Shown: positions 1 through 64,000 of the stretch, one piece after another | How positions within the stretch are numbered: position 1 is the stretch's first letter | Layout: every line of letters begins with the position of its first letter | From: Bacteroidales bacterium | GTDB lineage: Bacteria; Bacteroidota; Bacteroidia; Bacteroidales; F082 | NCBI GenBank assembly: GCA_017632935.1 | Contig: JAGBQJ010000049.1 | Location: 62,001-126,000 of the forward strand | DNA: 64,000 nt | Direction: 5' to 3' | The notes under the pieces: generated by a model | Database searches by the model: none | The model's input: the letters and a program-made list of their open reading frames with translations, nothing else | Told to the model about the DNA's origin: nothing | Program-made: the position numbers and the translations under genes

Positions 1-99
1 ATGCTGTCCGACGATGACTTTACCGATTTCCTTGCGGAGGGTCTCATATTTCTCGACCAGTGCCTTGGCACCGTCGACATCTGAAGCGTAGTTTGTCAT
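1..99 (-). CDS. MoxR-family AAA+ ATPase, N-terminal fragment
   Basis: Only the first 33 codons lie in the window; the gene continues past the left edge. The reverse-strand reading starts MTNYASDVDGAKALVEKYE and reaches VIVGQH, the conserved stretch that opens MoxR-type AAA+ ATPases just before Walker A. The start codon overlaps the stop of the upstream SurA-like gene in an ATGA arrangement (96-99), so the two are translationally coupled. MoxR ATPases act as chaperones for assembly of metal-dependent or von Willebrand-domain proteins, and in Bacteroidota usually precede DUF58 and BatA-type genes; that downstream part is not visible here. Confidence 0.75.
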   Translation of the reverse strand, partial: MTNYASDVDGAKALVEKYETLRKEIGKVIVGQH

Positions 100-1475
100 T
101 GAAATTTCCAATCGTAATAAAAATCATAGTCTTTGTATGCCTCGTCCAAGCGGATGTAGGCTTTGGCGGCCTTGTTACCCACCCACTTGCCGATGGCTTC
201 TTGACGTTTCTTGGCTAGTGCCCAGCTTTGTATGAGGCTGTAGTCTTCCTTCAGGTTGGCTTGATGGGCTTCGGTCTTCCGCTTGACCATGACGAGGCGG
301 AAAGCGTCGTTGTTTTCGTTGGTGGTCATCGGCACAGCATCACTAACTTCGCCCACTTCGAGGCGGCTGATGACGAATGCCAGGTTTTTGTACTCGGCAT
401 AGTATTCTTCAAGCTCTTTCATGTCTTGCAGACTAAGCCAGTTACCGCCTGTGGCGGCATTGCTGAGGTAGCCGCCGTTGCTCTTCGAGTCGTCGTCGCT
501 GTATTTCTTGCAGGCTTCCTCAAAGGTCATGTCGCCGTTGCGGATGAACTGGGCTACCGAGTCGAGTTGGAGCTGGGCTTTTTCCAAAGCTTCAACAGGC
601 ACTTTGGCCTTTAACAGGATATGGCGGCAGTTGACGGTCTCGCCGCGACGCTCAATCAGTTGGATGATATGGAAGCCATGTTCGCTCTCCACCACATCCG
701 AGATTTCGCCGTCCCTGAGGTTGAAAGCGACGTTCTCGAATTCCGGGACATACACACCTTTGCCAGCAAAACCAAGTTCGCCGCCTTGACGGGCCGAGCC
801 TGGGTCTTCGGAATAGAGCACCGCCATGGTGGCGAAGCTGCTCTCGCCTTCGAGGATACGTTTGCGGATCTGGTAAAGGCGGTCTTTCACTTGCAACTTC
901 TCATCAATGCTAACGGGAGGGCGTTTCACAATCTGTACGATCTCGTAACTGGGTTGTATGGTCGGCAGGCTGTCCTTGGGAATCTCGCGGAAGAAGTCTT
1001 TCACCTCTTGCGGTGTCACCATCACATTCTCCATGATCTTGGCCTGCACCTGCTCTTGCAGCATGTTGTCTTTCGAAGCCTGTCGCACTTCATCCTTGAT
1101 TTCCGACATGGTCTTGCCGAACATAGATTCCATCTTCTCCTGCGAGCCGAAACGGCTGACAAGGATCTGTATTCTTTTGTTCAACTCGGCATCCACTTGC
1201 TCGTCGGTGACGGTGATACTGTCCATTTCGGCCTGGTTAAGCATAAGCTTTTGAAGCAGTAGCTCTTCCAAGATGCGGGCCCGCACTTCCTTGCCGGTAC
1301 CTTCCGCCATGCCTTGCATGCGGTATTGGATGTATTGGTTCTCGATGTCGGATTGCAGGATGATGTTCTTTCCGACCACGGCCACCACCTTGTCAATGAC
1401 TTGGGGCTGTGTTTTTTGCGCAAAGGCTGACAGGGTCAGCAGCAAGAGTGCTATGATAATGGAGTTGCGTTTCAT
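96..1475 (-). CDS. surA: SurA-like periplasmic peptidylprolyl isomerase/chaperone
   Basis: 459 aa with an N-terminal signal peptide (hydrophobic stretch ending in SAFAQ, about residue 19). The next part resembles the SurA N domain (VVGKNIILQSDIENQ). Two parvulin (PpiC) domains follow at roughly 178-275, with the typical GGELGF and HGFHIIQL motifs, and 280-400, the latter less canonical. SurA chaperones unfolded outer-membrane beta-barrel proteins through the periplasm to the BAM complex. It is the last of three consecutive parvulin-like genes, 15 bp after the lipoprotein gene and overlapping moxR by 4 bp. The start is the only ATG placed just before a signal peptide. Confidence 0.88.
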   Translation of the reverse strand: MKRNSIIIALLLLTLSAFAQKTQPQVIDKVVAVVGKNIILQSDIENQYIQYRMQGMAEGTGKEVRARILEELLLQKLMLNQAEMDSITVTDEQVDAELNKRIQILVSRFGSQEKMESMFGKTMSEIKDEVRQASKDNMLQEQVQAKIMENVMVTPQEVKDFFREIPKDSLPTIQPSYEIVQIVKRPPVSIDEKLQVKDRLYQIRKRILEGESSFATMAVLYSEDPGSARQGGELGFAGKGVYVPEFENVAFNLRDGEISDVVESEHGFHIIQLIERRGETVNCRHILLKAKVPVEALEKAQLQLDSVAQFIRNGDMTFEEACKKYSDDDSKSNGGYLSNAATGGNWLSLQDMKELEEYYAEYKNLAFVISRLEVGEVSDAVPMTTNENNDAFRLVMVKRKTEAHQANLKEDYSLIQSWALAKKRQEAIGKWVGNKAAKAYIRLDEAYKDYDFYYDWKFQ

Positions 1476-1490
1476 TGTTTCCGTTCTGTT

Positions 1491-2369
1491 TTATTCGTTT
1501 TCAATTGTAGAGGAGCCTACATAGACTTCAAAAGCATGGTCTTTCTTCGCCTTTTCGTAAAGCGCGGTCTTCATTTGTTCAATCAAAGCCTGTTTGCGTT
1601 GGGCAAGGATGACGCTCTTAATGTTGTCGCGCACCATCTCGATGGGAGAGGTACTCTCTTCTAAAAGATAGTCTACGAAGCGCACCATATAGGTGTAGCC
1701 GTTCACATCGAAGCTGACGAACTTGTTCTTTTTCAGGAAGATCTCCGCATTGAAGATTTGTATCGGGATGATGTTGGTCAGCTCGTCAAGGCGCATCCAT
1801 TGGTCCACGTCGACAAAACTCTTCGCGGCGTAATAGGTGGCTTGGATGTCGATGTTTTGCAGCATCAGGGTGTCGGGGTCGTTCAGCAGTTTCTTGAAGT
1901 CAGGTTTCTGCTTGCAGTCCTCGTCGAGGATGACGTAGACAACGCGCACCATGGTATTGCGCAGTTGGAAGTCTTCCTTGTTCTGTTCATAGTATTCGGC
2001 AATCTCGTCTTCATGGACGATGGTGTCCAGCTTCTGACCGATGAGTTGGCTTTCGTATTCGTAAATGATAAGCGAGTTTCGGTATTCCTCCATCTGCTTG
2101 TCGAGGTCGAGAGCTTCCTTGTCGAGGTTGTTTTCAGCCTGATGGATGAGTACTTGCCTCTTGATCCACGAGTCGATGAAGGTGCTGACGCGCTGTATGC
2201 TGTCCATGGTGCCAACCCCTTCGGGTACGATGCCCTGAAGGTCGGACTCATAGAGGTACTTGCCGTAGCATTCGGCTACCACCACTTCCTTCGAACTCTT
2301 TTGGAAGTAGTCGCAACCCGACGACAGCACGAGGAAAGCGATACCGATCAGAACGCCTAACTTCTTCAT
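1491..2369 (-). CDS. SurA-N-like lipoprotein, second of the parvulin cluster
   Basis: 292 aa. A lipoprotein signal is evident (LVLSSGC, acylated Cys19), so the mature protein is membrane-anchored on the periplasmic side. The charged helical part resembles the N-terminal and central region of SurA-like chaperones, but I do not see the GG-x-LG and HGFHI motifs of an active PpiC domain, so it is probably a chaperone without isomerase activity. The start ATG overlaps the stop of the 673-residue isomerase gene by 4 bp. The position between two parvulin proteins suggests a shared role in outer-membrane protein biogenesis. Function is inferred from context and distant similarity. Confidence 0.6.
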   Translation of the reverse strand: MKKLGVLIGIAFLVLSSGCDYFQKSSKEVVVAECYGKYLYESDLQGIVPEGVGTMDSIQRVSTFIDSWIKRQVLIHQAENNLDKEALDLDKQMEEYRNSLIIYEYESQLIGQKLDTIVHEDEIAEYYEQNKEDFQLRNTMVRVVYVILDEDCKQKPDFKKLLNDPDTLMLQNIDIQATYYAAKSFVDVDQWMRLDELTNIIPIQIFNAEIFLKKNKFVSFDVNGYTYMVRFVDYLLEESTSPIEMVRDNIKSVILAQRKQALIEQMKTALYEKAKKDHAFEVYVGSSTIENE

Positions 2370-4387
2370 TGATACTTCTGCCTGACTTTATCCAGTACTT
2401 TCTCGTTGATTTTCACAGGATAGCGTTCCTTCAGAGACTGCACCCATTTCTGCTCGAGCTCCACTTGATAGTCGGAGGTGACGAGGCCACGGGCTTCCTT
2501 GAGGGTCTTAGGCTCGGGCTGGCGCACTTCTCTGATGCATACGATGGTGGTCGACTGGTCGACGGTGGAGGGGATTTCGTTTCTCACGCCTGCCTTCCAT
2601 TCAGTTTGGTCAACGAAGTTGTTGTCACCTTTTTGATAATGGCCTTGGCGCACAAAGACGGCAGGGATAGAGTCGCGTTGCACGGTGACTTTCAGGCTGT
2701 CGAGTTCGATGCCGCTGTCCAACAGCGCCTTAACTTTGGGCAGCGATTCGGGCTTCGTTACCGTGATGATCGTGGCATAGGCACGGTCTTCCCACATGTA
2801 TTTGTTAGCGTTGCGCTGATGGAATTCTTCTAAACCGAGCGTGTCTTTCACAGCTTTGTTCCACACTTCCTTGTCCATGAGGTCGAAGAGCATGATGCCG
2901 TCTTTGTATTCCTGGACCAATGCCTTGAACTCGGGGTATTTGTCCTCAAGATGGGCATCGGCATATTCGAGGAGGGTGGCATCGCGGAAACTCTCGTAGA
3001 GTTCGTAGGCGTAAGCAGAGGGAGAGGAAAAACTCTGTTTTGTCATGTTTTTCTTGATATAGTCGACCAAGTCACTCACCGTCGTTGGGTTGCCTTCTAA
3101 ACTGAAAAGGGTGGCCTTCATGTCGGCTTTGTCGGAAGGCTCGTAGGCTTTACGCAGGATGCTGCTGTCAACGGTGGTGATGAAGGCTTCAAGGTGTTTG
3201 TCGTTTTGCTTGAACTTGTAGTCTTTTTTCACCTGTTTCAATACCATCTCTTCCGACTTCTTGGAACGCATGTCCTTTTCAATGCGTTCGGCAAGGCCTT
3301 GTTTCTCCTGCTCGAAGGTGCCCACTCCAGACTTGTTGATCAGTTTGATGATGTGGAAACCATAGTTGGTGCGGACGGGTTGGGCGATCTGTCCGACTTC
3401 CAATGACTTGCAAGCTTCGATGAACTCAGGCACGATGCGGCTCACGGTGAAAGGACTCAGTGCGCCGTCGCGAGCTATAGTGCCCTTGTCATCGGTGTAT
3501 TGTTTCACCTTTTCGGACCAGTTCTTGCCGTCTTGGGCCATCAATTCCTTGTAGATGTTTTCAGCTTTTTGCTTCATGGCAGCCTCATCTTCTTCTGAGG
3601 CATCAAAGGGCAACTGGAGGAAGATATGAGCGGCTTGAATCATGCCCATGGCCTCGGTCATACTTTGCACCTTGATGATGTGGTAGCCGAAGTCGCTGCG
3701 CACGGGCATCGAAATCTCACCTTCTTTGGTGTTGTAGGCACCAGTCTCAAAGGGATACACCATGTCGAAAACAGTGAAATAGCCAAGGTCGCCGTGGTTA
3801 CCGGGACGGGCGGGAGAGTCTGCGGTGGCTTTCATGCCTTTTGCCGAAGGGTCATCGGAATATTGGTCGGCCAAGGCAGCGAAGTCGGCACCTTTAGCCA
3901 AAGCTTTTTTGCGGATGTCCATGGCTTTGTTGTAGGCCTTCACCGTGTCCGACGGCAAGGCGTTCTTGTCGCAACGAATAAGGATATGCGAGGCACGAAG
4001 GTCTTTCTGTTTGCGCTGATAGGCTTCCTGAACAAGCTCGTCGGTGATGTCGTCGCTGCTCATGAATGGCTTGGCCAATTGCTTGCGGTAACCAGCCAGT
4101 TCTCTCTTGAATTTCGCGCTGGTGTCTAATTTCATTCGCTCGGCTTCCATCACCTTCATGCGGAAGGTCGTGAAGAGGTCGAGGTATTCGTCAACGGATT
4201 TCTTTTCGATGACGTCGCTCTTGAGGTTGTTCTTGTAGTACACATCGGAGAATTCCTTCACGGTGATGTCTTGGTCACCAATGGTCATCAAGACCTGCTT
4301 GTCGAGTTTCGACTGTGCATTGGCTAAAAACACGGGCATGATGAATGCTGCCAATACAAACAATTTCAAAAAGTTACGGTTTTTCAT
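2366..4387 (-). CDS. Periplasmic peptidylprolyl isomerase with two PpiC domains
   Basis: 673 aa with a signal peptide (VFLANAQS, about residue 25). The first parvulin domain lies at roughly 130-245 (RASHILIR, HGDLGYF, FGYHIIKV) and the second at 247-355 (AAHIFLQL, YGFHIIKL). A long alpha-helical C-terminal half follows, as in the PpiD/SurA-like proteins of Bacteroidota. It should isomerise prolyl bonds and hold outer-membrane or secreted clients in the periplasm. It lies 47 bp downstream of the small unknown gene and overlaps the next lipoprotein gene, so all belong to one guaB-led transcription unit. Confidence 0.85.
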   Translation of the reverse strand: MKNRNFLKLFVLAAFIMPVFLANAQSKLDKQVLMTIGDQDITVKEFSDVYYKNNLKSDVIEKKSVDEYLDLFTTFRMKVMEAERMKLDTSAKFKRELAGYRKQLAKPFMSSDDITDELVQEAYQRKQKDLRASHILIRCDKNALPSDTVKAYNKAMDIRKKALAKGADFAALADQYSDDPSAKGMKATADSPARPGNHGDLGYFTVFDMVYPFETGAYNTKEGEISMPVRSDFGYHIIKVQSMTEAMGMIQAAHIFLQLPFDASEEDEAAMKQKAENIYKELMAQDGKNWSEKVKQYTDDKGTIARDGALSPFTVSRIVPEFIEACKSLEVGQIAQPVRTNYGFHIIKLINKSGVGTFEQEKQGLAERIEKDMRSKKSEEMVLKQVKKDYKFKQNDKHLEAFITTVDSSILRKAYEPSDKADMKATLFSLEGNPTTVSDLVDYIKKNMTKQSFSSPSAYAYELYESFRDATLLEYADAHLEDKYPEFKALVQEYKDGIMLFDLMDKEVWNKAVKDTLGLEEFHQRNANKYMWEDRAYATIITVTKPESLPKVKALLDSGIELDSLKVTVQRDSIPAVFVRQGHYQKGDNNFVDQTEWKAGVRNEIPSTVDQSTTIVCIREVRQPEPKTLKEARGLVTSDYQVELEQKWVQSLKERYPVKINEKVLDKVRQKYQ

Positions 4388-4434
4388 TGCTGATATCTTT
4401 GCTTATTATATTCAATAACGAGGTTTTTCGGTAG

Positions 4435-4841
4435 TTATTTCAATGCGCCTTCCACTTCAAGGCCTTCGGCGAGAACGTGCAAATCGGTGACGTCGACTTT
4501 CTCAAATACGGCTTTCATGTTTTCTATTTCACCGAGATGAACGAGGAGTTGGCTTTCGGGTTGCTTCTCAATCAATCCTTCGGGCAGTTTGTCTTTCAAC
4601 AGGCTGAGCACCGTGGTGAGCATGGTGTCGGAGCCCAAATCGGCGTCAAGTTGCAATAGCAAATCGCTGCCCACCAACTCTTTGATGATCAAATTGGCGG
4701 AGATGTCTTTTTTGATGAAGCCCAAGTTGAGCGGATAGGTCACGCGCATGGTCTTGCCGTCAACGAAAGCGAGCGCAATCTGCTGTTTGGCCTTTTCTGC
4801 GATGAGGTTTTGTAGCTCGGGAAATGAAATGGATGCTTTCA

Positions 4842-4842
<1 letters not shown>
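4435..4842 (-). CDS. Small protein of unknown function, coupled to guaB
   Basis: 135 aa, no signal peptide and no membrane segment. I do not recognise a named family. The sequence alternates short beta-like stretches (TMRVTYPL, ANLIIKELVGSDLLLQLDADLG) with helices, suggesting a compact alpha/beta or beta-barrel cytoplasmic domain. Its ATG overlaps the guaB stop by one base (TGATG at 4840-4844), so translation is probably coupled. Position suggests cytoplasmic expression with guaB, but nothing in the sequence links it to purine metabolism. Confidence 0.6.
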
Positions 4843-6380
<1,538 letters not shown>

Positions 6381-6382
6381 CT

Positions 6383-6416
6383 AAAAAAGAAAAAGCCACC
6401 AGAACAGGGTGGCTTT
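6383..6416 (-). terminator. Intrinsic terminator of the tmRNA gene
   Basis: On the minus strand AAAGCCACC, a 7-nt loop, then GGTGGCTTT is followed by a T-rich run. It sits 14 bp beyond the tmRNA 3' end, as expected of a Rho-independent terminator. Confidence 0.85.
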
Positions 6417-6429
6417 CGCGTTCAAAAAG

Positions 6430-6828
6430 TGGAGACGGAGGGAATCGAACCCTCGTCCAAACAAGGAACCCCCAGGCTTTCTACATGTTTATTCCGCTAT
6501 TGGTTTTCGTGCCGTGCAAGGGAGCGAACGCCCTAAACGCGACCTTATCTCCTGAGTTTCGCCTTGCCGTCGGAGCGCCGACAGGACTATCCCGAAATTG
6601 CTTAGCACCCCGGGCTCAGGCCGGAATCAGGAATCTCCACCTGCGGGATGTTTCGTCCACCCACCTTGTGAGCGGATTAAGCCAGTGATCTACTGTACTT
6701 CGATCAGGCAGCGAAAGCGTAGTTATTCTCGCCAATTATTCTTTTGCAGTCAAGATTTACGAGCGTCACTGCGAGGCTCGGCATGCTTACATGACAATTC
6801 GGCTTGCTGTCAAAACCGGTCGTCCCCA
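6430..6828 (-). ncRNA. ssrA: Transfer-messenger RNA (tmRNA)
   Basis: About 399 nt. The 5' end GGGGACG pairs with the 3' CGTCTCC to form the acceptor stem. The T-arm motif GGGTTCGATTCCC is present at the 3' end and TTTTGACAGCAAGCC near the 5' end. The internal tag frame at 6704-6733 reads GENNYAFAA followed by TGA, a typical Bacteroidota degradation tag; a resume codon of GGC is inferred. CCA is not encoded, so it must be added after transcription. tmRNA rescues stalled ribosomes with SmpB and marks the peptide for proteolysis. Confidence 0.95.
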
Positions 6829-6840
6829 AAGAACGGGCTG

Positions 6841-6871
6841 CAAAAATACAGTTAATTTCATTATCCCGCAA
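6841..6871 (-). promoter_or_regulatory. tmRNA promoter
   Basis: Minus-strand TATTTTTG (6841-6848) with TTG (6869-6871) 20 bp upstream matches the Bacteroidota promoter. The mature tmRNA 5' end lies 12 nt after the -7 box. Confidence 0.75.
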
Positions 6872-6900
6872 GGGGCTGTGAGAAAATTGTTTATTAAGAT

Positions 6901-6968
6901 GGCTTTTGAAAGTATGTCATCCCTACGTTGGAAAGTGCGGTGGCATGGGATCTGTGCTTTCAAAAGCC
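6901..6968 (+). repeat. Palindromic element A1 (CCC/GGG subtype)
   Basis: Arms GGCTTTTGAAAG and CTTTCAAAAGCC are perfectly complementary. The core carries ATGTCATCCC on the left and GGGATCTGTG on the right. Together with A2 it fills the space between the tmRNA promoter and the end of the response-regulator gene. Confidence 0.85.
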
Positions 6969-6980
6969 GTATAATTCGAA

Positions 6981-7047
6981 TGCCCGACCTTCTATAGATT
7001 CCCCGCGGCGCACATGCCTCTGCTGGAATGACATAGAAGGTTGGGCA
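6981..7047 (-). repeat. Palindromic element A2 (TCC/GGA subtype)
   Basis: Inverted partner of A1. Arms TGCCC(g)ACCTTCTAT and ATAGAAGGTTGGGCA pair apart from one mismatch. On the plus strand the core reads TAGATTCC and GGAATGACAT. The stretch is open in one frame as IDS-x7-WND, like the copies found inside aroB and aroA. Confidence 0.85.
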
Positions 7048-7058
7048 TTACAATTGAA

Positions 7059-8219
7059 CTAGTTCAGCGGGTTGCCAAAGAGCACGACATCGTCCTTGGT
7101 GATGGTGCTTCCGCAGAGGATGACGAGGCGCTCCACGATGTTGTGTAACTCGCGGATGTTGCCCGTCCACTGGTACTGCTGTAAGGCTTCCATGGCACCT
7201 GCATCGAAATGGGGCGCGGCCTTGCCCATGTCTTGGGCAATCAATTCGACGAAGTTGTTTACCAACAACGGGATGTCGTCTTTACGCTCTCGCAAAGGCG
7301 GCACTTGAATGACGATGACGCTCAGGCGATGGTAAAGGTCTTCCCTGAAGTTGCCTTTCTCAATTTCGGTTTTCAGGTTTTTGTTGGTGGCGGCCAAAAT
7401 CCTCACATTTACGGGGATTTCCTTCTCGCCACCCACGCGCACAATCTTGTTTTCCTGCAAGGCTCTCAACACCTTAGCCTGTGCCGAGAGGCTCATGTCG
7501 CCAATCTCGTCCAAGAAAAGCGTGCCGCCGTCGGCCAACTCAAAATCACCTTTCTTCTGTTTAATGGCCGATGTGAAAGAGCCTTTTTCGTGACCGAAGA
7601 GCTGACTTTCAATGAGTTCCGCAGGAATAGCAGCGCAGTTGACCTCGATGAAAGGGCCGTGGTTTCTCGGACTGAGTTCGTGCAGCTGACGAGCCACGAG
7701 TTCCTTGCCCGTGCCGTTTTCGCCCGTGATGAGCACACGTGCATTGGTCGGTGCCACTTTCCCGATCATGTCCTTCACTTGAAGCATCGGAGCCGACTCG
7801 CCAATCATCTGGCTCTGAATCTTTACGGCTTTCTTGAGTACTTTGTTTTCAGTGGCCAAATTCTTGTTGTTGAGCGCATTACGCAGTGTGATGAGCAAGC
7901 GGTTCAAGTCGGGTGGCTTAGGGATGAAGTCGAAAGCGCCTTTCTTGATGGCTTCGACAGCGGTGTCGATAGTGCCGTGTCCCGAAAGCATAATAACGGG
8001 CACGTCCGACTCCTGCCGGATGGCTTCCAACACTTCAATGCCGTCCATTTCGGGCATCTTGATGTCGCAGAAAACGGCATCAAAGTCTTGGTCTTTAATG
8101 AGTTGTAAGGCGTCTTTGCCGGTGCAGGCGTCTTCCACCTGATAGCTTTCGTTTTCGAGGATGTCGCGCAACACGCGGCGGATGGGGGCCTCGTCGTCGA
8201 TGATGAGTATCTTGGTCAT
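7059..8219 (-). CDS. Sigma-54-type response regulator lacking a DNA-binding domain
   Basis: 386 aa. An N-terminal receiver domain (about 1-120; phospho-acceptor Asp in FCDIKMPEMDG, Lys in IPKP) is followed by an AAA+ sigma-54 interaction domain (about 140-370; Walker A GENGTGKE, Walker B GGTLFLDEIGD, arginine finger region FREDLYHRL). The sigma-54 contact loop, normally GAFTGA, reads GSFTSA. The protein stops at about the end of the AAA+ lid, so the usual Fis-type helix-turn-helix is missing. It might activate sigma-54 without DNA binding or may have another role. No histidine kinase is adjacent. A -7 box lies at 8237-8244. Confidence 0.88.
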   Translation of the reverse strand: MTKILIIDDEAPIRRVLRDILENESYQVEDACTGKDALQLIKDQDFDAVFCDIKMPEMDGIEVLEAIRQESDVPVIMLSGHGTIDTAVEAIKKGAFDFIPKPPDLNRLLITLRNALNNKNLATENKVLKKAVKIQSQMIGESAPMLQVKDMIGKVAPTNARVLITGENGTGKELVARQLHELSPRNHGPFIEVNCAAIPAELIESQLFGHEKGSFTSAIKQKKGDFELADGGTLFLDEIGDMSLSAQAKVLRALQENKIVRVGGEKEIPVNVRILAATNKNLKTEIEKGNFREDLYHRLSVIVIQVPPLRERKDDIPLLVNNFVELIAQDMGKAAPHFDAGAMEALQQYQWTGNIRELHNIVERLVILCGSTITKDDVVLFGNPLN

Positions 8220-8236
8220 CTGTCTTTAATTTTGTG

Positions 8237-8274
8237 CAAAGATAGCGACTTTTGGCTCATTTTTTCTATTTTTG
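8237..8274. promoter_or_regulatory. Divergent -7 boxes for response regulator and SUMF1-like gene
   Basis: Minus-strand TATCTTTG at 8237-8244 points to the response-regulator gene. Plus-strand TATTTTTG at 8267-8274 points to the SUMF1-like gene, 18 bp before its ATG. Neither has a clear TTG at the standard spacing. Confidence 0.6.
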
Positions 8275-8292
8275 CCTTCAAATTATTGAAAA

Positions 8293-9135
8293 ATGAAGAG
8301 GATTTCACTGCTTTTTGGTTTGCTGTTGGGACTGAAGATGATGCTTTTTGCCCAAGACACACTTCCTGCGCCTACTTCATATCGGGTCAACAAGGTGTCT
8401 TTCAATATGGTACGTATCGAGGCGGGCGGCTTCTGGATGGGCGCGCAACGTAAGGATACGGCCGAGTTCAACTACGACCGCATGGCGCAAATCGATGAGT
8501 TGCCGGTGCATTTCGTGACAATGCGCGAAGATTATTATATCGGCCAAACTGAAGTGACGCAAAAGCTCTGGAAAGCCGTGATGGGCTATAACCCAAGCCG
8601 TTACAAATGCCCTAAACGTCCTGTGACTAATGTCGATTACTTTGAGGTGCAGGAATTCTTACGTCGCCTCGACAGCATCACAGGGATGCAGTTTCGCTTG
8701 CCTACCGAGGAGGAATGGGAGTATGCGGCACGTGGCGGGAAAAACTCGAAAGGCTATATCTTTAGCGGCGGCAAAGAGGTGGATCGTGTGGCTTGGCATA
8801 ACGGCAATGCGCGCAAAACCAAGAAAGTGAAGAAACGCAATGCCAACGAGTTAGGCATCTACGACATGAGTGGCAACGTGTGGGAATGGTGCGAATCCAA
8901 ATACCGCTATTATGACAAGGAGCGCAACGCCACTTTGGGTAAAGACGGACAGATGTACTGCATCCGGGGCGGCGGTTGGCAGTTGCCCAAGACTTCGTGC
9001 CGTGTCTCGTGGCGCGGCAAACGTCTGCCCGACCTGAAGAACTCTTTTGGCGGTTTCAGGCTGTGTCTGGATGCGAAATACGTGAAACAGGAAGAATCTC
9101 CCGAAGAGGAAATCCTCATGAAAGAGGAGGAGTGA
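8293..9135 (+). CDS. Secreted SUMF1/formylglycine-generating-enzyme-like protein
   Basis: 280 aa with a signal peptide (LLLGLKMMLFAQD, about residue 21) and no lipobox. The rest is an FGE-sulfatase fold: MVRIEAGGFWMG, YYIGQTEVTQKLWKAVMG, RLPTEEEWEYAARGG, YDMSGNVWEWCES, and the C-terminal GGFRLCL. The family includes true formylglycine-generating enzymes and many non-catalytic proteins, among them T9SS GldK/PorK. GldK is a longer lipoprotein, so this is probably not it. The acidic C-terminal tail (PEEEILMKEEE) is unusual. The last 20 bp overlap the convergent protease gene. Substrate unknown. Confidence 0.82.
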   Translation: MKRISLLFGLLLGLKMMLFAQDTLPAPTSYRVNKVSFNMVRIEAGGFWMGAQRKDTAEFNYDRMAQIDELPVHFVTMREDYYIGQTEVTQKLWKAVMGYNPSRYKCPKRPVTNVDYFEVQEFLRRLDSITGMQFRLPTEEEWEYAARGGKNSKGYIFSGGKEVDRVAWHNGNARKTKKVKKRNANELGIYDMSGNVWEWCESKYRYYDKERNATLGKDGQMYCIRGGGWQLPKTSCRVSWRGKRLPDLKNSFGGFRLCLDAKYVKQEESPEEEILMKEEE

Positions 9136-9556
9136 GTCTGAGCTTTTTACTCCTATAATTAATAACGGCCTTGTGTTTTTTCAGCAAATCCCCACCGATG
9201 ATGCCGTCGATGTGGGGTAGATGGAGTTTGCCATACATCTCGTGGATGTTTTCAAGGTCCAAGGCAACACCTTCATAATCTGTAATTTCCAGTTCTCCGA
9301 TGGACATAATGTCGATGATGAAAGTGGAGCTTTCCAAATCGGAGCTGCCCACTCCGGCAGTCAGGCCTTCCTTTTTCTCGAATTGAAGGTCATCAATAAA
9401 CGTGGTGATGGTTTTGGGGTCGAACACGGAGCGTGAGGCGCCTGTGTCAATAAGGAAACGGGCTCCCTTACCATGAATCGTTCCTTTGACCATGATATGG
9501 AAGCCGTCTCCCTCGATATCAAGCAGTTGAATAGGTACTTCGATATAACGTCGCAT
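9116..9556 (-). CDS. Retropepsin-like aspartic protease
   Basis: 146 aa, cytoplasmic by sequence. The active-site motif FLIDTGASRSVFD is followed near the C terminus by the second conserved turn (IIGGDLLKKHKAVINY), the layout of single-domain retropepsin-like proteases that dimerise to form one active site. It follows the LOG-family gene by one base, so they are probably co-transcribed. Its 3' end overlaps the convergent SUMF1-like gene by 20 bp. Substrate unknown. Confidence 0.8.
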   Translation of the reverse strand: MRRYIEVPIQLLDIEGDGFHIMVKGTIHGKGARFLIDTGASRSVFDPKTITTFIDDLQFEKKEGLTAGVGSSDLESSTFIIDIMSIGELEITDYEGVALDLENIHEMYGKLHLPHIDGIIGGDLLKKHKAVINYRSKKLRLTPPLS

Positions 9557-9557
9557 A

Positions 9558-10274
9558 TCAGAAGTTGGGCTTGATGGCGTATTTCTTGTAGAAGTCCTTG
9601 ATGATTTTCACGGCTTCGTCGGCGGTGTCGACGACATGGAAAATATCGAAGTCTTCTTCTTTGATCATGTGATTGGCGAGCAAAGTGCTTCTGAACCAGT
9701 CAATCAGTCCTTCCCAATAGTCTTTTCCAACAAGGACGATGGGGAAGTCGACCATTTTGTTGGTTTGGACGAGGGTGATGGCCTCGGAGAGTTCGTCCAA
9801 GGTGCCGAAGCCGCCAGGCATGGCGATGTAACCCTGCGCATAACGCATGAAGATGGTCTTGCGGACGAAGAAATAGTCGAAGTTGATGTTCTTGTCGTGG
9901 TCGATATAGGGATTGAAATGCTGCTCAAAAGGCAGGTTGATGTTTAGTCCAACGCTGGTGGCACCGCCTTGATTGGCGCCTTTGTTGCCGGCTTCCATGA
10001 TGCCGGGACCGCCACCTGTAATGGTGCCAAAGCCATAGTCGGCCAGTTTTTCCGCAATCTCGACGGCCATCTCATAGTATTTGTCGCCTGGCTGGGTGCG
10101 TGCCGATCCGAAAATGGCCACGCATGGCCCGATTTTCGACATTTTCTCCATGCCTTCCACAAATTCTGCCATGATCTTGAACACCGACCACGAATTGTGC
10201 GTCTTGATGTCGTTCCACGATTTGGGGTGGAAGCTTTCGCGGATGATTTGTTCTTCTTTTTCAGTTATGGGCAT
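9558..10274 (-). CDS. LOG-family protein (nucleoside-monophosphate phosphoribohydrolase type)
   Basis: 238 aa, Rossmann-like LOG/TIGR00730 family. Visible motifs are IFGSARTQPGDKYY, GGGPGIMEAGNKGA and the diagnostic PGGFGTLDELSEA, with the catalytic Glu and Arg positions. Family members cleave the N-glycosidic bond of nucleotide monophosphates (cytokinin-activating in plants); the bacterial physiological substrate is often uncertain. Old annotations as lysine decarboxylase are wrong. It leads a two-gene unit with the retropepsin-like protease. Confidence 0.9.
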   Translation of the reverse strand: MPITEKEEQIIRESFHPKSWNDIKTHNSWSVFKIMAEFVEGMEKMSKIGPCVAIFGSARTQPGDKYYEMAVEIAEKLADYGFGTITGGGPGIMEAGNKGANQGGATSVGLNINLPFEQHFNPYIDHDKNINFDYFFVRKTIFMRYAQGYIAMPGGFGTLDELSEAITLVQTNKMVDFPIVLVGKDYWEGLIDWFRSTLLANHMIKEEDFDIFHVVDTADEAVKIIKDFYKKYAIKPNF

Positions 10275-10275
10275 A

Positions 10276-10312
10276 AAAAATTCAAAATTTAAGATTCAAA
10301 ATTCAAAATTTC
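10276..10312. repeat. Short AT-rich direct repeats (ATTCAAAATT)
   Basis: Three close repeats of ATTCAAAATT lie between the LOG gene start and the tRNA-Gly promoter. Such low-complexity spacers are common in Bacteroidales; no function is evident. Confidence 0.6.
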
Positions 10313-10314
10313 TG

Positions 10315-10322
10315 TATTTTTG
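10315..10322 (+). promoter_or_regulatory. tRNA-Gly promoter -7 box
   Basis: TATTTTTG, 12 bp before the mature tRNA 5' end. Confidence 0.6.
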
Positions 10323-10334
10323 CAGCCGATAAAC

Positions 10335-10407
10335 GCGAATGTAGCTCAGTTGGTAGAGCATCAGCTTCCCAAGCTGAGGGTCGCGGGTTCGAACCCCGTT
10401 ATTCGCT
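10335..10407 (+). tRNA. tRNA-Gly (anticodon CCC)
   Basis: 73 nt cloverleaf. The acceptor GCGAATG pairs with TATTCGC, the anticodon stem TCAGC/GCTGA encloses the loop TTCCCAA, and the T arm reads GCGGG-TTCGAAC-CCCGT. CCA is not encoded. Confidence 0.93.
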
Positions 10408-10408
10408 C

Positions 10409-10447
10409 AAAATTATGGGGTTGCGCATAGCGCAACCCCATAATTTT
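10409..10447. terminator. Bidirectional terminator between tRNA-Gly and the SPFH gene
   Basis: A perfect 18-bp inverted repeat (AAAATTATGGGGTTGCGC and its complement) with a 3-nt loop, flanked by A and T runs on both sides. It starts 2 bp after the tRNA and ends just before the stop of the convergent gene, so it can end transcripts from both directions. Confidence 0.9.
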
Positions 10448-10448
10448 A

Positions 10449-11744
10449 TTACGCCATCGCTGTTCCGCATTCAGGGCAGAACTTGCCGGTCACCTCGGTG
10501 CCGCATTTCGGGCATTTCTTCGGGGCGTCGTCGGCAGGGATGGGAGCACCACACTCAGGGCAGAATTTGCCAGTGGTCTCGGTGCCGCACTTCGGGCACT
10601 TCTTGGCTGCCTTGGGAGCCGGGGCGGGAGTACCGCAGTTGGGGCAGAACTTACCCGTGATGGGAGTGCCGCACTTCGGGCAGGGAACGCCTTGCGTTTG
10701 AGGAACGGCAGCACCGCCTTGTTGCTGTTGTGCATACGGGTCGTAGTTCTGTTGCTGGCCTTGGTTGTTCCAAGCGTTCTGCATCACGCCACCCGTCATA
10801 CCGCCCGTGCCGGCGTTCATCATGCCGAGGCCGATGAAAGCGTTGCCAGCACCACCGGGGTTGTTGGCTGCATCGCCCATGACGTCGATGATCTTACCTT
10901 GCTGCATCATCGAGTTGGAGCTGTATTCGTAGCGGTCAATCTTGGCCTGGCTGGCTTCGTCGAGTGAGACGGATTCCACAGTGAAGCTGACCAAACGGAT
11001 ACCGCGGGCACGGATAGGCTCGTCGAACACGCGCTCGTCCATCACCTGTTTGATCTCGTCGGTGTAGCTCGGGAGTTCGAGCACAGGAACGCGGTGTTTG
11101 CTGTTGCCCATTTCGTTGAGCACGTTTTGGAAGGCTGCGATTACCTCGCTACGCATCTGCTCGGTGATGTCACCTTTCTTCACCACATTGCCCGTACCGG
11201 CATGGTTGCGCATGAAGATGGCCACGTCGTCAAGGCGGAAGGTGTACTTACCATAGCAGCGCACGTTGACGCCCATCGGGCTCAGCGAGCCGGTCATCTG
11301 GTTCGGGATGGCATGCGACCAGTCCTGGAAGGGGATAGGTGTGGCAGTGCCGAACTTGTTGTCGAGGATTTCCTTCGCGTTGAAGAAGAACACGGCTTGT
11401 TCCTTGGCGGGCGTGCCACCGTAAGTGAAACGCTGCCACATCTCCTTGAAAACGGGACCAAACTGTCCGCCGAAGAATGAAGGTGATGAGGATTCGTCGA
11501 AGGTGTAGACGCCTTCTTCCGCCGTTGCGTCAAGCACAGCACCGCTGTCGTAGATGACGGCCACCTGGCCGGGAGCCACGAGGATACGGCTGCCTTTTGA
11601 GATTTGACCCGTCTTAGTGGTTTGCTTCACCATCAGGGTTTCCATGTCCATGTTGTCGCATTTGATTAGGTCTAACCACTGGTCTTTCAGGGTTCCGCCG
11701 ATGGCGCCGCCAGCTGCACCTAAAATCTGTTTAATAAGTCCCAT
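10449..11744 (-). CDS. SPFH-domain protein with three paired zinc ribbons
   Basis: 431 aa. The N-terminal ~300 residues are an SPFH/virion-core-like (YdjI-type) domain: a glycine-rich start (MGLIKQILGAAGGAIGG), then ILVAPGQVAVIYDSGAV and RARGIRLVSFTVESVSLDE. A Gly/Asn/Gln linker is followed by three near-identical zinc-ribbon units of the form CPKCGT-x4-GKFCPECG, six CxxC knuckles in all. YdjI-type proteins are membrane-associated scaffolds in envelope-stress systems in other bacteria. It lies 97 bp after the Tim44-like gene on the same strand, and the two are probably one unit since both end in zinc ribbons. Confidence 0.83.
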   Translation of the reverse strand: MGLIKQILGAAGGAIGGTLKDQWLDLIKCDNMDMETLMVKQTTKTGQISKGSRILVAPGQVAVIYDSGAVLDATAEEGVYTFDESSSPSFFGGQFGPVFKEMWQRFTYGGTPAKEQAVFFFNAKEILDNKFGTATPIPFQDWSHAIPNQMTGSLSPMGVNVRCYGKYTFRLDDVAIFMRNHAGTGNVVKKGDITEQMRSEVIAAFQNVLNEMGNSKHRVPVLELPSYTDEIKQVMDERVFDEPIRARGIRLVSFTVESVSLDEASQAKIDRYEYSSNSMMQQGKIIDVMGDAANNPGGAGNAFIGLGMMNAGTGGMTGGVMQNAWNNQGQQQNYDPYAQQQQGGAAVPQTQGVPCPKCGTPITGKFCPNCGTPAPAPKAAKKCPKCGTETTGKFCPECGAPIPADDAPKKCPKCGTEVTGKFCPECGTAMA

Positions 11745-11841
11745 TGTGTTTTTTGTTTAATTGTTGATTATTTATTGTTTAATGTTGTTAAAAATCCGCG
11801 TTTTGCTTCTCAATAAATGTGCCAAATTATTGTCGAAAAGG

Positions 11842-12744
11842 TCAGTTTGTCGAATGAATATCAGACAGCACCCAGTCATGTTCGCCGTTGGTGATGACGC
11901 TGCCGCAATAGGTGCATTGGCCCGATGAGGTGACTTCAGTCGGGGCGCCGCAGTTGGGGCAGTTGGTGATGGAGTTGCCCTTCTTGCCTGGGTCGGTCTT
12001 CAGGCCAGCCTTGCGGTTGAAGACCAACTCGTATTTCATGTACCAGTCGCGGTCGGGGTCGCTCTCAATGACTTTGCCAGTGGCGTCACTGATGACATAG
12101 TCGCGCATCACGGCATTGAGCGCCACAGTCAGCACTTCCTTGTCGCCGTCCTGGACGAAAGATTGCAGTGAGCAGTGCTTGATGGCAATCTTCTCGACCA
12201 CATTAGTCTTGCCCAAACGGATGTATTCATCTAACTGTTGCTTGTGCGTGTTGAAGAGGGTCTCGCTCTCAAACGGGCGGATGGGCTTCCAATCCTTGGC
12301 GGTCCAGGCAGCCTGTATGGTCATGAACACCTCACGGGCAAAGCCGATGAACTTGTCGGACGAGAAGGCCGGGTCAATGGCTTGGATTTGCGCAGCCACC
12401 ATGGCACTGTTGTCGTAGTTAAAATCGGTGTTAGCTTGTTGTTGTACCTGCTGGTTGACGAATTTCGGGTCGGAGGCTTGTTTCTTCTTCTTTTTCCTGA
12501 CGATAATCAATACGACAATGACCACAATGACAACGGGAATCAATACTGGATACCTGAAGCAGATATATATGAGCCAAAGCAGGGCACCTAAGTCGGAATC
12601 TCCACCGTCAAAGCCACTGTCTCCACCGAGAAAGCGGTTCTGGTTGCCCACATCGGCAATGGCCATCGTGCTGCATAGCAAGGCCATGAGCATGAATGCA
12701 AAGGGTAAATACTGTCTTAATTTGTTGAAATCCAATTTTTTCAT
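11842..12744 (-). CDS. Membrane protein with Tim44-like domain and C-terminal zinc ribbon
   Basis: 300 aa. There is a hydrophobic N terminus, then a Gly/Asp-rich stretch and a strong transmembrane helix (PVLIPVVIVVIVVLIIV, about 67-85) followed by a lysine-rich stop-transfer segment. The soluble part (about 115-245) resembles the Tim44-like fold (FIGFAREVFMTIQAAWTAKD, then EYIRLG). A two-knuckle zinc ribbon near the C terminus reads CPNCGAPTEV...CTYCGSV. A cytosolic ribbon domain tethered to the membrane beside an SPFH scaffold suggests a membrane-surface complex. A -7 box is at 12781-12788. Confidence 0.72.
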   Translation of the reverse strand: MKKLDFNKLRQYLPFAFMLMALLCSTMAIADVGNQNRFLGGDSGFDGGDSDLGALLWLIYICFRYPVLIPVVIVVIVVLIIVRKKKKKQASDPKFVNQQVQQQANTDFNYDNSAMVAAQIQAIDPAFSSDKFIGFAREVFMTIQAAWTAKDWKPIRPFESETLFNTHKQQLDEYIRLGKTNVVEKIAIKHCSLQSFVQDGDKEVLTVALNAVMRDYVISDATGKVIESDPDRDWYMKYELVFNRKAGLKTDPGKKGNSITNCPNCGAPTEVTSSGQCTYCGSVITNGEHDWVLSDIHSTN

Positions 12745-12780
12745 AATTCAGGGTCTGAGTTAGTTCTCTTTTTAGCCCTA

Positions 12781-12788
12781 CAAAAATA
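12781..12788 (-). promoter_or_regulatory. -7 box for the Tim44-like/SPFH unit
   Basis: Minus-strand TATTTTTG, 36 bp before the start codon. No clear -33 TTG. Confidence 0.5.
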
Positions 12789-12893
12789 ATGAAAAAGTTG
12801 GAAAAAGTAGCGTTTTTGCTGAAAAAAACGAAAAATTGATACTGTCAATCCAAAGATTTAACGCCTTTTGTGTCACCGAAACAAAAGTTTTCC

Positions 12894-12901
12894 TATTTTT
12901 G
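12894..12901 (+). promoter_or_regulatory. tRNA-Val promoter -7 box
   Basis: TATTTTTG, 17 bp before the tRNA 5' end. Confidence 0.6.
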
Positions 12902-12918
12902 CAGCGCGAAATGCAAGA

Positions 12919-12993
12919 GGGAGCTTAGCTCAGTTGGTTCAGAGCATCGCCCTTACAAGGCGGGGGTCGTTGGTTCGAGTCCAACAGTTCCCA
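12919..12993 (+). tRNA. tRNA-Val (anticodon TAC)
   Basis: 75 nt. The acceptor GGGAGCT pairs with AGTTCCC, the anticodon stem TCGCC/GGCGG (one mismatch or wobble) encloses CTTACAA, and the T arm is GTTGG-TTCGAGT-CCAAC. CCA is not encoded. Confidence 0.93.
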
Positions 12994-13009
12994 CTCTCAA
13001 AGACAAGGA

Positions 13010-13050
13010 AAAACAAAAAACCCTAACCGATTGGTTAGGGTTTTGTTTTG
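13010..13050. terminator. Bidirectional terminator between tRNA-Val and tRNA-Glu
   Basis: CCCTAACC-GATT-GGTTAGGG is flanked by an A-rich run on the left and TTTTGTTTT on the right. It can terminate both convergent tRNA transcripts. Confidence 0.88.
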
Positions 13051-13051
13051 G

Positions 13052-13125
13052 TAGTCTCTCCGGGATTTGAACCCGAGTTACCAGGATGAAAACCTGACGT
13101 CCTGACCAGACTAGACGAAGAGACC
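13052..13125 (-). tRNA. tRNA-Glu (anticodon TTC)
   Basis: 74 nt on the minus strand. The acceptor GGTCTCT pairs with AGAGACT, the D-arm region TCGTCTAG and the TAAC variable loop match tRNA-Glu, the anticodon loop is TTTTCAT, and the T arm is CGGGT-TCAAAT-CCCGG. CCA is not encoded. Confidence 0.9.
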
Positions 13126-13148
13126 ACTTCGTGTCGTTTTTGACGCTG

Positions 13149-13178
13149 CAAAAGTAGACAAAATTTCGTTACCTACAA
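13149..13178 (-). promoter_or_regulatory. tRNA-Glu promoter
   Basis: Minus-strand TTG (13176-13178), 19 bp, TACTTTTG (13149-13156): a full Bacteroidota promoter ahead of the tRNA. Confidence 0.7.
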
Positions 13179-13248
13179 TAAATTCGAGCAGATTTTTGCC
13201 AACTTTTTTGTAAAATATTGATTTACAGCGTTAAAAATAGGTAGGAAA

Positions 13249-14064
13249 TTATTCAATCAACATGGAGACTTGGAACAGTTTATTGCGCAACTGGTCGATG
13301 GGAGCGGTGTAAATGAAGGCTTCGTTCTTCACGATGTCGAGCATGCCGTAGCTCATTTTTATTTCTATACCCATCTTGAACCATTGGTTATAGAAGTCGA
13401 ATCCTGCACCGAGTTCGCCGGCGAAATCGAAACGCTTGGTGACGAGATTGTTGATGAACTCATTGCCTTGGGGGTCAACCTCTTTGTTGTCTTTTTGCGA
13501 GGCCAAGTCAAGTTTCGGGTTGACACCGCCAAAAACGTATGCCCCGATGTTGTTGTATCGTTTTGAACGGTATTTGATGTTGAGCGGAAACTCTACGAAA
13601 GTGGTGCCAATCGACTTGGTGAATTGATACGGGACTTTATTGCCGTCATTGCCTTTCAAAAGAAGTGTGTAGTCCAAGCGTCGTTCACTGAAACTCAAAG
13701 AAGGAATGAAACGTAGGTCGAAATAGCGACCTAAGCGTTTGCTGCCAATGATACCCACCGTGAAACCAGGTGTCTGTTGGGTTTCAAGGTTGTAAACATA
13801 GATGCATCTTGTATCTGATTGCGTGAATTGGTTGGTAGGCCATTGTACGACAGGCCAAGAATAAGCATCATGCTCTTTGTTTTGGAAATCATCGACGGTC
13901 TTTATGGTGTACATCATCTCGTTGAAGGCCAAGAGGAAACCGAAATGATAAGGCTCCTGCTCGTATTTGGGCAGGTAGTGCACGACTCTGCGTTGGGCTT
14001 GTGCTGGAATGACTGATGCGGTGAGCAACAGCGCGACAACCAATATTTTCAATGCTTTTTTCAA
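13249..14064 (-). CDS. porT: PorT-family outer-membrane beta-barrel protein (type IX secretion)
   Basis: 271 aa with a signal peptide (ASVIPAQAQ, about residue 24) and an alternating beta-strand pattern ending in a barrel-type C terminus (KLFQVSMLIE). YHFGFLLAFNEM near the N terminus and FVEFPLNIKYRSKRYNNI in the middle fit the PorT family. Its placement right after ubiE is, as I recall, the usual PorT context in Bacteroidota. PorT is needed for T9SS function, probably in outer-membrane assembly or modification of the machinery. A -7 box at 14128-14135 suggests a promoter of its own. Confidence 0.8.
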   Translation of the reverse strand: MKKALKILVVALLLTASVIPAQAQRRVVHYLPKYEQEPYHFGFLLAFNEMMYTIKTVDDFQNKEHDAYSWPVVQWPTNQFTQSDTRCIYVYNLETQQTPGFTVGIIGSKRLGRYFDLRFIPSLSFSERRLDYTLLLKGNDGNKVPYQFTKSIGTTFVEFPLNIKYRSKRYNNIGAYVFGGVNPKLDLASQKDNKEVDPQGNEFINNLVTKRFDFAGELGAGFDFYNQWFKMGIEIKMSYGMLDIVKNEAFIYTAPIDQLRNKLFQVSMLIE

Positions 14065-14127
14065 GATGCAAGAGTTTTAATGAAGGATAAACGATGCGTG
14101 TCGGTTTTTATTGCACGGAATCGGTGG

Positions 14128-14135
14128 CAAAAATA
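14128..14135 (-). promoter_or_regulatory. porT promoter -7 box
   Basis: Minus-strand TATTTTTG in the 90-bp gap between ubiE and porT, 64 bp before the porT start. Confidence 0.5.
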
Positions 14136-14154
14136 GGAAAAAATGCAATATGTA

Positions 14155-14850
14155 TCATTGCTTTTTGGCTTGGTAAAGGGTGGCAATGCCAAAAGAAAGT
14201 GGTCTTTTTGTGCTGTTTTTCAATCCTTTCTCGCCTAATAGTTGCAAAAAAGTCTCTGGTTTTGGGAAATGCTCAACCGAGGTGGGGAGATAATCATAAG
14301 CGCTCTCATCTTTCGAGATTCTCTTCCCGACATAGGGCAAGATGCGTTTGAAATAAAAACGATACAACTGCTTCACGGGAAACTTTTCGGGCATCGAAAA
14401 CTCCAGAATAACCGCTTGCCCGCCAGGTCTTAACACGCGGTGGATTTCAGAAAGGCCTTTGTCCAAATCCTCAAAATTGCGCACCCCGAAAGCGACGCTA
14501 ACGGCATCGAATGTGTCGTCTTCAAAGGGCAGCGCGGCTGCATTGCCCAGACGCAATTCGATTTGGCCGTCCAATTTTTGTTTAGTTACTTTCTCTTCCC
14601 CGATTTCCAGCATTTTCTCTGACATGTCCATGCCGATGATATGCGCCTGTGGATTACGTTTTGCCAGAGTAATGGCCAAATCGGCCGTACCAGTGGCCAG
14701 GTCCAGAATAGTCTTGGACTGTTTCTTTGTGACTGCTTTGGCAGCTTTTCGCCTCCACACCTTATCTATATTGAGGGACAACAAGTGGTTGAGCGCATCG
14801 TACTTGGGCGAGATGCGGTCGAACATGGTCGCGATGGGAGAGACGCTCAT
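14155..14850 (-). CDS. ubiE: Demethylmenaquinone (UbiE/MenG) methyltransferase
   Basis: 231 aa, full length. Class I SAM-dependent methyltransferase: motif I LDLATGTADLAI, the family signature YDALNHLLSLNIDKVWRR and VAFGVRNFEDLDKGLSEI. In menaquinone-using Bacteroidota it catalyses the last C-methylation of demethylmenaquinone. The start overlaps the stop of the upstream heptosyltransferase gene by 4 bp. Confidence 0.95.
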   Translation of the reverse strand: MSVSPIATMFDRISPKYDALNHLLSLNIDKVWRRKAAKAVTKKQSKTILDLATGTADLAITLAKRNPQAHIIGMDMSEKMLEIGEEKVTKQKLDGQIELRLGNAAALPFEDDTFDAVSVAFGVRNFEDLDKGLSEIHRVLRPGGQAVILEFSMPEKFPVKQLYRFYFKRILPYVGKRISKDESAYDYLPTSVEHFPKPETFLQLLGEKGLKNSTKRPLSFGIATLYQAKKQ

Positions 14851-15851
14851 GACAGGCCGAGCTTTTCAAGGATTTGCTCGGGCGTGATGCCGTTCATGCA
14901 GGCATAATCGCCTCTGAGGCAGGGATTGTTGCCATACACCGAGCAGGGACGGCAAGACAAATCCAACTGGATGCAATCTTCTGCTTTTTGGTTCCAGCCC
15001 AAGAAACCGGCGAAGGGATGGGTGCCGCCCCAGATGGAGACGACTCTTGTGCCGACCAAGGATGCCAGATGCATGTTGGCAGAGTCCATCGAGAGCATCA
15101 CATCCAATTGGCCCATCAGGGCAAGTTCGCCTTTCAAACCTTGGTGGCTCTTGGCAGGTTGAACGTGGTTGTATTTTGCGCAAAGTCTTTCAATTTGCTC
15201 GTTTTCTTCCTTGCCGCCTCCGAAAATGAAAATAGTCGTGTTTTTCCTCTCGCTCAAAGCCTTGATGACCTGCTCGTTTTTTTCCAAAGGATAGACTTTA
15301 GCCTCGTGTTTGGCGAATGGCGCTATGCCAATCCAAGTTTCATTGTCTGTTTTTTGCGTCTCGCAAAAACCTGAATAGTCGAGCTTTACGAATTGCGATT
15401 TGATTGGGAAGCCCAGTTGTTCCAATACTTTGGCATAACGTTCAAAAGAGGTGGCCTGCTGGACGAGGACCTTGCTTTTTTGTCGAGTCAAGGCTTTTTT
15501 ACCTTTGCGTCCCTTGTCGATTTTTGCAATCTTCTTTCGGCGTAGACAACCCTCGGTGCGAAGCCAATGTGTGCGCAAAACGTCATGGAAATCAGCGATA
15601 TAGTCGAAGTCACTCAAATGGGCGTCACGCCAAAGTCGGCAGAGCCCAAACAAGCCTTTGTGTCGTCCTTTCAGGTCAGCGGCGATGAAATGTACGTTTT
15701 TGGGCAAACGTTCGAACAACGGCCTCGCCATCTCACGGCTGAGCATGGTGATGTCCAAGTCGGGATATTGCACAGCCAGGTCACGGACGACAGGCACGGT
15801 CATGGCGATGTCGCCCAAGGCGGAGAAGCGTATGACGAGGAGTTTCTTCAT
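14847..15851 (-). CDS. Glycosyltransferase family 9 (heptosyltransferase-like)
   Basis: 334 aa, GT-B fold. The start (MKKLLVIRFSALGDIAMTVPVVRDL) is diagnostic of ADP-heptose:LPS heptosyltransferases. The C-terminal donor site includes LMGQLDVMLSMDSANMHLASLVGTRVVSIWGGTHP, split here by the usual nucleotide-sugar loop. A cysteine-rich end (CRPCSVYGNNPCLRG) is common in Bacteroidota members. It probably acts on the LPS inner core. It overlaps both neighbours by 4 bp. Confidence 0.9.
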   Translation of the reverse strand: MKKLLVIRFSALGDIAMTVPVVRDLAVQYPDLDITMLSREMARPLFERLPKNVHFIAADLKGRHKGLFGLCRLWRDAHLSDFDYIADFHDVLRTHWLRTEGCLRRKKIAKIDKGRKGKKALTRQKSKVLVQQATSFERYAKVLEQLGFPIKSQFVKLDYSGFCETQKTDNETWIGIAPFAKHEAKVYPLEKNEQVIKALSERKNTTIFIFGGGKEENEQIERLCAKYNHVQPAKSHQGLKGELALMGQLDVMLSMDSANMHLASLVGTRVVSIWGGTHPFAGFLGWNQKAEDCIQLDLSCRPCSVYGNNPCLRGDYACMNGITPEQILEKLGLS

Positions 15852-16510
15852 TTTTGCCCGTAAAGCACTGGGTTCAATGCAGGGTCGTTGTACATCTTCA
15901 TCTGCTTGTAGACCTTCATCACCTTCTCACCGCTTTTGTAACACTCCATCAGTTGGTCGATGGCGGTGCAAAGGTCGGTGTTCTGCTCCAGCAGGACGTC
16001 CAGTTTAGCTTGGCATTTTGCTTTGTGCTCCTCGCTGACGTCTTCGCGTTCCACCTCGGCTTTCATGTGGTAGATCTTCAGTTGCAGAATCGAAAGACGA
16101 TCAATGGCCCAAGCCGGACTTTCCGTGTTGAGGGAGGCATTGGGCTGCGGCTCAACACGTTGAAACAGCAGCAGATAGTAACCGTCAATCATCTCCACGA
16201 GGTCGGTGCGGTCTTGATTTGACTTGTCGATGCGACGTTTCAAGGCCAAAGCCTCCACAGGGTTGATGTTTGGGTCGCGGATGAGGTCTTCCAAATGCCA
16301 TTGCACCGTGTCGATCCACACCTTATTATATAAGTACCATTCGATGGTCTTTTCCTCGTATGGATTGTCGCAAGGATGGTCCACATCGTCGAATTTATGA
16401 TAGTCGACGATGGCTTGGTTGAAGATGGGGAGGATGGGCTCGGTGGATAAGATGATCATAGTGTATGTTTTATAAAGTGAAAACGCTCCGCTGGCGCGTT
16501 TTATTGCCAA
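15848..16510 (-). CDS. DUF4254-family protein
   Basis: 220 aa by the listed start; the real start may be the ATG about 18 codons in (MIILSTEPILPIFNQAI), which fits the family better and lies closer to the conserved text. Highly charged and helical, without membrane segments. I recognise it as the DUF4254 family, which in Bacteroidota is regularly placed beside GT9 heptosyltransferases. Function unknown; overlap with the GT9 gene suggests a role in LPS core synthesis. An uncertain start is the main weakness. Confidence 0.65.
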   Translation of the reverse strand: MAIKRASGAFSLYKTYTMIILSTEPILPIFNQAIVDYHKFDDVDHPCDNPYEEKTIEWYLYNKVWIDTVQWHLEDLIRDPNINPVEALALKRRIDKSNQDRTDLVEMIDGYYLLLFQRVEPQPNASLNTESPAWAIDRLSILQLKIYHMKAEVEREDVSEEHKAKCQAKLDVLLEQNTDLCTAIDQLMECYKSGEKVMKVYKQMKMYNDPALNPVLYGQK

Positions 16511-16531
16511 CAGAGCGTTTTAGAGGTTGAA

Positions 16532-17740
16532 TTAGTGCAGCTTTGCCAATGCCTCTTTAATGCGTTTCGCGGCCTCGATAAGCTTGTCCAACGAGGTGGC
16601 GTAGGAGAGGCGGATGCAGTCGTCGTTGCCGAACGACTTGCCGGCGACGCAGGCCACGTGGGCGTTGTAGAGCAACCACATGCAGAGATCGTCGCTGCCC
16701 TTGATGACGGTCTCACCATCGGTCTTGCCGTAGTACGACTTCACTTCGGGGAACACATAGAAGGCACCGGCGGGGGTGTTGCACTCCACGCCAGGAATCT
16801 CGTTCAGCAACTTCACGAGGGTGTCGCGACGCTCGCGGAAGTTCTTTAGCATGAATTGGATCTCATGCGAGTTCTCGGGGCACAGCTCAAGAGCCTTCAC
16901 GGTGGCGGCTTGTGCGATGGTGCAGATACCGGAGGTGATTTGGCCTTGGATCTTATTGGTGGCCTTCACGATGGCTTGCGGCGCGGCAATGTAGCCGATG
17001 CGCCAGCCCGTCATGGCATAGCCTTTAGCCACGCCATTGACGATGACAAGGCGGTCCTTCAAGAAGTCGAACTGTCCCATGCTCTCATGCTTGTGCTCGT
17101 ATTGGATGAACTCATAGATTTCATCGGAGATGACGATGATGTTGGGATATTTCTTCAGCACCTCTGCGATGGCGGTCAGCTCGGTTTTGGTGAAGACGCT
17201 ACCGCTTGGGTTACAGGGAGTGTTGATGAGCAAAGCCTTGGTCTTGGGCGTGATGGCTTTCTCGAACTGCTCGGCAGTGATCTTGAAGTCGTGGGCCATG
17301 TCGCTCTTGACGATGACGGGTACGCCGCCAGCCAGCTTCACCATCTCGGGGTAGGAGACCCAGAACGGGGCGGGGATGATGACTTCGTCGCCGTCGTTGA
17401 TGATGGCCAGCAGCACGTTGTTGATGGCTTGCTTGGCACCATTCGAGACGAGGATGTCTGTGTCCTTGTAGTCGAGGCCGTTGTCGCGTTTCAGCTTTTC
17501 GGCGATGGCCTTGCGCAGTGCAGGCGTACCGGGCACGGGCGGGTAGTGCGTGTCGTTGTTGTTGATGGCGTCGATACCGGCTTGCTTGGCCGATTCGGGC
17601 GTGTTGAAATCGGGCTCGCCGATGCTCAGGCTGATGACGTCGATGCCTTGGGCTTTCAGTTCACGGCTCTTGTTGGTCATGGCCAGCGTTGCCGACTCAG
17701 CCATGTTCAAAACTCTGTTCGAAAGGATGATTTCGCTCAT
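16532..17740 (-). CDS. aspC: Class I aspartate aminotransferase
   Basis: 402 aa, PLP-dependent fold type I (AAT subgroup Ib). Visible are the N-terminal SIGEPDFNTPE, NTPCNPSGSVF, the cofactor Asp in VISDEIYEF (Asp206) and the Schiff-base lysine in GVAKGYAMTGWRIGYI (Lys239). It interconverts aspartate/2-oxoglutarate with oxaloacetate/glutamate. It is monocistronic or leads the following unit, with a -7 box at 17819-17826 and a perfect palindrome in its leader. Confidence 0.93.
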   Translation of the reverse strand: MSEIILSNRVLNMAESATLAMTNKSRELKAQGIDVISLSIGEPDFNTPESAKQAGIDAINNNDTHYPPVPGTPALRKAIAEKLKRDNGLDYKDTDILVSNGAKQAINNVLLAIINDGDEVIIPAPFWVSYPEMVKLAGGVPVIVKSDMAHDFKITAEQFEKAITPKTKALLINTPCNPSGSVFTKTELTAIAEVLKKYPNIIVISDEIYEFIQYEHKHESMGQFDFLKDRLVIVNGVAKGYAMTGWRIGYIAAPQAIVKATNKIQGQITSGICTIAQAATVKALELCPENSHEIQFMLKNFRERRDTLVKLLNEIPGVECNTPAGAFYVFPEVKSYYGKTDGETVIKGSDDLCMWLLYNAHVACVAGKSFGNDDCIRLSYATSLDKLIEAAKRIKEALAKLH

Positions 17741-17777
17741 GATGTATCTTTATGTGATGATTGTTTGATGTTGGTTG

Positions 17778-17809
17778 TTGTAGAGACGTGGCACGCCACG
17801 TCTCTACAA
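17778..17809. repeat. Perfect 15-bp inverted repeat in the aspC leader (GTAGAGACGTGGC family)
   Basis: TTGTAGAGACGTGGC, two bases, then the exact complement. It lies between the aspC -7 box and start codon, so it would form a hairpin in the aspC 5' UTR. Similar GTAGAGACG-type palindromes are dispersed in many bacterial genomes. Confidence 0.85.
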
Positions 17810-17818
17810 AATGGATTG

Positions 17819-17826
17819 CAAAGGTA
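17819..17826 (-). promoter_or_regulatory. aspC promoter -7 box
   Basis: Minus-strand TACCTTTG, 78 bp before the aspC start. No clear -33 TTG. Confidence 0.55.
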
Positions 17827-17865
17827 GGCCTTTTTTTGATAAATAGGACAGAATGTGCTGAAAAA

Positions 17866-17895
17866 TTGAATATTGACGGAAAAACCGTACCTTTG
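17866..17895 (+). promoter_or_regulatory. Promoter of the membrane protein/lpxD unit
   Basis: TTG (17866-17868), 19 bp, TACCTTTG (17888-17895): an exact Bacteroidota promoter 18 bp before the ATG at 17914. Confidence 0.85.
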
Positions 17896-17913
17896 CCGCC
17901 AAATTGTAAAGAT

Positions 17914-18432
17914 ATGAACACTTGGATTGTATATGCGTTGATGGGCGCCGGCCTTCTGCTGATGGTCGCCGCATTGATGCTATTGCTTCGTCTCTCGAAG
18001 ATGAAGGATGCCGAACTTCGTAACAAAGGCAAATATGAACTGAAGGTGCAAGCCCTCAAGATCATCATGCCGCTCAAGGTGCAGGCTTACGAGCGTTTTT
18101 TGCTTTATCTCGAACGCGTGCAGCTTCCCCAGTTGGTGAAGCGAGTCTATACTCCCGGCATGGAGAAAGGCGCCTTGCATCTCCAACTTTTGCAAAATGT
18201 GCGCGAGGAGTTTGAGCATAACCTTGCCCAGCAGCTCTATGTCTCCAACACCACTTGGAACGCTGTGGTAAACGCCAAGGAAGAGCTTGTCAATCAAATC
18301 AATACGACTTTTGAGCAACTGAAGGACGAGGAGGATGTGTCTATCTTGGCGCAGAGTCTCGTGGCTTTGCCCAACCCCATGGTGGAACAGGCTGTGGCCG
18401 TCCTGAAACGCGATTTTGAAAGACTATTATAA
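17914..18432 (+). CDS. Membrane-anchored protein of unknown function
   Basis: 172 aa. One N-terminal transmembrane helix ([20 protein letters not shown]) is followed by a soluble, mostly helical cytoplasmic domain ([15 protein letters not shown] and [16 protein letters not shown]). I recognise this as a protein type common in Bacteroidota but with no known function. The ATG at 17914 is chosen because the promoter lies just upstream; a longer upstream reading frame would begin before the promoter. It precedes lpxD by 11 bp, hinting at an envelope role. Confidence 0.75.
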
Positions 18433-18443
18433 CTATTGAACGA

Positions 18444-19493
18444 ATGAAATTCACTGCTACCCAAATCGCCGGAATCCTTGAAGGCAAGGTGGAAGGTAAC
18501 CCCAATGCCGAAGTCTGGAACGTGGCCAAAATCGAAGAAGGCGCGCCCGGCATGATCAGTTTCCTGGCGAATCCTAAATACACACACTATATCTACGAAA
18601 CCCAATCGAGCATCGTCATCGTGAACGACGACTTTGAGGCTACGGCACCCATCAAGGCCACTTTGATTCGTGTGCCCGATGCTTACGCCTGTTTTGCCAA
18701 ACTGCTTGCTTTCTACGATCAGATGACGCAGAACAAACAAGGCGTTTCGTCCTTGGCTTTTGTTTCCTCAACGGCGCAATGCGGTGAAAATCTGTATCTT
18801 GGCGAGTTTGCCGTTGTGGGCGAGAATGCTAAAATTGGGAACAATGTGAAACTTTATCCTCAGGTGTATGTCGGTGATGGCAGCGTCATCGGTGACAATA
18901 CGGTACTCTATCCTGGTGTGAAATTATATAGAAACACGATTGTCGGCAAGAATTGTATCCTTCATGCTGGTGTAGTGCTCGGTGCCGATGGATTCGGCTT
19001 TGCGCCTCAACCCGACGGCCATTACGAGAAGATCCCGCAGGTAGGAAACGTGGTCGTCGAGGACAATGTGGAAATCGGGGCCAACACCACTATCGACCGC
19101 TCCACGATGGGCTCGACACGTGTCTGCAAAGGTGTCAAGTTGGATAATCTGATTCATCTTGCCCATAACGTGGAGATTGGCGAAAACTCGGCTCTGGCGG
19201 CACAAGTGGGCGTGAGCGGCTCGACGCATCTCGGGAAGAATTGTGTGGTTGGTGGACAGTCGGGCTTCGTCGGACACATCAACATCGCCGATGGCTCACA
19301 ATTTGGCGGTCAGAGTGGTGTCATGGGCAGCATTAAGGAGAAAAACCAAGCCTTCATGGGTACGCCGATACAGCCTTTACGCCAGTATTTGGTCGCCAAC
19401 GCCCGTTTCCGTCACATCGACGAGATGGCGCGGAAACTGGAACAACTTGAAAAGGAGTTGGCTGAATTGAAGGGCCAACAAGGAGGAAAATAA
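18444..19493 (+). CDS. lpxD: UDP-3-O-acylglucosamine N-acyltransferase
   Basis: 349 aa, full length. N-terminal uridine-binding domain ([14 protein letters not shown]), then left-handed beta-helix hexapeptide repeats ([17 protein letters not shown]) with the conserved [11 protein letters not shown] segment carrying the catalytic histidine, and a short C-terminal helix ([15 protein letters not shown]). It adds the second 3-hydroxyacyl chain in lipid A synthesis. It leads into lpxC and lpxA. Confidence 0.96.
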
Positions 19494-19513
19494 TCCCCGT
19501 TTGCGGATTTTTT

Positions 19514-19543
19514 TTGCAGTTGATAGAATAATTCCTATCTTTG
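19514..19543 (+). promoter_or_regulatory. lpxC promoter
   Basis: TTG (19514-19516), 19 bp, TATCTTTG (19536-19543). It gives lpxC-lpxA a promoter separate from lpxD. Confidence 0.82.
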
Positions 19544-19585
19544 CACGTTTTTTGTGGAAAGTGTTGTCCACGAATTTGATTTTTT

Positions 19586-20497
19586 ATGGAGAAACAATGT
19601 ACGCTCAAAAATAGAGTCAGTGTCAAAGGAGCAGGCCTCCACACGCGTCAGTGCGGCACCCTCACCTTTAACCCGGCTCCCATAAATTCTGGAATCCGTT
19701 TTCGTAGAATTGACCTTGATAATCAGCCTATCATCGAAGCCGATGTCGATAATGTCATCGATACTGCCCGTGGTACCACCCTCGGCAAAGGCGGCGTGAA
19801 GATTTATACCGTCGAGCATGTGCTGGCTTCGCTGCGTGGCATGGGCATCGACAATGTGTTGATTGACATCGATGTGGAAGAGATGCCCATCATGGACGGC
19901 AGCAGCAAGTATTTCGTTGAGGCCATCCATCAAGCGGGTATAGTGGAGCAAAACGCACCGCGCAACTACCTTGTCATTGAAGAGCCTATTTCCTACAAAA
20001 ACGAGGTCTTGGGCATCGAGTTGAAGATTGAGCCAGCCGATTCGTTCCAAATCGACGTGAAGGTGAAATATAACACCCGTGTGCTTGACGAGCAACATGC
20101 TTCGCTGCACGACCTCAAGGACTTTGAAAACGAAATCGCCCCGTGCCGTACCTTTGTTTTCTTGCATGAGTTGGAGACTCTCATCAGCCGTAACCTCATC
20201 AAGGGCGGCGACTTGACCAATGCCATTGTGTTTGTCAACCGCAACGTCTCTGCTGAGGAGCTCGACCATATCGCTGCTTTCTTCAAGAAGCCGAAAGTCG
20301 CGGTGAAAGAATGCGGTATCCTGAACAATGTGGAGCTTTATTTCGACAATGAGCCCGCTCGTCACAAGTTGCTGGATGTCATCGGCGACCTCACGTTGGT
20401 CGGCCGTCCCATCAAAGGTAAGGTGACAGCAGTGAAGCCTGGGCATTTCTCCAACACCTCTTTCGCAAGGAAGATCAAGCACACCTTATTATATTAA
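19586..20497 (+). CDS. lpxC: UDP-3-O-acyl-N-acetylglucosamine deacetylase (not fused to FabZ)
   Basis: 303 aa. Zinc deacetylase of lipid A synthesis: KGAGLHTR, zinc ligand in YTVEHVLASLRG, MDGSSKYFVEAI, the second site HKLLDVIGDL and the C-terminal catalytic KPGHFSNTSFARKI. In most Bacteroidota lpxC is fused to the dehydratase fabZ in a protein of about 460 residues. Here the frame stops right after the LpxC part and lpxA begins 3 bp later, so no FabZ portion or remnant exists at this site. Confidence 0.95.
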   Translation: MEKQCTLKNRVSVKGAGLHTRQCGTLTFNPAPINSGIRFRRIDLDNQPIIEADVDNVIDTARGTTLGKGGVKIYTVEHVLASLRGMGIDNVLIDIDVEEMPIMDGSSKYFVEAIHQAGIVEQNAPRNYLVIEEPISYKNEVLGIELKIEPADSFQIDVKVKYNTRVLDEQHASLHDLKDFENEIAPCRTFVFLHELETLISRNLIKGGDLTNAIVFVNRNVSAEELDHIAAFFKKPKVAVKECGILNNVELYFDNEPARHKLLDVIGDLTLVGRPIKGKVTAVKPGHFSNTSFARKIKHTLLY

Positions 20498-20499
20498 GC

Positions 20500-21291
20500 A
20501 TGAATCAGCCTTTAGCCTATATCCATCCAAATGCCCGCATCGCTGAAGACGTGAAGATCGAGGCTTTCGCATGGATTGGCGAAGACGTGGAGATTGGCAG
20601 CGGCACTTGGATTGGTCCCAATGCCGTTATCATGGATGGTGCCCGCATCGGCAAAAACTGCAAGATTTTCCCTGGTGCAGTGATTTCGGCTATACCACAG
20701 GATCTGAAATACAAAGGTGAGACTACGTATTGCTATATCGGCGATGGCACCACAGTGCGCGAGTCGGCGACGGTCAACAAAGGCACAGCGGCCTCGGGCA
20801 AGACGGTGGTGGGCAAGGATTGCCTGCTGATGGCCTTCACCCATGTGGCGCATGACTGCTATCTCGGCGACCATGTCATCATGGCCAATGCTGCCACCTT
20901 GGCGGGACATATCACCGTCGACGACTGGGCTATCTTCGGGGGCTTGGCTGCGGTGAGTCAGTTCTGCCGCATCGGCGCTCATGTGATGATTTGCGGTGGT
21001 GCTATGGTCAACAAAGACATTCCTCCGTTTGTGAAGACGGGTACTGGACATCCGGTATGTTACGCTGGCGTCAATTCCATTGGCTTGATGCGCCGTGGCT
21101 TCTCTCGTGAACGCATCAATGCCATTCAGGATGTGTATCGCGTGATTTACAGTGTGGGCATGAATGTCACCCAGTCGGTGCAATACATTCGCGAACATCT
21201 GCCAGAGTCGGAAGACCGTGATTTCATCATTGAGTTCATTGAGAGTTCCAAGATCGGCATCATGAAGAATGCCGTCGGGAGCGAAGACTAA
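20500..21291 (+). CDS. lpxA: UDP-N-acetylglucosamine O-acyltransferase
   Basis: 263 aa, full length. Left-handed beta helix of hexapeptide repeats (IHPNARIAEDVKIEAFAWIG), the catalytic histidine region AFTHVAHDCYLGD, and the C-terminal helical domain typical of LpxA (NAIQDVYRVIY). It performs the first acylation of lipid A synthesis. It is 3 bp downstream of lpxC. Confidence 0.96.
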   Translation: MNQPLAYIHPNARIAEDVKIEAFAWIGEDVEIGSGTWIGPNAVIMDGARIGKNCKIFPGAVISAIPQDLKYKGETTYCYIGDGTTVRESATVNKGTAASGKTVVGKDCLLMAFTHVAHDCYLGDHVIMANAATLAGHITVDDWAIFGGLAAVSQFCRIGAHVMICGGAMVNKDIPPFVKTGTGHPVCYAGVNSIGLMRRGFSRERINAIQDVYRVIYSVGMNVTQSVQYIREHLPESEDRDFIIEFIESSKIGIMKNAVGSED

Positions 21292-21300
21292 TTTTCCCTT

Positions 21301-22953
21301 TTATTGAAGTAACACTTCAGCCGCCCGTAAGGCTTCGGGCGTGATGCTGTCGTTGCTGAGCATCTTGGCGATTTCAGCGATGCGCTCTTCGGCTTTCAAT
21401 AGACGTATATGCGACTGCGTGCGTGCGCCATCGTTGTCCTTGTAGATGAAATAGTGGTGCTCGGCCTTGCTGGCTACCTGGGGTAGGTGGGTGATGGAGA
21501 TAAGTTGCAGCGAATGTCCCATCTGCTGCATGATGCCACCGATTTTGGCCGCCACTTCGCCCGAGACGCCTGTGTCGATTTCGTCGAAGATAAGGGTAGG
21601 GATGTAGTTGTAGTCAGAAACAGCACTCTTGATGGCGAGCATGAGGCGTGAGAGTTCACCGCCCGAGGCCACACGGCGCAGGTCGTCAACAGCAACGCCT
21701 TTGTTGGCGGAGAAGAGGAATCGGATGGCGTCGCTGCCCTTACTGCCATAGCTGTCTTGGCTTTCCACATTGACTTGGAACTGTGCAAAAGGCATGGCCA
21801 GCTGCTTCACCAATGCGGTGACTTTCCCGTTGAAAGCTGTAGCGGCTACGCAACGTTTGTCATGCAGTGTCTTGGCGAGGCTTGAAAGCTGTTTTTCGCT
21901 GCCTTTCAACTCTTTTTCTGCCTTAGCGATGGCTTCATCTATGTTCTCAAAGGCGTTCACCTTTTCTTTCAGGTTGTCGCGCAAGGCAATGAGTTCCTCG
22001 AATTCATTGAAGCGGTGCTTCATCATCAGGCGGCTGATTAGGTCGTAGCGTTCCTGAAGGCTTTGCAACTGCTCTTCGTCAAATTGGGTGTCGTCTTCCT
22101 TGCGGCGCAGGTCGTAGGCAATATCCTTCAGCTCCACTTTGAGGTTTTCGACGCGTTCTTGGAGGGGTTCTGTGTCAGGCATAAGGTTTTTCAGCCTTGA
22201 AAGGGCTAAGGCCAGCTCGTTGACTTGTCCAAGAATGGCGGTTTCCGAGTCTTCCATAAGACCGTTGGCAGTAACAAGCAAAGATTTAATTTCCTCGGCA
22301 TTCTCCATTACACTAAGCGTTTGCTCGATTTCGGAATACTCACCTTCTTTGAGATTGGCTTTGTCAAGCTCGTCCAATTGGAACTTAAGATAGTCGTTTT
22401 CGGTGGCGTTTTTAGTCGCCATCTCTTTCAAATCTTTTAGTTTGCGCTTGAGGGTGTTGTAATTGTCGTATTCAGTCTGGTAATCCTCCAAAATGCCGCT
22501 GTTTTGCGCGATGTCGTCCAACAGCCTCAGCTGGAAGTCGGCATCGGTGAGTAGGAGGGAGTCGTGTTGTGAATGGATGTCAACCAGTAGGCTGCCCAAT
22601 TCCTTCATGGTCTGCAAGGCCACGGGTGTGTCGTTGATGAAGGCACGGCTCTTCTTCTGCGGGTTGAGCTCGCGACGGAAGATGCATTCCCGTTCAAAAT
22701 CCAGTTCGTTGGTTTCGAATAAAGGTTTTAGGGTTTCGTCATCAAGCTCAAATTGGGCTTCCACCACGCATTTCTTTTCCTTGTCGTAGAGCACATTAGT
22801 GTCGGCACGGTCGCCTAAGGCAAAACCCAAGGCACCGAGCAGGATGGACTTGCCCGCACCTGTTTCGCCAGTGATGACGTTAAAACCGCTCTCGAAACTT
22901 ACATTCAGTTCGTCAATCAAGGCGTAGTTACTGATGTGCAGTTGCTTGAGCAT
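21301..22953 (-). CDS. recN: DNA repair protein RecN
   Basis: 550 aa, SMC-like ATPase. Walker A GETGAGKSILLGAL lies at the N terminus, long coiled coils lie between about 150 and 360, and the C-terminal half carries the ABC signature (VASGGELSRLMLAI) and Walker B (TLIFDEIDTGVSG). RecN acts in recombinational repair of double-strand breaks. It is 15 bp downstream of the DUF4835 gene, last in the bamD-omega-DUF4835-recN unit. Confidence 0.96.
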   Translation of the reverse strand: MLKQLHISNYALIDELNVSFESGFNVITGETGAGKSILLGALGFALGDRADTNVLYDKEKKCVVEAQFELDDETLKPLFETNELDFERECIFRRELNPQKKSRAFINDTPVALQTMKELGSLLVDIHSQHDSLLLTDADFQLRLLDDIAQNSGILEDYQTEYDNYNTLKRKLKDLKEMATKNATENDYLKFQLDELDKANLKEGEYSEIEQTLSVMENAEEIKSLLVTANGLMEDSETAILGQVNELALALSRLKNLMPDTEPLQERVENLKVELKDIAYDLRRKEDDTQFDEEQLQSLQERYDLISRLMMKHRFNEFEELIALRDNLKEKVNAFENIDEAIAKAEKELKGSEKQLSSLAKTLHDKRCVAATAFNGKVTALVKQLAMPFAQFQVNVESQDSYGSKGSDAIRFLFSANKGVAVDDLRRVASGGELSRLMLAIKSAVSDYNYIPTLIFDEIDTGVSGEVAAKIGGIMQQMGHSLQLISITHLPQVASKAEHHYFIYKDNDGARTQSHIRLLKAEERIAEIAKMLSNDSITPEALRAAEVLLQ

Positions 22954-22967
22954 AAAAAAAGGAAGGA

Positions 22968-23885
22968 TTAAAAGCCCTTGTTTTGCAGCATTTCGTCGTA
23001 GCGCGAGGTCTGCGACGGGTCGATGGTCTTCATGATGTTGGCAGCTTCGGTCCTTATTTTCATTTCACCTTGTGAGAAAACCTGGATAATCTCGTCGCGT
23101 TTGCTTTCGACGAGCAGCTGCAGGAAATAGCACATGGAATTACGTTCGTAGACGTTCTGCAACAGCACTAAAGCATTGAACATGTTTTCTCGTGCTTGAT
23201 CGGGTTTTTCGGACATCATATCGAGACCTTGGCGATGGTAGTCATAGATGAATTGACGCAGCGGTTGGTTGCTCGGGTTGTTGATGTCGCTGATGATGGC
23301 ATAGCGGTTTTGTCGTCCCGTTGAGCTCCAGCCGTTCTCAGAGCCAGGGTCTTGTGGAGCGGCATGTGCAATGGTCTCCGCAATGGCAAAGAAAGGGTCG
23401 CCGCCGTTTGGAGAGAAGGAGTCGAAGTCAAGGCCGAGGAAGAGGTAAACGTAAAACCCTAAGGTGCTCGTGATGTTGGAGATATAGGTGTTCGGATTGA
23501 AATCAAGCGTTTGCCCGTCGGTGTATTCGAAATAGAACTTGCGGTCGATGTAGTTGAACATCGGCGTGTTATAGTTCGACTTGTAGACTGGACGACGCAA
23601 GGCCAAACTGATTTCAGCGGTGAAGTAGTTGCCTTCGCGGCTGGTCACGTCGACGAGCATCGAGCACTCAATCTTTTCCGCTTGCCTGAAATTGATTTCC
23701 GTGAATTTCGTGTTGTTGATGAACTCGTAGAGAGAGGTCTGCAGGTTTTGGTAGATGGTCTTGTCGCTACCTTGCACCTTGTTGGAACTGACGCGCACGT
23801 CGCATTGTAGCTCCTGTGCCTGCATGGTATTGAAACACAGCAGGCAACTGAGAACTATGAGTGATATGGCAAGGACTCTTTTCAT
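22968..23885 (-). CDS. DUF4835-family secreted protein
   Basis: 305 aa with a signal peptide (LCFNTMQAQE, about residue 23). The mature protein begins LQCDVRVSSNKVQGSD and contains YVYLFLGLDFDSFSPNGGDPFF, as in the Bacteroidota DUF4835 family (PorL-adjacent or recN-adjacent genes). Probably periplasmic; function unknown. It lies between omega and recN. Confidence 0.8.
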   Translation of the reverse strand: MKRVLAISLIVLSCLLCFNTMQAQELQCDVRVSSNKVQGSDKTIYQNLQTSLYEFINNTKFTEINFRQAEKIECSMLVDVTSREGNYFTAEISLALRRPVYKSNYNTPMFNYIDRKFYFEYTDGQTLDFNPNTYISNITSTLGFYVYLFLGLDFDSFSPNGGDPFFAIAETIAHAAPQDPGSENGWSSTGRQNRYAIISDINNPSNQPLRQFIYDYHRQGLDMMSEKPDQARENMFNALVLLQNVYERNSMCYFLQLLVESKRDEIIQVFSQGEMKIRTEAANIMKTIDPSQTSRYDEMLQNKGF

Positions 23886-23912
23886 GACTTCTCCCTTTGT
23901 GATCTGAGCCCA

Positions 23913-24251
23913 TCAGAAGGCTTCCTGGTTTTCTTTGGCGGGATTGCGGAAATAAATCTGGTCGTGAAGGAATTCGTGGATGGCAATCAACGTTGGCTTA
24001 GGTAAACGCTCGTAGAACTTGGCGATTTCAATTTGTTCCTTGTTCTCGAACACTTCTTCCAAACTGTCGTTGGTGGCGGCGGCAAACGACTCAATCTTCT
24101 CGTTGAGCTCGGCTTTCATCTCAGAGGCGATTTGGTTGGCCCTGATGGAAAGGATGGCTACGGTCTCATAAATGTTGCCTGTGCCTTTGTAGAATTGGTC
24201 TTTCTGACGGGTGACCACCGTCGTTTCGGTTTTAATCTTCTTGAAATCCAT
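23913..24251 (-). CDS. rpoZ: RNA polymerase omega-like subunit
   Basis: 112 aa. The central segment (GNIYETVAILSIRANQIASEMKAEL, split by the start of helix 2) matches the Rpb6/omega fold that binds the beta' C terminus. Bacteroidota omega proteins are divergent and sit next to bamD, as here (1 bp gap). The C-terminal extension (IHEFLHDQIYFRNPA) is typical of this clade. Confidence 0.8.
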   Translation of the reverse strand: MDFKKIKTETTVVTRQKDQFYKGTGNIYETVAILSIRANQIASEMKAELNEKIESFAAATNDSLEEVFENKEQIEIAKFYERLPKPTLIAIHEFLHDQIYFRNPAKENQEAF

Positions 24252-24252
24252 T

Positions 24253-25050
24253 TTATTTGATGTTTTCTAATTTCTTTCTTGCTTTAGCAGCGATGCTGTT
24301 CACGTCTTGCAGATATTGACTATTTGGATAGAGGTAAACCAGCGTGTTGCATTGCTCGACGCATGATTCGTAACGTTCACGCTGCTTTTCTGTGACACTG
24401 TTCTCGGCATAGTCATAATATGTCTTGGCCATGTCGAAAATAATCTCTTCGCGATGCGGCGTGTTGGGGTATTTCTTCAGCATGTTCTCGAACAAGGTGA
24501 TGGCTGCGCTGTAGTTTTCCATACGGTAGAAAAGACGGCAGATGTTGTAGTCTTTCTCTTCCAACTTGTCGTTGAGGTCGGTCAACAGTTTTTGGGCACG
24601 TTGCAAACTGTCGCTGTTCGGATACTGTTCGATGAAACTGTTTAGTTGTTTGATGGCCGTGTGGGTGTTGGTCTGGTCCAATCCCGACTCCGGCGAGACA
24701 CGATAGCTGCAATAGGCGCTCATGTAGGCGGCTTTCTCAGCGTCTTTCGAGAACGGGTAGGTCTGCACGAAACGCTTGAAGTAATAACCTGCGATTTCGA
24801 AGTCGTCTTGATAATAGTAGCACAGGGCGGTCTTGTAGGTAATCGACTCGCCTTTGGGAGTGTTGCGGAACGAGGCCTGCAGCAGGTCGAACAGTTGAAG
24901 GGCATGGTTGTAGTCGCCACGCTCAAAGTAGTCCACCGCCACCTCGTACTTCATCTCATTGTCCGTACTTTTCACCAATCGGTTGAAGTCGTTGCATGAA
25001 GTGAAGGCTACGAATCCCAGAACCGCCAATATCAAAAGTCGCTTTTTCAT
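24253..25050 (-). CDS. bamD: Outer-membrane assembly lipoprotein BamD
   Basis: 265 aa. Lipoprotein signal with lipobox FTSC (Cys19). TPR-like repeats follow (AVDYFERGDYNHALQLFDLL, AGYYFKRFVQTYPFS and YSAAITLFENMLKKYPNT). BamD recruits BamA and outer-membrane protein precursors. First gene of the unit; two overlapping -7 boxes sit immediately upstream. Confidence 0.92.
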   Translation of the reverse strand: MKKRLLILAVLGFVAFTSCNDFNRLVKSTDNEMKYEVAVDYFERGDYNHALQLFDLLQASFRNTPKGESITYKTALCYYYQDDFEIAGYYFKRFVQTYPFSKDAEKAAYMSAYCSYRVSPESGLDQTNTHTAIKQLNSFIEQYPNSDSLQRAQKLLTDLNDKLEEKDYNICRLFYRMENYSAAITLFENMLKKYPNTPHREEIIFDMAKTYYDYAENSVTEKQRERYESCVEQCNTLVYLYPNSQYLQDVNSIAAKARKKLENIK

Positions 25051-25057
25051 CGGGCTG

Positions 25058-25075
25058 CAAAATTACTCAAAATTA
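25058..25075 (-). promoter_or_regulatory. Tandem bamD -7 boxes, very short leader
   Basis: Two copies of TAATTTTG (25068-25075 and 25058-25065). The nearer one ends only 7 bp before the bamD ATG, so the transcript may be leaderless or nearly so. Confidence 0.6.
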
Positions 25076-25100
25076 CGTTACTAACGTGTAGATTCCTTGA

Positions 25101-27392
25101 TTATTTTTCGATGATGAGTTTTTCGACTTGCGTTCCGTCAATAGTCAGTTGCAGGAAATAAATGCCTGGGTTGAGGCTGGAGGCATCGATGAAGGTCCTG
25201 CCTTGACCTTTTCCAGACATGACCTGTTGGCCGATGCTGTTGAAGAGCTGGTAGTCAAACGCTCCTCTCACGTTGATGGTGAAAGTGCCGTTGTTGGGGT
25301 TGGGATAGATGTGAGTCACAAAATCTTCTTCGTTCAACGACGACTCATCGACACAGGTTATGAAGGCAGCCCAACCACTCGCGTTCACGCCTTGGTCGGA
25401 GGTGAAGCGGAAGGTGAGGGCTCCGCTTGCATTGGTGGCTGTGATGGTGCCAGGGTTAACGGTGCCGTTGAAGTGACCGATTTGCGGGGCTGCAGTGGAA
25501 GTGCCGTCGTAGACATACAAGTAGTCATAATCAGCTTCGGTGTTGAAGCTGAGGAACTCAGCGACGATTTTATGATTTGGGTATGCGGGCAGGAAAGTCA
25601 TGGTATAGTCTCTACGATCCTTGTAGTTGTCTTCTGGGCCGCCGTCGTCATAAAACATTGCGTTACATGTTGTTACGGAACCATCTTGCATATTGTACGA
25701 CTCGGTCACGGTAATGTAGTTTTGCTTGGTGATAGTCTCTGTCTGGCCGTTGCGGTTGGTGACGGTCAGCGTGACATCGTAGGTGCCGTTTTGGCTATAG
25801 GTGACGCCGCTGGGGTTTTGCTCGTTGGAAGTGGCAGGCTCGCCGCCTTCGAAGGTCCATTCCCAACCGACCAAATAGGCTCCCCATGTGTTGTCGGTAA
25901 AATTGATGCTTTCACCTGGCGATAGATGAGTCAAGCTGGCATCAAAGTCGGGAACCAGCGTTCCGTCGTTCTCAAGTTGGATGTCTTGCGTGAAGGTTTG
26001 ACCGTCCGCTACGGTAATAGTGACAGTTTGAGGATGATAACCTCTGCAGCTGTAGGTTACTTCGTAGGTCCCACCTTTGATGGGACGGTGGTAGTCGCCT
26101 GCAGGTAGATGGCTTTCCACAAATGAGTATTCGTCGTCATGATTGGTGATGGTGACGGTGGCTTCAAGTGGCTCGTTGGTGTCTTTGTCGGTAACGGTGC
26201 CATGTATGCCGTTAAGGCATTGGTTCAAATAGGCGAATATGCCTTCCTTGTTGTATGTCCAGAAAGTCGGGAGTTGGCTTGCGTTGGGAAGTTTTGCGAC
26301 GGAGCATTCGATGGTCACCTCGCGGCATTGGGCGTAGCCGTTCATGTAGTCCTGGCGTCCGCCGCCGATCCTGTACCATTTGGCTCCGTTGATGATGCCG
26401 TTTTCGGCATATTGGTGCTGCATGTTCATGTAGTCAGGGTTGTGCGTGTGGCAGAGGTCGGCATATTCATGGCAGACCAGTTTCCACCAAGTGTCGTCGG
26501 CGGTGAGGGTGTAGGTGTTGTCCCAAGGGTAATTCAGTACTTCGGCACCGCCATGATAGTTGGCGGCCATCACAAAGGGGATGTCTTGAGCCAACTGCAT
26601 GAACCATTGGGTCTCAAGTTGGTAGTCATAGTTGTCGGGGTGGGGGCCTTCGTGCGGGTCGGCGTAATTGCGGTTCAAGTCGATGTCATTGATGTTGTTG
26701 CGTCGGGCACCGCCCACATTGTTGTTCCCGCGGAAGTAGGTGCCGTCAGGGTTGGCGAGCGGAGCGATGTAAAGGTCGATATTATCAAGCACGGTTTGGC
26801 ACTCGGGAAGGGTGGGGTTCTCAAGGATGTAGTCTATCAGGCGGAGCATCATGATCCAGCCGGTGGTTTCGTCGCCGTGGATGGTGCTGGAGTAGAGGAA
26901 CTTGGGCTTGCCTTCAGTTGTACCGTTGTTGATGTGGGCAATCAAGATTTTACGGCCGCTCGGCAGTGTGCCAAGGGTGATGATCTCGCACTTGTCGGGG
27001 TGGTCGGTGGCAAACTGGAACATCATGGCTTCGTAGGCCTCGTAGGTCGGGTAGCTGTCCCAATCGTATTCGGCGCGGTTGTTGCCGTCCCACATGACGG
27101 CTTCCTCAAGCATTGAAGGCGGGGTTTGGAGCGTCACTTCATAACCTAGTTTTTGGAAATTTGTAAATTCCCTATTGTTGGCGTAGGCGGTCACCACATT
27201 ACCGTCGACGCGGTCCACTGAGATGGCGTGGGCAATGGCTTTTAAATCATCGTTTCCATTCAGGTTGAAGGTGAAATAATACTCATTGCGTTGCTGCATG
27301 AGTTGTTTCAGTTCTTGCTGGCTTTTTTGGGCAAAAATACTGCCGCAAACAATGACAGCAAGCGTTAGGAAGAAATAGCGTAAAGTTTTCAT
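25101..27392 (-). CDS. Secreted M14 zinc carboxypeptidase with T9SS sorting domain
   Basis: 763 aa from the ATG at 27392, which starts a clear signal peptide (MKTLRYFFLTLAVIVCG ... FAQ); the longer frame would overlap dapA. Order: peptidase M14 (zinc site HGDE in TIHGDETTG, ANPDGTYF, DIDLNRNY, ANYHGGAE, catalytic Glu in TIECSVAK), a CarboxypepD regulatory-like domain (GIHGTVTDKDTNEPLEATV), a PKD domain (VGWEWTFEGGEPATS), a CUB-like domain (DYDYLYVYDGTS) and a type A T9SS C-terminal domain (IYPNPNNGTFTI ... GIYFLQLT). Probably exported to the cell surface. It lies 11 bp after dapA. Confidence 0.92.
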   Translation of the reverse strand: MKTLRYFFLTLAVIVCGSIFAQKSQQELKQLMQQRNEYYFTFNLNGNDDLKAIAHAISVDRVDGNVVTAYANNREFTNFQKLGYEVTLQTPPSMLEEAVMWDGNNRAEYDWDSYPTYEAYEAMMFQFATDHPDKCEIITLGTLPSGRKILIAHINNGTTEGKPKFLYSSTIHGDETTGWIMMLRLIDYILENPTLPECQTVLDNIDLYIAPLANPDGTYFRGNNNVGGARRNNINDIDLNRNYADPHEGPHPDNYDYQLETQWFMQLAQDIPFVMAANYHGGAEVLNYPWDNTYTLTADDTWWKLVCHEYADLCHTHNPDYMNMQHQYAENGIINGAKWYRIGGGRQDYMNGYAQCREVTIECSVAKLPNASQLPTFWTYNKEGIFAYLNQCLNGIHGTVTDKDTNEPLEATVTITNHDDEYSFVESHLPAGDYHRPIKGGTYEVTYSCRGYHPQTVTITVADGQTFTQDIQLENDGTLVPDFDASLTHLSPGESINFTDNTWGAYLVGWEWTFEGGEPATSNEQNPSGVTYSQNGTYDVTLTVTNRNGQTETITKQNYITVTESYNMQDGSVTTCNAMFYDDGGPEDNYKDRRDYTMTFLPAYPNHKIVAEFLSFNTEADYDYLYVYDGTSTAAPQIGHFNGTVNPGTITATNASGALTFRFTSDQGVNASGWAAFITCVDESSLNEEDFVTHIYPNPNNGTFTINVRGAFDYQLFNSIGQQVMSGKGQGRTFIDASSLNPGIYFLQLTIDGTQVEKLIIEK

Positions 27393-27403
27393 TGTATGGT
27401 TAA

Positions 27404-28291
27404 TTATTTGTTTTTCAATTGTTTCCATTCTTCGATAATATCAGTCTTCACCTTTTCATTCACAGTCACTAAAGGCAGACGCAACACGTTCTCGCACAAG
27501 CCCATGTGGCTCATCAGACACTTGATGCCGGCAGGGTTGCCGTCTGCGAAGATGAGCTGGTTCATGCGCAGCATGGCATAGTGTAAGTTGAGGGCTTCTT
27601 CGGTGCGACCTTCTTTCATGGCATGCATCATGCGGCTGAAAGGTTTGGTGTAGGCATTGGCGGCCACCGAGATAACGCCTTGCGCACCAAGAGCCATCAA
27701 AGGCTGGGTGATGCCGTCGTCGCCCGAAAGCACGTCGAACTCGGCGGGCTTGTCGCGCAAAATCTCCATGATTTGCTGCAAGTTGCCCGAGGCTTCCTTC
27801 ACGGCAATGATGTTGGGATGCTGAGCCAACTCCACGCAGGTGGCAGCTTGCAGGTTGACACCCACGCGTCCTGGCACGTTGTATACCACTACGGGAACGG
27901 GACTAGCGTCGGCGATAGCCTCAAAATGGGCTCTCATACCGCGCTGGTTAGGCTTGTTGTAATAAGGGACAACGCTCAAAATGCCTTGAATGCCAGTGAA
28001 ATCCTGCGCTTTAATGGCTTCAACGACAACTTGCGTGTTGTTACCTCCCATGCCGAGTAAAATGGGCAGACGATTATCGTTGGACTTCAGGATGGTGTTA
28101 ACCACGAGTTTTTTCTCTTCCGCGTTGAGCGTGGGCGCTTCGGATGTGGTCCCAAGGGCCACCAAGAAATCGGCACCATTGTCAATGACATGGTTGACGA
28201 TTTTTATAAGAGCTTCTGTATCAACAGATTGGTCTTGCTTGAATGGCGTTATTAAGGCAACGCCAGTACCTTTGAATATGTTGTTTTTCAT
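27404..28291 (-). CDS. dapA: 4-hydroxy-tetrahydrodipicolinate synthase
   Basis: 295 aa, class I aldolase barrel. Motifs: GTGVALITPF, LVALGTTSEAPTL (substrate loop), VVVYNVPGRVGVNL with the catalytic Tyr, and the Schiff-base lysine in IIAVKEASGN. It condenses pyruvate with aspartate semialdehyde in lysine/diaminopimelate synthesis. A 45-bp gap with a short palindrome separates it from the upstream DUF6913-like gene. Confidence 0.97.
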   Translation of the reverse strand: MKNNIFKGTGVALITPFKQDQSVDTEALIKIVNHVIDNGADFLVALGTTSEAPTLNAEEKKLVVNTILKSNDNRLPILLGMGGNNTQVVVEAIKAQDFTGIQGILSVVPYYNKPNQRGMRAHFEAIADASPVPVVVYNVPGRVGVNLQAATCVELAQHPNIIAVKEASGNLQQIMEILRDKPAEFDVLSGDDGITQPLMALGAQGVISVAANAYTKPFSRMMHAMKEGRTEEALNLHYAMLRMNQLIFADGNPAGIKCLMSHMGLCENVLRLPLVTVNEKVKTDIIEEWKQLKNK

Positions 28292-28306
28292 AATGTTATT
28301 ATTCTA

Positions 28307-28331
28307 GGGTCCCCGAACACGTCGAAGGGTC
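28307..28331. repeat. Short palindrome, GTCGAAGGG family, copy 1
   Basis: GGGTCCCCGAACACGTCGAAGGGTC, an imperfect palindrome in the dapA upstream gap. It is related to the copy inside aroA at 35794-35817; similar CTGAGC-x-TGTCGAAGG sequences are dispersed in many bacteria. Confidence 0.7.
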
Positions 28332-28335
28332 TGGA

Positions 28336-28878
28336 TTATTGTGTTCCCGCCAAAGCCTTCAGATAATTATGCAGTACGTGGACATTCGAAACCGGGTCGG
28401 TGGCACGCGGATTCTGAATAAGCAGGTCGTAAATCTTAGCGTTCTTGCTCTCGTGGAAACAGATTCTGAAGTCCGTCTTGGGCAGGGTGCAGAGGTAGTC
28501 GCTGATTTCGGCGTTCTTGGCTGCCATGTTGATGAGCATAGTGCTGAAAGGCAGCTTCTTGATGAACTCGTGCTGGTCGGGTTTCAGCACGCTCATGAAG
28601 CCGAAGTCCTTGGGCGTGATCTCGGTGTAGAGGTCGCTCTGCAGGATGGTGTCCGACATCTGGTTGCAAAGGATAATGACCCCGCAACGGTTGGCGCCAA
28701 ACAGGCTCTTCGCACTGCTCTCAATGTTCTTGACGATGTTCTTGTCGCTTTCGTCCAGTATAATCAATATGGAGTTAACCCGCTGAAGATTAGGCATTTT
28801 TGTTATTGGTTTCTCAGCGAGAAATTGCTCCAAAGCACGTTTTAAGGCTCTATTTCTGAAGTAGGATGAAAAATTCAT
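28336..28878 (-). CDS. DUF6913-like protein of unknown function
   Basis: 180 aa, cytoplasmic, alpha/beta (ILIILDESDKNIVKNI, CGVIILCNQMSD, then DFGFMSVLKPDQHEFIKKLPFSTMLIN). I recognise the protein as a family that sits upstream of dapA in Bacteroidota, possibly DUF6913; no activity is known. Its -7 box (28883-28890) ends 4 bp before the ATG. Confidence 0.65.
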   Translation of the reverse strand: MNFSSYFRNRALKRALEQFLAEKPITKMPNLQRVNSILIILDESDKNIVKNIESSAKSLFGANRCGVIILCNQMSDTILQSDLYTEITPKDFGFMSVLKPDQHEFIKKLPFSTMLINMAAKNAEISDYLCTLPKTDFRICFHESKNAKIYDLLIQNPRATDPVSNVHVLHNYLKALAGTQ

Positions 28879-28882
28879 GCCG

Positions 28883-28890
28883 CAAATGTA
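28883..28890 (-). promoter_or_regulatory. -7 box of the DUF6913-like gene/dapA unit
   Basis: Minus-strand TACATTTG only 4 bp before the ATG, implying a leaderless transcript if used. Confidence 0.5.
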
Positions 28891-28933
28891 GGGAAATTCT
28901 ATGAAATAGGATGCCTTTTTGTGTAAAAATCGC

Positions 28934-28941
28934 TATTTTTG
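28934..28941 (+). promoter_or_regulatory. -7 box of the MBL hydrolase gene
   Basis: TATTTTTG, 50 bp before the ATG, divergent from the preceding box. Confidence 0.55.
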
Positions 28942-28991
28942 CACTGGAAATTTGCCGAGGCTTTTGGTGAATATAAGTTAATGATAAGAAT

Positions 28992-29753
28992 ATGATTGTC
29001 ACTATATTAGGCAGCGGAACATCGCAAGGTGTACCTGTCATCGGGTGCACTTGTCCCGTGTGCCAGTCCAAGGATCCGCGCGATAAGCGACTGCGCACTT
29101 CCATCCTGATTCAGACGGAGCAAGTGACGGTGGCTGTGGATGCCGGTCCCGACTTCCGCCAGCAGATGCTGCGCGAGAATGTCACCAAACTTGATGCCGT
29201 ACTCATCACACATGAGCATAAAGATCATATCGGCGGCCTCGACGACCTTCGCCCTTTTATTTTCAGGCAGCAAAAGCCCATGACGCTGTATGTCGACGAC
29301 ACCGCTTTGCCTGAAATCAAGCGAGAGTATTCCTACGCCTTTGACGAGCATCCCTATCCCGGTGCGCCGACTTACGACATTCACCGCCTTGATGAAACTC
29401 CTTTTGACATCGGTGATTTGCATTTTATCCCGATCAAACTGAAGCATTTCACCTTGACCTGCTACGCTTTCCGCATTGGCAAATTTGCCTATGTCACCGA
29501 CTTGAGCGAGATTTCAGAAGCGGCAATAGAGAAATTGCAAGGTGTTGAATACCTGATTATTGAGGCCTTGCAAAAGAAGAAGCACTATTCTCATCTTACC
29601 TTGGACGAGGCGATTGAAATCTCGAAAAGGGTGGGGGCAAAGCAGACCTGGTTTACGCATTGCAGCCATAGCATGGGCCTCGCCGCCGACGTCAATCGTG
29701 AGCTCCCCGAAGGCATGATGCTTGCTTACGACGGCCAGAAAATCAAACTTTAA
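28992..29753 (+). CDS. Metallo-beta-lactamase-fold hydrolase (PhnP-like)
   Basis: 253 aa. N-terminal GSGTSQGVPVIGCTCPVCQS has the cysteines that bind a structural zinc in PhnP-type phosphodiesterases. The metal site THEHKDHIGGLDDL is intact, with further histidines in THCSHSMG. Family members hydrolyse cyclic phosphodiesters; no phn genes are nearby, so the physiological substrate is unknown. Followed by the thioesterase gene after a 41-bp repeat-like spacer. Confidence 0.87.
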   Translation: MIVTILGSGTSQGVPVIGCTCPVCQSKDPRDKRLRTSILIQTEQVTVAVDAGPDFRQQMLRENVTKLDAVLITHEHKDHIGGLDDLRPFIFRQQKPMTLYVDDTALPEIKREYSYAFDEHPYPGAPTYDIHRLDETPFDIGDLHFIPIKLKHFTLTCYAFRIGKFAYVTDLSEISEAAIEKLQGVEYLIIEALQKKKHYSHLTLDEAIEISKRVGAKQTWFTHCSHSMGLAADVNRELPEGMMLAYDGQKIKL

Positions 29754-29794
29754 CTGAACAACGGCTAACTGATAACTGCAAACTGTCAACTGAT
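29754..29794 (+). repeat. Low-complexity spacer of AACTG-type repeats
   Basis: The motif AACTG recurs four times (CTAACTGATAACTGCAAACTGTCAACTG, shortened). Similar G-poor spacers occur at 10276 and 37640. No role is evident. Confidence 0.5.
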
Positions 29795-30253
29795 ATGAAA
29801 GCAACTTATTCCCAAAGATTGATCAAACTCGCAGACCTTAACCACCACCAGACCTTCTTCGCGGGTCGTTGCTCGGAGTGGTTTCTGGAGAGCTCCTATT
29901 TCGCTGTTGCACAATATGTTGATACCAAGGATACCGTGCTTCTAGTGCTTCACGGCATCGACTTCAAGTTCCCGATTTTCGCGGGCGATATCGTCACTTT
30001 CGAGAGTAAGGTCATCTCAGTGGGTCGCAGCACTTTGACGGTCTACACGAAGATGTACCGCAGCCGCGAGCCTGAAAAGGTCGCTGCTGATGGCTTCGCC
30101 ACTTTCTCATATCTGGATGAAAACCACCATTCCAGACCACATGGCATCGTGATCGAACCGGAGACGGAAGAGGAAAAGTTCCTGCAGCAGCAGGCATTGG
30201 AGGTGATGGAAGACTCTAAGCGTAGGGCAAAAGCAATGAACCAGAGGTTCTGA
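29795..30253 (+). CDS. Hotdog-fold acyl-CoA thioesterase
   Basis: 152 aa. Similar to YbgC/YciA-type hotdog thioesterases: NHHQTFFAGRCSEWFLE and FPIFAGDIVTFESKVISVGRSTLTVY, then a charged C-terminal helix. It should hydrolyse acyl-CoA; substrate length unknown. The gene ends at the first base of palindromic element B. Confidence 0.8.
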   Translation: MKATYSQRLIKLADLNHHQTFFAGRCSEWFLESSYFAVAQYVDTKDTVLLVLHGIDFKFPIFAGDIVTFESKVISVGRSTLTVYTKMYRSREPEKVAADGFATFSYLDENHHSRPHGIVIEPETEEEKFLQQQALEVMEDSKRRAKAMNQRF

Positions 30254-30307
30254 GCAGGCATGTCATCCCAGCACTGGCATGTGGGTGAGCAAGGGATCTA
30301 TGCCTGC
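30254..30307 (+). repeat. Palindromic element B (CCC/GGG subtype)
   Basis: Arms GCAGGCATG and CATGCCTGC (through the core end) flank GTCATCCC and GGGATCTATG. It exactly fills the gap between two convergent genes, beginning right after the thioesterase stop codon. Confidence 0.88.
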
Positions 30308-30311
30308 GGTA

Positions 30312-31553
30312 TTATAACTCCAGCTCTTTCGGATAGCAAATAAAATGCTTAACGACAGGCTGCGAAAGCACCGAGATATTCAGCTGGTCGGAGGCCTCGC
30401 TGATATCCTTCATGGTGCCGTCCTTGTATAAAATGTTGATGGCCGGCTTCTTGGGATGGTAGGCATGGTTTGACGAAATGCCCTGAAGCAGGGCGAAATC
30501 TGCTTCTTCCAACGACCAACCGTATAGTTTGGCAATCTTGTTGCGAATGTCATTGATATAATTCGGGTCAAACTCACCTTCGTGCATCTCGATTTTGAAC
30601 AAATGTCTGTTTGTCAGCCTTCTGCAAAGCTCTGAGAGCACGCGATCCTCGTCATCGCACCAGGCTTTCACGGCGGTCATCACATCGTAATCATCCAACT
30701 GGCAAAACTTGTCCAAGACGGCATTGGGGTCGTCGCTCTCAAAAGGATTCTGGTTTTTGAGGAAGAACGACAGGGCTGGGGTGGCGAACAAATCGCGCTC
30801 TCGGCTAAGCATCTTGGCGCGCTTCAGGATATTGCGCAGCATATATTCGGCACTAAGCACGGCCTTGTGCATATACACCTGCCAATACATGATGCGCCTG
30901 GCCACCAAGAAGCTCTCCACGGAATAGATGCCTTTGGCCTCAATAGCGAGTTCATTGCCATTGCCAACGACTTCCATCATCTCCAACAAACGCTCGGCGT
31001 TTACGCTGCCTTCCGCAACTCCAGTAAAGAAACTGTCACGTTTCAGGTAGTCGATGCGGTCGACATCCAATTGGCTGGAAATGAGTTTTGTAAGAAATCC
31101 TTTTTCATATTCCCCCTTAAACATCAGGATGGCTTTGTCCAAACCCCCGTTATGGATTTCATTGAACTTCTGCATCACCATCAGCGAGAGGTCTTCGTGG
31201 GAAATACCCTGCACTATGCTGTTCTCCAGCGTGTGTGAGAAAGGTCCGTGACCACTGTCGTGGAGCAGGATGGCGAGAGAAGCAGCTTCCAATTCTTCAT
31301 CGGTGATGTCGTAACCCTTGCCACGCAGCAGTTGTATGGCACGTCGCATGAGGTGCATGGCGCCGAGGCTGTGGGCAAAACGCGTATGGTTGGCCCCGGG
31401 GTATACCAGATTGGTCATGCTGACCTGCTTGATGCGTCTAAGGCGTTGGAAATAAGGGTGTTCTATAATGTCGAAATGCAGCTCGTCAGGAATGTTGACG
31501 AAGCCGTAGATGGGGTCGTTGAAGATTTTCTTTTTGTTGTAGGATGTGGCCAT
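30312..31553 (-). CDS. HD-domain phosphohydrolase (dNTPase-like)
   Basis: 413 aa from the ATG at 31553 (MATSYNKKKIFNDPIYGFV). A TTG 21 bp further upstream overlaps the -7 box and is rejected. HD superfamily: THTRFAHSLGAMHLM, catalytic ILLHDSGHGPFSHTLE, and LDVDRIDYLKRDSFFTG, the pattern of SamHD1/YdhJ-like nucleotide hydrolases. No partner gene is linked; divergent from porX. Confidence 0.87.
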   Translation of the reverse strand: MATSYNKKKIFNDPIYGFVNIPDELHFDIIEHPYFQRLRRIKQVSMTNLVYPGANHTRFAHSLGAMHLMRRAIQLLRGKGYDITDEELEAASLAILLHDSGHGPFSHTLENSIVQGISHEDLSLMVMQKFNEIHNGGLDKAILMFKGEYEKGFLTKLISSQLDVDRIDYLKRDSFFTGVAEGSVNAERLLEMMEVVGNGNELAIEAKGIYSVESFLVARRIMYWQVYMHKAVLSAEYMLRNILKRAKMLSRERDLFATPALSFFLKNQNPFESDDPNAVLDKFCQLDDYDVMTAVKAWCDDEDRVLSELCRRLTNRHLFKIEMHEGEFDPNYINDIRNKIAKLYGWSLEEADFALLQGISSNHAYHPKKPAINILYKDGTMKDISEASDQLNISVLSQPVVKHFICYPKELEL

Positions 31554-31571
31554 GAACTTCAAATTTTGCCG

Positions 31572-31579
31572 CAAAGGTA
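31572..31579 (-). promoter_or_regulatory. HD-hydrolase promoter -7 box
   Basis: Minus-strand TACCTTTG, 18 bp before the ATG. It settles the start at 31553. Confidence 0.6.
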
Positions 31580-31600
31580 GTGTTTTTTTTATTCATTTAG

Positions 31601-31665
31601 GCTTTTGAAGCCATGTCATCCCCACGTTGGGTGGTGCGATGGCATGGGATCTATGGCTTCAAAAG
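31601..31665 (+). repeat. Palindromic element C1 (CCC/GGG subtype)
   Basis: Arms CTTTTGAAGCCATG and CATGGCTTCAAAAG are complementary (the core lies inside: ATGTCATCCC ... GGGATCTATG). First half of an inverted pair between the divergent HD and porX promoters. Confidence 0.88.
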
Positions 31666-31693
31666 TCATCCATGTTGGTTATGCTTCTTTGCT

Positions 31694-31755
31694 CTACCGC
31701 GCATAGATTCCATCCAAACCCACTCGCCCCGTTGGAATGACATGCGCGGCGGTAG
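31694..31755 (-). repeat. Palindromic element C2 (TCC/GGA subtype)
   Basis: Arms CTACCGCGCATAG and CATGCGCGGCGGTAG pair with a 3-nt difference; core CATAGATTCC ... GGAATGACATG. Open in the IDS-x7-WND frame. Partner of C1. Confidence 0.85.
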
Positions 31756-31772
31756 AAGCCGTCCAAAAAAGT

Positions 31773-31803
31773 TTGTCCTTTTAAAACAAAAACCTTAATT
31801 TTG
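31773..31803 (+). promoter_or_regulatory. porX promoter
   Basis: TTG (31773-31775), 20 bp, TAATTTTG (31796-31803), 27 bp before the ATG at 31831. It rules out the TTG start at 31801, which lies inside the box. Confidence 0.75.
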
Positions 31804-31830
31804 CGTTCTATCCATACAAACAAAAGAAAT

Positions 31831-33384
31831 ATGGACAAAACGACAATCCTTTGGGCCGACGACGAGATAGATCTCCTCAAGCCCCATATCATGTTTTTGG
31901 AACAGAAAGGCTACGAGGTGGTGACGGCCAACAACGGTTCCGATGCCATCGACCTTGTGCGCCAACGCCATTTCGACATTGTATTTTTGGACGAGCAAAT
32001 GCCTGGTATCTCGGGTATCGAGGCACTTGAAGTCATCAAGCGTGAATATCCCAACCTGCCCGTGGTGATGATTACCAAGAGCGAGGAGGAACGTATCATG
32101 GAGGATGCAATAGGCTCTAATATAGCGGATTACTTGATTAAGCCTGTCAACCCGAACCAGATTCTGCTGTCGCTGAAACGCAACCTGGAGAACAAGAAAC
32201 TCCGCGACGAGAAATCGACGATGGGCTACCAGCAGGAGTTCCGCAAAATCAGCATGGACCTCAACAACAACCTTAACTTTGATGAGTGGGTTGACCTCTA
32301 TAAGAATCTTGTACGCTGGGAACTGGAACTACAGAAATCCACCGATGAGGGCATCAAAGGCATCCTCGCCGACCAAAAGCAAGAGGCCAACACACAGTTC
32401 ACGCGCTATATCGAGCGGAATTATGTTGACTGGATTCAAGGTCGCTCGGAGAAGCCGGTCATGTCGCATACCGTGGTGCGCGACAAGGTGATTCCACGCC
32501 TTGACGACAACGACAAACCGCTCTTCCTCGTCGTCATCGACAACTTGCGCTACGACCAGTGGAAGGCCATCCAGCCGCTGATTGAGACTTATTTCCGTGT
32601 GGAAGCCGATGATGTGTATTACAGCATCCTGCCGACCACTACGCAGTATGCGCGCAATGCACTCTTTGCCGGACTGATGCCGCTTGAAATCCGTCGTCGC
32701 TACCCGAAATGGTGGATTGACGAGGAGGACGAAGGCACGAAGAACCAGTTTGAGGGTGAGCTTTTGGGCGAGCAGTTGAAGCGTTTCGGAAAGAACATCA
32801 AGTACTCATATAATAAGGTGTTGAATTTACAGGCGGGCAAGAAACTATACGAACAGATGTCCAACCTTATGCCTAACAAGCTGAATGTCATCGTTTACAA
32901 CTTCGTGGACATGCTTTCGCACGCTCGCACCGAGATGGAAATCATCCGCGAACTGGCGGATGACGAGGAAGCCTACCGCTCGCTGATGTACTCCTGGTTC
33001 GAGCATTCCAGCCTTTTCGACATGATGCGCTTCATCGCCGAGAAAGGCTGCGACATGGTCATCACTACCGACCACGGCTCCACCTACGTGGAAAAGCCAG
33101 TAAGGATTTTGGGCGACCGAGAAGTGAACACTAACCTGCGTTACAAGTACGGTAAGAACCTGAAATACAACCTGAAGGAAGTCTTTGAGGTGAAGGATCC
33201 AGAGAAGGTTTTCCTGCCCAAGGTGAATCTGAGTACGACCTACGTCTTTGCCGGCGAGAGCGACTTCTTCGCCTATCCGAACAACTACAACTATTACGTC
33301 AGCTATTACCGCAACACCTTCCAGCACGGTGGCATCTCGATGAGCGAGATGCTGATTCCGGTGACGCACCTCACAGCGAAGTAG
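31831..33384 (+). CDS. porX: PorX-type response regulator with PglZ domain (type IX secretion)
   Basis: 517 aa. Receiver domain at 1-120 (acidic triad ADDE, phospho-acceptor Asp54 in FLDEQMPG, Lys in LIKPVNP). A helical linker leads to a PglZ-type alkaline-phosphatase-like domain from about 200 on (FLVVIDNLRYDQWK, LPTTTQYARNALFAGL, ITTDHGSTYVEKPV). PorX, with kinase PorY and sigma factor SigP, controls T9SS in Bacteroidota and its PglZ domain cleaves nucleotide substrates. No porY is in the window. Confidence 0.92.
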   Translation: MDKTTILWADDEIDLLKPHIMFLEQKGYEVVTANNGSDAIDLVRQRHFDIVFLDEQMPGISGIEALEVIKREYPNLPVVMITKSEEERIMEDAIGSNIADYLIKPVNPNQILLSLKRNLENKKLRDEKSTMGYQQEFRKISMDLNNNLNFDEWVDLYKNLVRWELELQKSTDEGIKGILADQKQEANTQFTRYIERNYVDWIQGRSEKPVMSHTVVRDKVIPRLDDNDKPLFLVVIDNLRYDQWKAIQPLIETYFRVEADDVYYSILPTTTQYARNALFAGLMPLEIRRRYPKWWIDEEDEGTKNQFEGELLGEQLKRFGKNIKYSYNKVLNLQAGKKLYEQMSNLMPNKLNVIVYNFVDMLSHARTEMEIIRELADDEEAYRSLMYSWFEHSSLFDMMRFIAEKGCDMVITTDHGSTYVEKPVRILGDREVNTNLRYKYGKNLKYNLKEVFEVKDPEKVFLPKVNLSTTYVFAGESDFFAYPNNYNYYVSYYRNTFQHGGISMSEMLIPVTHLTAK

Positions 33385-33394
33385 TGGTATTTAA

Positions 33395-33447
33395 GCAGGC
33401 ATGTCATCCCTGCGTTGGATTGTGTGATGGCTGGGATCTATGCCTGC
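33395..33447 (+). repeat. Palindromic element D (CCC/GGG subtype)
   Basis: Same arms as element B (GCAGGC/GCCTGC), core ATGTCATCCC ... GGGATCTATG, 53 bp. It lies between the porX stop and the tsaE promoter. Confidence 0.88.
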
Positions 33448-33450
33448 TAA

Positions 33451-33480
33451 TTGCCGCATGAAATAAAAACACTATCTTTG
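33451..33480 (+). promoter_or_regulatory. tsaE-aroB-aroA promoter
   Basis: TTG (33451-33453), 19 bp, TATCTTTG (33473-33480), 20 bp before the tsaE ATG. It starts 4 bp after element D. Confidence 0.82.
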
Positions 33481-33499
33481 CGGCGTTAATTCTATTGAA

Positions 33500-33937
33500 A
33501 TGAATTCCAAAGAATTCCATATCAGCAGTGTGGAAGCCCTTGCCGAGGTCTCCGACTACTTGATTTCTCTGCGTGAGGAGGCCGATGTCATAGCCTTTTA
33601 TGGTTCCATGGGCGCAGGCAAGACCACGCTCATCAAGAACTTGTGCCATAGAATGGGTGTCACCGACGAGGTGAACAGCCCGACTTTCGCCATTGTCAAT
33701 GAATATGTCACGGAGGAGGGTGAATCGGTCTATCATTTTGATTTCTATCGTATTAAGAAGTTGGAAGAAGCCTACGACATCGGCTACGAGAACTATTTTT
33801 ACAGCGGCAACCTCTGCCTCATCGAGTGGCCCGAAATGATAGAGCCTTTGTTGCCTGAGAAATACATCCGCGTGGAGATTCAGCACGGCGAATCGGACGA
33901 AGAGCGTGTTATTGAATGTCAAGTGGTTGAAGAATGA
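33500..33937 (+). CDS. tsaE: tRNA threonylcarbamoyladenosine biosynthesis ATPase
   Basis: 145 aa. P-loop FYGSMGAGKTTLIKNL, then NSPTFAIVNEY, VYHFDFYRIKK and CLIEWPEMI, all typical of TsaE, the ATPase that works with TsaB and TsaD to make t6A37 in tRNA. First gene of the unit; its stop overlaps the aroB start (ATGA). Confidence 0.94.
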   Translation: MNSKEFHISSVEALAEVSDYLISLREEADVIAFYGSMGAGKTTLIKNLCHRMGVTDEVNSPTFAIVNEYVTEEGESVYHFDFYRIKKLEEAYDIGYENYFYSGNLCLIEWPEMIEPLLPEKYIRVEIQHGESDEERVIECQVVEE

Positions 33938-35061
33938 GCATATTGAAAACAAACATTGCCCCAACCTCAGAATGCATAGATTCCCGCCATCGCACTGCCC
34001 ATCGCGGGAATGACATGCATCCTGAGGCTTTAGAAAGCATGTCATCCCTGCGGGGAGATGAGCGGGGCATGGGATCTATGCTTTCTAAAGCCTCGCAGGT
34101 TTTTATATTGACCGATGAAAACGTGGCGCCTTTTTGGTTGCCCGAAGTGGCGTATTGGCTGCATTGCGAAGCGGCGGTCGACATCATTATCAAGGCAGGA
34201 GAGAAGCACAAAAACCTGCAAACCGTCCAACGCATCTGGAAAACCTTGATGAAGCACCATGCCGACCGTAACGCCTTGATCATCAATCTCGGCGGCGGTA
34301 CTATCACCGACTTGGGAGGATTCGCTGCTTCCACTTACAAGCGCGGCATTAAGTTCATCAATGTGCCGACCACCTTGCTCGCCATGGTGGATGCGGCGAT
34401 AGGAGGGAAGACGGCCATCGATTTTTGCGGCGCGAAAAACCAAATTGGCACTTTTGCCGAGGCGGAAGAAGTATTGGTTGATCCTGTGTTTTTGACCACC
34501 TTACTCAGGAGGGATATTCTGTCGGGTTTGGCCGAAATGCTGAAATATGGATTCATTGCCGATGCCCAATTGTTAGAAGCCGATCTTGAGAATTACCAAG
34601 ACTTCATTTTGCGGGCAGGCGAAATCAAACGCGAAATTGTTGCAAAAGACCCATACGAATCGGGGCTACGAAAGATCTTGAATTTCGGTCATACCCTTGG
34701 TCATTCCATTGAAAGTCATAGCCTTACGACGGATGCCCCATTTCTTCATGGAGAAGCCGTGGCGTTGGGCATGGCAGCCGCCTTGTGGCTTTCTGTGAAG
34801 CAATGTGGTCTTGATGAAACGGTGCTGAAGGATTATGAAAAGAGGTTGCCTATACTGCTTTCGGAGGCTGAATTGAATTTGGCGGAAAATGATATAGAGC
34901 CTATTATGGCTTATCTTGTCCATGACAAGAAGAATAAGGGTGAAAAGCCTCAGTTTGTCTTGCTTGAAGACATTGGCAGACCCGTGTGGGATAAGGAGGT
35001 GCCAACTGGACTGGTGCGTGAAGCGTTGGAATATGTCATCACGAAGGTGTCGATGAAATGA
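33934..35061 (+). CDS. aroB: 3-dehydroquinate synthase carrying an in-frame repeat insertion
   Basis: 375 aa. It converts DAHP to 3-dehydroquinate in the shikimate pathway. NAD-binding GGGTITDLGGFAAS, KRGIKFINVPTTLLAMVDAAIGGKTAIDF, and zinc ligands in GLAEMLKYGFI and NFGHTLGHSIES are intact. Residues 11-53 are encoded entirely by the palindromic pair E1/E2 (33964-34092, 43 codons), lying between MSILKTNIAP and VFILTDENVAPFW, where related proteins have a short link after the first strand. Without it the protein would be about 332 aa. Catalytic residues are all downstream, so it is probably functional. It overlaps tsaE and aroA by 4 bp each. Confidence 0.93.
   Translation: MSILKTNIAPTSECIDSRHRTAHRGNDMHPEALESMSSLRGDERGMGSMLSKASQVFILTDENVAPFWLPEVAYWLHCEAAVDIIIKAGEKHKNLQTVQRIWKTLMKHHADRNALIINLGGGTITDLGGFAASTYKRGIKFINVPTTLLAMVDAAIGGKTAIDFCGAKNQIGTFAEAEEVLVDPVFLTTLLRRDILSGLAEMLKYGFIADAQLLEADLENYQDFILRAGEIKREIVAKDPYESGLRKILNFGHTLGHSIESHSLTTDAPFLHGEAVALGMAAALWLSVKQCGLDETVLKDYEKRLPILLSEAELNLAENDIEPIMAYLVHDKKNKGEKPQFVLLEDIGRPVWDKEVPTGLVREALEYVITKVSMK
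33964..34027 (-). repeat. Palindromic element E1 (TCC/GGA subtype), inside aroB
   Basis: Arms CCTCAG(A)ATGCAT and ATGCAT(C)CTGAGG; core GCATAGATTCC ... GGAATGACATGC. Read in frame in aroB as IDS-x7-GND. Its right arm overlaps the left arm of E2. Confidence 0.9.
34024..34094 (+). repeat. Palindromic element E2 (CCC/GGG subtype), inside aroB
   Basis: Arms GAGGCTTTAGAAAGCATG and CATGCTTTCTAAAGCCTC pair perfectly over 17-18 bp. Core GTCATCCC ... GGGATCTATG. Together E1 and E2 add a multiple of three bases and no stop codon in the aroB frame. Confidence 0.92.
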
Positions 35062-36257
35062 AACTGCATTGCGACATAACCCTGCCTGCCAGCAAGAGCG
35101 AATCGAATCGCGCTTTGATGATTGCTGCGTATGGGGATTTCGCACCGGTTTTTCAAAACCTTTCCGACTCTAATGACACGCTTGTCTTGAAAGAAGCATT
35201 GCAGTGTTTGCCCTCTATAGATTCCATCCTGCCCACATTCCAACGCAGGAATGACATAGAGGGCAATCAACATATCATTGACATTGCCGATTGCGGCACA
35301 GCGGCACGTTTTATGACGACCTATCTGGCTTTTCACGAAGGTGACTGGCTCCTGACGGGAACGGAACGCATGAAGCAACGCCCCATGACTCCCTTGGTTG
35401 ATGCCTTGCGTGTGTTGGGAGCCAATATACAATATGCTGAAAATGAAGGTTGTCTGCCCTTGAAAATCAAAGGAAATCAAATTAAGGGCGGAAAGGTTTC
35501 CATCGACATGACCCAAAGCAGCCAGTTCGCATCCTCTTTGTTGTTGGCCGCACCGCTGTGGCCGCAAGGCCTTGAGATGGAATTGCTTGGTGAACTCAGT
35601 TCGTTGCCTTACCTCGAAATGACCTTGGCCATGATGCGACATTTCGGCGCAGAAGTTGAACATAAGGAAAGGACGATTAAGGTGTTCCCAAAGCCTTATC
35701 AATCAAGAGGTTTTACGATTGGTGCAGATTGGAGCGCAGCCTCGTATTGGTACGAGATGGCGGCATTCAGCGAGGAATGTGAGATAAGGATAAGGTCCCT
35801 GAGCCTGTCGAAGGGCCGTTCCAACCTTCAAGGCGATGCCATCATCGCTGAGTGGATGACTCAATTGGGTGTCGGCACATTCGTTGAAAACGATGCCATT
35901 GTTTTGAGAAAAATTCCTTTTGAAAACAGCCCCTTGTCTTTTGATTTTTCCCAGCATCCCGACCTTTATCCTACCGTGGCCGCCATTTGCGCTGGATTGA
36001 ATGTTGAAGCCACTTTCACAGGCCTCGACAACCTCGCTCTCAAAGAGTCAGATAGGGTAGAGGCTATGCAAACCGAATTGGAAAAAATCGGTCAACATTC
36101 GTTACGTTTTTGTGCCCACAATGACCACCGTATCGTGATGGCTTTGGCTCCCCTTTCCATGTTGTTCAGCACCGTTAGTTTCGACCATCCCGAGGTGGTG
36201 GAAAAGTCTTACCCGAGCTTTTGGAAAGATGCCTCGTTTTTGCCTGTTTGTGGATGA
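35058..36257 (+). CDS. aroA: EPSP synthase with two in-frame repeat insertions
   Basis: 399 aa. It makes 5-enolpyruvylshikimate-3-phosphate. PASKSESNRALM (PEP/shikimate site), DCGTAARFMTTYLA, GTERMKQRPM, QSSQFASSLLLAAPL and LALKESDRVEAM are intact. Residues 51-69 correspond to palindromic element F, between LKEALQ and IIDIADCGTA, a loop that is short in relatives. Residues about 246-254 (RSLSLSKGRS) correspond to a second palindrome of a different family. Both keep the frame and avoid catalytic motifs. Start overlaps the aroB stop by 4 bp. Confidence 0.93.
   Translation: MKLHCDITLPASKSESNRALMIAAYGDFAPVFQNLSDSNDTLVLKEALQCLPSIDSILPTFQRRNDIEGNQHIIDIADCGTAARFMTTYLAFHEGDWLLTGTERMKQRPMTPLVDALRVLGANIQYAENEGCLPLKIKGNQIKGGKVSIDMTQSSQFASSLLLAAPLWPQGLEMELLGELSSLPYLEMTLAMMRHFGAEVEHKERTIKVFPKPYQSRGFTIGADWSAASYWYEMAAFSEECEIRIRSLSLSKGRSNLQGDAIIAEWMTQLGVGTFVENDAIVLRKIPFENSPLSFDFSQHPDLYPTVAAICAGLNVEATFTGLDNLALKESDRVEAMQTELEKIGQHSLRFCAHNDHRIVMALAPLSMLFSTVSFDHPEVVEKSYPSFWKDASFLPVCG
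35210..35264 (-). repeat. Palindromic element F (TCC/GGA subtype), inside aroA
   Basis: Arms GCCCTCTAT and ATAGAGGGC are perfectly complementary; core TAGATTCC ... GGAATGACAT. Translated in the same frame as E1 in aroB (IDS-x7-RND). Confidence 0.9.
35794..35817. repeat. Short palindrome, GTCGAAGGG family, copy 2, inside aroA
   Basis: GGTCCCTGAGCCTGTCGAAG followed by GGCC, 24 bp (8 codons), an imperfect palindrome related to 28307-28331. It encodes RSLSLSKGRS ahead of NLQGDA. Confidence 0.75.
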
Positions 36258-36305
36258 AAAATCCATTATTTTTTAGATTTATACCTCTTATATTTAGAAA
36301 AACCG

Positions 36306-36313
36306 TAATTTTG
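36306..36313 (+). promoter_or_regulatory. -7 box of the (Fe-S)-binding protein gene
   Basis: TAATTTTG, 21 bp before the ATG at 36335; it excludes the longer upstream reading frame. Confidence 0.6.
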
Positions 36314-36334
36314 CACGTTTTATTCCGACTTAAA

Positions 36335-37057
36335 ATGAAAGTTGAGCTGTTTGTACCGTGCATCATTGACCAGTTTTTTCCTACCGTGGCATCCCACACG
36401 ATGAAGGTGTTGGAGCGTACGGGTGTGGAGGTGGAATACAATCCGGAGCAGACTTGTTGTGGGCGTTTCGCCTATAATGCTGGATTTGTGGAAGATGCGA
36501 AAGAACTGGGCGATAAGTTTCTCAATGACTTTTCCTATGACGGTCCTGTGGTGGCACCCTCTGCGGCTTGCGTGCATTACATCAAGAAGCGCTATCCAGA
36601 ACTCTTTTTCAATACCGCCAATCACTTGAATTTCAAGCGAATGGTGGCTAATGTCTATGAACTGACCGATTTTTTGGTCAACAAGGTGCATTTCGACAAC
36701 TTTGGCGCGGAGTTTCCTTATAAGGTGACCTTCCACGACAGCTGCAGCGCCTTGCGTGGCTTGGGTCTGGGCAAGGAGGCCCGTCAGCTACTTTCGAAGG
36801 TGAAAGGCCTCGAGCTGGTGGAGATGAAGCAAACGGACATGTGCTGTGGCGCCGATTTCACCATGCAGGTGAACCAAGAGACCTTGGCCATGGGCATGGC
36901 GAGCCATAAGGTGAAAAACGCGATGAATACAGGCGCCGAGTACATCGTCTCGACCGACATGACCTGTCTGATGCACCAAAAGGCTTATATTGAGAAGGAA
37001 GGCCTGCCCATCAAGGTGATTCATATCGCCGATGTGTTGGCTTCGGGATGGGAATAA
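36335..37057 (+). CDS. LutA/YkgE-type (Fe-S)-binding oxidoreductase subunit
   Basis: 240 aa. Two cysteine-rich CCG domains: QTCCGRFAYNAG with FHDSCSALRGLG, and MCCGADFTMQV. This is the pattern of LutA (lactate utilisation) and heterodisulfide-reductase-like subunits that bind an Fe-S cluster. lutB and lutC are not adjacent; it is followed 11 bp later by the polysaccharide acyltransferase, so its partner is elsewhere or it has another role. Confidence 0.85.
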   Translation: MKVELFVPCIIDQFFPTVASHTMKVLERTGVEVEYNPEQTCCGRFAYNAGFVEDAKELGDKFLNDFSYDGPVVAPSAACVHYIKKRYPELFFNTANHLNFKRMVANVYELTDFLVNKVHFDNFGAEFPYKVTFHDSCSALRGLGLGKEARQLLSKVKGLELVEMKQTDMCCGADFTMQVNQETLAMGMASHKVKNAMNTGAEYIVSTDMTCLMHQKAYIEKEGLPIKVIHIADVLASGWE

Positions 37058-37068
37058 AATAGAAAACA

Positions 37069-37629
37069 ATGAACGACTATTACATACACGAGAGCAGTTA
37101 CGTTGATGACAACGTGAGCATTGGCAAGGGCACCAAGATCTGGCATTTTTGCCATATCCAGTCGGGTGCCGTGATTGGCGAAAACTGCTCTTTCGGCCAA
37201 AATGTGAATGTGGGCAACAACGTGAAGATCGGCAACGGTGTCCGCGTGCAGAACAATGTGTCCATCTATGAAGGCGTTGAGATTGAAGACAATGTGTTCT
37301 GCGGCCCGAGTTGTGTGTTCACCAATGTGACCACGCCGCGTGCTCATTTCCCCGTGCATGGTGTGTATGCCAAGACCAAGATCTGCGATGGCGCCTCTTT
37401 GGGGGCCAACTGCACGGTGGTCTGCGGCCATACGGTAGGCAAGAGCGCCCTCATTGCAGCCGGTGCCGTGGTGACCAAGGATGTGAAGCCTTACGCCTTA
37501 ATGGCTGGTGTGCCCGCCCGACAAATCGGCTGGGTATGCGAATGCGGCCAACGCCTTGATGCCTCGCTGCAATGCGAATGCGGCCGGCACTACATGGAAA
37601 AAAACGGTAATTTAACGATAATTGAATAG
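37069..37629 (+). CDS. WbpD-like sugar-amine N-acetyltransferase
   Basis: 186 aa, left-handed beta helix ([21 protein letters not shown]) with catalytic-type His in WHFCHIQ and [25 protein letters not shown]-terminal zinc-knuckle pair (CECGQRL, CECGRHY) is an addition seen in some WbpD relatives. WbpD acetylates UDP-2-acetamido-3-amino-glucuronate. Next to a DegT aminotransferase it forms a WbpD/WbpE-like module; WbpA and WbpB are not adjacent. Confidence 0.85.
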
Positions 37630-37639
37630 AAAGGGTGGC

Positions 37640-37714
37640 TACGTGTGACTGCCCATACTTACAACTCTACACTTTTCAACAACTCTAAACTCTAAACCCT
37701 AAACTCTCAACTAA
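37640..37714 (+). repeat. G-poor spacer with AACTCTAAA-type repeats
   Basis: ACTCTAAAC-like words recur in the 86-bp gap between the acyltransferase and aminotransferase genes. No promoter was seen; similar spacers exist elsewhere in the window. Confidence 0.5.
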
Positions 37715-37715
37715 C

Positions 37716-38846
37716 ATGCAATTCAGAGATTTAAAAACCCAATATACCGTCCTGAAGGATGAAATGGACAAGGCCATCCTCGATGTGGTTGCCTCGTCGG
37801 CCTATGTCATGGGCCCGAAAATCAAGGAGATGGAAACGGCTTTCGCCGAATATGTCGGCGTGAAGCATTGTATTGCTTGCAACAGTGGCACCGATGCCCT
37901 TTTGTTGGCCTTGAAGGCATGGGATGTCAAACCTGGCGATGCCGTGTTCGTGCCCAGTTTCACCTTCTTCGCTTCGGCCGAGGTCATCGCCATGCAAGGC
38001 GCAGCACCCGTCTTCGTTGATGTTGACAAAGACACTTTCAACATCGATGTCACTGACCTTGAGCGTAAGATTGAACAGACCCTAAAAGCAGGCAAGCTTA
38101 CTCCTCGCGTCATCATCGCTGTCGACTTGTTCGGTCTTCCTGCTGATTTCAAGGCTGTCCGTCAAGTGGCTAACAAATACGGTCTTTATGTTCTCGAAGA
38201 CGGTGCCCAAGGTTTTGGTGGTCGCATCGGCGACAAGAAAGCCTGTACGTTCGGTGACATATCTACGACCTCATTTTTCCCCGCTAAACCTGTAGGTTGT
38301 TATGGCGACGGCGGCGCGGTGTTCACCAACAACGATGATTGGGCGCAACTTATTGATTCCTATCATCTTCACGGCAAAGGTGGCGACCGTTACGACAACG
38401 TCCGCATAGGCATGAACTCGCGCATGGACAGCATTCAGGCCGCCATTCTTTTGGTCAAACTCAATGCTTTCAAAGACTATGAGCTGGTCGATGTCAACAA
38501 GGTGGCCGAACGCTACACCGAAAAGTTGAAAGACGTGGTGAAAACTCCGATTGTTCCTAAAGAATTCTATTCCAGTTGGGCTCAATATACGATTCAGGTA
38601 GAAAATAAGGAAGTTAGGGCAGGTCTACAAGCCGCTTTGAAAGCCCTTGACATTCCAACTGCCATCTACTATCCCATCCCGATGCATAGGCAGACGGCGT
38701 TCAGCTATCTGAATCAGGACGACAATCGTTGCCCCGTTGCCGACCAGTTGGCTGACACGGTCGTCTCGTTGCCCATCCATCCTTATCTCTCCAACGAGGA
38801 TCAGGACATGATTTGCGATGCAGTCTGTGCGTTTTTGAAGAAGTAA
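37716..38846 (+). CDS. DegT/DnrJ/EryC1 aminotransferase (WbpE-like)
   Basis: 376 aa, PLP-dependent sugar aminotransferase. CNSGTDALLLALKA, FVPSFTFFASAEVI, LEDGAQGFGGRIGDKKACTF, the lysine in SFFPAKPVGCYGDGGAV and MNSRMDSIQAAILL are all present. Likely makes the 3-amino group acetylated by the preceding enzyme. Confidence 0.92.
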   Translation: MQFRDLKTQYTVLKDEMDKAILDVVASSAYVMGPKIKEMETAFAEYVGVKHCIACNSGTDALLLALKAWDVKPGDAVFVPSFTFFASAEVIAMQGAAPVFVDVDKDTFNIDVTDLERKIEQTLKAGKLTPRVIIAVDLFGLPADFKAVRQVANKYGLYVLEDGAQGFGGRIGDKKACTFGDISTTSFFPAKPVGCYGDGGAVFTNNDDWAQLIDSYHLHGKGGDRYDNVRIGMNSRMDSIQAAILLVKLNAFKDYELVDVNKVAERYTEKLKDVVKTPIVPKEFYSSWAQYTIQVENKEVRAGLQAALKALDIPTAIYYPIPMHRQTAFSYLNQDDNRCPVADQLADTVVSLPIHPYLSNEDQDMICDAVCAFLKK

Positions 38847-38859
38847 ACCGTTGTCAGGC

Positions 38860-39981
38860 ATGGGCGTCAGGACATTTTTCAACGATATCATAGCTCGTGA
38901 TAATTACGAGGAGGTGATGGAATACCTTGCCGTGACCGAGACCCAGCATGCCCCGAGGTTTGAATTTGATGAGGCCCCAGAGGAACTTTGTGAATTGGTG
39001 CAAGTAGCGGAAACACCTCGTGGTCCGGAACGTTCGAAATGGCTTAACAACTATGCCGAAAAATCATGGGAAGTACCTGATGGCGAGGCGGAAGTGCTAC
39101 TTGCCAAAGACCATCTGAATGCAATCCGTTACCTTAACCGTTATCTACGAGAGGCCAATGCCAAGCTGAAGCAAGACGGTTATTTCGTTTGTGGTTTCGA
39201 TACCTCGCAGAAGCGTCGTGCCCAGTTTTTCAGCAAGTATCCGAAAATTCTTGCATACATCCTCTATTTCTATGATTTTCTGTGGCATAGGGTCTGCCCG
39301 AAGATAGGTTTGACGCGGCGTTTCTATTATTTCTGCACGAGGAAAGAGAGAAAGGTGTTCCCGCGCCCCGAGGTGCTGGGCAGGCTGTATTATTGTGGTT
39401 TCGATGTGGTCAGCGAGCAGTATATCCATGACCGGTATTGCGTCATTGCCCAAAAGAAACGTCAGCCGAGCAAGGAACAGCATACTTATGGATTGTTTAT
39501 CAGATTGAGGCGTATCGGAAAGGATGGTAAGAAGTTCAATGTCTTCAAGTTCCGCACCATGTACGCCTATTCCGAGTACTTGCAGACTTACATCTATGAA
39601 AACAACGACCTGGATGCTGGCGGCAAGTTCAGCGACGATTACCGCGTGACGGAGTGGGGGAGATTTCTTCGCAAGACTTGGCTCGATGAATTACCCATGT
39701 TCATCAACATGTTGAAAGGCCAGATCAAGCTGGTGGGCGTGCGGCCTTTGAGTCAGCAGTACTATAATCTGTATAGTAAAGAATTACAGGAACTTAGAAT
39801 CAAAACCAAGCCTGGTCTATTACCACCGTTTTATGTAGATTTACCTGACACTTTGGACGAGATTCAGGATAGTGAAAGACGCTATTTGGAAGCCTATTTG
39901 GAGCATCCTCTGCGCACCGACTGGAGGTATTTCTGGAAGATCATCGGAAATATCGTCTTCAAGGGGAAGCGATCCAAATAA
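38860..39981 (+). CDS. Initiating sugar transferase with atypical N-terminal domain
   Basis: 373 aa from ATG 38860 (a TTG nine bases upstream is an alternative). The C-terminal ~170 residues are a bacterial sugar transferase domain (PF02397 type): RRIGKDGKKFNVFKFRTMY, TEWGRFLRKTWLDELPMFIN, GQIKLVGVRPLS, KPGLLPPFY. Such enzymes transfer a sugar-phosphate to undecaprenyl phosphate. The N-terminal ~200 residues are not the usual five-helix WbaP region; they include a hydrophobic stretch (YPKILAYILYFYDFLWH) and a segment (RLYYCGFDVVSEQYI) reminiscent of methyltransferase C termini. Starts the polysaccharide on the lipid carrier. Confidence 0.85.
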   Translation: MGVRTFFNDIIARDNYEEVMEYLAVTETQHAPRFEFDEAPEELCELVQVAETPRGPERSKWLNNYAEKSWEVPDGEAEVLLAKDHLNAIRYLNRYLREANAKLKQDGYFVCGFDTSQKRRAQFFSKYPKILAYILYFYDFLWHRVCPKIGLTRRFYYFCTRKERKVFPRPEVLGRLYYCGFDVVSEQYIHDRYCVIAQKKRQPSKEQHTYGLFIRLRRIGKDGKKFNVFKFRTMYAYSEYLQTYIYENNDLDAGGKFSDDYRVTEWGRFLRKTWLDELPMFINMLKGQIKLVGVRPLSQQYYNLYSKELQELRIKTKPGLLPPFYVDLPDTLDEIQDSERRYLEAYLEHPLRTDWRYFWKIIGNIVFKGKRSK

Positions 39982-40009
39982 GGACTTGGAAAACAGTTGT
40001 ATTATTTTC

Positions 40010-40041
40010 TTGTTTTATTTGAAAAATAATCTTTATTTTTG
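40010..40041 (+). promoter_or_regulatory. Promoter of the polysaccharide export operon
   Basis: TTG (40010-40012), 21 bp, TATTTTTG (40034-40041). A leader of about 130 nt follows before wzm, with a small hairpin (CTTGA-TGTAAG-TCAAG at 40140-40155). The 198-bp gap holds nothing else recognisable, and no UpxY-type antiterminator gene is near. Confidence 0.6.
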
Positions 40042-40179
40042 CAGATTGTAAATTTAGGTGTGCTGTATACCTGAGTTGCCAAGAAACTACGGCTTCTTAT
40101 GTTTGAGGCAAGTGGTTTATTTACAAATAGTTATGCTTTCTTGATGTAAGTCAAGTGGCGAAGCTTTACAATTTTTGGA

Positions 40180-41058
40180 ATGAATCAGAAAACCGAGAAT
40201 GATAATTGGACCACTGTCATCAAGCCTCGAAACGGGCTTTTTGAAGTGAATTTGAAGGAGATATGGGATTACCGTGATTTGATGATGCTTTTTGTTAAGC
40301 GCACGATCACGGTACAATACAAGCAGACCGTATTGGGTCCCCTTTGGTGGATCATCCAACCCGCTTTCACGGTCATCATGTACATGGTGGTGTTTGGTGG
40401 CATCGCGGGCATCCCCACCGATGGCATCCCTCAGCCGCTGTTCTATTTGGGCGGCGTGGCCATGTGGCAGTATTTCTCCGACTGTTTGGGCAAAGCGTCT
40501 GATACATTTGTCTCCAATGCGGGTATCTTCGGCAAGGTGTATTTCCCGAGGATGATCATGCCGCTGTCCAGCATCATTAGTAATCTGGTGCGGTTCGGCA
40601 TACAGATTGGCTTATTTGTTGCGGTGTATATTTATTACGCCATTGTCGGTAAGGCCCCGACCCCTAACTGGTATCTTGCCTTGTTCCCACTTCTGGTGGT
40701 GATGATGGCCGGTCTGGCGTTGGGTTTCGGTATCATTATTTCATCGATGACGACCAAATACCGCGACTTGCAGATTCTATTCTCTTTCTTCGTGTCGCTG
40801 TGGATGTATGCCACGCCTATCGTCTATCCCTTGAGCCAGGTGGCGGGCAGGGAGAAGTTCGGTATTGATTTGGCCACGATTATGTGTCTCAACCCAGTGA
40901 CACCCATCATCGAGACCTTCAAGCATGGTGCCTTGAGTGCAGGGCAGTTCATTGGCTGGGGCTGGTTGGCCTATAGCTTCGTTTTCATGCTGGTTGTTCT
41001 TGCTCTTGGCATCTTGATTTTTAACAAGGTGCAAAAGAGCTTTATGGATACAGTGTAA
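40180..41058 (+). CDS. wzm: Polysaccharide ABC exporter permease (Wzm-like)
   Basis: 292 aa with about six transmembrane helices and the ABC-2 pattern: KRTITVQYKQTVLGPLWWI, FGGIAGIPTDG, WMYATPIVYPLSQV, NPVTPIIETFKHG. It should form the membrane channel with the Wzt protein at 50022-51299, although that gene is 9 kb away. Confidence 0.93.
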   Translation: MNQKTENDNWTTVIKPRNGLFEVNLKEIWDYRDLMMLFVKRTITVQYKQTVLGPLWWIIQPAFTVIMYMVVFGGIAGIPTDGIPQPLFYLGGVAMWQYFSDCLGKASDTFVSNAGIFGKVYFPRMIMPLSSIISNLVRFGIQIGLFVAVYIYYAIVGKAPTPNWYLALFPLLVVMMAGLALGFGIIISSMTTKYRDLQILFSFFVSLWMYATPIVYPLSQVAGREKFGIDLATIMCLNPVTPIIETFKHGALSAGQFIGWGWLAYSFVFMLVVLALGILIFNKVQKSFMDTV

Positions 41059-41109
41059 GTTGCGTCATCCCATTTTGGTAATGCGTGCTTGAATAGATTT
41101 TCTGTGTTT

Positions 41110-41526
41110 ATGATGAACAATACAACAATAGAAGATTGTAGGATGATTGAAATCCGAAGATTTTCCGATAATAGGGGATACTTGTCTGTAGTGGAAGGAG
41201 AGGTTGACATTCCTTTCGAGATTAAACGTATCTACTATTTGTACATGGTGCCTGAGGCATCACGTGGCTCACATGCTCACAAACAATTGTATCAACTGAT
41301 GATTGCAACCAGCGGTTCGGTCCATGTCACGTTGGACGATGGGCGGAACAAGAAAACGTTTGTGCTTGACAAGCCATGGAAAGGACTTTTAGTGGCGCCA
41401 GGATTATGGCGCACATTGGACGATTTTTCTGGAGGAGCAGTGTGCCTGGTATTGGCAAATAATAAATATGATGCCGAGGACTATATCCGAGATTATAATG
41501 ATTTCTTGAAATACAAAGGCTTATGA
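41110..41526 (+). CDS. dTDP-4-keto-6-deoxyglucose 3,4-ketoisomerase (FdtA/QdtA family)
   Basis: 138 aa, cupin fold. [15 protein letters not shown] contains the metal-site-like histidines, then [10 protein letters not shown] and [18 protein letters not shown] as in FdtA and QdtA. It moves the keto group from C4 to C3 of dTDP-4-keto-6-deoxyglucose. ATG at 41110 or 41113; a TTG at 41089 is also possible. Its stop overlaps the next gene. With the following genes it gives dTDP-Fuc3NAc or dTDP-Qui3NAc; product stereochemistry cannot be told. Confidence 0.87.
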
Positions 41527-41978
41527 TACATCCTTTAGCTGATTGCCAGGCAATTATACCTAATAATACAAACGTGTGGCAATTCTGTGTGGTGTTGCCC
41601 AAGGCGAAGATAGGGCAGAATTGTAATATCTGCAGCCATTGTTTCATTGAGAATGATGTTGTAATTGGTAATAATGTTACGGTGAAGTGTGGCGTTCAAG
41701 TGTGGGATGGTATTACTATTGAAGACAATGTTTTTATTGGCTCGAATGTCACCTTTACAAACGACCGCTACCCCCGTTCAAGAAGTGAAAAATGGCAATT
41801 GGAGAAAACGATTATCAGACAGGGCGCTAGTATTGGTGCGGGAGCGGTTGTTTTGTGTGGAATTGAAATTGGCGAAAATGCCATGATTGGCGTTGGTAGT
41901 GTGGTGACAAAAGATGTTCCTGCAGGTGAGATATGGATGGGGAATCCGGCGAGATTTGTGCGGAAAGTTGAAGTATAA
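41523..41978 (+). CDS. Hexapeptide N-acetyltransferase (FdtC/QdtC-like)
   Basis: 151 aa, left-handed beta helix ([40 protein letters not shown]). The usual acceptor of this family is the 3-amino-3,6-dideoxyhexose made by the FdtB-type aminotransferase at 43282. Overlaps fdtA-like gene by 4 bp. Confidence 0.83.
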
Positions 41979-41980
41979 TC

Positions 41981-43273
41981 ATGCGTATGACAACATGTGA
42001 CTTCGTCCATAGGGTTGAGAGTCTTTTCCCCAAAAGCGTTGTTGAGCATTATCGGAAGATAAAGAAACAAAGGCGTTTAAGGGAACGGCAATCTTGTTAC
42101 AATAAAATTGCTCATGGAATTACTCCACCCGTCAAAGTGCTCTTTTTCGCGTTGGACTCCAACACATGGAAGTATGATTCATTGTTTCAAGCCATGCAAA
42201 AGGATTCGTTTTTTTCTCCTACAATATTGGTTGTGCCTCAAGTGAACAAGGGGAAGGAATTTATGCTGTATCAGTTGAGGCATGGTTGTGAATACTACGA
42301 ATCCAAAGGTTATCCGACAATATGCTCTTATGATGAAGAAACGGATTCGTATGTGGACGCTTTTTCGTTTCATCCGGACATCATTTTCTATAGCAATCCA
42401 TACGATGGTTTGGTTGATGATAGGTATAATATTCGTAATTACATGGAAAAGACGCTGACATGCTATGTGAACTATACATATTGTAGCGTCCCCTATGAGT
42501 GGCAATGTGCTTCTGCTTTTCATATGAAGGTTTGGAGAACTTATGTGGAGTGTGATAGCAATTACAATCAAATAAAGCAGTTTTATTCCGCTAACAATTG
42601 TGTAGTAACTGGTTATCCTACGTCTGATTTGTTTGCATCAACAAAAGAGACGGGAAAAGACTGGAAGTTGAAGGACGGAGAGTTGAAAAGGGTAATATGG
42701 GCACCGCATCATACCATCGAAGGCAATACCCTTTTGATTCAGTTCTCAACTTTTTTGCTGTATTGCGATTTTATGTTGAAAGTGGCGGAGGAGTATCAAG
42801 AGACTGTCCAATTTGTGTTTAAGCCTCACCCCTTGCTCCTTCCTGCATTATATGCCCATCCCGATTGGGGGAAAGAGAAAACGGACGCCTATTATGAAAA
42901 GTGGGCCAAAGGAAAGAATACCGCGTATGTAAACGCTGATTATATAGACCTTTTCAAATCGTCAGATGCGATGATACACGACTGCGGGTCGTTCATCATA
43001 GAGTATTTGTATGTTAATAAACCAGTGATGTTCCTTGACACCTATGATAGGCGGGCACAAAGTAATGAAGTGGCGAAAAAAGCATATGGTTGCCATTATG
43101 TAGGCAAGAAGGAGGACGATATCAAGGAGTTTATCGAAAAGGTAGTCATAGGAGGGGTGGATAGCTATGAAGGGAAGCGGAATTCGTTTTATGATGAGTA
43201 TCTTCTCCCCCCTAATGGGCGGTCGGTGGCTGGCAATATCATACAAGATATTAAAGATGCTTTAGGCAAATAA
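41981..43273 (+). CDS. CDP-glycerol/TagF-like polyol-phosphate transferase
   Basis: 430 aa, GT-B-like. The motifs [23 protein letters not shown] and [22 protein letters not shown] are the His/Ser donor-site motifs of TagB/TagF CDP-glycerol glycerophosphotransferases. It lies between the FdtC-like and FdtB-like genes. It might use a CDP-alditol made by the genes at 45296-47040. Acceptor unknown. Confidence 0.75.
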
Positions 43274-43281
43274 TAAAACAT

Positions 43282-44385
43282 ATGATTCCTTTTTTGTCGC
43301 TTAAAGACATCACTGCCAAATATGCCGATGAAATCCATTCGGCAGTGCAACGTGTGGTGGATAGTGGCTGGTATCTCCAAGGCAAAAAAAACGAAGCCTT
43401 TGAACAGCACTATGCCGACTATATTGGCACGAAATATTGTATAGGTTGCGGCAATGGCTTGGATGCGCTTATCTGGATTTATCGTGCGTACATCGAACTC
43501 GGCATCATGCAGCCAGGCGATGAAGTCATTGTGCCTGCAAACACGTACATTGCTTCAATTTTGGCTATTACTGAGAATGGTTTGAAAGCCGTTTTGGTGG
43601 AGCCGGACCCGAATACGTTGGAACTAGATGAAAACGAGATTGAGGAAGCGATTACTCTTCGTACCAAGTCCATTCTTTTGGTGCATCTGTATGGGCGTTG
43701 CGCCTATACGGAGAAGATTGGGGAGATTTGTCGTAAATACAATCTGAAACTCGTTGAGGACAATGCACAAGCTCATGGCTGCACCTATAAGGGTCAGAAG
43801 ACGGGTTCGTTGGGCGAGGCTGCTGGACATAGTTTTTATCCAGGAAAGAACCTCGGTGCTTTGGGCGATGGAGGTGCAGTGACGACGGATAATAAGGAAA
43901 TGGCAGACTGTATTCGTGCCTTGGCCAACTATGGCAGCCAGAAGAAATACGTATTCAAGTATCGAGGCAGAAACAGCCGTTTGGACGAGATTCAAACTGC
44001 TGTGCTTGATGTAAGGCTATGCCATTTGGATGAGGATAATCATTTGCGGCAAAAGGTAGCTGCTTATTATTATGAAAACATTAACAATCCGTTGATTACT
44101 CTTCCGTCCCGGATGTCTGACGAGAATAATGTGTATCATATTTTCCCGATTTTTTGCGAAAGGAGAGATGATTTGCAAAAGTATTTGAAAGAACACGGAG
44201 TTCAGACTTTGATACATTACCCTATTCCGCCACATTTGCAAGAGTGTTATACTGATGAATGGAATGAGTTGTCTTTACCTATTGCAGAACGATTGGCAAA
44301 GCAGGAATTGAGCCTGCCTATCAGTCAAGTGATGACGGAAAAAGAGGTTTGTAACATTGTTGAATTATTGAACGATTTTCGATAG
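43282..44385 (+). CDS. DegT/DnrJ/EryC1 aminotransferase (FdtB/QdtB-like)
   Basis: 367 aa, PLP-dependent. Conserved [42 protein letters not shown], the lysine in [18 protein letters not shown], and [13 protein letters not shown]. With FdtA and FdtC it forms a dTDP-3-amino-3,6-dideoxyhexose module. Distinct from the WbpE-like enzyme at 37716. Confidence 0.91.
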
Positions 44386-44386
44386 T

Positions 44387-45271
44387 ATGAATGATGGCTA
44401 TCAGCCTTTGGTGTCCGTTGCAGTCATTACATACAATTCGTCAAAGACGGTTGTAGAGACGTTGGACAGCATTTACAATCAGACGTATCCAAATTTGGAA
44501 CTGATTGTTAGTGATGATTGTTCATCTGATAACACCGTTGAGATATGCAGAGACTGGATTGAGGCGCATAAGGATAGGTTTGTAAGGACGGAATTGTTGA
44601 CCGTTGAGAAGAATACTGGAGTTTCGGCCAATATGAATAGGGGAGCGGATGCGTGTCAAGGTGAGTGGGTAAAAGATATTGCTGGGGATGATGTACTTCT
44701 GCCTGATTGTGTGGAAACGTATGTGGATTATGTGGGAGAGCATCAAGAGGCGGTATATGTGTTTGCCAATGTGAAACTTTTGGGTGGTGATGAGGAAACT
44801 AGAAGGTATGTTAGAAACTGTTATTCGGACATGGATTCCTTCTTTAATATGTCTATTGACGAACAATATGATTATCTCACATTGAATTGTAATCCTATAT
44901 ATGCGGCTACAACTTTTTATAATAGGGATAGAGTAATCTCGCTTGGTATTAGGAATGATGAGAGAATTCCACTTGAAGAAGATAGAGCGAAATGGATTAA
45001 TTGTCTCAAAGCAGGTGTTCGTTTCTGTTATATCAATAGGGCTACCGCATTGTATAGAATGAGTGATAGTTCTTTATGTAGGAATCCAGTTACACACTCA
45101 AAAGCAGTGGCTCAGGTGTATCTTTACTATTGTTTTCGAAATGATTATAAGAAGAGAGATAAAAAAAACGCAGTTTTACGGTGGATTAGGTCGCAAAGAA
45201 CTGTTCATGATAATGCTTTTGTGTGGCGAATAATATGTAAGTTATACAGGGTCGTTTTTAGAATAGAGTAA
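44387..45271 (+). CDS. Family 2 glycosyltransferase
   Basis: 294 aa, GT-A fold. VSVAVITYNSSKTVVETLDSI, LELIVSDDCSSDNTVEI (nucleotide binding) and VKDIAGDDVLLP (DxD-type) are seen, with an acidic EED later (IPLEEDRAKW). One base after the aminotransferase stop. Sugar unknown. Codon use is noticeably AT-rich from here on. Confidence 0.9.
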   Translation: MNDGYQPLVSVAVITYNSSKTVVETLDSIYNQTYPNLELIVSDDCSSDNTVEICRDWIEAHKDRFVRTELLTVEKNTGVSANMNRGADACQGEWVKDIAGDDVLLPDCVETYVDYVGEHQEAVYVFANVKLLGGDEETRRYVRNCYSDMDSFFNMSIDEQYDYLTLNCNPIYAATTFYNRDRVISLGIRNDERIPLEEDRAKWINCLKAGVRFCYINRATALYRMSDSSLCRNPVTHSKAVAQVYLYYCFRNDYKKRDKKNAVLRWIRSQRTVHDNAFVWRIICKLYRVVFRIE

Positions 45272-45295
45272 GTCGCTTTTATAAAACAAGGAGTT

Positions 45296-46018
45296 ATGAG
45301 AAAGAGTATTGCAGTGATTTTTGCCGGCGGTACGGGTAACAGAATGAATACCGTGTCGCGTCCAAAACAATTCTTGGAATTACAGGGAAAACCTATTATT
45401 ATATACACATTAGAGTTATTTGACAATCATCCGGAAATTGACGGGATTGTCGTTGCTTGTCTAGAGTCGTGGATTCCATTCCTTGAGAAACAAATTAAGA
45501 AGTTTGAAATCACGAAGGTAGTGGAGATTGTGCCAGGAGGCGAAACGAGTCAAGCCAGTATCTTCAATGGGTTGGTTGCGACAGAAAATAGATACGACAG
45601 CGACAGTATTGTGCTGATTCACGATGGTGTACGCCCATTGATTACGGAGCAGACCATTTCGGATAACATTAAAACCGCTAAAGAGTTCGGTAATTGCATC
45701 ACTTGTGTACCAGCCACTGAGACCTTCGTGGTAAGACAAAAGGATGGATCGTTGGACATCCCCAGCCGAAACGACTCGCTGATTGCACGTGCGCCTCAAA
45801 CCTTTGTGCTAACAGACATCCTTGCGGCCCACTGTCGGTCGCAATCGGAAGGGATAAGCGACTTTATCGATTCTTGCACCATGATGAGCTATTACGGGCA
45901 TGAAATGCACACCATCATTGGACCCATGGAAAACATAAAAATCACGACACCGTCTGATTTCTTCATTTTTCGTGCCATGGTCCAGGTCCATGAGAATCAA
46001 CAGATATTTGGCTTTTGA
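45296..46018 (+). CDS. CDP-alditol cytidylyltransferase (IspD/TarI/Abp1-like)
   Basis: 240 aa, IspD-like fold: IAVIFAGGTGNRM (CTP site), RPKQFLELQGKPIIIYTLEL, VLIHDGVRPLI, ARAPQTFVL and IKITTPSDFFIF. Because it lies next to an SDR gene and licD rather than MEP-pathway genes, it is more likely a ribitol- or arabinitol-phosphate cytidylyltransferase (as TarI, Bcs1 or pneumococcal Abp1/Mnp1) than housekeeping IspD. Followed at once by the SDR gene. Confidence 0.82.
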   Translation: MRKSIAVIFAGGTGNRMNTVSRPKQFLELQGKPIIIYTLELFDNHPEIDGIVVACLESWIPFLEKQIKKFEITKVVEIVPGGETSQASIFNGLVATENRYDSDSIVLIHDGVRPLITEQTISDNIKTAKEFGNCITCVPATETFVVRQKDGSLDIPSRNDSLIARAPQTFVLTDILAAHCRSQSEGISDFIDSCTMMSYYGHEMHTIIGPMENIKITTPSDFFIFRAMVQVHENQQIFGF

Positions 46019-46023
46019 AACCT

Positions 46024-47040
46024 ATGGTTAGTAAGATACAACAGGAAGATATACTGGAATTTGCTCGTACATTTGCATTGGCGGATGGGTTGACGAATGC
46101 CTCGTTTTTGATAACGGGTGCCACTGGATTGATAGGCTCTTCTCTTATTCGTTGTCTGTTGGCGTTGGATAAAAATATCCGCATTGTCGCCCCTATTCGG
46201 AACAAGGTAAAAGCTAAGGCTTTGTTCTATGAAATTGACAAGGTGGATTGGGTCGAGTGTGATTTGACATCATACGCCTTTAATCAGATTGGAGTTGTAG
46301 ATTTCATCATCCATTGCGCATCACCAACAAATGGAAAATTTATTGTAGAACATCCTGCTGAAACCTTTGAATTAGCCGTTGAATCCACGCGAAATCTGTT
46401 GCGGTATTCTCTAGGTCACTCAATCAAATCGTTCGTGTATGTTTCGTCTTTGGAAGCATATGGCGAAAATAGTGATGACAGGATAGTTGATGAGAATATG
46501 CAATTTTACATTGGTGCACAAAGTCCAAGAAGTGCTTACCCGTTGGGAAAAAGAGCCGCTGAGTATTTGTGCTCTTCCTATGCAATGGAATATTCGGTTC
46601 CAGCCAAATCGGTTCGTTTAACCCAGACCTTTGGTGCTGGAGTAAGCAAAGAGGACAATCGTGTTTACGCACAGTTTGCTCGTAGTGTGGTATCCGGTAC
46701 TGATTTAGTGTTGCATACACGGGGCGAATCGGCTAAACCCTATTGTTACTTGACGGATGCAGTGTCGGCCATATTGTATGTACTGCTTAAAGGTATAAAT
46801 GGAGCAGTGTATAATGTTGCAAATGAGTCTTCCTATATCAGCGTCAAGAATTTAGCTTGTTTTTTGAGGGATACATTCAATCCTCAGATTGAGGTTCGTG
46901 TTGAGTTGAATGATACCATGGGCTATGCTCCATTGACAAAGCTGAATTTATCAACAGAGAAGATGCGGTCTCTTGGCTGGCAGCCTTATTATGATTTGAA
47001 ACAGATGTTTGAACGACTAATTGCGTATTTGTCCGAATGA
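46024..47040 (+). CDS. NAD-dependent epimerase/reductase (extended SDR), alditol module
   Basis: 338 aa from ATG 46024 (TTG at 46015, overlapping the previous stop, is an alternative). Rossmann motif FLITGATGLIGSSLI, HCASPTN, catalytic SSLEAYGEN with YPLGKRAAEYL. In pneumococcal capsule loci an SDR (Abp2 or Mnp2) paired with an IspD-like enzyme reduces a keto-pentose or hexose phosphate to the alditol phosphate; a similar role is inferred here. It overlaps the licD gene by 4 bp. Confidence 0.78.
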   Translation: MVSKIQQEDILEFARTFALADGLTNASFLITGATGLIGSSLIRCLLALDKNIRIVAPIRNKVKAKALFYEIDKVDWVECDLTSYAFNQIGVVDFIIHCASPTNGKFIVEHPAETFELAVESTRNLLRYSLGHSIKSFVYVSSLEAYGENSDDRIVDENMQFYIGAQSPRSAYPLGKRAAEYLCSSYAMEYSVPAKSVRLTQTFGAGVSKEDNRVYAQFARSVVSGTDLVLHTRGESAKPYCYLTDAVSAILYVLLKGINGAVYNVANESSYISVKNLACFLRDTFNPQIEVRVELNDTMGYAPLTKLNLSTEKMRSLGWQPYYDLKQMFERLIAYLSE

Positions 47041-47957
47041 ACCATAACTTGCCTATAAAAATTGATTTGCCCGAGCATTTTTTGGACGAGGAAGTCCGGT
47101 GCGGATATACTGTGACCGAAAAACAGAAGAAGATTTGGGCTGTTGAGTTGGATTTGTTGGCTGAGTTCAAAAGGGTGTGCGACAAATATGACATGAAATG
47201 GTTCGTGGGTTATGGCTCGCTTTTGGGGATTGTTAGGCACAAGGGTTTTATCCCATGGGACAACGATATCGACGTCGCCATCACGAGGCAGTCGTTTAAC
47301 AAGTTGTGTGAAGTGGCTTCCAAAGAGTTTCAAGAGCCTTATTTCTTCCAGACTCCTGTGACGGAAAAAGGACGTTATTTCAGGACTGTTTGTAAGTTTT
47401 GCAATAGTTTGACAACAGGGGCGTCTGAGATGGAATGGCTGCAAGGCATCAATTGTGGTTTGTTCTTGGATGTTTTCATTTTGGATGAAATTCCTGATGA
47501 CGACAAAGAGGTGGAAAAAATGTTTAAAAAGGTTCATTATTATAATCATTTTGCCAGGTTTTTTTCCCCCTATCCTCGCCGTGACAATTTAAAAAAGAAA
47601 GTGAAGAATGCGGTTTGGACTTTTTTGTGGAAAACTAAATATCACAGCTGTGGCGGAGATGTTCTATTTAAAGAATTGAGTAACTATTTGTCTCAATTTG
47701 CTGGCGAAAACTCGCATCGCTGGATGGCTTTGGAGGTGACACCAGCCCGGAGTTTGCATCTTGACAAATCCATGTGGGCGGAAACGCTTGTGGGAGACTT
47801 GGAATTCATGAAAGTTCCTATCCCTAATGGATATGATTGGATTTTGACGGACCACTATGGTGATTATATGAAGTTGCCGCCGTTGGAATTGCGTGTTAAC
47901 CATGAGTATTTGGCGTTGGAACCCGAGGTGCCTTATTATAAGTATTTTGTCAAGTGA
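47037..47957 (+). CDS. LicD-family phosphotransferase
   Basis: 306 aa. KWFVGYGSLLGIVRHKGFIPWDNDIDV is the hallmark nucleotidyl-transferase-fold motif of LicD proteins (two Asp for metal), broken by conserved Gly. LicD proteins transfer phosphocholine or phospho-alditol groups to glycans. With the CDP-alditol genes upstream, the likely activity is adding a phosphoalditol side group to the repeat unit. Confidence 0.87.
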   Translation: MNHNLPIKIDLPEHFLDEEVRCGYTVTEKQKKIWAVELDLLAEFKRVCDKYDMKWFVGYGSLLGIVRHKGFIPWDNDIDVAITRQSFNKLCEVASKEFQEPYFFQTPVTEKGRYFRTVCKFCNSLTTGASEMEWLQGINCGLFLDVFILDEIPDDDKEVEKMFKKVHYYNHFARFFSPYPRRDNLKKKVKNAVWTFLWKTKYHSCGGDVLFKELSNYLSQFAGENSHRWMALEVTPARSLHLDKSMWAETLVGDLEFMKVPIPNGYDWILTDHYGDYMKLPPLELRVNHEYLALEPEVPYYKYFVK

Positions 47958-47996
47958 GTTGATGCGGTTTGTGTAACAATATATAAATAATTAAGG

Positions 47997-49019
47997 TTGA
48001 AAACACGAGAGCCTGAATATGATGTAATGAAGGGTATCGGCATTATTCTGATGTTGATAGGACATATACCCCCAGGATATCGAGTATATCATTTTATTTA
48101 TTCTTTTCACATGCCTCTGTTTTTTATCGTTGCAGGAAGGTTTGCAAGCATCCTTCAGTCTGATGAAGAATGGAAGCGTGTGCTGAAGAAGGATTTTCAA
48201 CGATTGGTTATTCCTGTTATCGTCACTATGTTGTTTGTGATTCTGTTATCGCCTTTACATTATATTACTGATAAGAATTTTCATCATGTTGTTCAAGAGG
48301 CTCTTTCCCTGCTTTGGGCGGGTGATTCAATGCCAACGAGATGGGGGGACATCAATAGTCCTATGTGGTTTTTGTTGTCATTGTTTTGGGTTAGGACTAT
48401 TTTCCGCTTTGTGGAACGTTATGGATGGAGACAATCTAAAAGGCATGATGAAATTGTGTTGGTAATTTGTGCATTACTTTCTGTCGCTGCTGTATTATTG
48501 AATAGACATGTAGGTTTCCCTGTTCCATGGGGTATACTGAGGGGCATGTCTGCATTATTGTTTTATTCAATAGGTTGGTATATTAAAAGGCATGGATTAC
48601 CTTTATTCTTGTCTCTTGGATTTGTTGTTGTATGGATACTGGCGCTTAAATATGGTGGAATAGACATGTATGAGTATAAATACAATTGTTTCCCGCTGGA
48701 TATACTTGGGGCTGTTGGTGCGACATGGTTGGTGTATTTGCTGAGCAAAGGAGTTTGCAAAATTACTCCAAAGGGGAGCTTGTTGTTGCAGTGGTTTGGA
48801 GTGAATTCATTGCTTATTTTTTGTATACATTGTTTGGATAGAAGAACTTATTTGGTGAGGGCGATAAAGGGCGTTGTAGAAAGGGCTTTCAATGTCGAAA
48901 TATTCGGGGATGCAAGTGTGTTATTCCATTATGGGATTGAGATTGTGTTAGTTGTGATTGTCACGTTTGTTCCTTTTTTTAAAAAGGTTTACGGTGCAAA
49001 ACGATTAATTGAAATATGA
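47997..49019 (+). CDS. Acyltransferase 3 family membrane protein
   Basis: 340 aa with about ten transmembrane helices. Opening text REPEYDVMKGIGIILMLIGH and SFHMPLFFIVAGRFA are typical of OafA/acyltransferase-3 enzymes that O-acetylate surface glycans. The start is a TTG preceded by AAGG; the first downstream ATG would cut the conserved opening. Overlaps the next gene by 4 bp. Confidence 0.84.
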   Translation: MKTREPEYDVMKGIGIILMLIGHIPPGYRVYHFIYSFHMPLFFIVAGRFASILQSDEEWKRVLKKDFQRLVIPVIVTMLFVILLSPLHYITDKNFHHVVQEALSLLWAGDSMPTRWGDINSPMWFLLSLFWVRTIFRFVERYGWRQSKRHDEIVLVICALLSVAAVLLNRHVGFPVPWGILRGMSALLFYSIGWYIKRHGLPLFLSLGFVVVWILALKYGGIDMYEYKYNCFPLDILGAVGATWLVYLLSKGVCKITPKGSLLLQWFGVNSLLIFCIHCLDRRTYLVRAIKGVVERAFNVEIFGDASVLFHYGIEIVLVVIVTFVPFFKKVYGAKRLIEI

Positions 49020-50011
49020 TTGAATCAAGACCAATTCATATCGTCATGACCCCGGTCCGAAATGAGGCCTGGGTGCTTGGGGCTTTCTTGGAAGCCACTT
49101 CTCTATGGGCTGATTATATCATCATAGTTGACCAAATGTCGACGGATGGTAGCCGTGAGATTGCCAAGTCGTATGATAAGGTGATTCTTATTGACAACAA
49201 GAATCCTGAATTCAACGAGGCGGAGCGGCAAGCCATGCTGGTGGCCAAGGCACGCGAGGTGGCTGCTGGGCGCGACACCTTGCTCTGGGGCTTGGATGCC
49301 GATGAGGTGTTGGCAGCCAATGCTTTTGAGACAAATGACTGGATGCATATTTTGAATTCTGTGCCTGGCGATGTGTTTTGGTTCAAATGGGCAGAAATAT
49401 GTCCTAACCAAGAGGAATACTGGTTGTCGCCTACCACATACTATCCTTGGCTTTTTCATGACGATGGTAAGGAACCCCATGGTAACTATGTGCGCAATAT
49501 GCACTCTATGCGCATCCCTTATCCGATAAAAGAGAAGCAAATGTATTATGTAGATGATTTTAGAGTGTTGCATTTGGCTTATTTGAATCGTCATAGGGTT
49601 GATTCTAAACGTCGTTTTTATCAGTTTGTGGATTGGGAGATGAATGGCCGATCGCCCCTTGCACTGAGTAGGAGTTACACGATGCTGAAAAACGACGAAC
49701 AAGTGCTGCCTTTGCCAAATGAATTCCTATATCATAAAGAGCAGTATGGCTTCGATTTGTTGTCAATGGTAGACACGGAAGTCGCCAAGTGCTATATGGA
49801 TGAGTATGTTGTGGAACGTTTCTCTCGTCATGCAATGAGTGAATTGCGCAAACTCGACATTTGGGATGAAGCGTTTCGTGACGCCTATGGTTTGGAAGAT
49901 CCGCAGAGGATGGTTGACAAGTGGATTCATTCGTATTTGCGGAAGACTGTAACGAAAAGAAACAATACAGCGATTCGTTTTTTGGACAAAATAATAAAGA
50001 AACTATATTGA
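49016..50011 (+). CDS. Glycosyltransferase-like protein (GT2-type)
   Basis: 331 aa. HIVMTPVRNEAWVLGAFLEA and DYIIIVDQMSTDGSREIA are the GT-A start and nucleotide motif, and LLWGLDADEVL supplies a DxD. The C-terminal part is helical. Less typical than the other GT2 genes. Product unknown. Just before wzt (10 bp). Confidence 0.78.
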   Translation: MIESRPIHIVMTPVRNEAWVLGAFLEATSLWADYIIIVDQMSTDGSREIAKSYDKVILIDNKNPEFNEAERQAMLVAKAREVAAGRDTLLWGLDADEVLAANAFETNDWMHILNSVPGDVFWFKWAEICPNQEEYWLSPTTYYPWLFHDDGKEPHGNYVRNMHSMRIPYPIKEKQMYYVDDFRVLHLAYLNRHRVDSKRRFYQFVDWEMNGRSPLALSRSYTMLKNDEQVLPLPNEFLYHKEQYGFDLLSMVDTEVAKCYMDEYVVERFSRHAMSELRKLDIWDEAFRDAYGLEDPQRMVDKWIHSYLRKTVTKRNNTAIRFLDKIIKKLY

Positions 50012-50021
50012 TTAGGTTATT

Positions 50022-51299
50022 ATGCCGACAGCAATAGAATTCAATAATGTTAGCAAGTTATACCGCTTGGGACTTGTGTCTAGCGGCACGTTGAGCAACG
50101 ACCTGAAAAGGTGGTGGCAGATGAACATCTTGGGCAAGGAAGACCCTTTCATGAAAGTGGGCTCTGTGAACGACCGTTCTAAGGCCGCCGATAGTGAATA
50201 CGTGTGGGCCTTGAAGGATATTGATTTTAAGGTGGAGCAAGGCGACGTGGTGGGCATTATTGGCAAAAATGGTGCAGGAAAGAGCACCTTGTTGAAACTG
50301 CTTTCGAAGGTGACAGGTCCTACAACAGGGAGCATCAGGGCTAAGGGACGAATCGCCAGCCTGCTTGAAGTGGGTACGGGGTTTCACGGAGAACTAACTG
50401 GGCGCGAAAACATTTATATGAACGGTGCTATTCTTGGTATGAGTAAGCAAGAAATCAATAGCAAAATCGATGAGATTGTGGCATTCTCGGGTTGCGAACG
50501 TTATATTGATACGCCAGTGAAACGTTATAGTTCGGGTATGACAGTGCGTCTTGGCTTTGCTGTTGCCGCTCATCTAGACCCAGAGATTCTTGTGGTGGAC
50601 GAAGTACTAGCAGTGGGCGATGCCGAGTTTCAGAAGAAGGCTATAGGAAAAATGCAGGACGTAAGTAAGGGAGAAGGTAGAACCGTGCTGTTTGTGAGCC
50701 ATAATATGGCGAGTATTAGAAGGTTGTGCAAAACATGTGTGCTTTTGTCTAATGGAATTGTTGAAGATAAAGGAAATACAGACGACATCATAGAATTGTA
50801 CCTAAAAAAAGATTACAATCAAGTATCGCTTCGTGTTAGAGATAGAAAGGATCGGGTTGGTGATGGAAAATTTGTGATTGATGAGATAACCGTAAATGGT
50901 ATTGCTGATAATATAACAGTACATGATGACAATACGCCATATAATATTGGCATCAAATTGAGGTGTAATGAGGTTGTCAATCAACCTCGGATATGTGTAA
51001 GTATCAATTCTGCAACGCAAATGCACATCTTTTTCTTTGATTCACAAACCGTAGAAAACGTTCCAAGTGTGTTTGACAAGGAATATGTTAATCTATCCAT
51101 ACAACTCCCAGATTGTGTTTCATTGCACAGCGGTAGTTATTATATAAACGTTGCATGCTATTCGATGAACCAAATGTGTGATTATATTCAGCAGGCAGTT
51201 ACTTTTAATGTAATGCCAGGGAATTTTTATTATATGGGCCGACAACCAGGAGGCTCTGAAATGAAAGTAATGATAAAAGAAAACTGGAGGTTTGAATGA
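50022..51299 (+). CDS. wzt: Polysaccharide ABC exporter ATPase with C-terminal domain (Wzt-like)
   Basis: 425 aa. ABC ATPase with Walker A at 81-89 (GKNGAGKST), signature YSSGM (169-173) and Walker B ILVVDE (189-194). After about residue 250 comes a beta-rich domain (SIQLPDCVSLHSGSYYINVA), like the carbohydrate-binding domain of Wzt from E. coli O8/O9a that recognises the chain end. The next gene, overlapping by 4 bp, is a kinase-methyltransferase. Partner permease is wzm at 40180. Confidence 0.92.
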   Translation: MPTAIEFNNVSKLYRLGLVSSGTLSNDLKRWWQMNILGKEDPFMKVGSVNDRSKAADSEYVWALKDIDFKVEQGDVVGIIGKNGAGKSTLLKLLSKVTGPTTGSIRAKGRIASLLEVGTGFHGELTGRENIYMNGAILGMSKQEINSKIDEIVAFSGCERYIDTPVKRYSSGMTVRLGFAVAAHLDPEILVVDEVLAVGDAEFQKKAIGKMQDVSKGEGRTVLFVSHNMASIRRLCKTCVLLSNGIVEDKGNTDDIIELYLKKDYNQVSLRVRDRKDRVGDGKFVIDEITVNGIADNITVHDDNTPYNIGIKLRCNEVVNQPRICVSINSATQMHIFFFDSQTVENVPSVFDKEYVNLSIQLPDCVSLHSGSYYINVACYSMNQMCDYIQQAVTFNVMPGNFYYMGRQPGGSEMKVMIKENWRFE

Positions 51300-52699
51300 A
51301 AAAAATAAGTATTTCTGATATAAGTTTTGTGGAGAACTCACTGATTGATCCTGTAGGCCGTGTGTTTTTTTATAACGAGAATTACTATAGGATAATTTAT
51401 GGGCAGAGCGAGAAGGAAATTGTCGAATTGCTTGATTCGCAATTGTTTGAAGAACTTATTAAGGGCCATTATATTCCCGAAACAACTATTGCAGACGATA
51501 TTGAAGTGGAAGGGGTCCCTCTTGTACTTAAGCATGAGAGATGTTATAATTCTATGTCGTATGAGTGGTCTTTCGAAATGCTTCGGGACGCGGCCGTCCA
51601 TATTCTTAAGTTAAATGAATTGTGCAACAAATATGGATACTGGTTGAAAGATGGACACCCCATGAATATTACGTTTCATAATGGTAAACCAGTTTTCCTT
51701 GATTTTGGTAGTATTGTCAAGAGAAAGGATCAAACCAGATGGGTGGCAGAAGAAGAATTCTTGCAGAGATTTTACTTGCCGTTGATGCTTTGGTCAAAAG
51801 GAGAATTCTTTTTATTTCGGACCATTGTGGAGTCAAATGTTGCCACATGGAGACTTCAACCAAGTGTTTCGTTTGACAATAGTCAACTTGCTAGAATATA
51901 CCTTGGAGAACGAGTATGTTACAAACTAAGGAGGCGTATGAAGGTGTATACTACAAAGAAGGAGGTCGTAGTGTCTTTTGTGAATTTTTTGAATAAAGTT
52001 ATTGGTAGAGTTTACAAAAGGAAAAACCATAATTATAGATTTGTTTATGTTGATGAAAAATGGATGTATATTAGGCCGAGTGTTGAAAAGGTATTATCGC
52101 TGAGGAACAATACAGGGGAAAGTGATTGGATGAATTATTATCAAGAAGATACAATAATAAAAAGATTTCCAAGAATTATAGAACTATTAAAGAAGTATTG
52201 TTCTGATGCAACTACAGCAACTGATTTGGCTGGCAACAGAGGACTGTTTGCGGAAATGTTGCTCGTTGAGGGCATTGCCCAGCATGTATTTGTGTTAGAT
52301 AGGGATGCAAATGCAGTAGATGGAGCATACCAAAGAGCGAAGACGAGAGGGCTTTGCTATGATGCGGTTTGGACAAACATGATGTGCCCTGTGGATGAAT
52401 CGTCTTCAAGTAAAAGGTTTATGTCAGATATTGCAATCGCATTAGCATTAACACATCATCTTGTATTGACTCAGGGGTATGATATCTCTCTGGTTTTAGA
52501 AAGATTGTCAGCATATAGTAATAAATATGTAGTTGTAGAGTTTATGCCATTGGGTTTATGGGATGGAACGAAAGAACCTTCAGTGCCTTCATGGTACACA
52601 GAAGAGTGGTTTTTGTCTCATTTTTCAGAACGCTTTACCCTACTCCATAAAGAACAGTTGGAGGAGAATAGGATAGTTTTTATTGGAGTAAAACGATAG
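51296..52699 (+). CDS. Kinase-like/SAM-methyltransferase fusion, candidate chain-terminating enzyme
   Basis: 467 aa. The N-terminal half has a kinase-like catalytic loop: D119-GHPMN (HxD-like with Asn124) and a metal site LDFG (Asp136), as in aminoglycoside-phosphotransferase-type kinases. The C-terminal half from about 290 has a Rossmann methyltransferase core: DLAGNRG (310-316) and acidic VLDRD (335). It overlaps the wzt-like gene. In E. coli O9a the kinase-methyltransferase WbdD ends chains and its product is bound by the Wzt C-terminal domain; here domain order is reversed. Related NoeA-type annotations exist for this architecture. Activity is inferred. Confidence 0.7.
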
Positions 52700-52710
52700 A
52701 CAAGAGGATT

Positions 52711-53370
52711 ATGGTTAAAAGCTTTTTTTTCAAGTTTTTTCGTAAGATAATTCGTCGTAGTTGCCCTGAAATTGAGGTGCTGTTTCAGAACCATGAATGG
52801 GGCTTTATAGATGATTACCATAGTTCTGTTGCTTTGGGAAAAAACGTGAAAGTCTATTCTCCATCACACATTTCCAAATCAAGCATCGGAGATTATACCT
52901 ATATTGCGATGAACTCATACATTTCGGGATCAGCTATTGGCAGGTTTTGTTCCATCGGTCCTAATCTGGTCTGCGGATGGGGCATCCATCCCACCAATGG
53001 AATCAGCACAGCCCCGATGTTTTACTCCACCATGAAGCAGAATGGGATGACGCTTTCAATGGTGGATAAGATTGAGGAAAGAAAACCTATTATAATAGGG
53101 AATGATGTCTTTATCGGTGCAAATGTGACGGTTCTTGATGGTGTTACGATTGGTGATGGTGCGGTGATAGGTGCTGGATCTGTAGTTTCGAAAGACATTC
53201 CCCCGTTTGCGGTAGCTGTCGGCTGTCCGATTGAGATTGTCAGGTACAGATTTGATTCTGACAAGATTGAAAAGTTACAAAGAATAAAATGGTGGGAATT
53301 TGATGATGAAAAACTAAAAGAAGTGGAGCAATACTTTTTCGATTTGGATGGTTTTATTAACCAACAATAG
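52711..53370 (+). CDS. Hexapeptide acyltransferase (CatB/Vat-like)
   Basis: 219 aa. Beta-helix repeats ([19 protein letters not shown]), [21 protein letters not shown] (active-site His) and [28 protein letters not shown], plus a C-terminal helix ([17 protein letters not shown]). Probably O- or N-acetylates a glycan. 11 bp after the kinase-methyltransferase gene. Confidence 0.87.
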
Positions 53371-53417
53371 TATTGCTATTACATTGCCCCCACCAACTAT
53401 AGTATAGTCAAACCATC

Positions 53418-53516
53418 ATGGAAATCTACATCAATAAAGGCAACAGCGGCTTCATGATGAGCCGCAATAGCGAGTGTTTTGACAAGTCGGAATCCTTCTT
53501 ATTATCTCGAATTTGA
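53418..53516 (+). pseudogene. 5' remnant of an AAA-ATPase-like/PD-(D/E)XK (DUF1703-type) gene
   Basis: A 32-codon frame beginning MEIYINKGNSGFMMSRNSE and continuing CFDKSESF. This resembles the N terminus of the AAA-ATPase_like family common in Bacteroidales, which opens with a NKGN-x-GF ... YVDKSGLI pattern; the frame ends directly after DKSES. The rest of the gene, which would have several hundred codons, is absent, replaced by the GT2 gene at 53527. A truncated cassette or recombination scar. Confidence 0.55.
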
Positions 53517-53526
53517 AAACAAAGCG

Positions 53527-54303
53527 ATGAAACTGTCCATTATCATACCGACCTTTAATAGTTCAAAAGTTCTTGGAAGAGCCATGGACAGCATTGAGTG
53601 CCAGACTTTTGCTGACTGGGAAGTTCTGATTATGGATGGCGTTTCTGCCGATGACACCATCAAAATAGCACAGTCATATAACGATAATCGTGTTCGAGTT
53701 TATTCTGAACCTGATAAGGGGATCTATGATGCGATGAATAAAGGTATTGATAAGGCTAATGGTGAGTGGCTTTACTTCATGGGAAGTGACGACTATTTGT
53801 ATAATTCACAATCTCTGGAAAAAATATTTATAAATAGTGTTGATGGATACGATGTTGTATACGGTACCGTATATGCTCCTCATTGGGAAGACAGGTATAA
53901 AGGCGAGTGGAAGATAGAGAATTATATGGACAACCGTTGCCATCAAGCTATTTTCTATAAGCGGTCGTTTTTTGGTAAAAAGGTACGATACGATACACGC
54001 TTTAAAGTGTGTGCAGATAGTGCAATCAATTTGAGGTGGTTCTTGTCCCCTAAGTTTTCAAGCCATTATTATCCGGTTGTTGTCGCCAACTATTCCGATG
54101 GAGGGTATAGCAGTCATACAATAGATAACGAATTTAACAAAGCTCAAGCTGGATTAATACTTAAATATGGGCACTCGGTTTTGCCTATTGATGAAAAGAA
54201 AAAGATGGCATGGTGGTATATGAGCGCAAATCCGGAGAAAAAAATAAACAATCTGGTACTAAGAATATATGTTGTATATCTTCGTTTAATTGCGAAATTA
54301 TAA
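53527..54303 (+). CDS. Family 2 glycosyltransferase
   Basis: 258 aa from ATG 53527, chosen because MKLSIIIPTFNSSKVL is the canonical start; an upstream in-frame ATG at 53479 lies inside the remnant. WEVLIMDGVSADDTIKIA and YFMGSDDYLYN (DxD-type) are visible. Followed by a related GT2 gene. Confidence 0.88.
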   Translation: MKLSIIIPTFNSSKVLGRAMDSIECQTFADWEVLIMDGVSADDTIKIAQSYNDNRVRVYSEPDKGIYDAMNKGIDKANGEWLYFMGSDDYLYNSQSLEKIFINSVDGYDVVYGTVYAPHWEDRYKGEWKIENYMDNRCHQAIFYKRSFFGKKVRYDTRFKVCADSAINLRWFLSPKFSSHYYPVVVANYSDGGYSSHTIDNEFNKAQAGLILKYGHSVLPIDEKKKMAWWYMSANPEKKINNLVLRIYVVYLRLIAKL

Positions 54304-54326
54304 CTCATCAAGATACATATGCAAAA

Positions 54327-55226
54327 ATGAAATACGCAGTTACAATAGCTTCCACTACTTATAATTTGGAAAAGTATATCGCCCAAGCCATTGATAGCTG
54401 GCTTGTGCAGAAGACGACTTTCCCTGTTGAGATTTTGATATCTGACGATGGCAGTACGGATGGGACAATAGCCATCATTGAATCCTATATGGTCAGCCAT
54501 CCTAATATCCGGTTGATAAAAAACAATCATATGGGTATGATGCCCAATTTTATTAAATCGTTAGAAGAGAGTTCCGGTAAGTATATTGCTCTTTGCGATG
54601 GGGATGACTATTGGATTGATGAATACAAGTTGCAAAAACAATATGATTTTATGGAGTCTCATCCGGACTTTTCGGCGTGTTTTACTAATTCATGGGTGGT
54701 AAACGATAAAACAGGAGAGCGTAAGGTGGCCAAAACACAATTGTGGGATACTGCTGATGGTGAAGGCTTGTTGGCTCACCGTGATGATGACAATGTGCAG
54801 ATGTCGCCAGGACACACGTCTTCCTATTTCTATCGTAACGGGTTGGTGAGTAAATATCCGAAGTGGATGTATGGTAATGTGATGACGGATTTCCCATTGT
54901 ATATGATTATTTCGCAGTACGGAAAGGCAAAATTTATCAACGAGATGTGTACCGTATATCGTGCGGCGCGGGCTGATAGTGACTCCAATTCTGGTTGGTC
55001 CTACGAGAAGTCATGGCGGCAACGTGTTAATGCATATCAGTGTGTGAATCGTGAATTGAACTACAAATATAAAGAAATCATCAATCCTATCATTTCTTCC
55101 TATTATTTTAGATTATGTAAACTGCTGTGGAAGACTGGAAGTAAAAGACAGTCAATTCGATGTGGTTTTCAATCCTTTTTTGCAGATAGGCATATTATCA
55201 TGAGATGGTTGAAAAATAAGGAATAA
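54327..55226 (+). CDS. Family 2 glycosyltransferase
   Basis: 299 aa from ATG 54327. AVTIASTTYNLEKYIAQAIDSWL, VEILISDDGSTDGTIAIIESY and YIALCDGDDYWIDEYKLQKQ are classic GT2 motifs. 23 bp after the preceding GT2, 1 bp before the fusion gene. Confidence 0.9.
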   Translation: MKYAVTIASTTYNLEKYIAQAIDSWLVQKTTFPVEILISDDGSTDGTIAIIESYMVSHPNIRLIKNNHMGMMPNFIKSLEESSGKYIALCDGDDYWIDEYKLQKQYDFMESHPDFSACFTNSWVVNDKTGERKVAKTQLWDTADGEGLLAHRDDDNVQMSPGHTSSYFYRNGLVSKYPKWMYGNVMTDFPLYMIISQYGKAKFINEMCTVYRAARADSDSNSGWSYEKSWRQRVNAYQCVNRELNYKYKEIINPIISSYYFRLCKLLWKTGSKRQSIRCGFQSFFADRHIIMRWLKNKE

Positions 55227-55227
55227 T

Positions 55228-57276
55228 ATGAAGCTTCTTATCATTGGCGGCGGCGCCATAGCCGACTGTAATCATATTCCAACGGCAACGAAGCTGTTGG
55301 GAGTAGAAAACCTTGTTTTGGCGGAGCCTAATGCCGCACAGGCTGAGAAACTGACGAAGAAGCATGGCCTGCTCCATGTGGTGAGTGATTACCATGATGC
55401 GCTTGCAGAAGTTGACGCTTGTATCATCTGCACGCCGCCTCATGTCCATAATGTGATTCTGAAGGATTGTGTTGCGGCTCATAAGCATGTGCTTTGCGAA
55501 AAACCGCTCTCGCCTTCCTCCGAAGAGACCAAAACGATTATGGCCGAAGCCCCTGCCGACTTGGTGGTTGGGGTGTGTCATAGCTATCGCTTTTTCCCTA
55601 CCCGGCAAGAAGCGCGAAAGCTGATTCTTGACGGATTTTTCGGGAAGTCAGTCCGCGTCACAATAAATGAGGGCCTTCCATCTAACTGGCCTACCGTTTC
55701 TGGATATTGCTTCAAGAAAGATCTTGTCCCTGGTGGAGCCTTGTACGACAATGGCATCCATTCGTTGGATTTCCTGTTGTGGTGTCTCGGCAAACCCGAC
55801 AAGATAGTTTACGAGGATGATGCAGCAGGTGGGTTGGAAAGCAATCTGACCATCAATATGCAGCATGGGGAAGCCAGAGCTTTCTTCAAATTGAGCCGCA
55901 CAAGAGAACTATCCAACACTATCGTGGTTGAAGGAAACGGGCATAAAGCTGTTCTCGGAGTCTTCGATTCGAAGAAAATGGTGTTGGATGGTAAGGAAAA
56001 AGAAATTGAGGGCAATGGTAAGTCACAATTGGAAAACTTTCTTGATACAGTGGCGGGAAAAGATCAATTGGTTTGCCCAATTGCAGACGGATTGGCTGTA
56101 ATGGAGACCTTGGAACGTTGCTATGCACAGAAAAAAGTCAAAGCATACGAGAAGCATCCAGTTGGTGGTTTTGGAGGGAAAACGGTTTTTGTTACAGGTG
56201 GCACAGGATTTATTGGAAGTCATTTGGTCGAACAACTGGTGCTTCATGAAGATGCTAAAGTGCGTGTTTTGGTGCATAATTGGGGCAAAGCTGCTTATGT
56301 CAGTCGTTTCGATGTCGAGTTTGTCCAAGCGGATATCTTGGATGAGGATGCTATGGCCAAAGCGATGGAAAACTGTGATTTCGTTTTTCATCTGGCCGTT
56401 ATGGGCAGGGTTGAAACCAATGTCAAAGCCACGGAGTCTATCCTTGCTGCAGCAAAGAGAACGGGTATCAAGCATGTGGTGCAGATGAGCAGTGTAGTGG
56501 TTCATGGCGAAAAGGTACCACCCGACTTGACGGCAGACTCGCCGCTGGTACCCTATAATGACGCTTATGCACAGAGCAAGTTGCAATCTGAGAAACGTTT
56601 CTGGGAATTACTGGAAGAGTATGGGCTGCATGGATCGGTAGTCCGTCCAACCTATGTGTGGGGACCTTATTCCATGTGGTATACTCTCTATGTTGTTAAT
56701 CAGATGCAGAAAGGTGAGTTCAGTTGGGTTGATTATGGTAATGGCATTTGTAATGCCGTGTATGTTGGTAATGTTGTTGACCTTTGCATGCAATGCTGTA
56801 CCAATCCGAAAGCTGATGGACAGGCTTTTATTGCTTCAGATGTTGAACGGGTTACCTGGCGAGAGTTTTATGGCCATTACCTGAATGTGATTGGAAAAAA
56901 GCCAAGTGACTATCCATCAGTGCCACTTAAAAACGGTGCTTTCAGGAAAATGCGCTTGAATATAAAGAATGCCTTATGGAAGCGGATGGTGGTCTTAATG
57001 GACAAATACGAGGCTTTGGCCTCCACGTCTCCTAAGCTGGCCTTATGGCGTTATAAGGCTCCACGCAAGGTGCTTAGACTGACCCGTAATGTAGTAATGA
57101 AAAACCTGCCAGAGAAAGGTGCCTCGGAAATGGCCATCTATAGCCAGTCTGTACCCATCAGTGTGCAGAAAAACAAGGAAGTCTTGGGCTCCCAACCGCG
57201 TTATTCCGTTGAAAAGGGTATGGAGATTACTTGTGAATGGTTGAGATGGAGCGATTTGTATGCTCCTAAAGCATAA
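55228..57276 (+). CDS. Gfo/Idh/MocA oxidoreductase fused to an extended SDR epimerase
   Basis: 682 aa. The N-terminal ~310 residues are a Gfo/Idh/MocA dehydrogenase: LIIGGGAIADCNHIP, ACIICTPPHVHNVI, HVLCEKPLSPSS and GGALYDNGIHSLDFLLWC. Residues about 315-682 are an extended SDR: KTVFVTGGTGFIGSHLVEQL, HLAVMGRV, MSSVVVHGEK with YAQSKLQSEKRF. Both Rossmann domains look intact, so one chain may carry two consecutive steps on one nucleotide sugar (oxidation plus epimerisation or reduction). No frameshift is seen at the junction (about residue 310). Confidence 0.88.
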   Translation: MKLLIIGGGAIADCNHIPTATKLLGVENLVLAEPNAAQAEKLTKKHGLLHVVSDYHDALAEVDACIICTPPHVHNVILKDCVAAHKHVLCEKPLSPSSEETKTIMAEAPADLVVGVCHSYRFFPTRQEARKLILDGFFGKSVRVTINEGLPSNWPTVSGYCFKKDLVPGGALYDNGIHSLDFLLWCLGKPDKIVYEDDAAGGLESNLTINMQHGEARAFFKLSRTRELSNTIVVEGNGHKAVLGVFDSKKMVLDGKEKEIEGNGKSQLENFLDTVAGKDQLVCPIADGLAVMETLERCYAQKKVKAYEKHPVGGFGGKTVFVTGGTGFIGSHLVEQLVLHEDAKVRVLVHNWGKAAYVSRFDVEFVQADILDEDAMAKAMENCDFVFHLAVMGRVETNVKATESILAAAKRTGIKHVVQMSSVVVHGEKVPPDLTADSPLVPYNDAYAQSKLQSEKRFWELLEEYGLHGSVVRPTYVWGPYSMWYTLYVVNQMQKGEFSWVDYGNGICNAVYVGNVVDLCMQCCTNPKADGQAFIASDVERVTWREFYGHYLNVIGKKPSDYPSVPLKNGAFRKMRLNIKNALWKRMVVLMDKYEALASTSPKLALWRYKAPRKVLRLTRNVVMKNLPEKGASEMAIYSQSVPISVQKNKEVLGSQPRYSVEKGMEITCEWLRWSDLYAPKA

Positions 57277-57277
57277 A

Positions 57278-58255
57278 ATGAAGCAGTTAAGATTGTCCAT
57301 TGTTATTCCGTTCTACAATGTCGAGCAATACATTGAGGAATGCTTGGATTCCGTGTTCGACCAGGACATCCCGTTGGAAGAATATGAGGTGATATGTGTT
57401 AACGATGGTAGTCCTGATAACTCGAGGGCTATAGTGTTGGACTACATGAATCGTTATCCTAACCTTCATTTGGTTGAGCATGATGTGAACAAAAAACTAG
57501 GAGCAGCGCGTAATACGGGGCGTTCAGCAGCAAAAGGCAAGTATATTTGGAATGTGGACTCCGATGACAGAATCGTTCCAAATTGCTTGGGACGCTTGTT
57601 GGATGTTTGCGAAAACAATGAATTGGATGTGTTGGAGTTCGGGACAATTCAGTTCTATGAAGAGGGTCAGAAAAGTATGCCTCATGTCAAGCAAACCGAA
57701 GGTGTTGTGAAGGGATTGGATTATTTGAACCAATTGAGTTCATATCAGGTTTCTCGGATGTGTGGAGTTTGGCGTAGGTTGGTTCGTTGTGAGTTCCTTG
57801 ACAAGCACCAGATTTATTCTCCGGAAATCAATATGGGAGAGGACATCCCTTATTCTTTCAGGATCCTCATGTGCGCGCAGAGAATGATGGTGGTTCCGGA
57901 TAGATGTTATCTTTATCGCCTAAATCCTGAATCGTTGACGGGTAAAAACTGGAGGCCTTCGCCTCAAACGCTTTACGAAAAGAGTTTTTTTGATTCGCAT
58001 TTAATATATGATGTGGCAATGGAAGTGCCAAAACAATATGTTAATGTGCGTAGGTCATTTCTTGACACTGCTCGTTATACGTTAAGCAGATACGTGAACT
58101 ACATTCCTCTTTTACCATTGGAAGCACAAAAGGAATTTAAGACCCTTTGCAGAAATGCCTTCCTTGAAAATGGTTTTGTAAGAAGGTTGCTATCCAAAAA
58201 AGGTTATGCCCATTATCGGCTTTGGTTAATGGGCATACTGTCTTTGCCGAAATGA
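57278..58255 (+). CDS. Family 2 glycosyltransferase
   Basis: 325 aa from ATG 57278. LSIVIPFYNVEQYIEECLDS, YEVICVNDGSPDNSRAIV and IWNVDSDDRIVPN (DxD) are canonical. Its last bases overlap the next gene (ATGA). Confidence 0.9.
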   Translation: MKQLRLSIVIPFYNVEQYIEECLDSVFDQDIPLEEYEVICVNDGSPDNSRAIVLDYMNRYPNLHLVEHDVNKKLGAARNTGRSAAKGKYIWNVDSDDRIVPNCLGRLLDVCENNELDVLEFGTIQFYEEGQKSMPHVKQTEGVVKGLDYLNQLSSYQVSRMCGVWRRLVRCEFLDKHQIYSPEINMGEDIPYSFRILMCAQRMMVVPDRCYLYRLNPESLTGKNWRPSPQTLYEKSFFDSHLIYDVAMEVPKQYVNVRRSFLDTARYTLSRYVNYIPLLPLEAQKEFKTLCRNAFLENGFVRRLLSKKGYAHYRLWLMGILSLPK

Positions 58256-59355
58256 AAAGAGTCATTTGTAATACAAAATTTGAGCTGAATCCTTTTGGAG
58301 ACGGAGGGAGTAAAAGAAGTGTCCAAATTAGGGATTTGATGGCTGAAAACGGACTTGACTTTGAAGACGATTTGTTTGTCCTTCCTAAAAGAACACCAAA
58401 GCTTCAACTAATGAGATGGGCTATTAGGGCAATGAAGATAGTTAGGAGATACTATCCTAAAACCAAGAGGGGGCTTTTATCGTACAATATATGGTTGGTA
58501 AAATATTATGCACTGAGGATTCCGATTGTTTACGACAAATATTTACGTCAGGACGTTGTGTTTTTATGGGAAAACACCAACGACAAAGATATGCTCTATC
58601 TTTTAAAAGCTACAGGACATCCAGTCATTGGTATGCCTCATAATATAGAATCACTTGTAACCAATCATAGTGTTGAAGCATTGGGGGAGGAAGTGCTCAA
58701 TTTGCGGCATTGCGATGCTGTGTATGCCATCTCAAAAGAAGAGACTTGGTTATTGCGGCTTTTGGGAGTGAATGCGTTTTTTCTCCCTTATTATCCTCCT
58801 AAAGAAGTCGAAGCAAACCTTCTGTCCATTCGCAAACGACGTGAGGTTAGAAAGGCTAATGTGCGAAAAAAAATTTTACTTCTAGGTTCAGTCACCAATC
58901 CTCCCACAAAGAAAGGAATGCAAGTTTTAGTTGATTTTGCGGCAAACAAGTCGTTGGCTTTCGATTTGCGGGTGGCTGGATATAATACTGAGTCTTTACG
59001 GATCGTTCAGCATCCTGGTATTTCTTTTTTGGGGACGGTGACAGCTGAAGAATTAGACCAGCTTCTTGTAGAGACAGATGCGGTGTTGATATTTCAGCCT
59101 CCTACCACAGGTGCATTGACACGTATTCCTGAAATGTTGGTGGCAGGCATCCCCGTATTTGTGAATTTTGACGCTGGTCGAAATTATCTAGGTATGAGTG
59201 ATGTACATTTATACGACACGTGTGAAGATTTGTTTGAGACTCTGGAGAATTATGTCCCATATCAGGCCGAACATTTATTAAGAGATAAGATGGCCGAAAG
59301 CCAATTTGTGAAAACTCTAAACAATGCTTACCTATTATCGCCTTCTTGCCTCTGA
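58252..59355 (+). CDS. GT-B (family 4-like) glycosyltransferase, probably altered C terminus
   Basis: 367 aa. KKILLLGSVTNPPTKKGMQVL and ALTRIPEMLVAGIPVFVN with PTTGALTRIPE fit a GT4-like donor site. The last ~14 residues (NAYLLSPSCL) are read from the same DNA that encodes, in the +1 frame, the GT8 fragment below, so the true 3' end was probably lost in a deletion that joined the two genes. Activity may still be intact because the donor site is upstream. Confidence 0.75.
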   Translation: MKRVICNTKFELNPFGDGGSKRSVQIRDLMAENGLDFEDDLFVLPKRTPKLQLMRWAIRAMKIVRRYYPKTKRGLLSYNIWLVKYYALRIPIVYDKYLRQDVVFLWENTNDKDMLYLLKATGHPVIGMPHNIESLVTNHSVEALGEEVLNLRHCDAVYAISKEETWLLRLLGVNAFFLPYYPPKEVEANLLSIRKRREVRKANVRKKILLLGSVTNPPTKKGMQVLVDFAANKSLAFDLRVAGYNTESLRIVQHPGISFLGTVTAEELDQLLVETDAVLIFQPPTTGALTRIPEMLVAGIPVFVNFDAGRNYLGMSDVHLYDTCEDLFETLENYVPYQAEHLLRDKMAESQFVKTLNNAYLLSPSCL

Positions 59356-60028
59356 CATACTGCCAAAGGACATACAGAAAGTGATTTACTTGGATTGCGA
59401 CATCGCTGTTGTGAGTGATATCAAACCCTTGTGGAATGTGGAATTGACGGGAAAAGCGATCGCGGGGGTGGATGATTGCGATGAGGAGAAAAATCGTAAT
59501 AGGTTGGGCATTCCTGCCCATAGCACATATATCAATGCGGGAGTTGCCCTCTACAATTTGGAGTATTGGCTTGAGAATCATGTGAGCGAATTGTTCTTTG
59601 AGTACGTTCGGAAGAATGAGACCAAACTGCTATTGATGGATTAGGACGTGGTGAATGGAGTGCTTTATGACAAAATGCAATTATTTCCAGAGAGATGCAA
59701 TTTCCAGGTTGAGTTTTTCGCCAAAGGATATTGGAAGATTTATCTGGAAGCGTTCAGAAAAACGCTCTTGTTGGAAAACAGGGCGGCGGCGATTGTTCAC
59801 TATGTTGGAGGAGTTAAGCCATGGGATTATCGGTATTATGGCTCTCCTTATTATGCAGTTTGGGACAAGTTCCGTAAGGAATCCCTTTGGAAACGAAACC
59901 ATGTCACCAAATCTTGGTTTGTATATGCGAAGTTTCTGGTGAAGAAGAGTTTTACTTCAAAAGCTCTGAAGAAAAAAAGACAAGCGATTTGGGTCGTTTT
60001 GCCAGAGAATGAGTTTTGTTTTATGTAA
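59324..60028 (+). pseudogene. GT8 glycosyltransferase, 5'-truncated and interrupted by an amber codon
   Basis: The frame holds GT8 motifs: RLLASDILPKDIQKVIYLDCDIAV (metal DxD in LDCDI), STYINAGVALYNLEYW and HYVGGVKPWDY. The expected ~80 residues before RLLASD are missing, and the fragment overlaps the preceding gene by 32 bp. A TAG at 59642-59644 falls where the family has Gln (LLMD-stop-DVVNGVLYDK against D-Q-D-x-x-N), and the frame continues unchanged to 60028. The simplest reading is a CAG to TAG mutation in a truncated, decaying gene. Confidence 0.85.
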
Positions 60029-60057
60029 TTGATATAGGAAATTAATTAAAAAGTAGC

Positions 60058-61050
60058 ATGAGAAAAAAGTCTGTCGAATTTTTTATGATGCTTACTAATC
60101 GCTCTGTTTTGATGGCGAAGTATACAATTGGAAGCTACAAATCTGTTTATAATTTACTTAATGACAAATACGATTTGAAATTGACGTGTTATCTTAATGC
60201 TGTCAATAAACAGAAATGGGGGAGACAATTAATAGATATTCAGAAAGACATGAGTCAATGTTCTGGTTTTCTGTGGTTTGTTGATGGAAAATATTCTAGA
60301 GAAGAGTTTGTATGGGAGGGCTCATATTATCAAGTTGAAGGTTCTTCTAAGCATTACAAGTTACCCATGGTGACACCTGCAGAAGGACAAGATGAATACT
60401 TTCAAAAATGCATGGCTGATTATTTTGTTACGGTTGATGACGATTTCGAAATTCTCGATCCACAGTTTGTTAGGGTTCTATTGGAATATATGGATGTTAA
60501 TGATAGCCCTTGTATATCAACAGACAAGACAATTGTGGTGCGAAGGAGTTATGATCCGTATTCAAATGCATATACAGAAGGGCAACCTAGGAATTGCACG
60601 TGGTTCTGTGTTTACCGTGTGGCGGAACGTATTCCAATTAGTATGTGTGTGGTGGATTCTTTTACTAGTACCAAAGGGGATGTTATTACATGGAAAGGTT
60701 CGGACTCTGAGATTACTTGGGATGAATATGAGCGAGTGTTTCGAAACGAGGATGGAGTAAGAAAAACATGGGACAATGGGGGATGGTTACAAGAAAAAAT
60801 GCGAAAAGGTAAACCATTGGTTTCTTTGGGAGATTTGGGAGATTATTCGAAACAATATATTCATTATGCTGCTTTTGCTTCAAACAGCTTTATTAATACA
60901 GCGTTTAAGACGGCTGTATATCGGTTTCTTAGGCAAAGAGTATTATTGGCAGATTCTCGAATAGTAAAAAAAGTATATAATAAGGCAAGAAAAATGCTTT
61001 TTCCTGATCGGGAAAGAAGGGTGTCAAATCAAAAGTCCTCAATGGATTGA
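60058..61050 (+). CDS. Unknown protein, GT-A-like
   Basis: 330 aa, no signal peptide or membrane helix. Not recognised. It contains FVTVDDDFEILDP, an acidic cluster in the position of a GT-A DxD, and ITWDEYERVF and WDNGGWLQEKMRKG later. Its place among glycosyltransferases suggests a glycosyltransferase-like or glycan-modifying enzyme. AT-rich codon use like its neighbours. Flanked by a 108-bp spacer with nothing recognised. Confidence 0.6.
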   Translation: MRKKSVEFFMMLTNRSVLMAKYTIGSYKSVYNLLNDKYDLKLTCYLNAVNKQKWGRQLIDIQKDMSQCSGFLWFVDGKYSREEFVWEGSYYQVEGSSKHYKLPMVTPAEGQDEYFQKCMADYFVTVDDDFEILDPQFVRVLLEYMDVNDSPCISTDKTIVVRRSYDPYSNAYTEGQPRNCTWFCVYRVAERIPISMCVVDSFTSTKGDVITWKGSDSEITWDEYERVFRNEDGVRKTWDNGGWLQEKMRKGKPLVSLGDLGDYSKQYIHYAAFASNSFINTAFKTAVYRFLRQRVLLADSRIVKKVYNKARKMLFPDRERRVSNQKSSMD

Positions 61051-61158
61051 GAGGAGAATAGTTGTTCGGAATCCTTGTTTTAATCTGTAGTAATAATCAC
61101 GTAGGAAAATTGTTTTTAGGAAACATGACAATTCATTTTATATTGGCCTAAGAATTCC

Positions 61159-61995
61159 ATGAAACTCTCCATCATCACCATCAACCGGAACAATGCTGCA
61201 GGCCTTGAGAAGACCATGAAAAGTGTAGTCTCACAGACTTTCAAGGAGTATGAGTACATCGTCGTTGATGGCGCTTCTTCCGACAATAGCGTTGAGGTAA
61301 TCAAGAGCTTTGAATCGCAATTTGCCCACCTGAGTTGGGTGTCGGAACCTGACTCGGGCATCTACAACGCCATGAACAAGGGTATCCGAATGGCTTCGGG
61401 CGACTATATCCAGATCCTCAACTCTGGCGACTGTCTTGCTGCCGATGATGTGACGGAACGTATGCTTGAGGCTTTGGATAAGGCGGGAAATCCATCCATT
61501 CTATACGGTAACATGATTAAATGCTTCCCTGACGGAAGGCGCTATGTCGACAATGGTTATGGAGGCCAAAAGGTCACCTTTCTGCTGTTCTATTTGGGTA
61601 CGCTCAACCACGATCCGACCTATATCCGTAGAAGCCTGTTCGAGAAGTACGGCTACTATGACGAGAATTTGAAAATCGTCTCTGATTGGAAATGGTTCAT
61701 GAATGCCATCATTGAAGGAGGAGAGAAACCAAAATATGTGGACATCAACGTTACCTTGTTCGACATGACAGGGGTGAGCGAAAGCAATGCCGCATTGGTC
61801 AAGGAAGAAAGGGAAGCGGTGCTGCGCCAGACTTATCCTGCTGCACTGTTGGCTGACTACGAACGCTATGCCGACCCGATCGAACGCTACAAAAGACTTC
61901 AGCGACATCCTTGGGCCTTGCGGCTTACTGCTTTTATCGAACGTGTGTTGTTTAAAAAAGAAAAGCGAATAGACAAAAAGAAGAATATATTATAA
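61159..61995 (+). CDS. Family 2 glycosyltransferase
   Basis: 278 aa. LSIITINRNNAAGLEKTMKS, YEYIVVDGASSDNSVEVI and YIQILNSGDCLAADD. Similar in layout to the GT2 at 53527 (both read VVDG/MDG-x-S-x-D). A more GC-balanced codon use than the genes at 60058, so perhaps a different origin. Confidence 0.9.
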   Translation: MKLSIITINRNNAAGLEKTMKSVVSQTFKEYEYIVVDGASSDNSVEVIKSFESQFAHLSWVSEPDSGIYNAMNKGIRMASGDYIQILNSGDCLAADDVTERMLEALDKAGNPSILYGNMIKCFPDGRRYVDNGYGGQKVTFLLFYLGTLNHDPTYIRRSLFEKYGYYDENLKIVSDWKWFMNAIIEGGEKPKYVDINVTLFDMTGVSESNAALVKEEREAVLRQTYPAALLADYERYADPIERYKRLQRHPWALRLTAFIERVLFKKEKRIDKKKNIL

Positions 61996-62024
61996 ACCGT
62001 TTTGATCTAAGAAAGGATAACAAA

Positions 62025-62450
62025 ATGACTAACTTACTTGGAAAATGGAGAATTGCTGAAACCCTGCAATTTGATGACGAAACTAACAACATGAAATGGA
62101 CGAAAGTGGAAGTTGTCTTGAAAGGTGAAGATGTTGATCGCGACACGATTACGTTGTTGAACTCGATAGTTGAGTTTGAAGAAGGCGGTCGAATGCTGAT
62201 GTTGGCACCGATCCCCGAAGGTGTCAGCCAGGATGAGATTGACGAGGCGGTTAAGGCTGGCCAAATCCATCTGAAAGATAATCGAATGTATTTTGAAGAG
62301 CAGCACTGGAAGGTTGAGAACGGTGTGAACTATACCGACACGATGCCCGAAGGCGAAGTGCTGGGTGAAAAGGTTGGTCCTTGGGAAAAAGTTACGGAAT
62401 TTGAGGACGGCACGATTGCGTTTTTGACCTATCGCTTGGCACGGTTGTAA
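62025..62450 (+). CDS. Small protein of unknown function
   Basis: 141 aa, acidic, no signal peptide. LLGKWRIAETLQFDDE and GTIAFLTYRLARL suggest a small lipocalin-like beta barrel. I have seen similar proteins in gut bacteria but no function is known to me. It sits between two glycosyltransferases and may not belong to the polysaccharide pathway. Confidence 0.6.
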   Translation: MTNLLGKWRIAETLQFDDETNNMKWTKVEVVLKGEDVDRDTITLLNSIVEFEEGGRMLMLAPIPEGVSQDEIDEAVKAGQIHLKDNRMYFEEQHWKVENGVNYTDTMPEGEVLGEKVGPWEKVTEFEDGTIAFLTYRLARL

Positions 62451-62482
62451 TCCTTTCAGTTGGTGATGAAGATGTGGCTGTC

Positions 62483-63436
62483 ATGAGGTTTTCCGTCATT
62501 ATTCCGCTCTATAACAAGGCACCGTATGTGGCGAAAGCCATTCAAAGTGTCTTATCGCAAACCTTCACCGAATATGAGGTAGTGATAGTGGATGACGGTA
62601 GTGTGGATGACTCGGCTGTGATTGCGTCAGACATCATCGAGGGTCATTCGAATTGCTGTTTGCTGAGACAAGAGAATGCGGGCGTTTCCGTTGCACGTAA
62701 TCATGGTGTGGAGAAGTCGCAGGGGGATTATCTCTGCTTTTTGGATGCCGACGATTGGTGGGACACAAACTTCCTCGAAGAGATGTCTCATCTGATCGAG
62801 GATTTTCCGGATGCAGGTATCTATGGCACAAACTACACCATTGTGAATGAGACAAAACACAAGACCAGAGTGGCAAAGATTGGCGTTGAAGAAGGGTTTG
62901 TGAAGGGTTACGTCAACTATTGTCGGGCGTATGCAAATACGATGTACATGCCGCTGACCTCCATCTCTGTGGCGATTCCCCGTCCTGTTTTTGAAGAGAT
63001 GGCTGGTTTTCCGAAGGGCATCAAGCTTGGTGAGGACTTCTTGCTGTGGATACGCATCGCCTTGAAACACAATGTGGCTTTCCTCAATCGGCCTTTGGCG
63101 TATTATAACCAAGATGTCGATGCCACGAATAGAGGTGTCGGGAAACTGTATAAGCCTCAGGAACATATGCTTTGGAACTTGGGCTTTCTTTCGGAAGAGG
63201 AGAAGACCAATCCTGACTGCAAACAGTTGTTGGACAATCTTAGGACATACGGATTGTTGCCTTATTATTTGTCAAAACAGTATCATGAGGATGCACAAAA
63301 GGAGCTGGATAAAGTGGATTGGAATCTACAGTCGAAAGAGATGAAAGATCAATACCATCTTCCGTTTTGGTGGATAAAAGTAAAAAACAAAGCTGTAGAA
63401 ATTGGGTCGAGAATAAAGAACAAGCAGTTTTTTTGA
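62483..63436 (+). CDS. Family 2 glycosyltransferase
   Basis: 317 aa from ATG 62483 (GTG at 62474 also in frame). FSVIIPLYNKAPYVAKAIQS, YEVVIVDDGSVDDSAVI and YLCFLDADDWWDTNFLEEM are canonical. 2 bp before the fucosyltransferase gene. Confidence 0.91.
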   Translation: MRFSVIIPLYNKAPYVAKAIQSVLSQTFTEYEVVIVDDGSVDDSAVIASDIIEGHSNCCLLRQENAGVSVARNHGVEKSQGDYLCFLDADDWWDTNFLEEMSHLIEDFPDAGIYGTNYTIVNETKHKTRVAKIGVEEGFVKGYVNYCRAYANTMYMPLTSISVAIPRPVFEEMAGFPKGIKLGEDFLLWIRIALKHNVAFLNRPLAYYNQDVDATNRGVGKLYKPQEHMLWNLGFLSEEEKTNPDCKQLLDNLRTYGLLPYYLSKQYHEDAQKELDKVDWNLQSKEMKDQYHLPFWWIKVKNKAVEIGSRIKNKQFF

Positions 63437-63438
63437 TT

Positions 63439-64000
63439 ATGAAATTGGTAGCAGCTACTGGAGGACTTGGCAACCAGATGTTCGATTATGCCTTTATGGT
63501 GAGGCTTTCACGGGATAACAAGGCGAGTTTGTTTCATCCTTATAAGGACAACTCAAAACGCTATGGTCATGCCGGCTTCCAATTGGAAGAGATTTTCGAG
63601 CTTCGGCCTTCCGACAGGAAGAAGCGGATTGGAGTAAGCCTTTTCGGTGCTTATTGGCATGTCATGAGGTTGTTCCCCAAAAAGCTTACACCGGTCTTGC
63701 TAGGGCTAGTGGGAATGCATGAAGTCAAAGTGGAGGAGAATTTCGTCTATTATCCCGAGGTGTTACAATCTTCGCATACAAACGAACTCTTCATGGGTAC
63801 TTGGCAAAGCCAACAGTATTTTGAAGGTGCTGAGAATGATGTTAGGAAGGCTTTTGTCTTCAAAGAAGAACTTCTGAATGAACCGACTCAAAAATTTCAT
63901 AGTGCGATTGAGGCATGTAATGCCGTGTCGCTCCATGTACGCCGCGATGATTATTTGTCAACGCAATATGCTCAGGGCTTTGGAGGCATCTGCACAAAGG
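63439..64000 (+). CDS. GT11 alpha-1,2-fucosyltransferase-like, partial
   Basis: At least 187 codons, cut by the right edge. LVAATGGLGNQMFDYAFMVRL is the GT11 opening and VSLHVRRDDYL the conserved donor-site motif of alpha-1,2- and related fucosyltransferases. Suggests that fucose, or a similar GDP-sugar, is part of the surface glycan; GDP-fucose synthesis genes are not in the window. Confidence 0.88.
   Translation, partial: MKLVAATGGLGNQMFDYAFMVRLSRDNKASLFHPYKDNSKRYGHAGFQLEEIFELRPSDRKKRIGVSLFGAYWHVMRLFPKKLTPVLLGLVGMHEVKVEENFVYYPEVLQSSHTNELFMGTWQSQQYFEGAENDVRKAFVFKEELLNEPTQKFHSAIEACNAVSLHVRRDDYLSTQYAQGFGGICTK

Follow-up and report, generated by a model that had tools for sequence, protein, structure and literature searches.

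REP-like palindromic elements with covarying arms in a genus of uncultured gut Bacteroidales

The palindromic element described here occurs nine times in the window, the 64,000-nucleotide stretch of DNA that was analyzed, and represents a genus-restricted, apparently non-autonomous REP-like family, a variant of the CGTC-tagged kind. Its outer arms vary from copy to copy and pair with their own partners far above chance, both across dispersed copies and between species at one orthologous site. Whether the whole account holds, that is, a family of CGTC type whose arms are upheld mainly by template switching during replication, we consider about evenly balanced.

RESULTS

Copies in the window and architecture of the element

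All nine copies claimed in a preliminary description of the window were recovered in place (Table 1). The pattern ATGTCATYCC-N18..26-GGRATCTAT had eight exact matches in the window and none in 100 shuffles, and the ninth copy, at 6914, deviates from it at a single position. When only the half-site ATGTCATYCC was sought, allowing one mismatch, it was found 13 times in the window compared to a chance mean of 9.35 and was thus not in excess, so that the claim of nine copies depends on both halves jointly.

Table 1. Copies of the element and the gene hosting copy F, with z scores of single-strand DNA folds
Feature	Position	Strand	Core	Arms and remarks	Fold z
Copy A1	6901..6968	+	6914-6956	GGCTTTTGAAAG / CTTTCAAAAGCC	-4.85
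Copy A2	6979..7049	-	6993-7034	outermost core pair T-A	-4.61
Copy B	30254..30307	+	30260-30302	GCAGGC / GCCTGC	-1.74
Copy C1	31600..31667	+	31613-31655	GGCTTTTGAAGCC / GGCTTCAAAAGTC	-5.60
Copy C2	31697..31749	-	31702-31743	CCGCGC / GCGCGG	-2.71
Copy D	33394..33448	+	33401-33442	AGCAGGC / GCCTGCT	-4.48
Copy E1	33964..34028	-	33975-34016		-4.96
Copy E2	34025..34093	+	34039-34080		-5.52
Copy F	35208..35266	-	35216-35257	TTGCCCTCT / AGAGGGCAA; inside aroA	-6.06
aroA ORF (EPSP synthase)	35058..36257	+		host of copy F	

The unit folds as a hairpin in which a variable outer stem is followed inward by an asymmetric internal loop (GTC/CT), the inner stem ATYCC/GGRAT, and then a loop of roughly 21 nt. 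The core comprises about 42 nt; the 5-bp inner stem and the loop are conserved, and some folds show variable inner pairing. A TGTC tag is present in 36/36 aligned copies, with its GTC situated in the internal loop and its T paired within the outer stem. A-T and T-A at the first two stem positions are invariant in these 36 copies. The inner stem is followed on its 3' side by CTA in 35 of the 36 and by CTG in one, the TA of this tail pairing in the outer stem. A GTAG tag was absent from the conserved ends of the aligned copies. ATG at both core ends could represent a target-site duplication of the MITE type, yet the palindrome itself also forces ATG. As single-stranded DNA, folds of the nine copies ranged from the weakest, the copy at 30260, for which 9/200 shuffles folded as well, to that of copy F (Table 1). 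Searching the window with Rfam at the gathering score returned a tmRNA and three tRNAs only, and no family at any copy.

A1 and A2 are the two halves of one inverted dimer, and C1 and C2 likewise form a dimer. Copy B occupies the gap separating two convergent ORFs, and copy D lies 16 nt past a stop codon. The beginning of the aroB ORF is where the E1/E2 pair is situated, an arrangement kept in several relatives. The final three bases of E2 are the ATG of residue 49 of this ORF, and aroB matches from genomes without the dimer begin near this ATG; E1 and E2 may therefore be located 5' of the true aroB start. Their arms gave a weak shuffle test, with 67/1000 shuffles as good for E1 and 22/1000 for E2, and their orientation was unchanged in the species compared.

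Arm pairing and covariation

Thirty-six of 40 copies were aligned, omitting L011 (the worst-paired copy), two near-duplicates from L014 and one copy from L030. Standard pairs occupied 89.4% of the paired cells in this alignment versus 69.4% after shuffling, and the covariation score was 0.532 versus 0.165; in neither case did any of 500 shuffles reach the observed value. Two weaker measures, pairs changed on both sides (33/500 shuffles) and further pair types (101/500), were within the shuffle range in the same 36 copies. With all 40 copies, arm positions 2-9 were Watson-Crick paired in 80% (shuffled mean, 36%; maximum, 47.5%), and in a set of 117 copies positions 2-8 were so paired in 86.6% (37.5% shuffled; maximum, 44.9%). 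The proposed self-pairing of the arms is thus borne out. The same holds for the proposed covariation of the inner CCC/GGG and TCC/GGA states: the T-A or C-G state is matched in 36/36 aligned copies (19 and 17), and broken in 2/117 of the larger set.

That the arms differ between copies was true in part. Many are distinct and self-matched; however, they are not all mutually unrelated, since recurrent arm classes are common to dispersed copies, which means that arms in part pass along with the element.

Arm change and core inversion at aroA

Copy F is in frame within aroA, and its core codes for residues 53-67 of the ORF. Extraction of the orthologous site on both strands yielded 58/74 loci that fitted the pattern, the others being dropped. 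Between species, 95/120 arm cells at this site were Watson-Crick paired, compared to a shuffled mean of 76.5 and maximum of 92 (0/1000 as high), in a set extracted from one strand, without L273 and L033 and with the degenerate L119. Covariation both across copies and between species at this one site supports the earlier suggestion that the palindrome, and not its sequence, is maintained.

Loci L035 and L281, which share their arms, agree at 13/42 core positions when compared directly and at 38/42 after inversion of one core. Six further overlapping aroA pairs showed 14-20 identical positions directly and 29-37 after inversion, and the supported sister pair L033/L103 in the gene tree carries cores in opposite orientations. 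The arms of L035 and L281 are exactly alike though the gene tree keeps these loci apart, and hence species may have exchanged segments of aroA. The oppositely oriented aroA copies may also, with lower probability, be independent insertions. Core inversion was observed at aroA only. Orientation clustering was usable for the aroA cluster and five two-member sites, as neighboring dimer members were fused at the aroB and upstream sites, and orientation was unchanged at those five sites.

Empty, single and nested states at prmC

Relatives show the prmC linker empty, with a single copy, or with nested copies, an inner copy then sitting within the loop of another; the arms of this inner copy do not resemble the loop around it. 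On both strands, 28/30 prmC loci fitted the extraction pattern and the remainder were left out; the 19 filled linkers had one orientation throughout. The net gain over the usual empty length is 51 nt for the 48-residue prmC class and 39 or 48 nt at aroA. All of these gains are smaller than the core plus two full arms, and host sequence was therefore probably replaced at both sites. We also considered that arms might simply be the native flanking sequence copied in inverted form, as the left arm of L035 overlaps conserved aroA codons. This reading was weakened by the resemblance of the L035 arms to a class found in dispersed copies and by the gain of only 39 nt.

Distribution among genomes

The family extends well beyond the nine copies of the window: 47 exact-pattern copies were found in the genome of the window, and relatives differed in whether an orthologous site carried a copy or was empty. 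The outcome that the preliminary description would have taken as refuting it, nine copies only and no independent positions in relatives, was thus not observed. Within a single genus of uncultured gut Bacteroidales, 44/99 genomes gave model matches, and the pattern was detected in 0/388 genomes of the same order outside this genus. Comparison identified three kinds of occupied site, namely intergenic regions (often with inverted dimers), loops of the element's own copies, and linkers within proteins; in-frame copies were present in aroA, prmC, and further genes of unrelated function. Twelve inverted dimers within 120 nt were counted among 51 copies, 10 of them in plus-then-minus order.

DISCUSSION

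We propose that a DNA polymerase crossing the hairpin might switch template between the arms. Such a switch would rewrite one arm from its partner, which would keep the arms self-complementary, and would occasionally invert the core. Template switching is favored here because arm homogenization together with spacer inversion is its described mark at short inverted repeats, coding genes included, in the parts of the published account consulted (PMC8604942). Selection on the hairpin may contribute to arm upkeep, and arm covariation alone also fits such selection. Further observations that count against template switching are the restriction of inversion to aroA, the weak aroB arm test, and arm classes that travel with the element.

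In the first alternative, the hairpins work as RNA, for instance by stabilizing mRNA 3' ends, by attenuation or by binding proteins, and the pairing is kept by compensatory mutation under selection at the transcript level. Transcription of REPs is commonly assumed (PMC3733652, consulted in part), and the 40 classified intergenic copies include few in divergent gaps (15 convergent, 23 unidirectional, and 2 divergent, compared to 31, 105, and 30 among all 166 gaps). G-T cells also outnumber A-C cells at arm positions 1-8 (28 versus 16); however, this excess is clustered, 11 of the 28 falling at position 5. An RNA role leaves the inverted cores unexplained, the copies in functionally unrelated genes suggest no obvious common RNA function, and no copy matches Rfam. 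We regard this explanation as unlikely.

A classical REP/REPIN system, in which a RAYT (a Y1 HUH transposase) moves the element in trans and the arms are part of the recognition hairpin, appears similarly improbable. Inverted dimers are common, as such a system would have it, and Y1_Tnp was found in 70/99 genomes of the genus. However, the element was present at 0/32 Y1_Tnp loci; only 18 of these belong to genomes that carry the element, and they cover part of the Y1 genes there. The REPs adjoining the two Y1 genes of the window's genome and four others differ from the element, the close relatives G101 and G018 have six Y1 genes each without it, and the GTAG tag is lacking. A lead to a dedicated RAYT came from Y1 matches to profile positions 2-119 in at least 11 genomes among the matches listed, all element-bearing; it was dropped when 4/11 loci examined proved to carry CCCCTACGGGG-type palindromes alongside, and not the element. 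These four loci share neighbors, read as asnS-like and aroF-like. The transposase sharing the element's ends that the preliminary description had suggested looking for was thus absent from the Y1_Tnp loci examined, and this search revealed no autonomous partner with shared terminal inverted repeats of the kind a MITE would have.

Somewhat less probable still is insertion of the core into loops of pre-existing palindromes, with the variable arms being the stem of the target. The prmC copies inside another copy's loop would agree with this, as would REPs reported within palindromes in three species (PMC3733652, consulted in part). Further evidence comes from genome G102, of which the comparison covered 1.88 of about 2.8 Mb and to which few of the 60 copies from the window's genome aligned cleanly on both sides. 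Ten alignments comprised three with a copy in both genomes, two unusable ones, and several with other repeats; the sites orthologous to L001 and L163 hold other palindromic sequence and that of L167 a short palindromic one. Against such targets, most empty aroA and prmC linkers contain no palindrome, the inner copy at prmC arrives with arms of its own, unlike the loop around it, and arm classes are common to dispersed copies; in a weak test, 60/359 palindromes of G102 were inspected and none was seen to have such arms without a core.

Ordinary intrinsic terminators or chance palindromes are a most improbable explanation. Some copies lie shortly past stop codons, but the loop and internal loop are conserved, copies occur inside genes, no T-run follows the stem in the copies inspected, and the joint pattern is absent from the shuffled sequences.

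Returning to template switching, it is tempting to speculate, tentatively, on a family of mobile hairpins in which host replication rewrites the stems and keeps the arms complementary, the core flips between them, and copies nest in each other's loops, so that the palindrome outlasts its own sequence, giving rise to new peptide loops in essential enzymes because both core orientations can be read through. Across aroA and prmC, empty, filled, inverted, and nested states at the same places in related species provide a natural record of how palindromes originate and are kept. Paired changes are usually read as proving that an RNA is under selection; should replication account for a large share of them here, caution would be warranted in covariation-based RNA discovery. 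With this family, a Bacteroidales genus would also join the small number of groups known to have in-frame palindromic repeats in essential genes.

Relation to known systems

The preliminary description knew of no described Bacteroidales family like this one. This was correct insofar as our search of the open-access literature showed neither this family nor any REP with an inverting core; its half-sites and tag, however, fit the superfamily of CGTC-tagged REPs. According to the consulted sections of Di Nocera et al. 2013 (PMC3733652), from which the following comparisons with REPs and palindromic elements are drawn unless noted, these have a CGTC or TGTC tag, a stem of 8-9 bp, a loop of 4-5 nt, and a tail that is mostly CCA. 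They are recognized by an unpaired tag, predominant head-to-head dimers, and the lack of a dedicated transposase, are reported from Bacteroidetes among other phyla, and include Neisseria dRS3 and Rickettsia RPE-4/RPE-6. The element shares with these REPs the tag, AT in stem positions 1 and 2, a short tail, dimers, and some genic copies, and the Y1_Tnp loci examined revealed no transposase dedicated to it. It differs in its inner stem of 5 bp, its conserved loop of about 21 nt, its CTA tail, and the variable self-complementary outer stem enclosing the tag.

Inverted arms also enclose a REP in GTAG-15 of A. variabilis, GTAG-23 of T. roseum, and CGTC-1 of H. neapolitanus, but each of these families has one consensus palindrome, whereas the element has many covarying arm sequences. 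Rickettsia palindromic elements (RPE-1, as cited in the same paper) are likewise palindromic and in frame within protein genes; compared by description, they appear to differ in sequence, and do differ in hosts, from the element, which has its core of about 42 nt, occurs in both orientations, and nests in the same linkers. Dispersed inverted pairs of short hairpins are shared with REPIN/RAYT systems (PMC3116915, PMC2817692); in contrast to these, the element lacks the GTAG tag, and no RAYT linked to it was found. Template-switching cases, again from the parts consulted (PMC8604942, PMC8794818), share with it arm homogenization, paired multi-base change, spacer inversion, and occurrence in coding genes. 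Those cases concern a mutational process in yeast genes and RNA genes, whereas the element is a dispersed bacterial repeat.

Paired arms in a genus-restricted family

The preliminary description placed nine palindromic copies (A1, A2, B, C1, C2, D, E1, E2, and F) in the window, and all nine were recovered where it had located them. The joint pattern ATGTCATYCC-N18..26-GGRATCTAT matched eight of them exactly, versus none in 100 shuffles, and the ninth by all but one position. The arms, described as self-complementary, proved to be so: in 36 aligned copies, an alignment omitting four of 40 copies including the worst-paired, L011, standard pairs made up 89.4% of paired cells versus 69.4% after shuffling, and the covariation score was 0.532 versus 0.165. 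None of 500 shuffles reached either value, and pairing dropped to 28-43% when the partner was slid by one to three columns. With all 40 copies, pairing at arm positions 2-9 was 80%, versus a shuffled mean of 36% and maximum of 47.5%.

In each element the outer stem varies, an asymmetric internal loop (GTC/CT) separates it from the inner stem ATYCC/GGRAT, and the terminal loop, about 21 nt long, is conserved and includes blocks of GG, GTG, and GGC; DNA folds of the nine window copies gave z values from -1.74 to -6.06. In a non-redundant set of 117 copies, drawn from multiple loci and including groups of orthologues, perfect arms were most commonly 6-8 pairs long, with a second group at 13-16. 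Since arms fall into recurrent classes (e.g., GGCTTNNGAAAGC, AGCCTCCC, AGCAGGC, and CAGCAGCC), they are partly inherited with the element. Four distinct copies contain, inside the stem and following GGAA, a 23-nt mini-palindrome, ATGCNNNGCATTCGACGNAGTCA, making a repeat within a repeat; it also occurred twice outside the element, one of these in a CGTC-like repeat.

The family extends beyond the nine copies. The source genome (2.86 Mb, 62 contigs) holds 47 exact copies and no match to a reversed control pattern. Exact matches occurred in 15 of 60 genomes (source included), all from one genus of uncultured gut Bacteroidales, and in none of the 24 genomes outside it; among 393 genomes of the order, the three positives were genus members and 0 of 388 outside the genus matched. 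A covariance model found the element in 44 of 99 genus genomes, high copy numbers being lower bounds (at most 54 candidates scored per genome). Relatives with a name are listed as uncultured Bacteroidales or "bacterium F082," some titles mentioning roe deer, yak, or horse gut.

Positions of features in the window and of the 23-nt mini-palindrome
Feature	Sequence or locus	Position	Strand
tmRNA gene, adjoining inverted dimer A1/A2	window	6427-6827	-
tRNA	window	10335	
tRNA	window	12919	
tRNA	window	13052	
Mini-palindrome, within element	L038 (= L073, L124)		
Mini-palindrome, within element	L301		
Mini-palindrome, within element	L313		
Mini-palindrome, within element	L168	8482	
Mini-palindrome, outside element	L207	17701	-
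Mini-palindrome, outside element	L253	10185	

Genomic setting and copies inside genes

By rough ORF calls on 21 stretches of the source genome, 51 copies were unidirectional (23), convergent (15), divergent (2), intragenic (9, including both copies at the aroB start), or at an edge (2); background gaps longer than 40 nt (n = 166) were unidirectional in 105 cases, convergent in 31, and divergent in 30. Twelve pairs at most 120 nt apart formed inverted dimers, plus-then-minus in ten. A mechanical count put 19 of 60 non-redundant source-genome copies within ORFs 240 nt or longer, with a 60-nt margin on each side. Seven of ten scanned copy-bearing ORFs matched Pfam families (PMT_2, alpha-L-rhamnosidase, topoisomerase, glycosyltransferase, GH20, PrmC-type methyltransferase, and radical SAM); the other three matched none. 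Read from the minus side, the core used one shared frame (IDS or IDP ... NDM or DDM) in eight of nine ORFs and another in L170; from the sequence, the two frames of a 42-nt core other than the shared one contain TAG or TGA. In a related genome, G102, the orthologues of sites L001 and L163, at which the source genome has the element in frame, carry other palindromic sequence. G102 itself, in its own C1 and C2, has recurring palindromes built as GTAGAGACG...CGTCTCTAC whose centres differ.

Insertions in aroA, aroB, and prmC

The window AroA, by its sequence an EPSP synthase, was modelled with a mean pLDDT of 88.4 and pTM of 0.86. Residues 55-69, between a well-modelled helix and strand, fell below a pLDDT of 50 and nearly coincide with core-coded residues 53-67, a predicted disordered loop. 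Among aroA loci, 58 of 74 fitted the search pattern, giving 36 distinct sites. An element was detected at 20 (at three of them one of a related core, bearing GCC or ACC), a degenerate core at two (L033 and L119), and neither at 14. One common length was shared by nine of these 14, and the two main classes of filled site exceed it by 13 or 16 residues. Across the 10 distinct arm pairs of the 16-residue class, 95 of 120 cells were Watson-Crick, whereas shuffles averaged 76.5 and reached at most 92; more than one pair type occurred at 7 of 12 arm positions. Two loci lacking the element, L051 and L052, have a CGTC-type-REP-like sequence (GTCATTGC...) at the insertion spot. Insertions also vary at a second place in AroA, with SLSLSKGR in the window and HVMPTDEG-type segments in L041 and L044.

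The arm-pairing test was weaker at aroB than at aroA: E1 had 100 of 120 Watson-Crick cells versus 95.6 shuffled (67 of 1,000 shuffles as good), and E2 had 89 of 98 versus 80.2 (22 of 1,000). At prmC, 30 loci (L299 and L317 did not fit) yielded 27 distinct linkers, of which seven were empty at 31 residues, 19 held at least one copy, and one was long without a copy. A whole copy is nested in the loop of another in L296-L298 and L300 and, by reading, in L301; a second copy lies inside or behind the first in L303, L305, L308, L309, L311, and L313.

Core inversion at aroA

In the aroA loci L035 and L281, the core is flanked by identical strings, ATGAAGCTTTAGTAAGCAT on the left and ATGCATACTAAAGCTTCATTCAT on the right, and the two cores agree at 13 of 42 positions as they stand and at 38 of 42 once one is inverted; the identity of cores to their own reverse complements averaged 36%, with a maximum of 52%. 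Six further, overlapping pairs (L035/L108, L113/L103, L102/L038, L107/L104, L107/L041, and L033/L103) likewise match after inversion, with similar, not identical, arms. In the partly resolved aroA gene tree, L033 and L103 are sisters (support 100/99), L035 and L108 form a supported clade of three with L104, which has the other arm class, and L281 is not joined to L035. On this tree, fifteen one-element rows (10 minus, 5 plus) require at least five orientation changes, and the filled or empty state at least six, counts that interspecies exchange of aroA segments could have inflated. Orientation was constant among the aroB copies and at five two-member sites, and every copy in the 27 prmC linkers runs one way.

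Mechanism, mobilisation, and known relatives

Template switching between short inverted repeats is described as homogenising arms and inverting the spacer (PMC8604942). Because homogenised arms and an inverted core both occur at aroA, we suggest that template switching is the main process holding the arms matched. The main alternative is that selection for the hairpin keeps them paired. At arm positions 1-8 of the 117 copies, G-T cells exceeded A-C cells (28 versus 16), a single position accounting for 11 of the G-T cells; this excess decides nothing between the two.

Y1_Tnp is present in 70 of 99 genus genomes. The element was found at none of 32 Y1 loci, 18 of them from element-bearing genomes and representing part of those genomes' Y1 genes; at the loci that were read, other palindromes adjoin the Y1 gene. 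Six Y1 matches were counted in each of two element-free genomes, G101 and G018. In four genomes of the genus, RAYT-type Y1 genes (L292-L295) share their neighbours on both sides and have CCCCTACGGGG-type palindromes alongside.

We found no description of this family in the open-access literature. According to PMC3733652, CGTC-tagged REPs form dimers, occur in genes and in Bacteroidetes hosts, and have no dedicated transposase; REPs enclosed in fixed palindromes are also described there. The element resembles CGTC-tagged REPs in its tag and AT-first stem but differs in stem length, loop length, and tail; we therefore regard it as a variant of CGTC-tagged REPs rather than a member.
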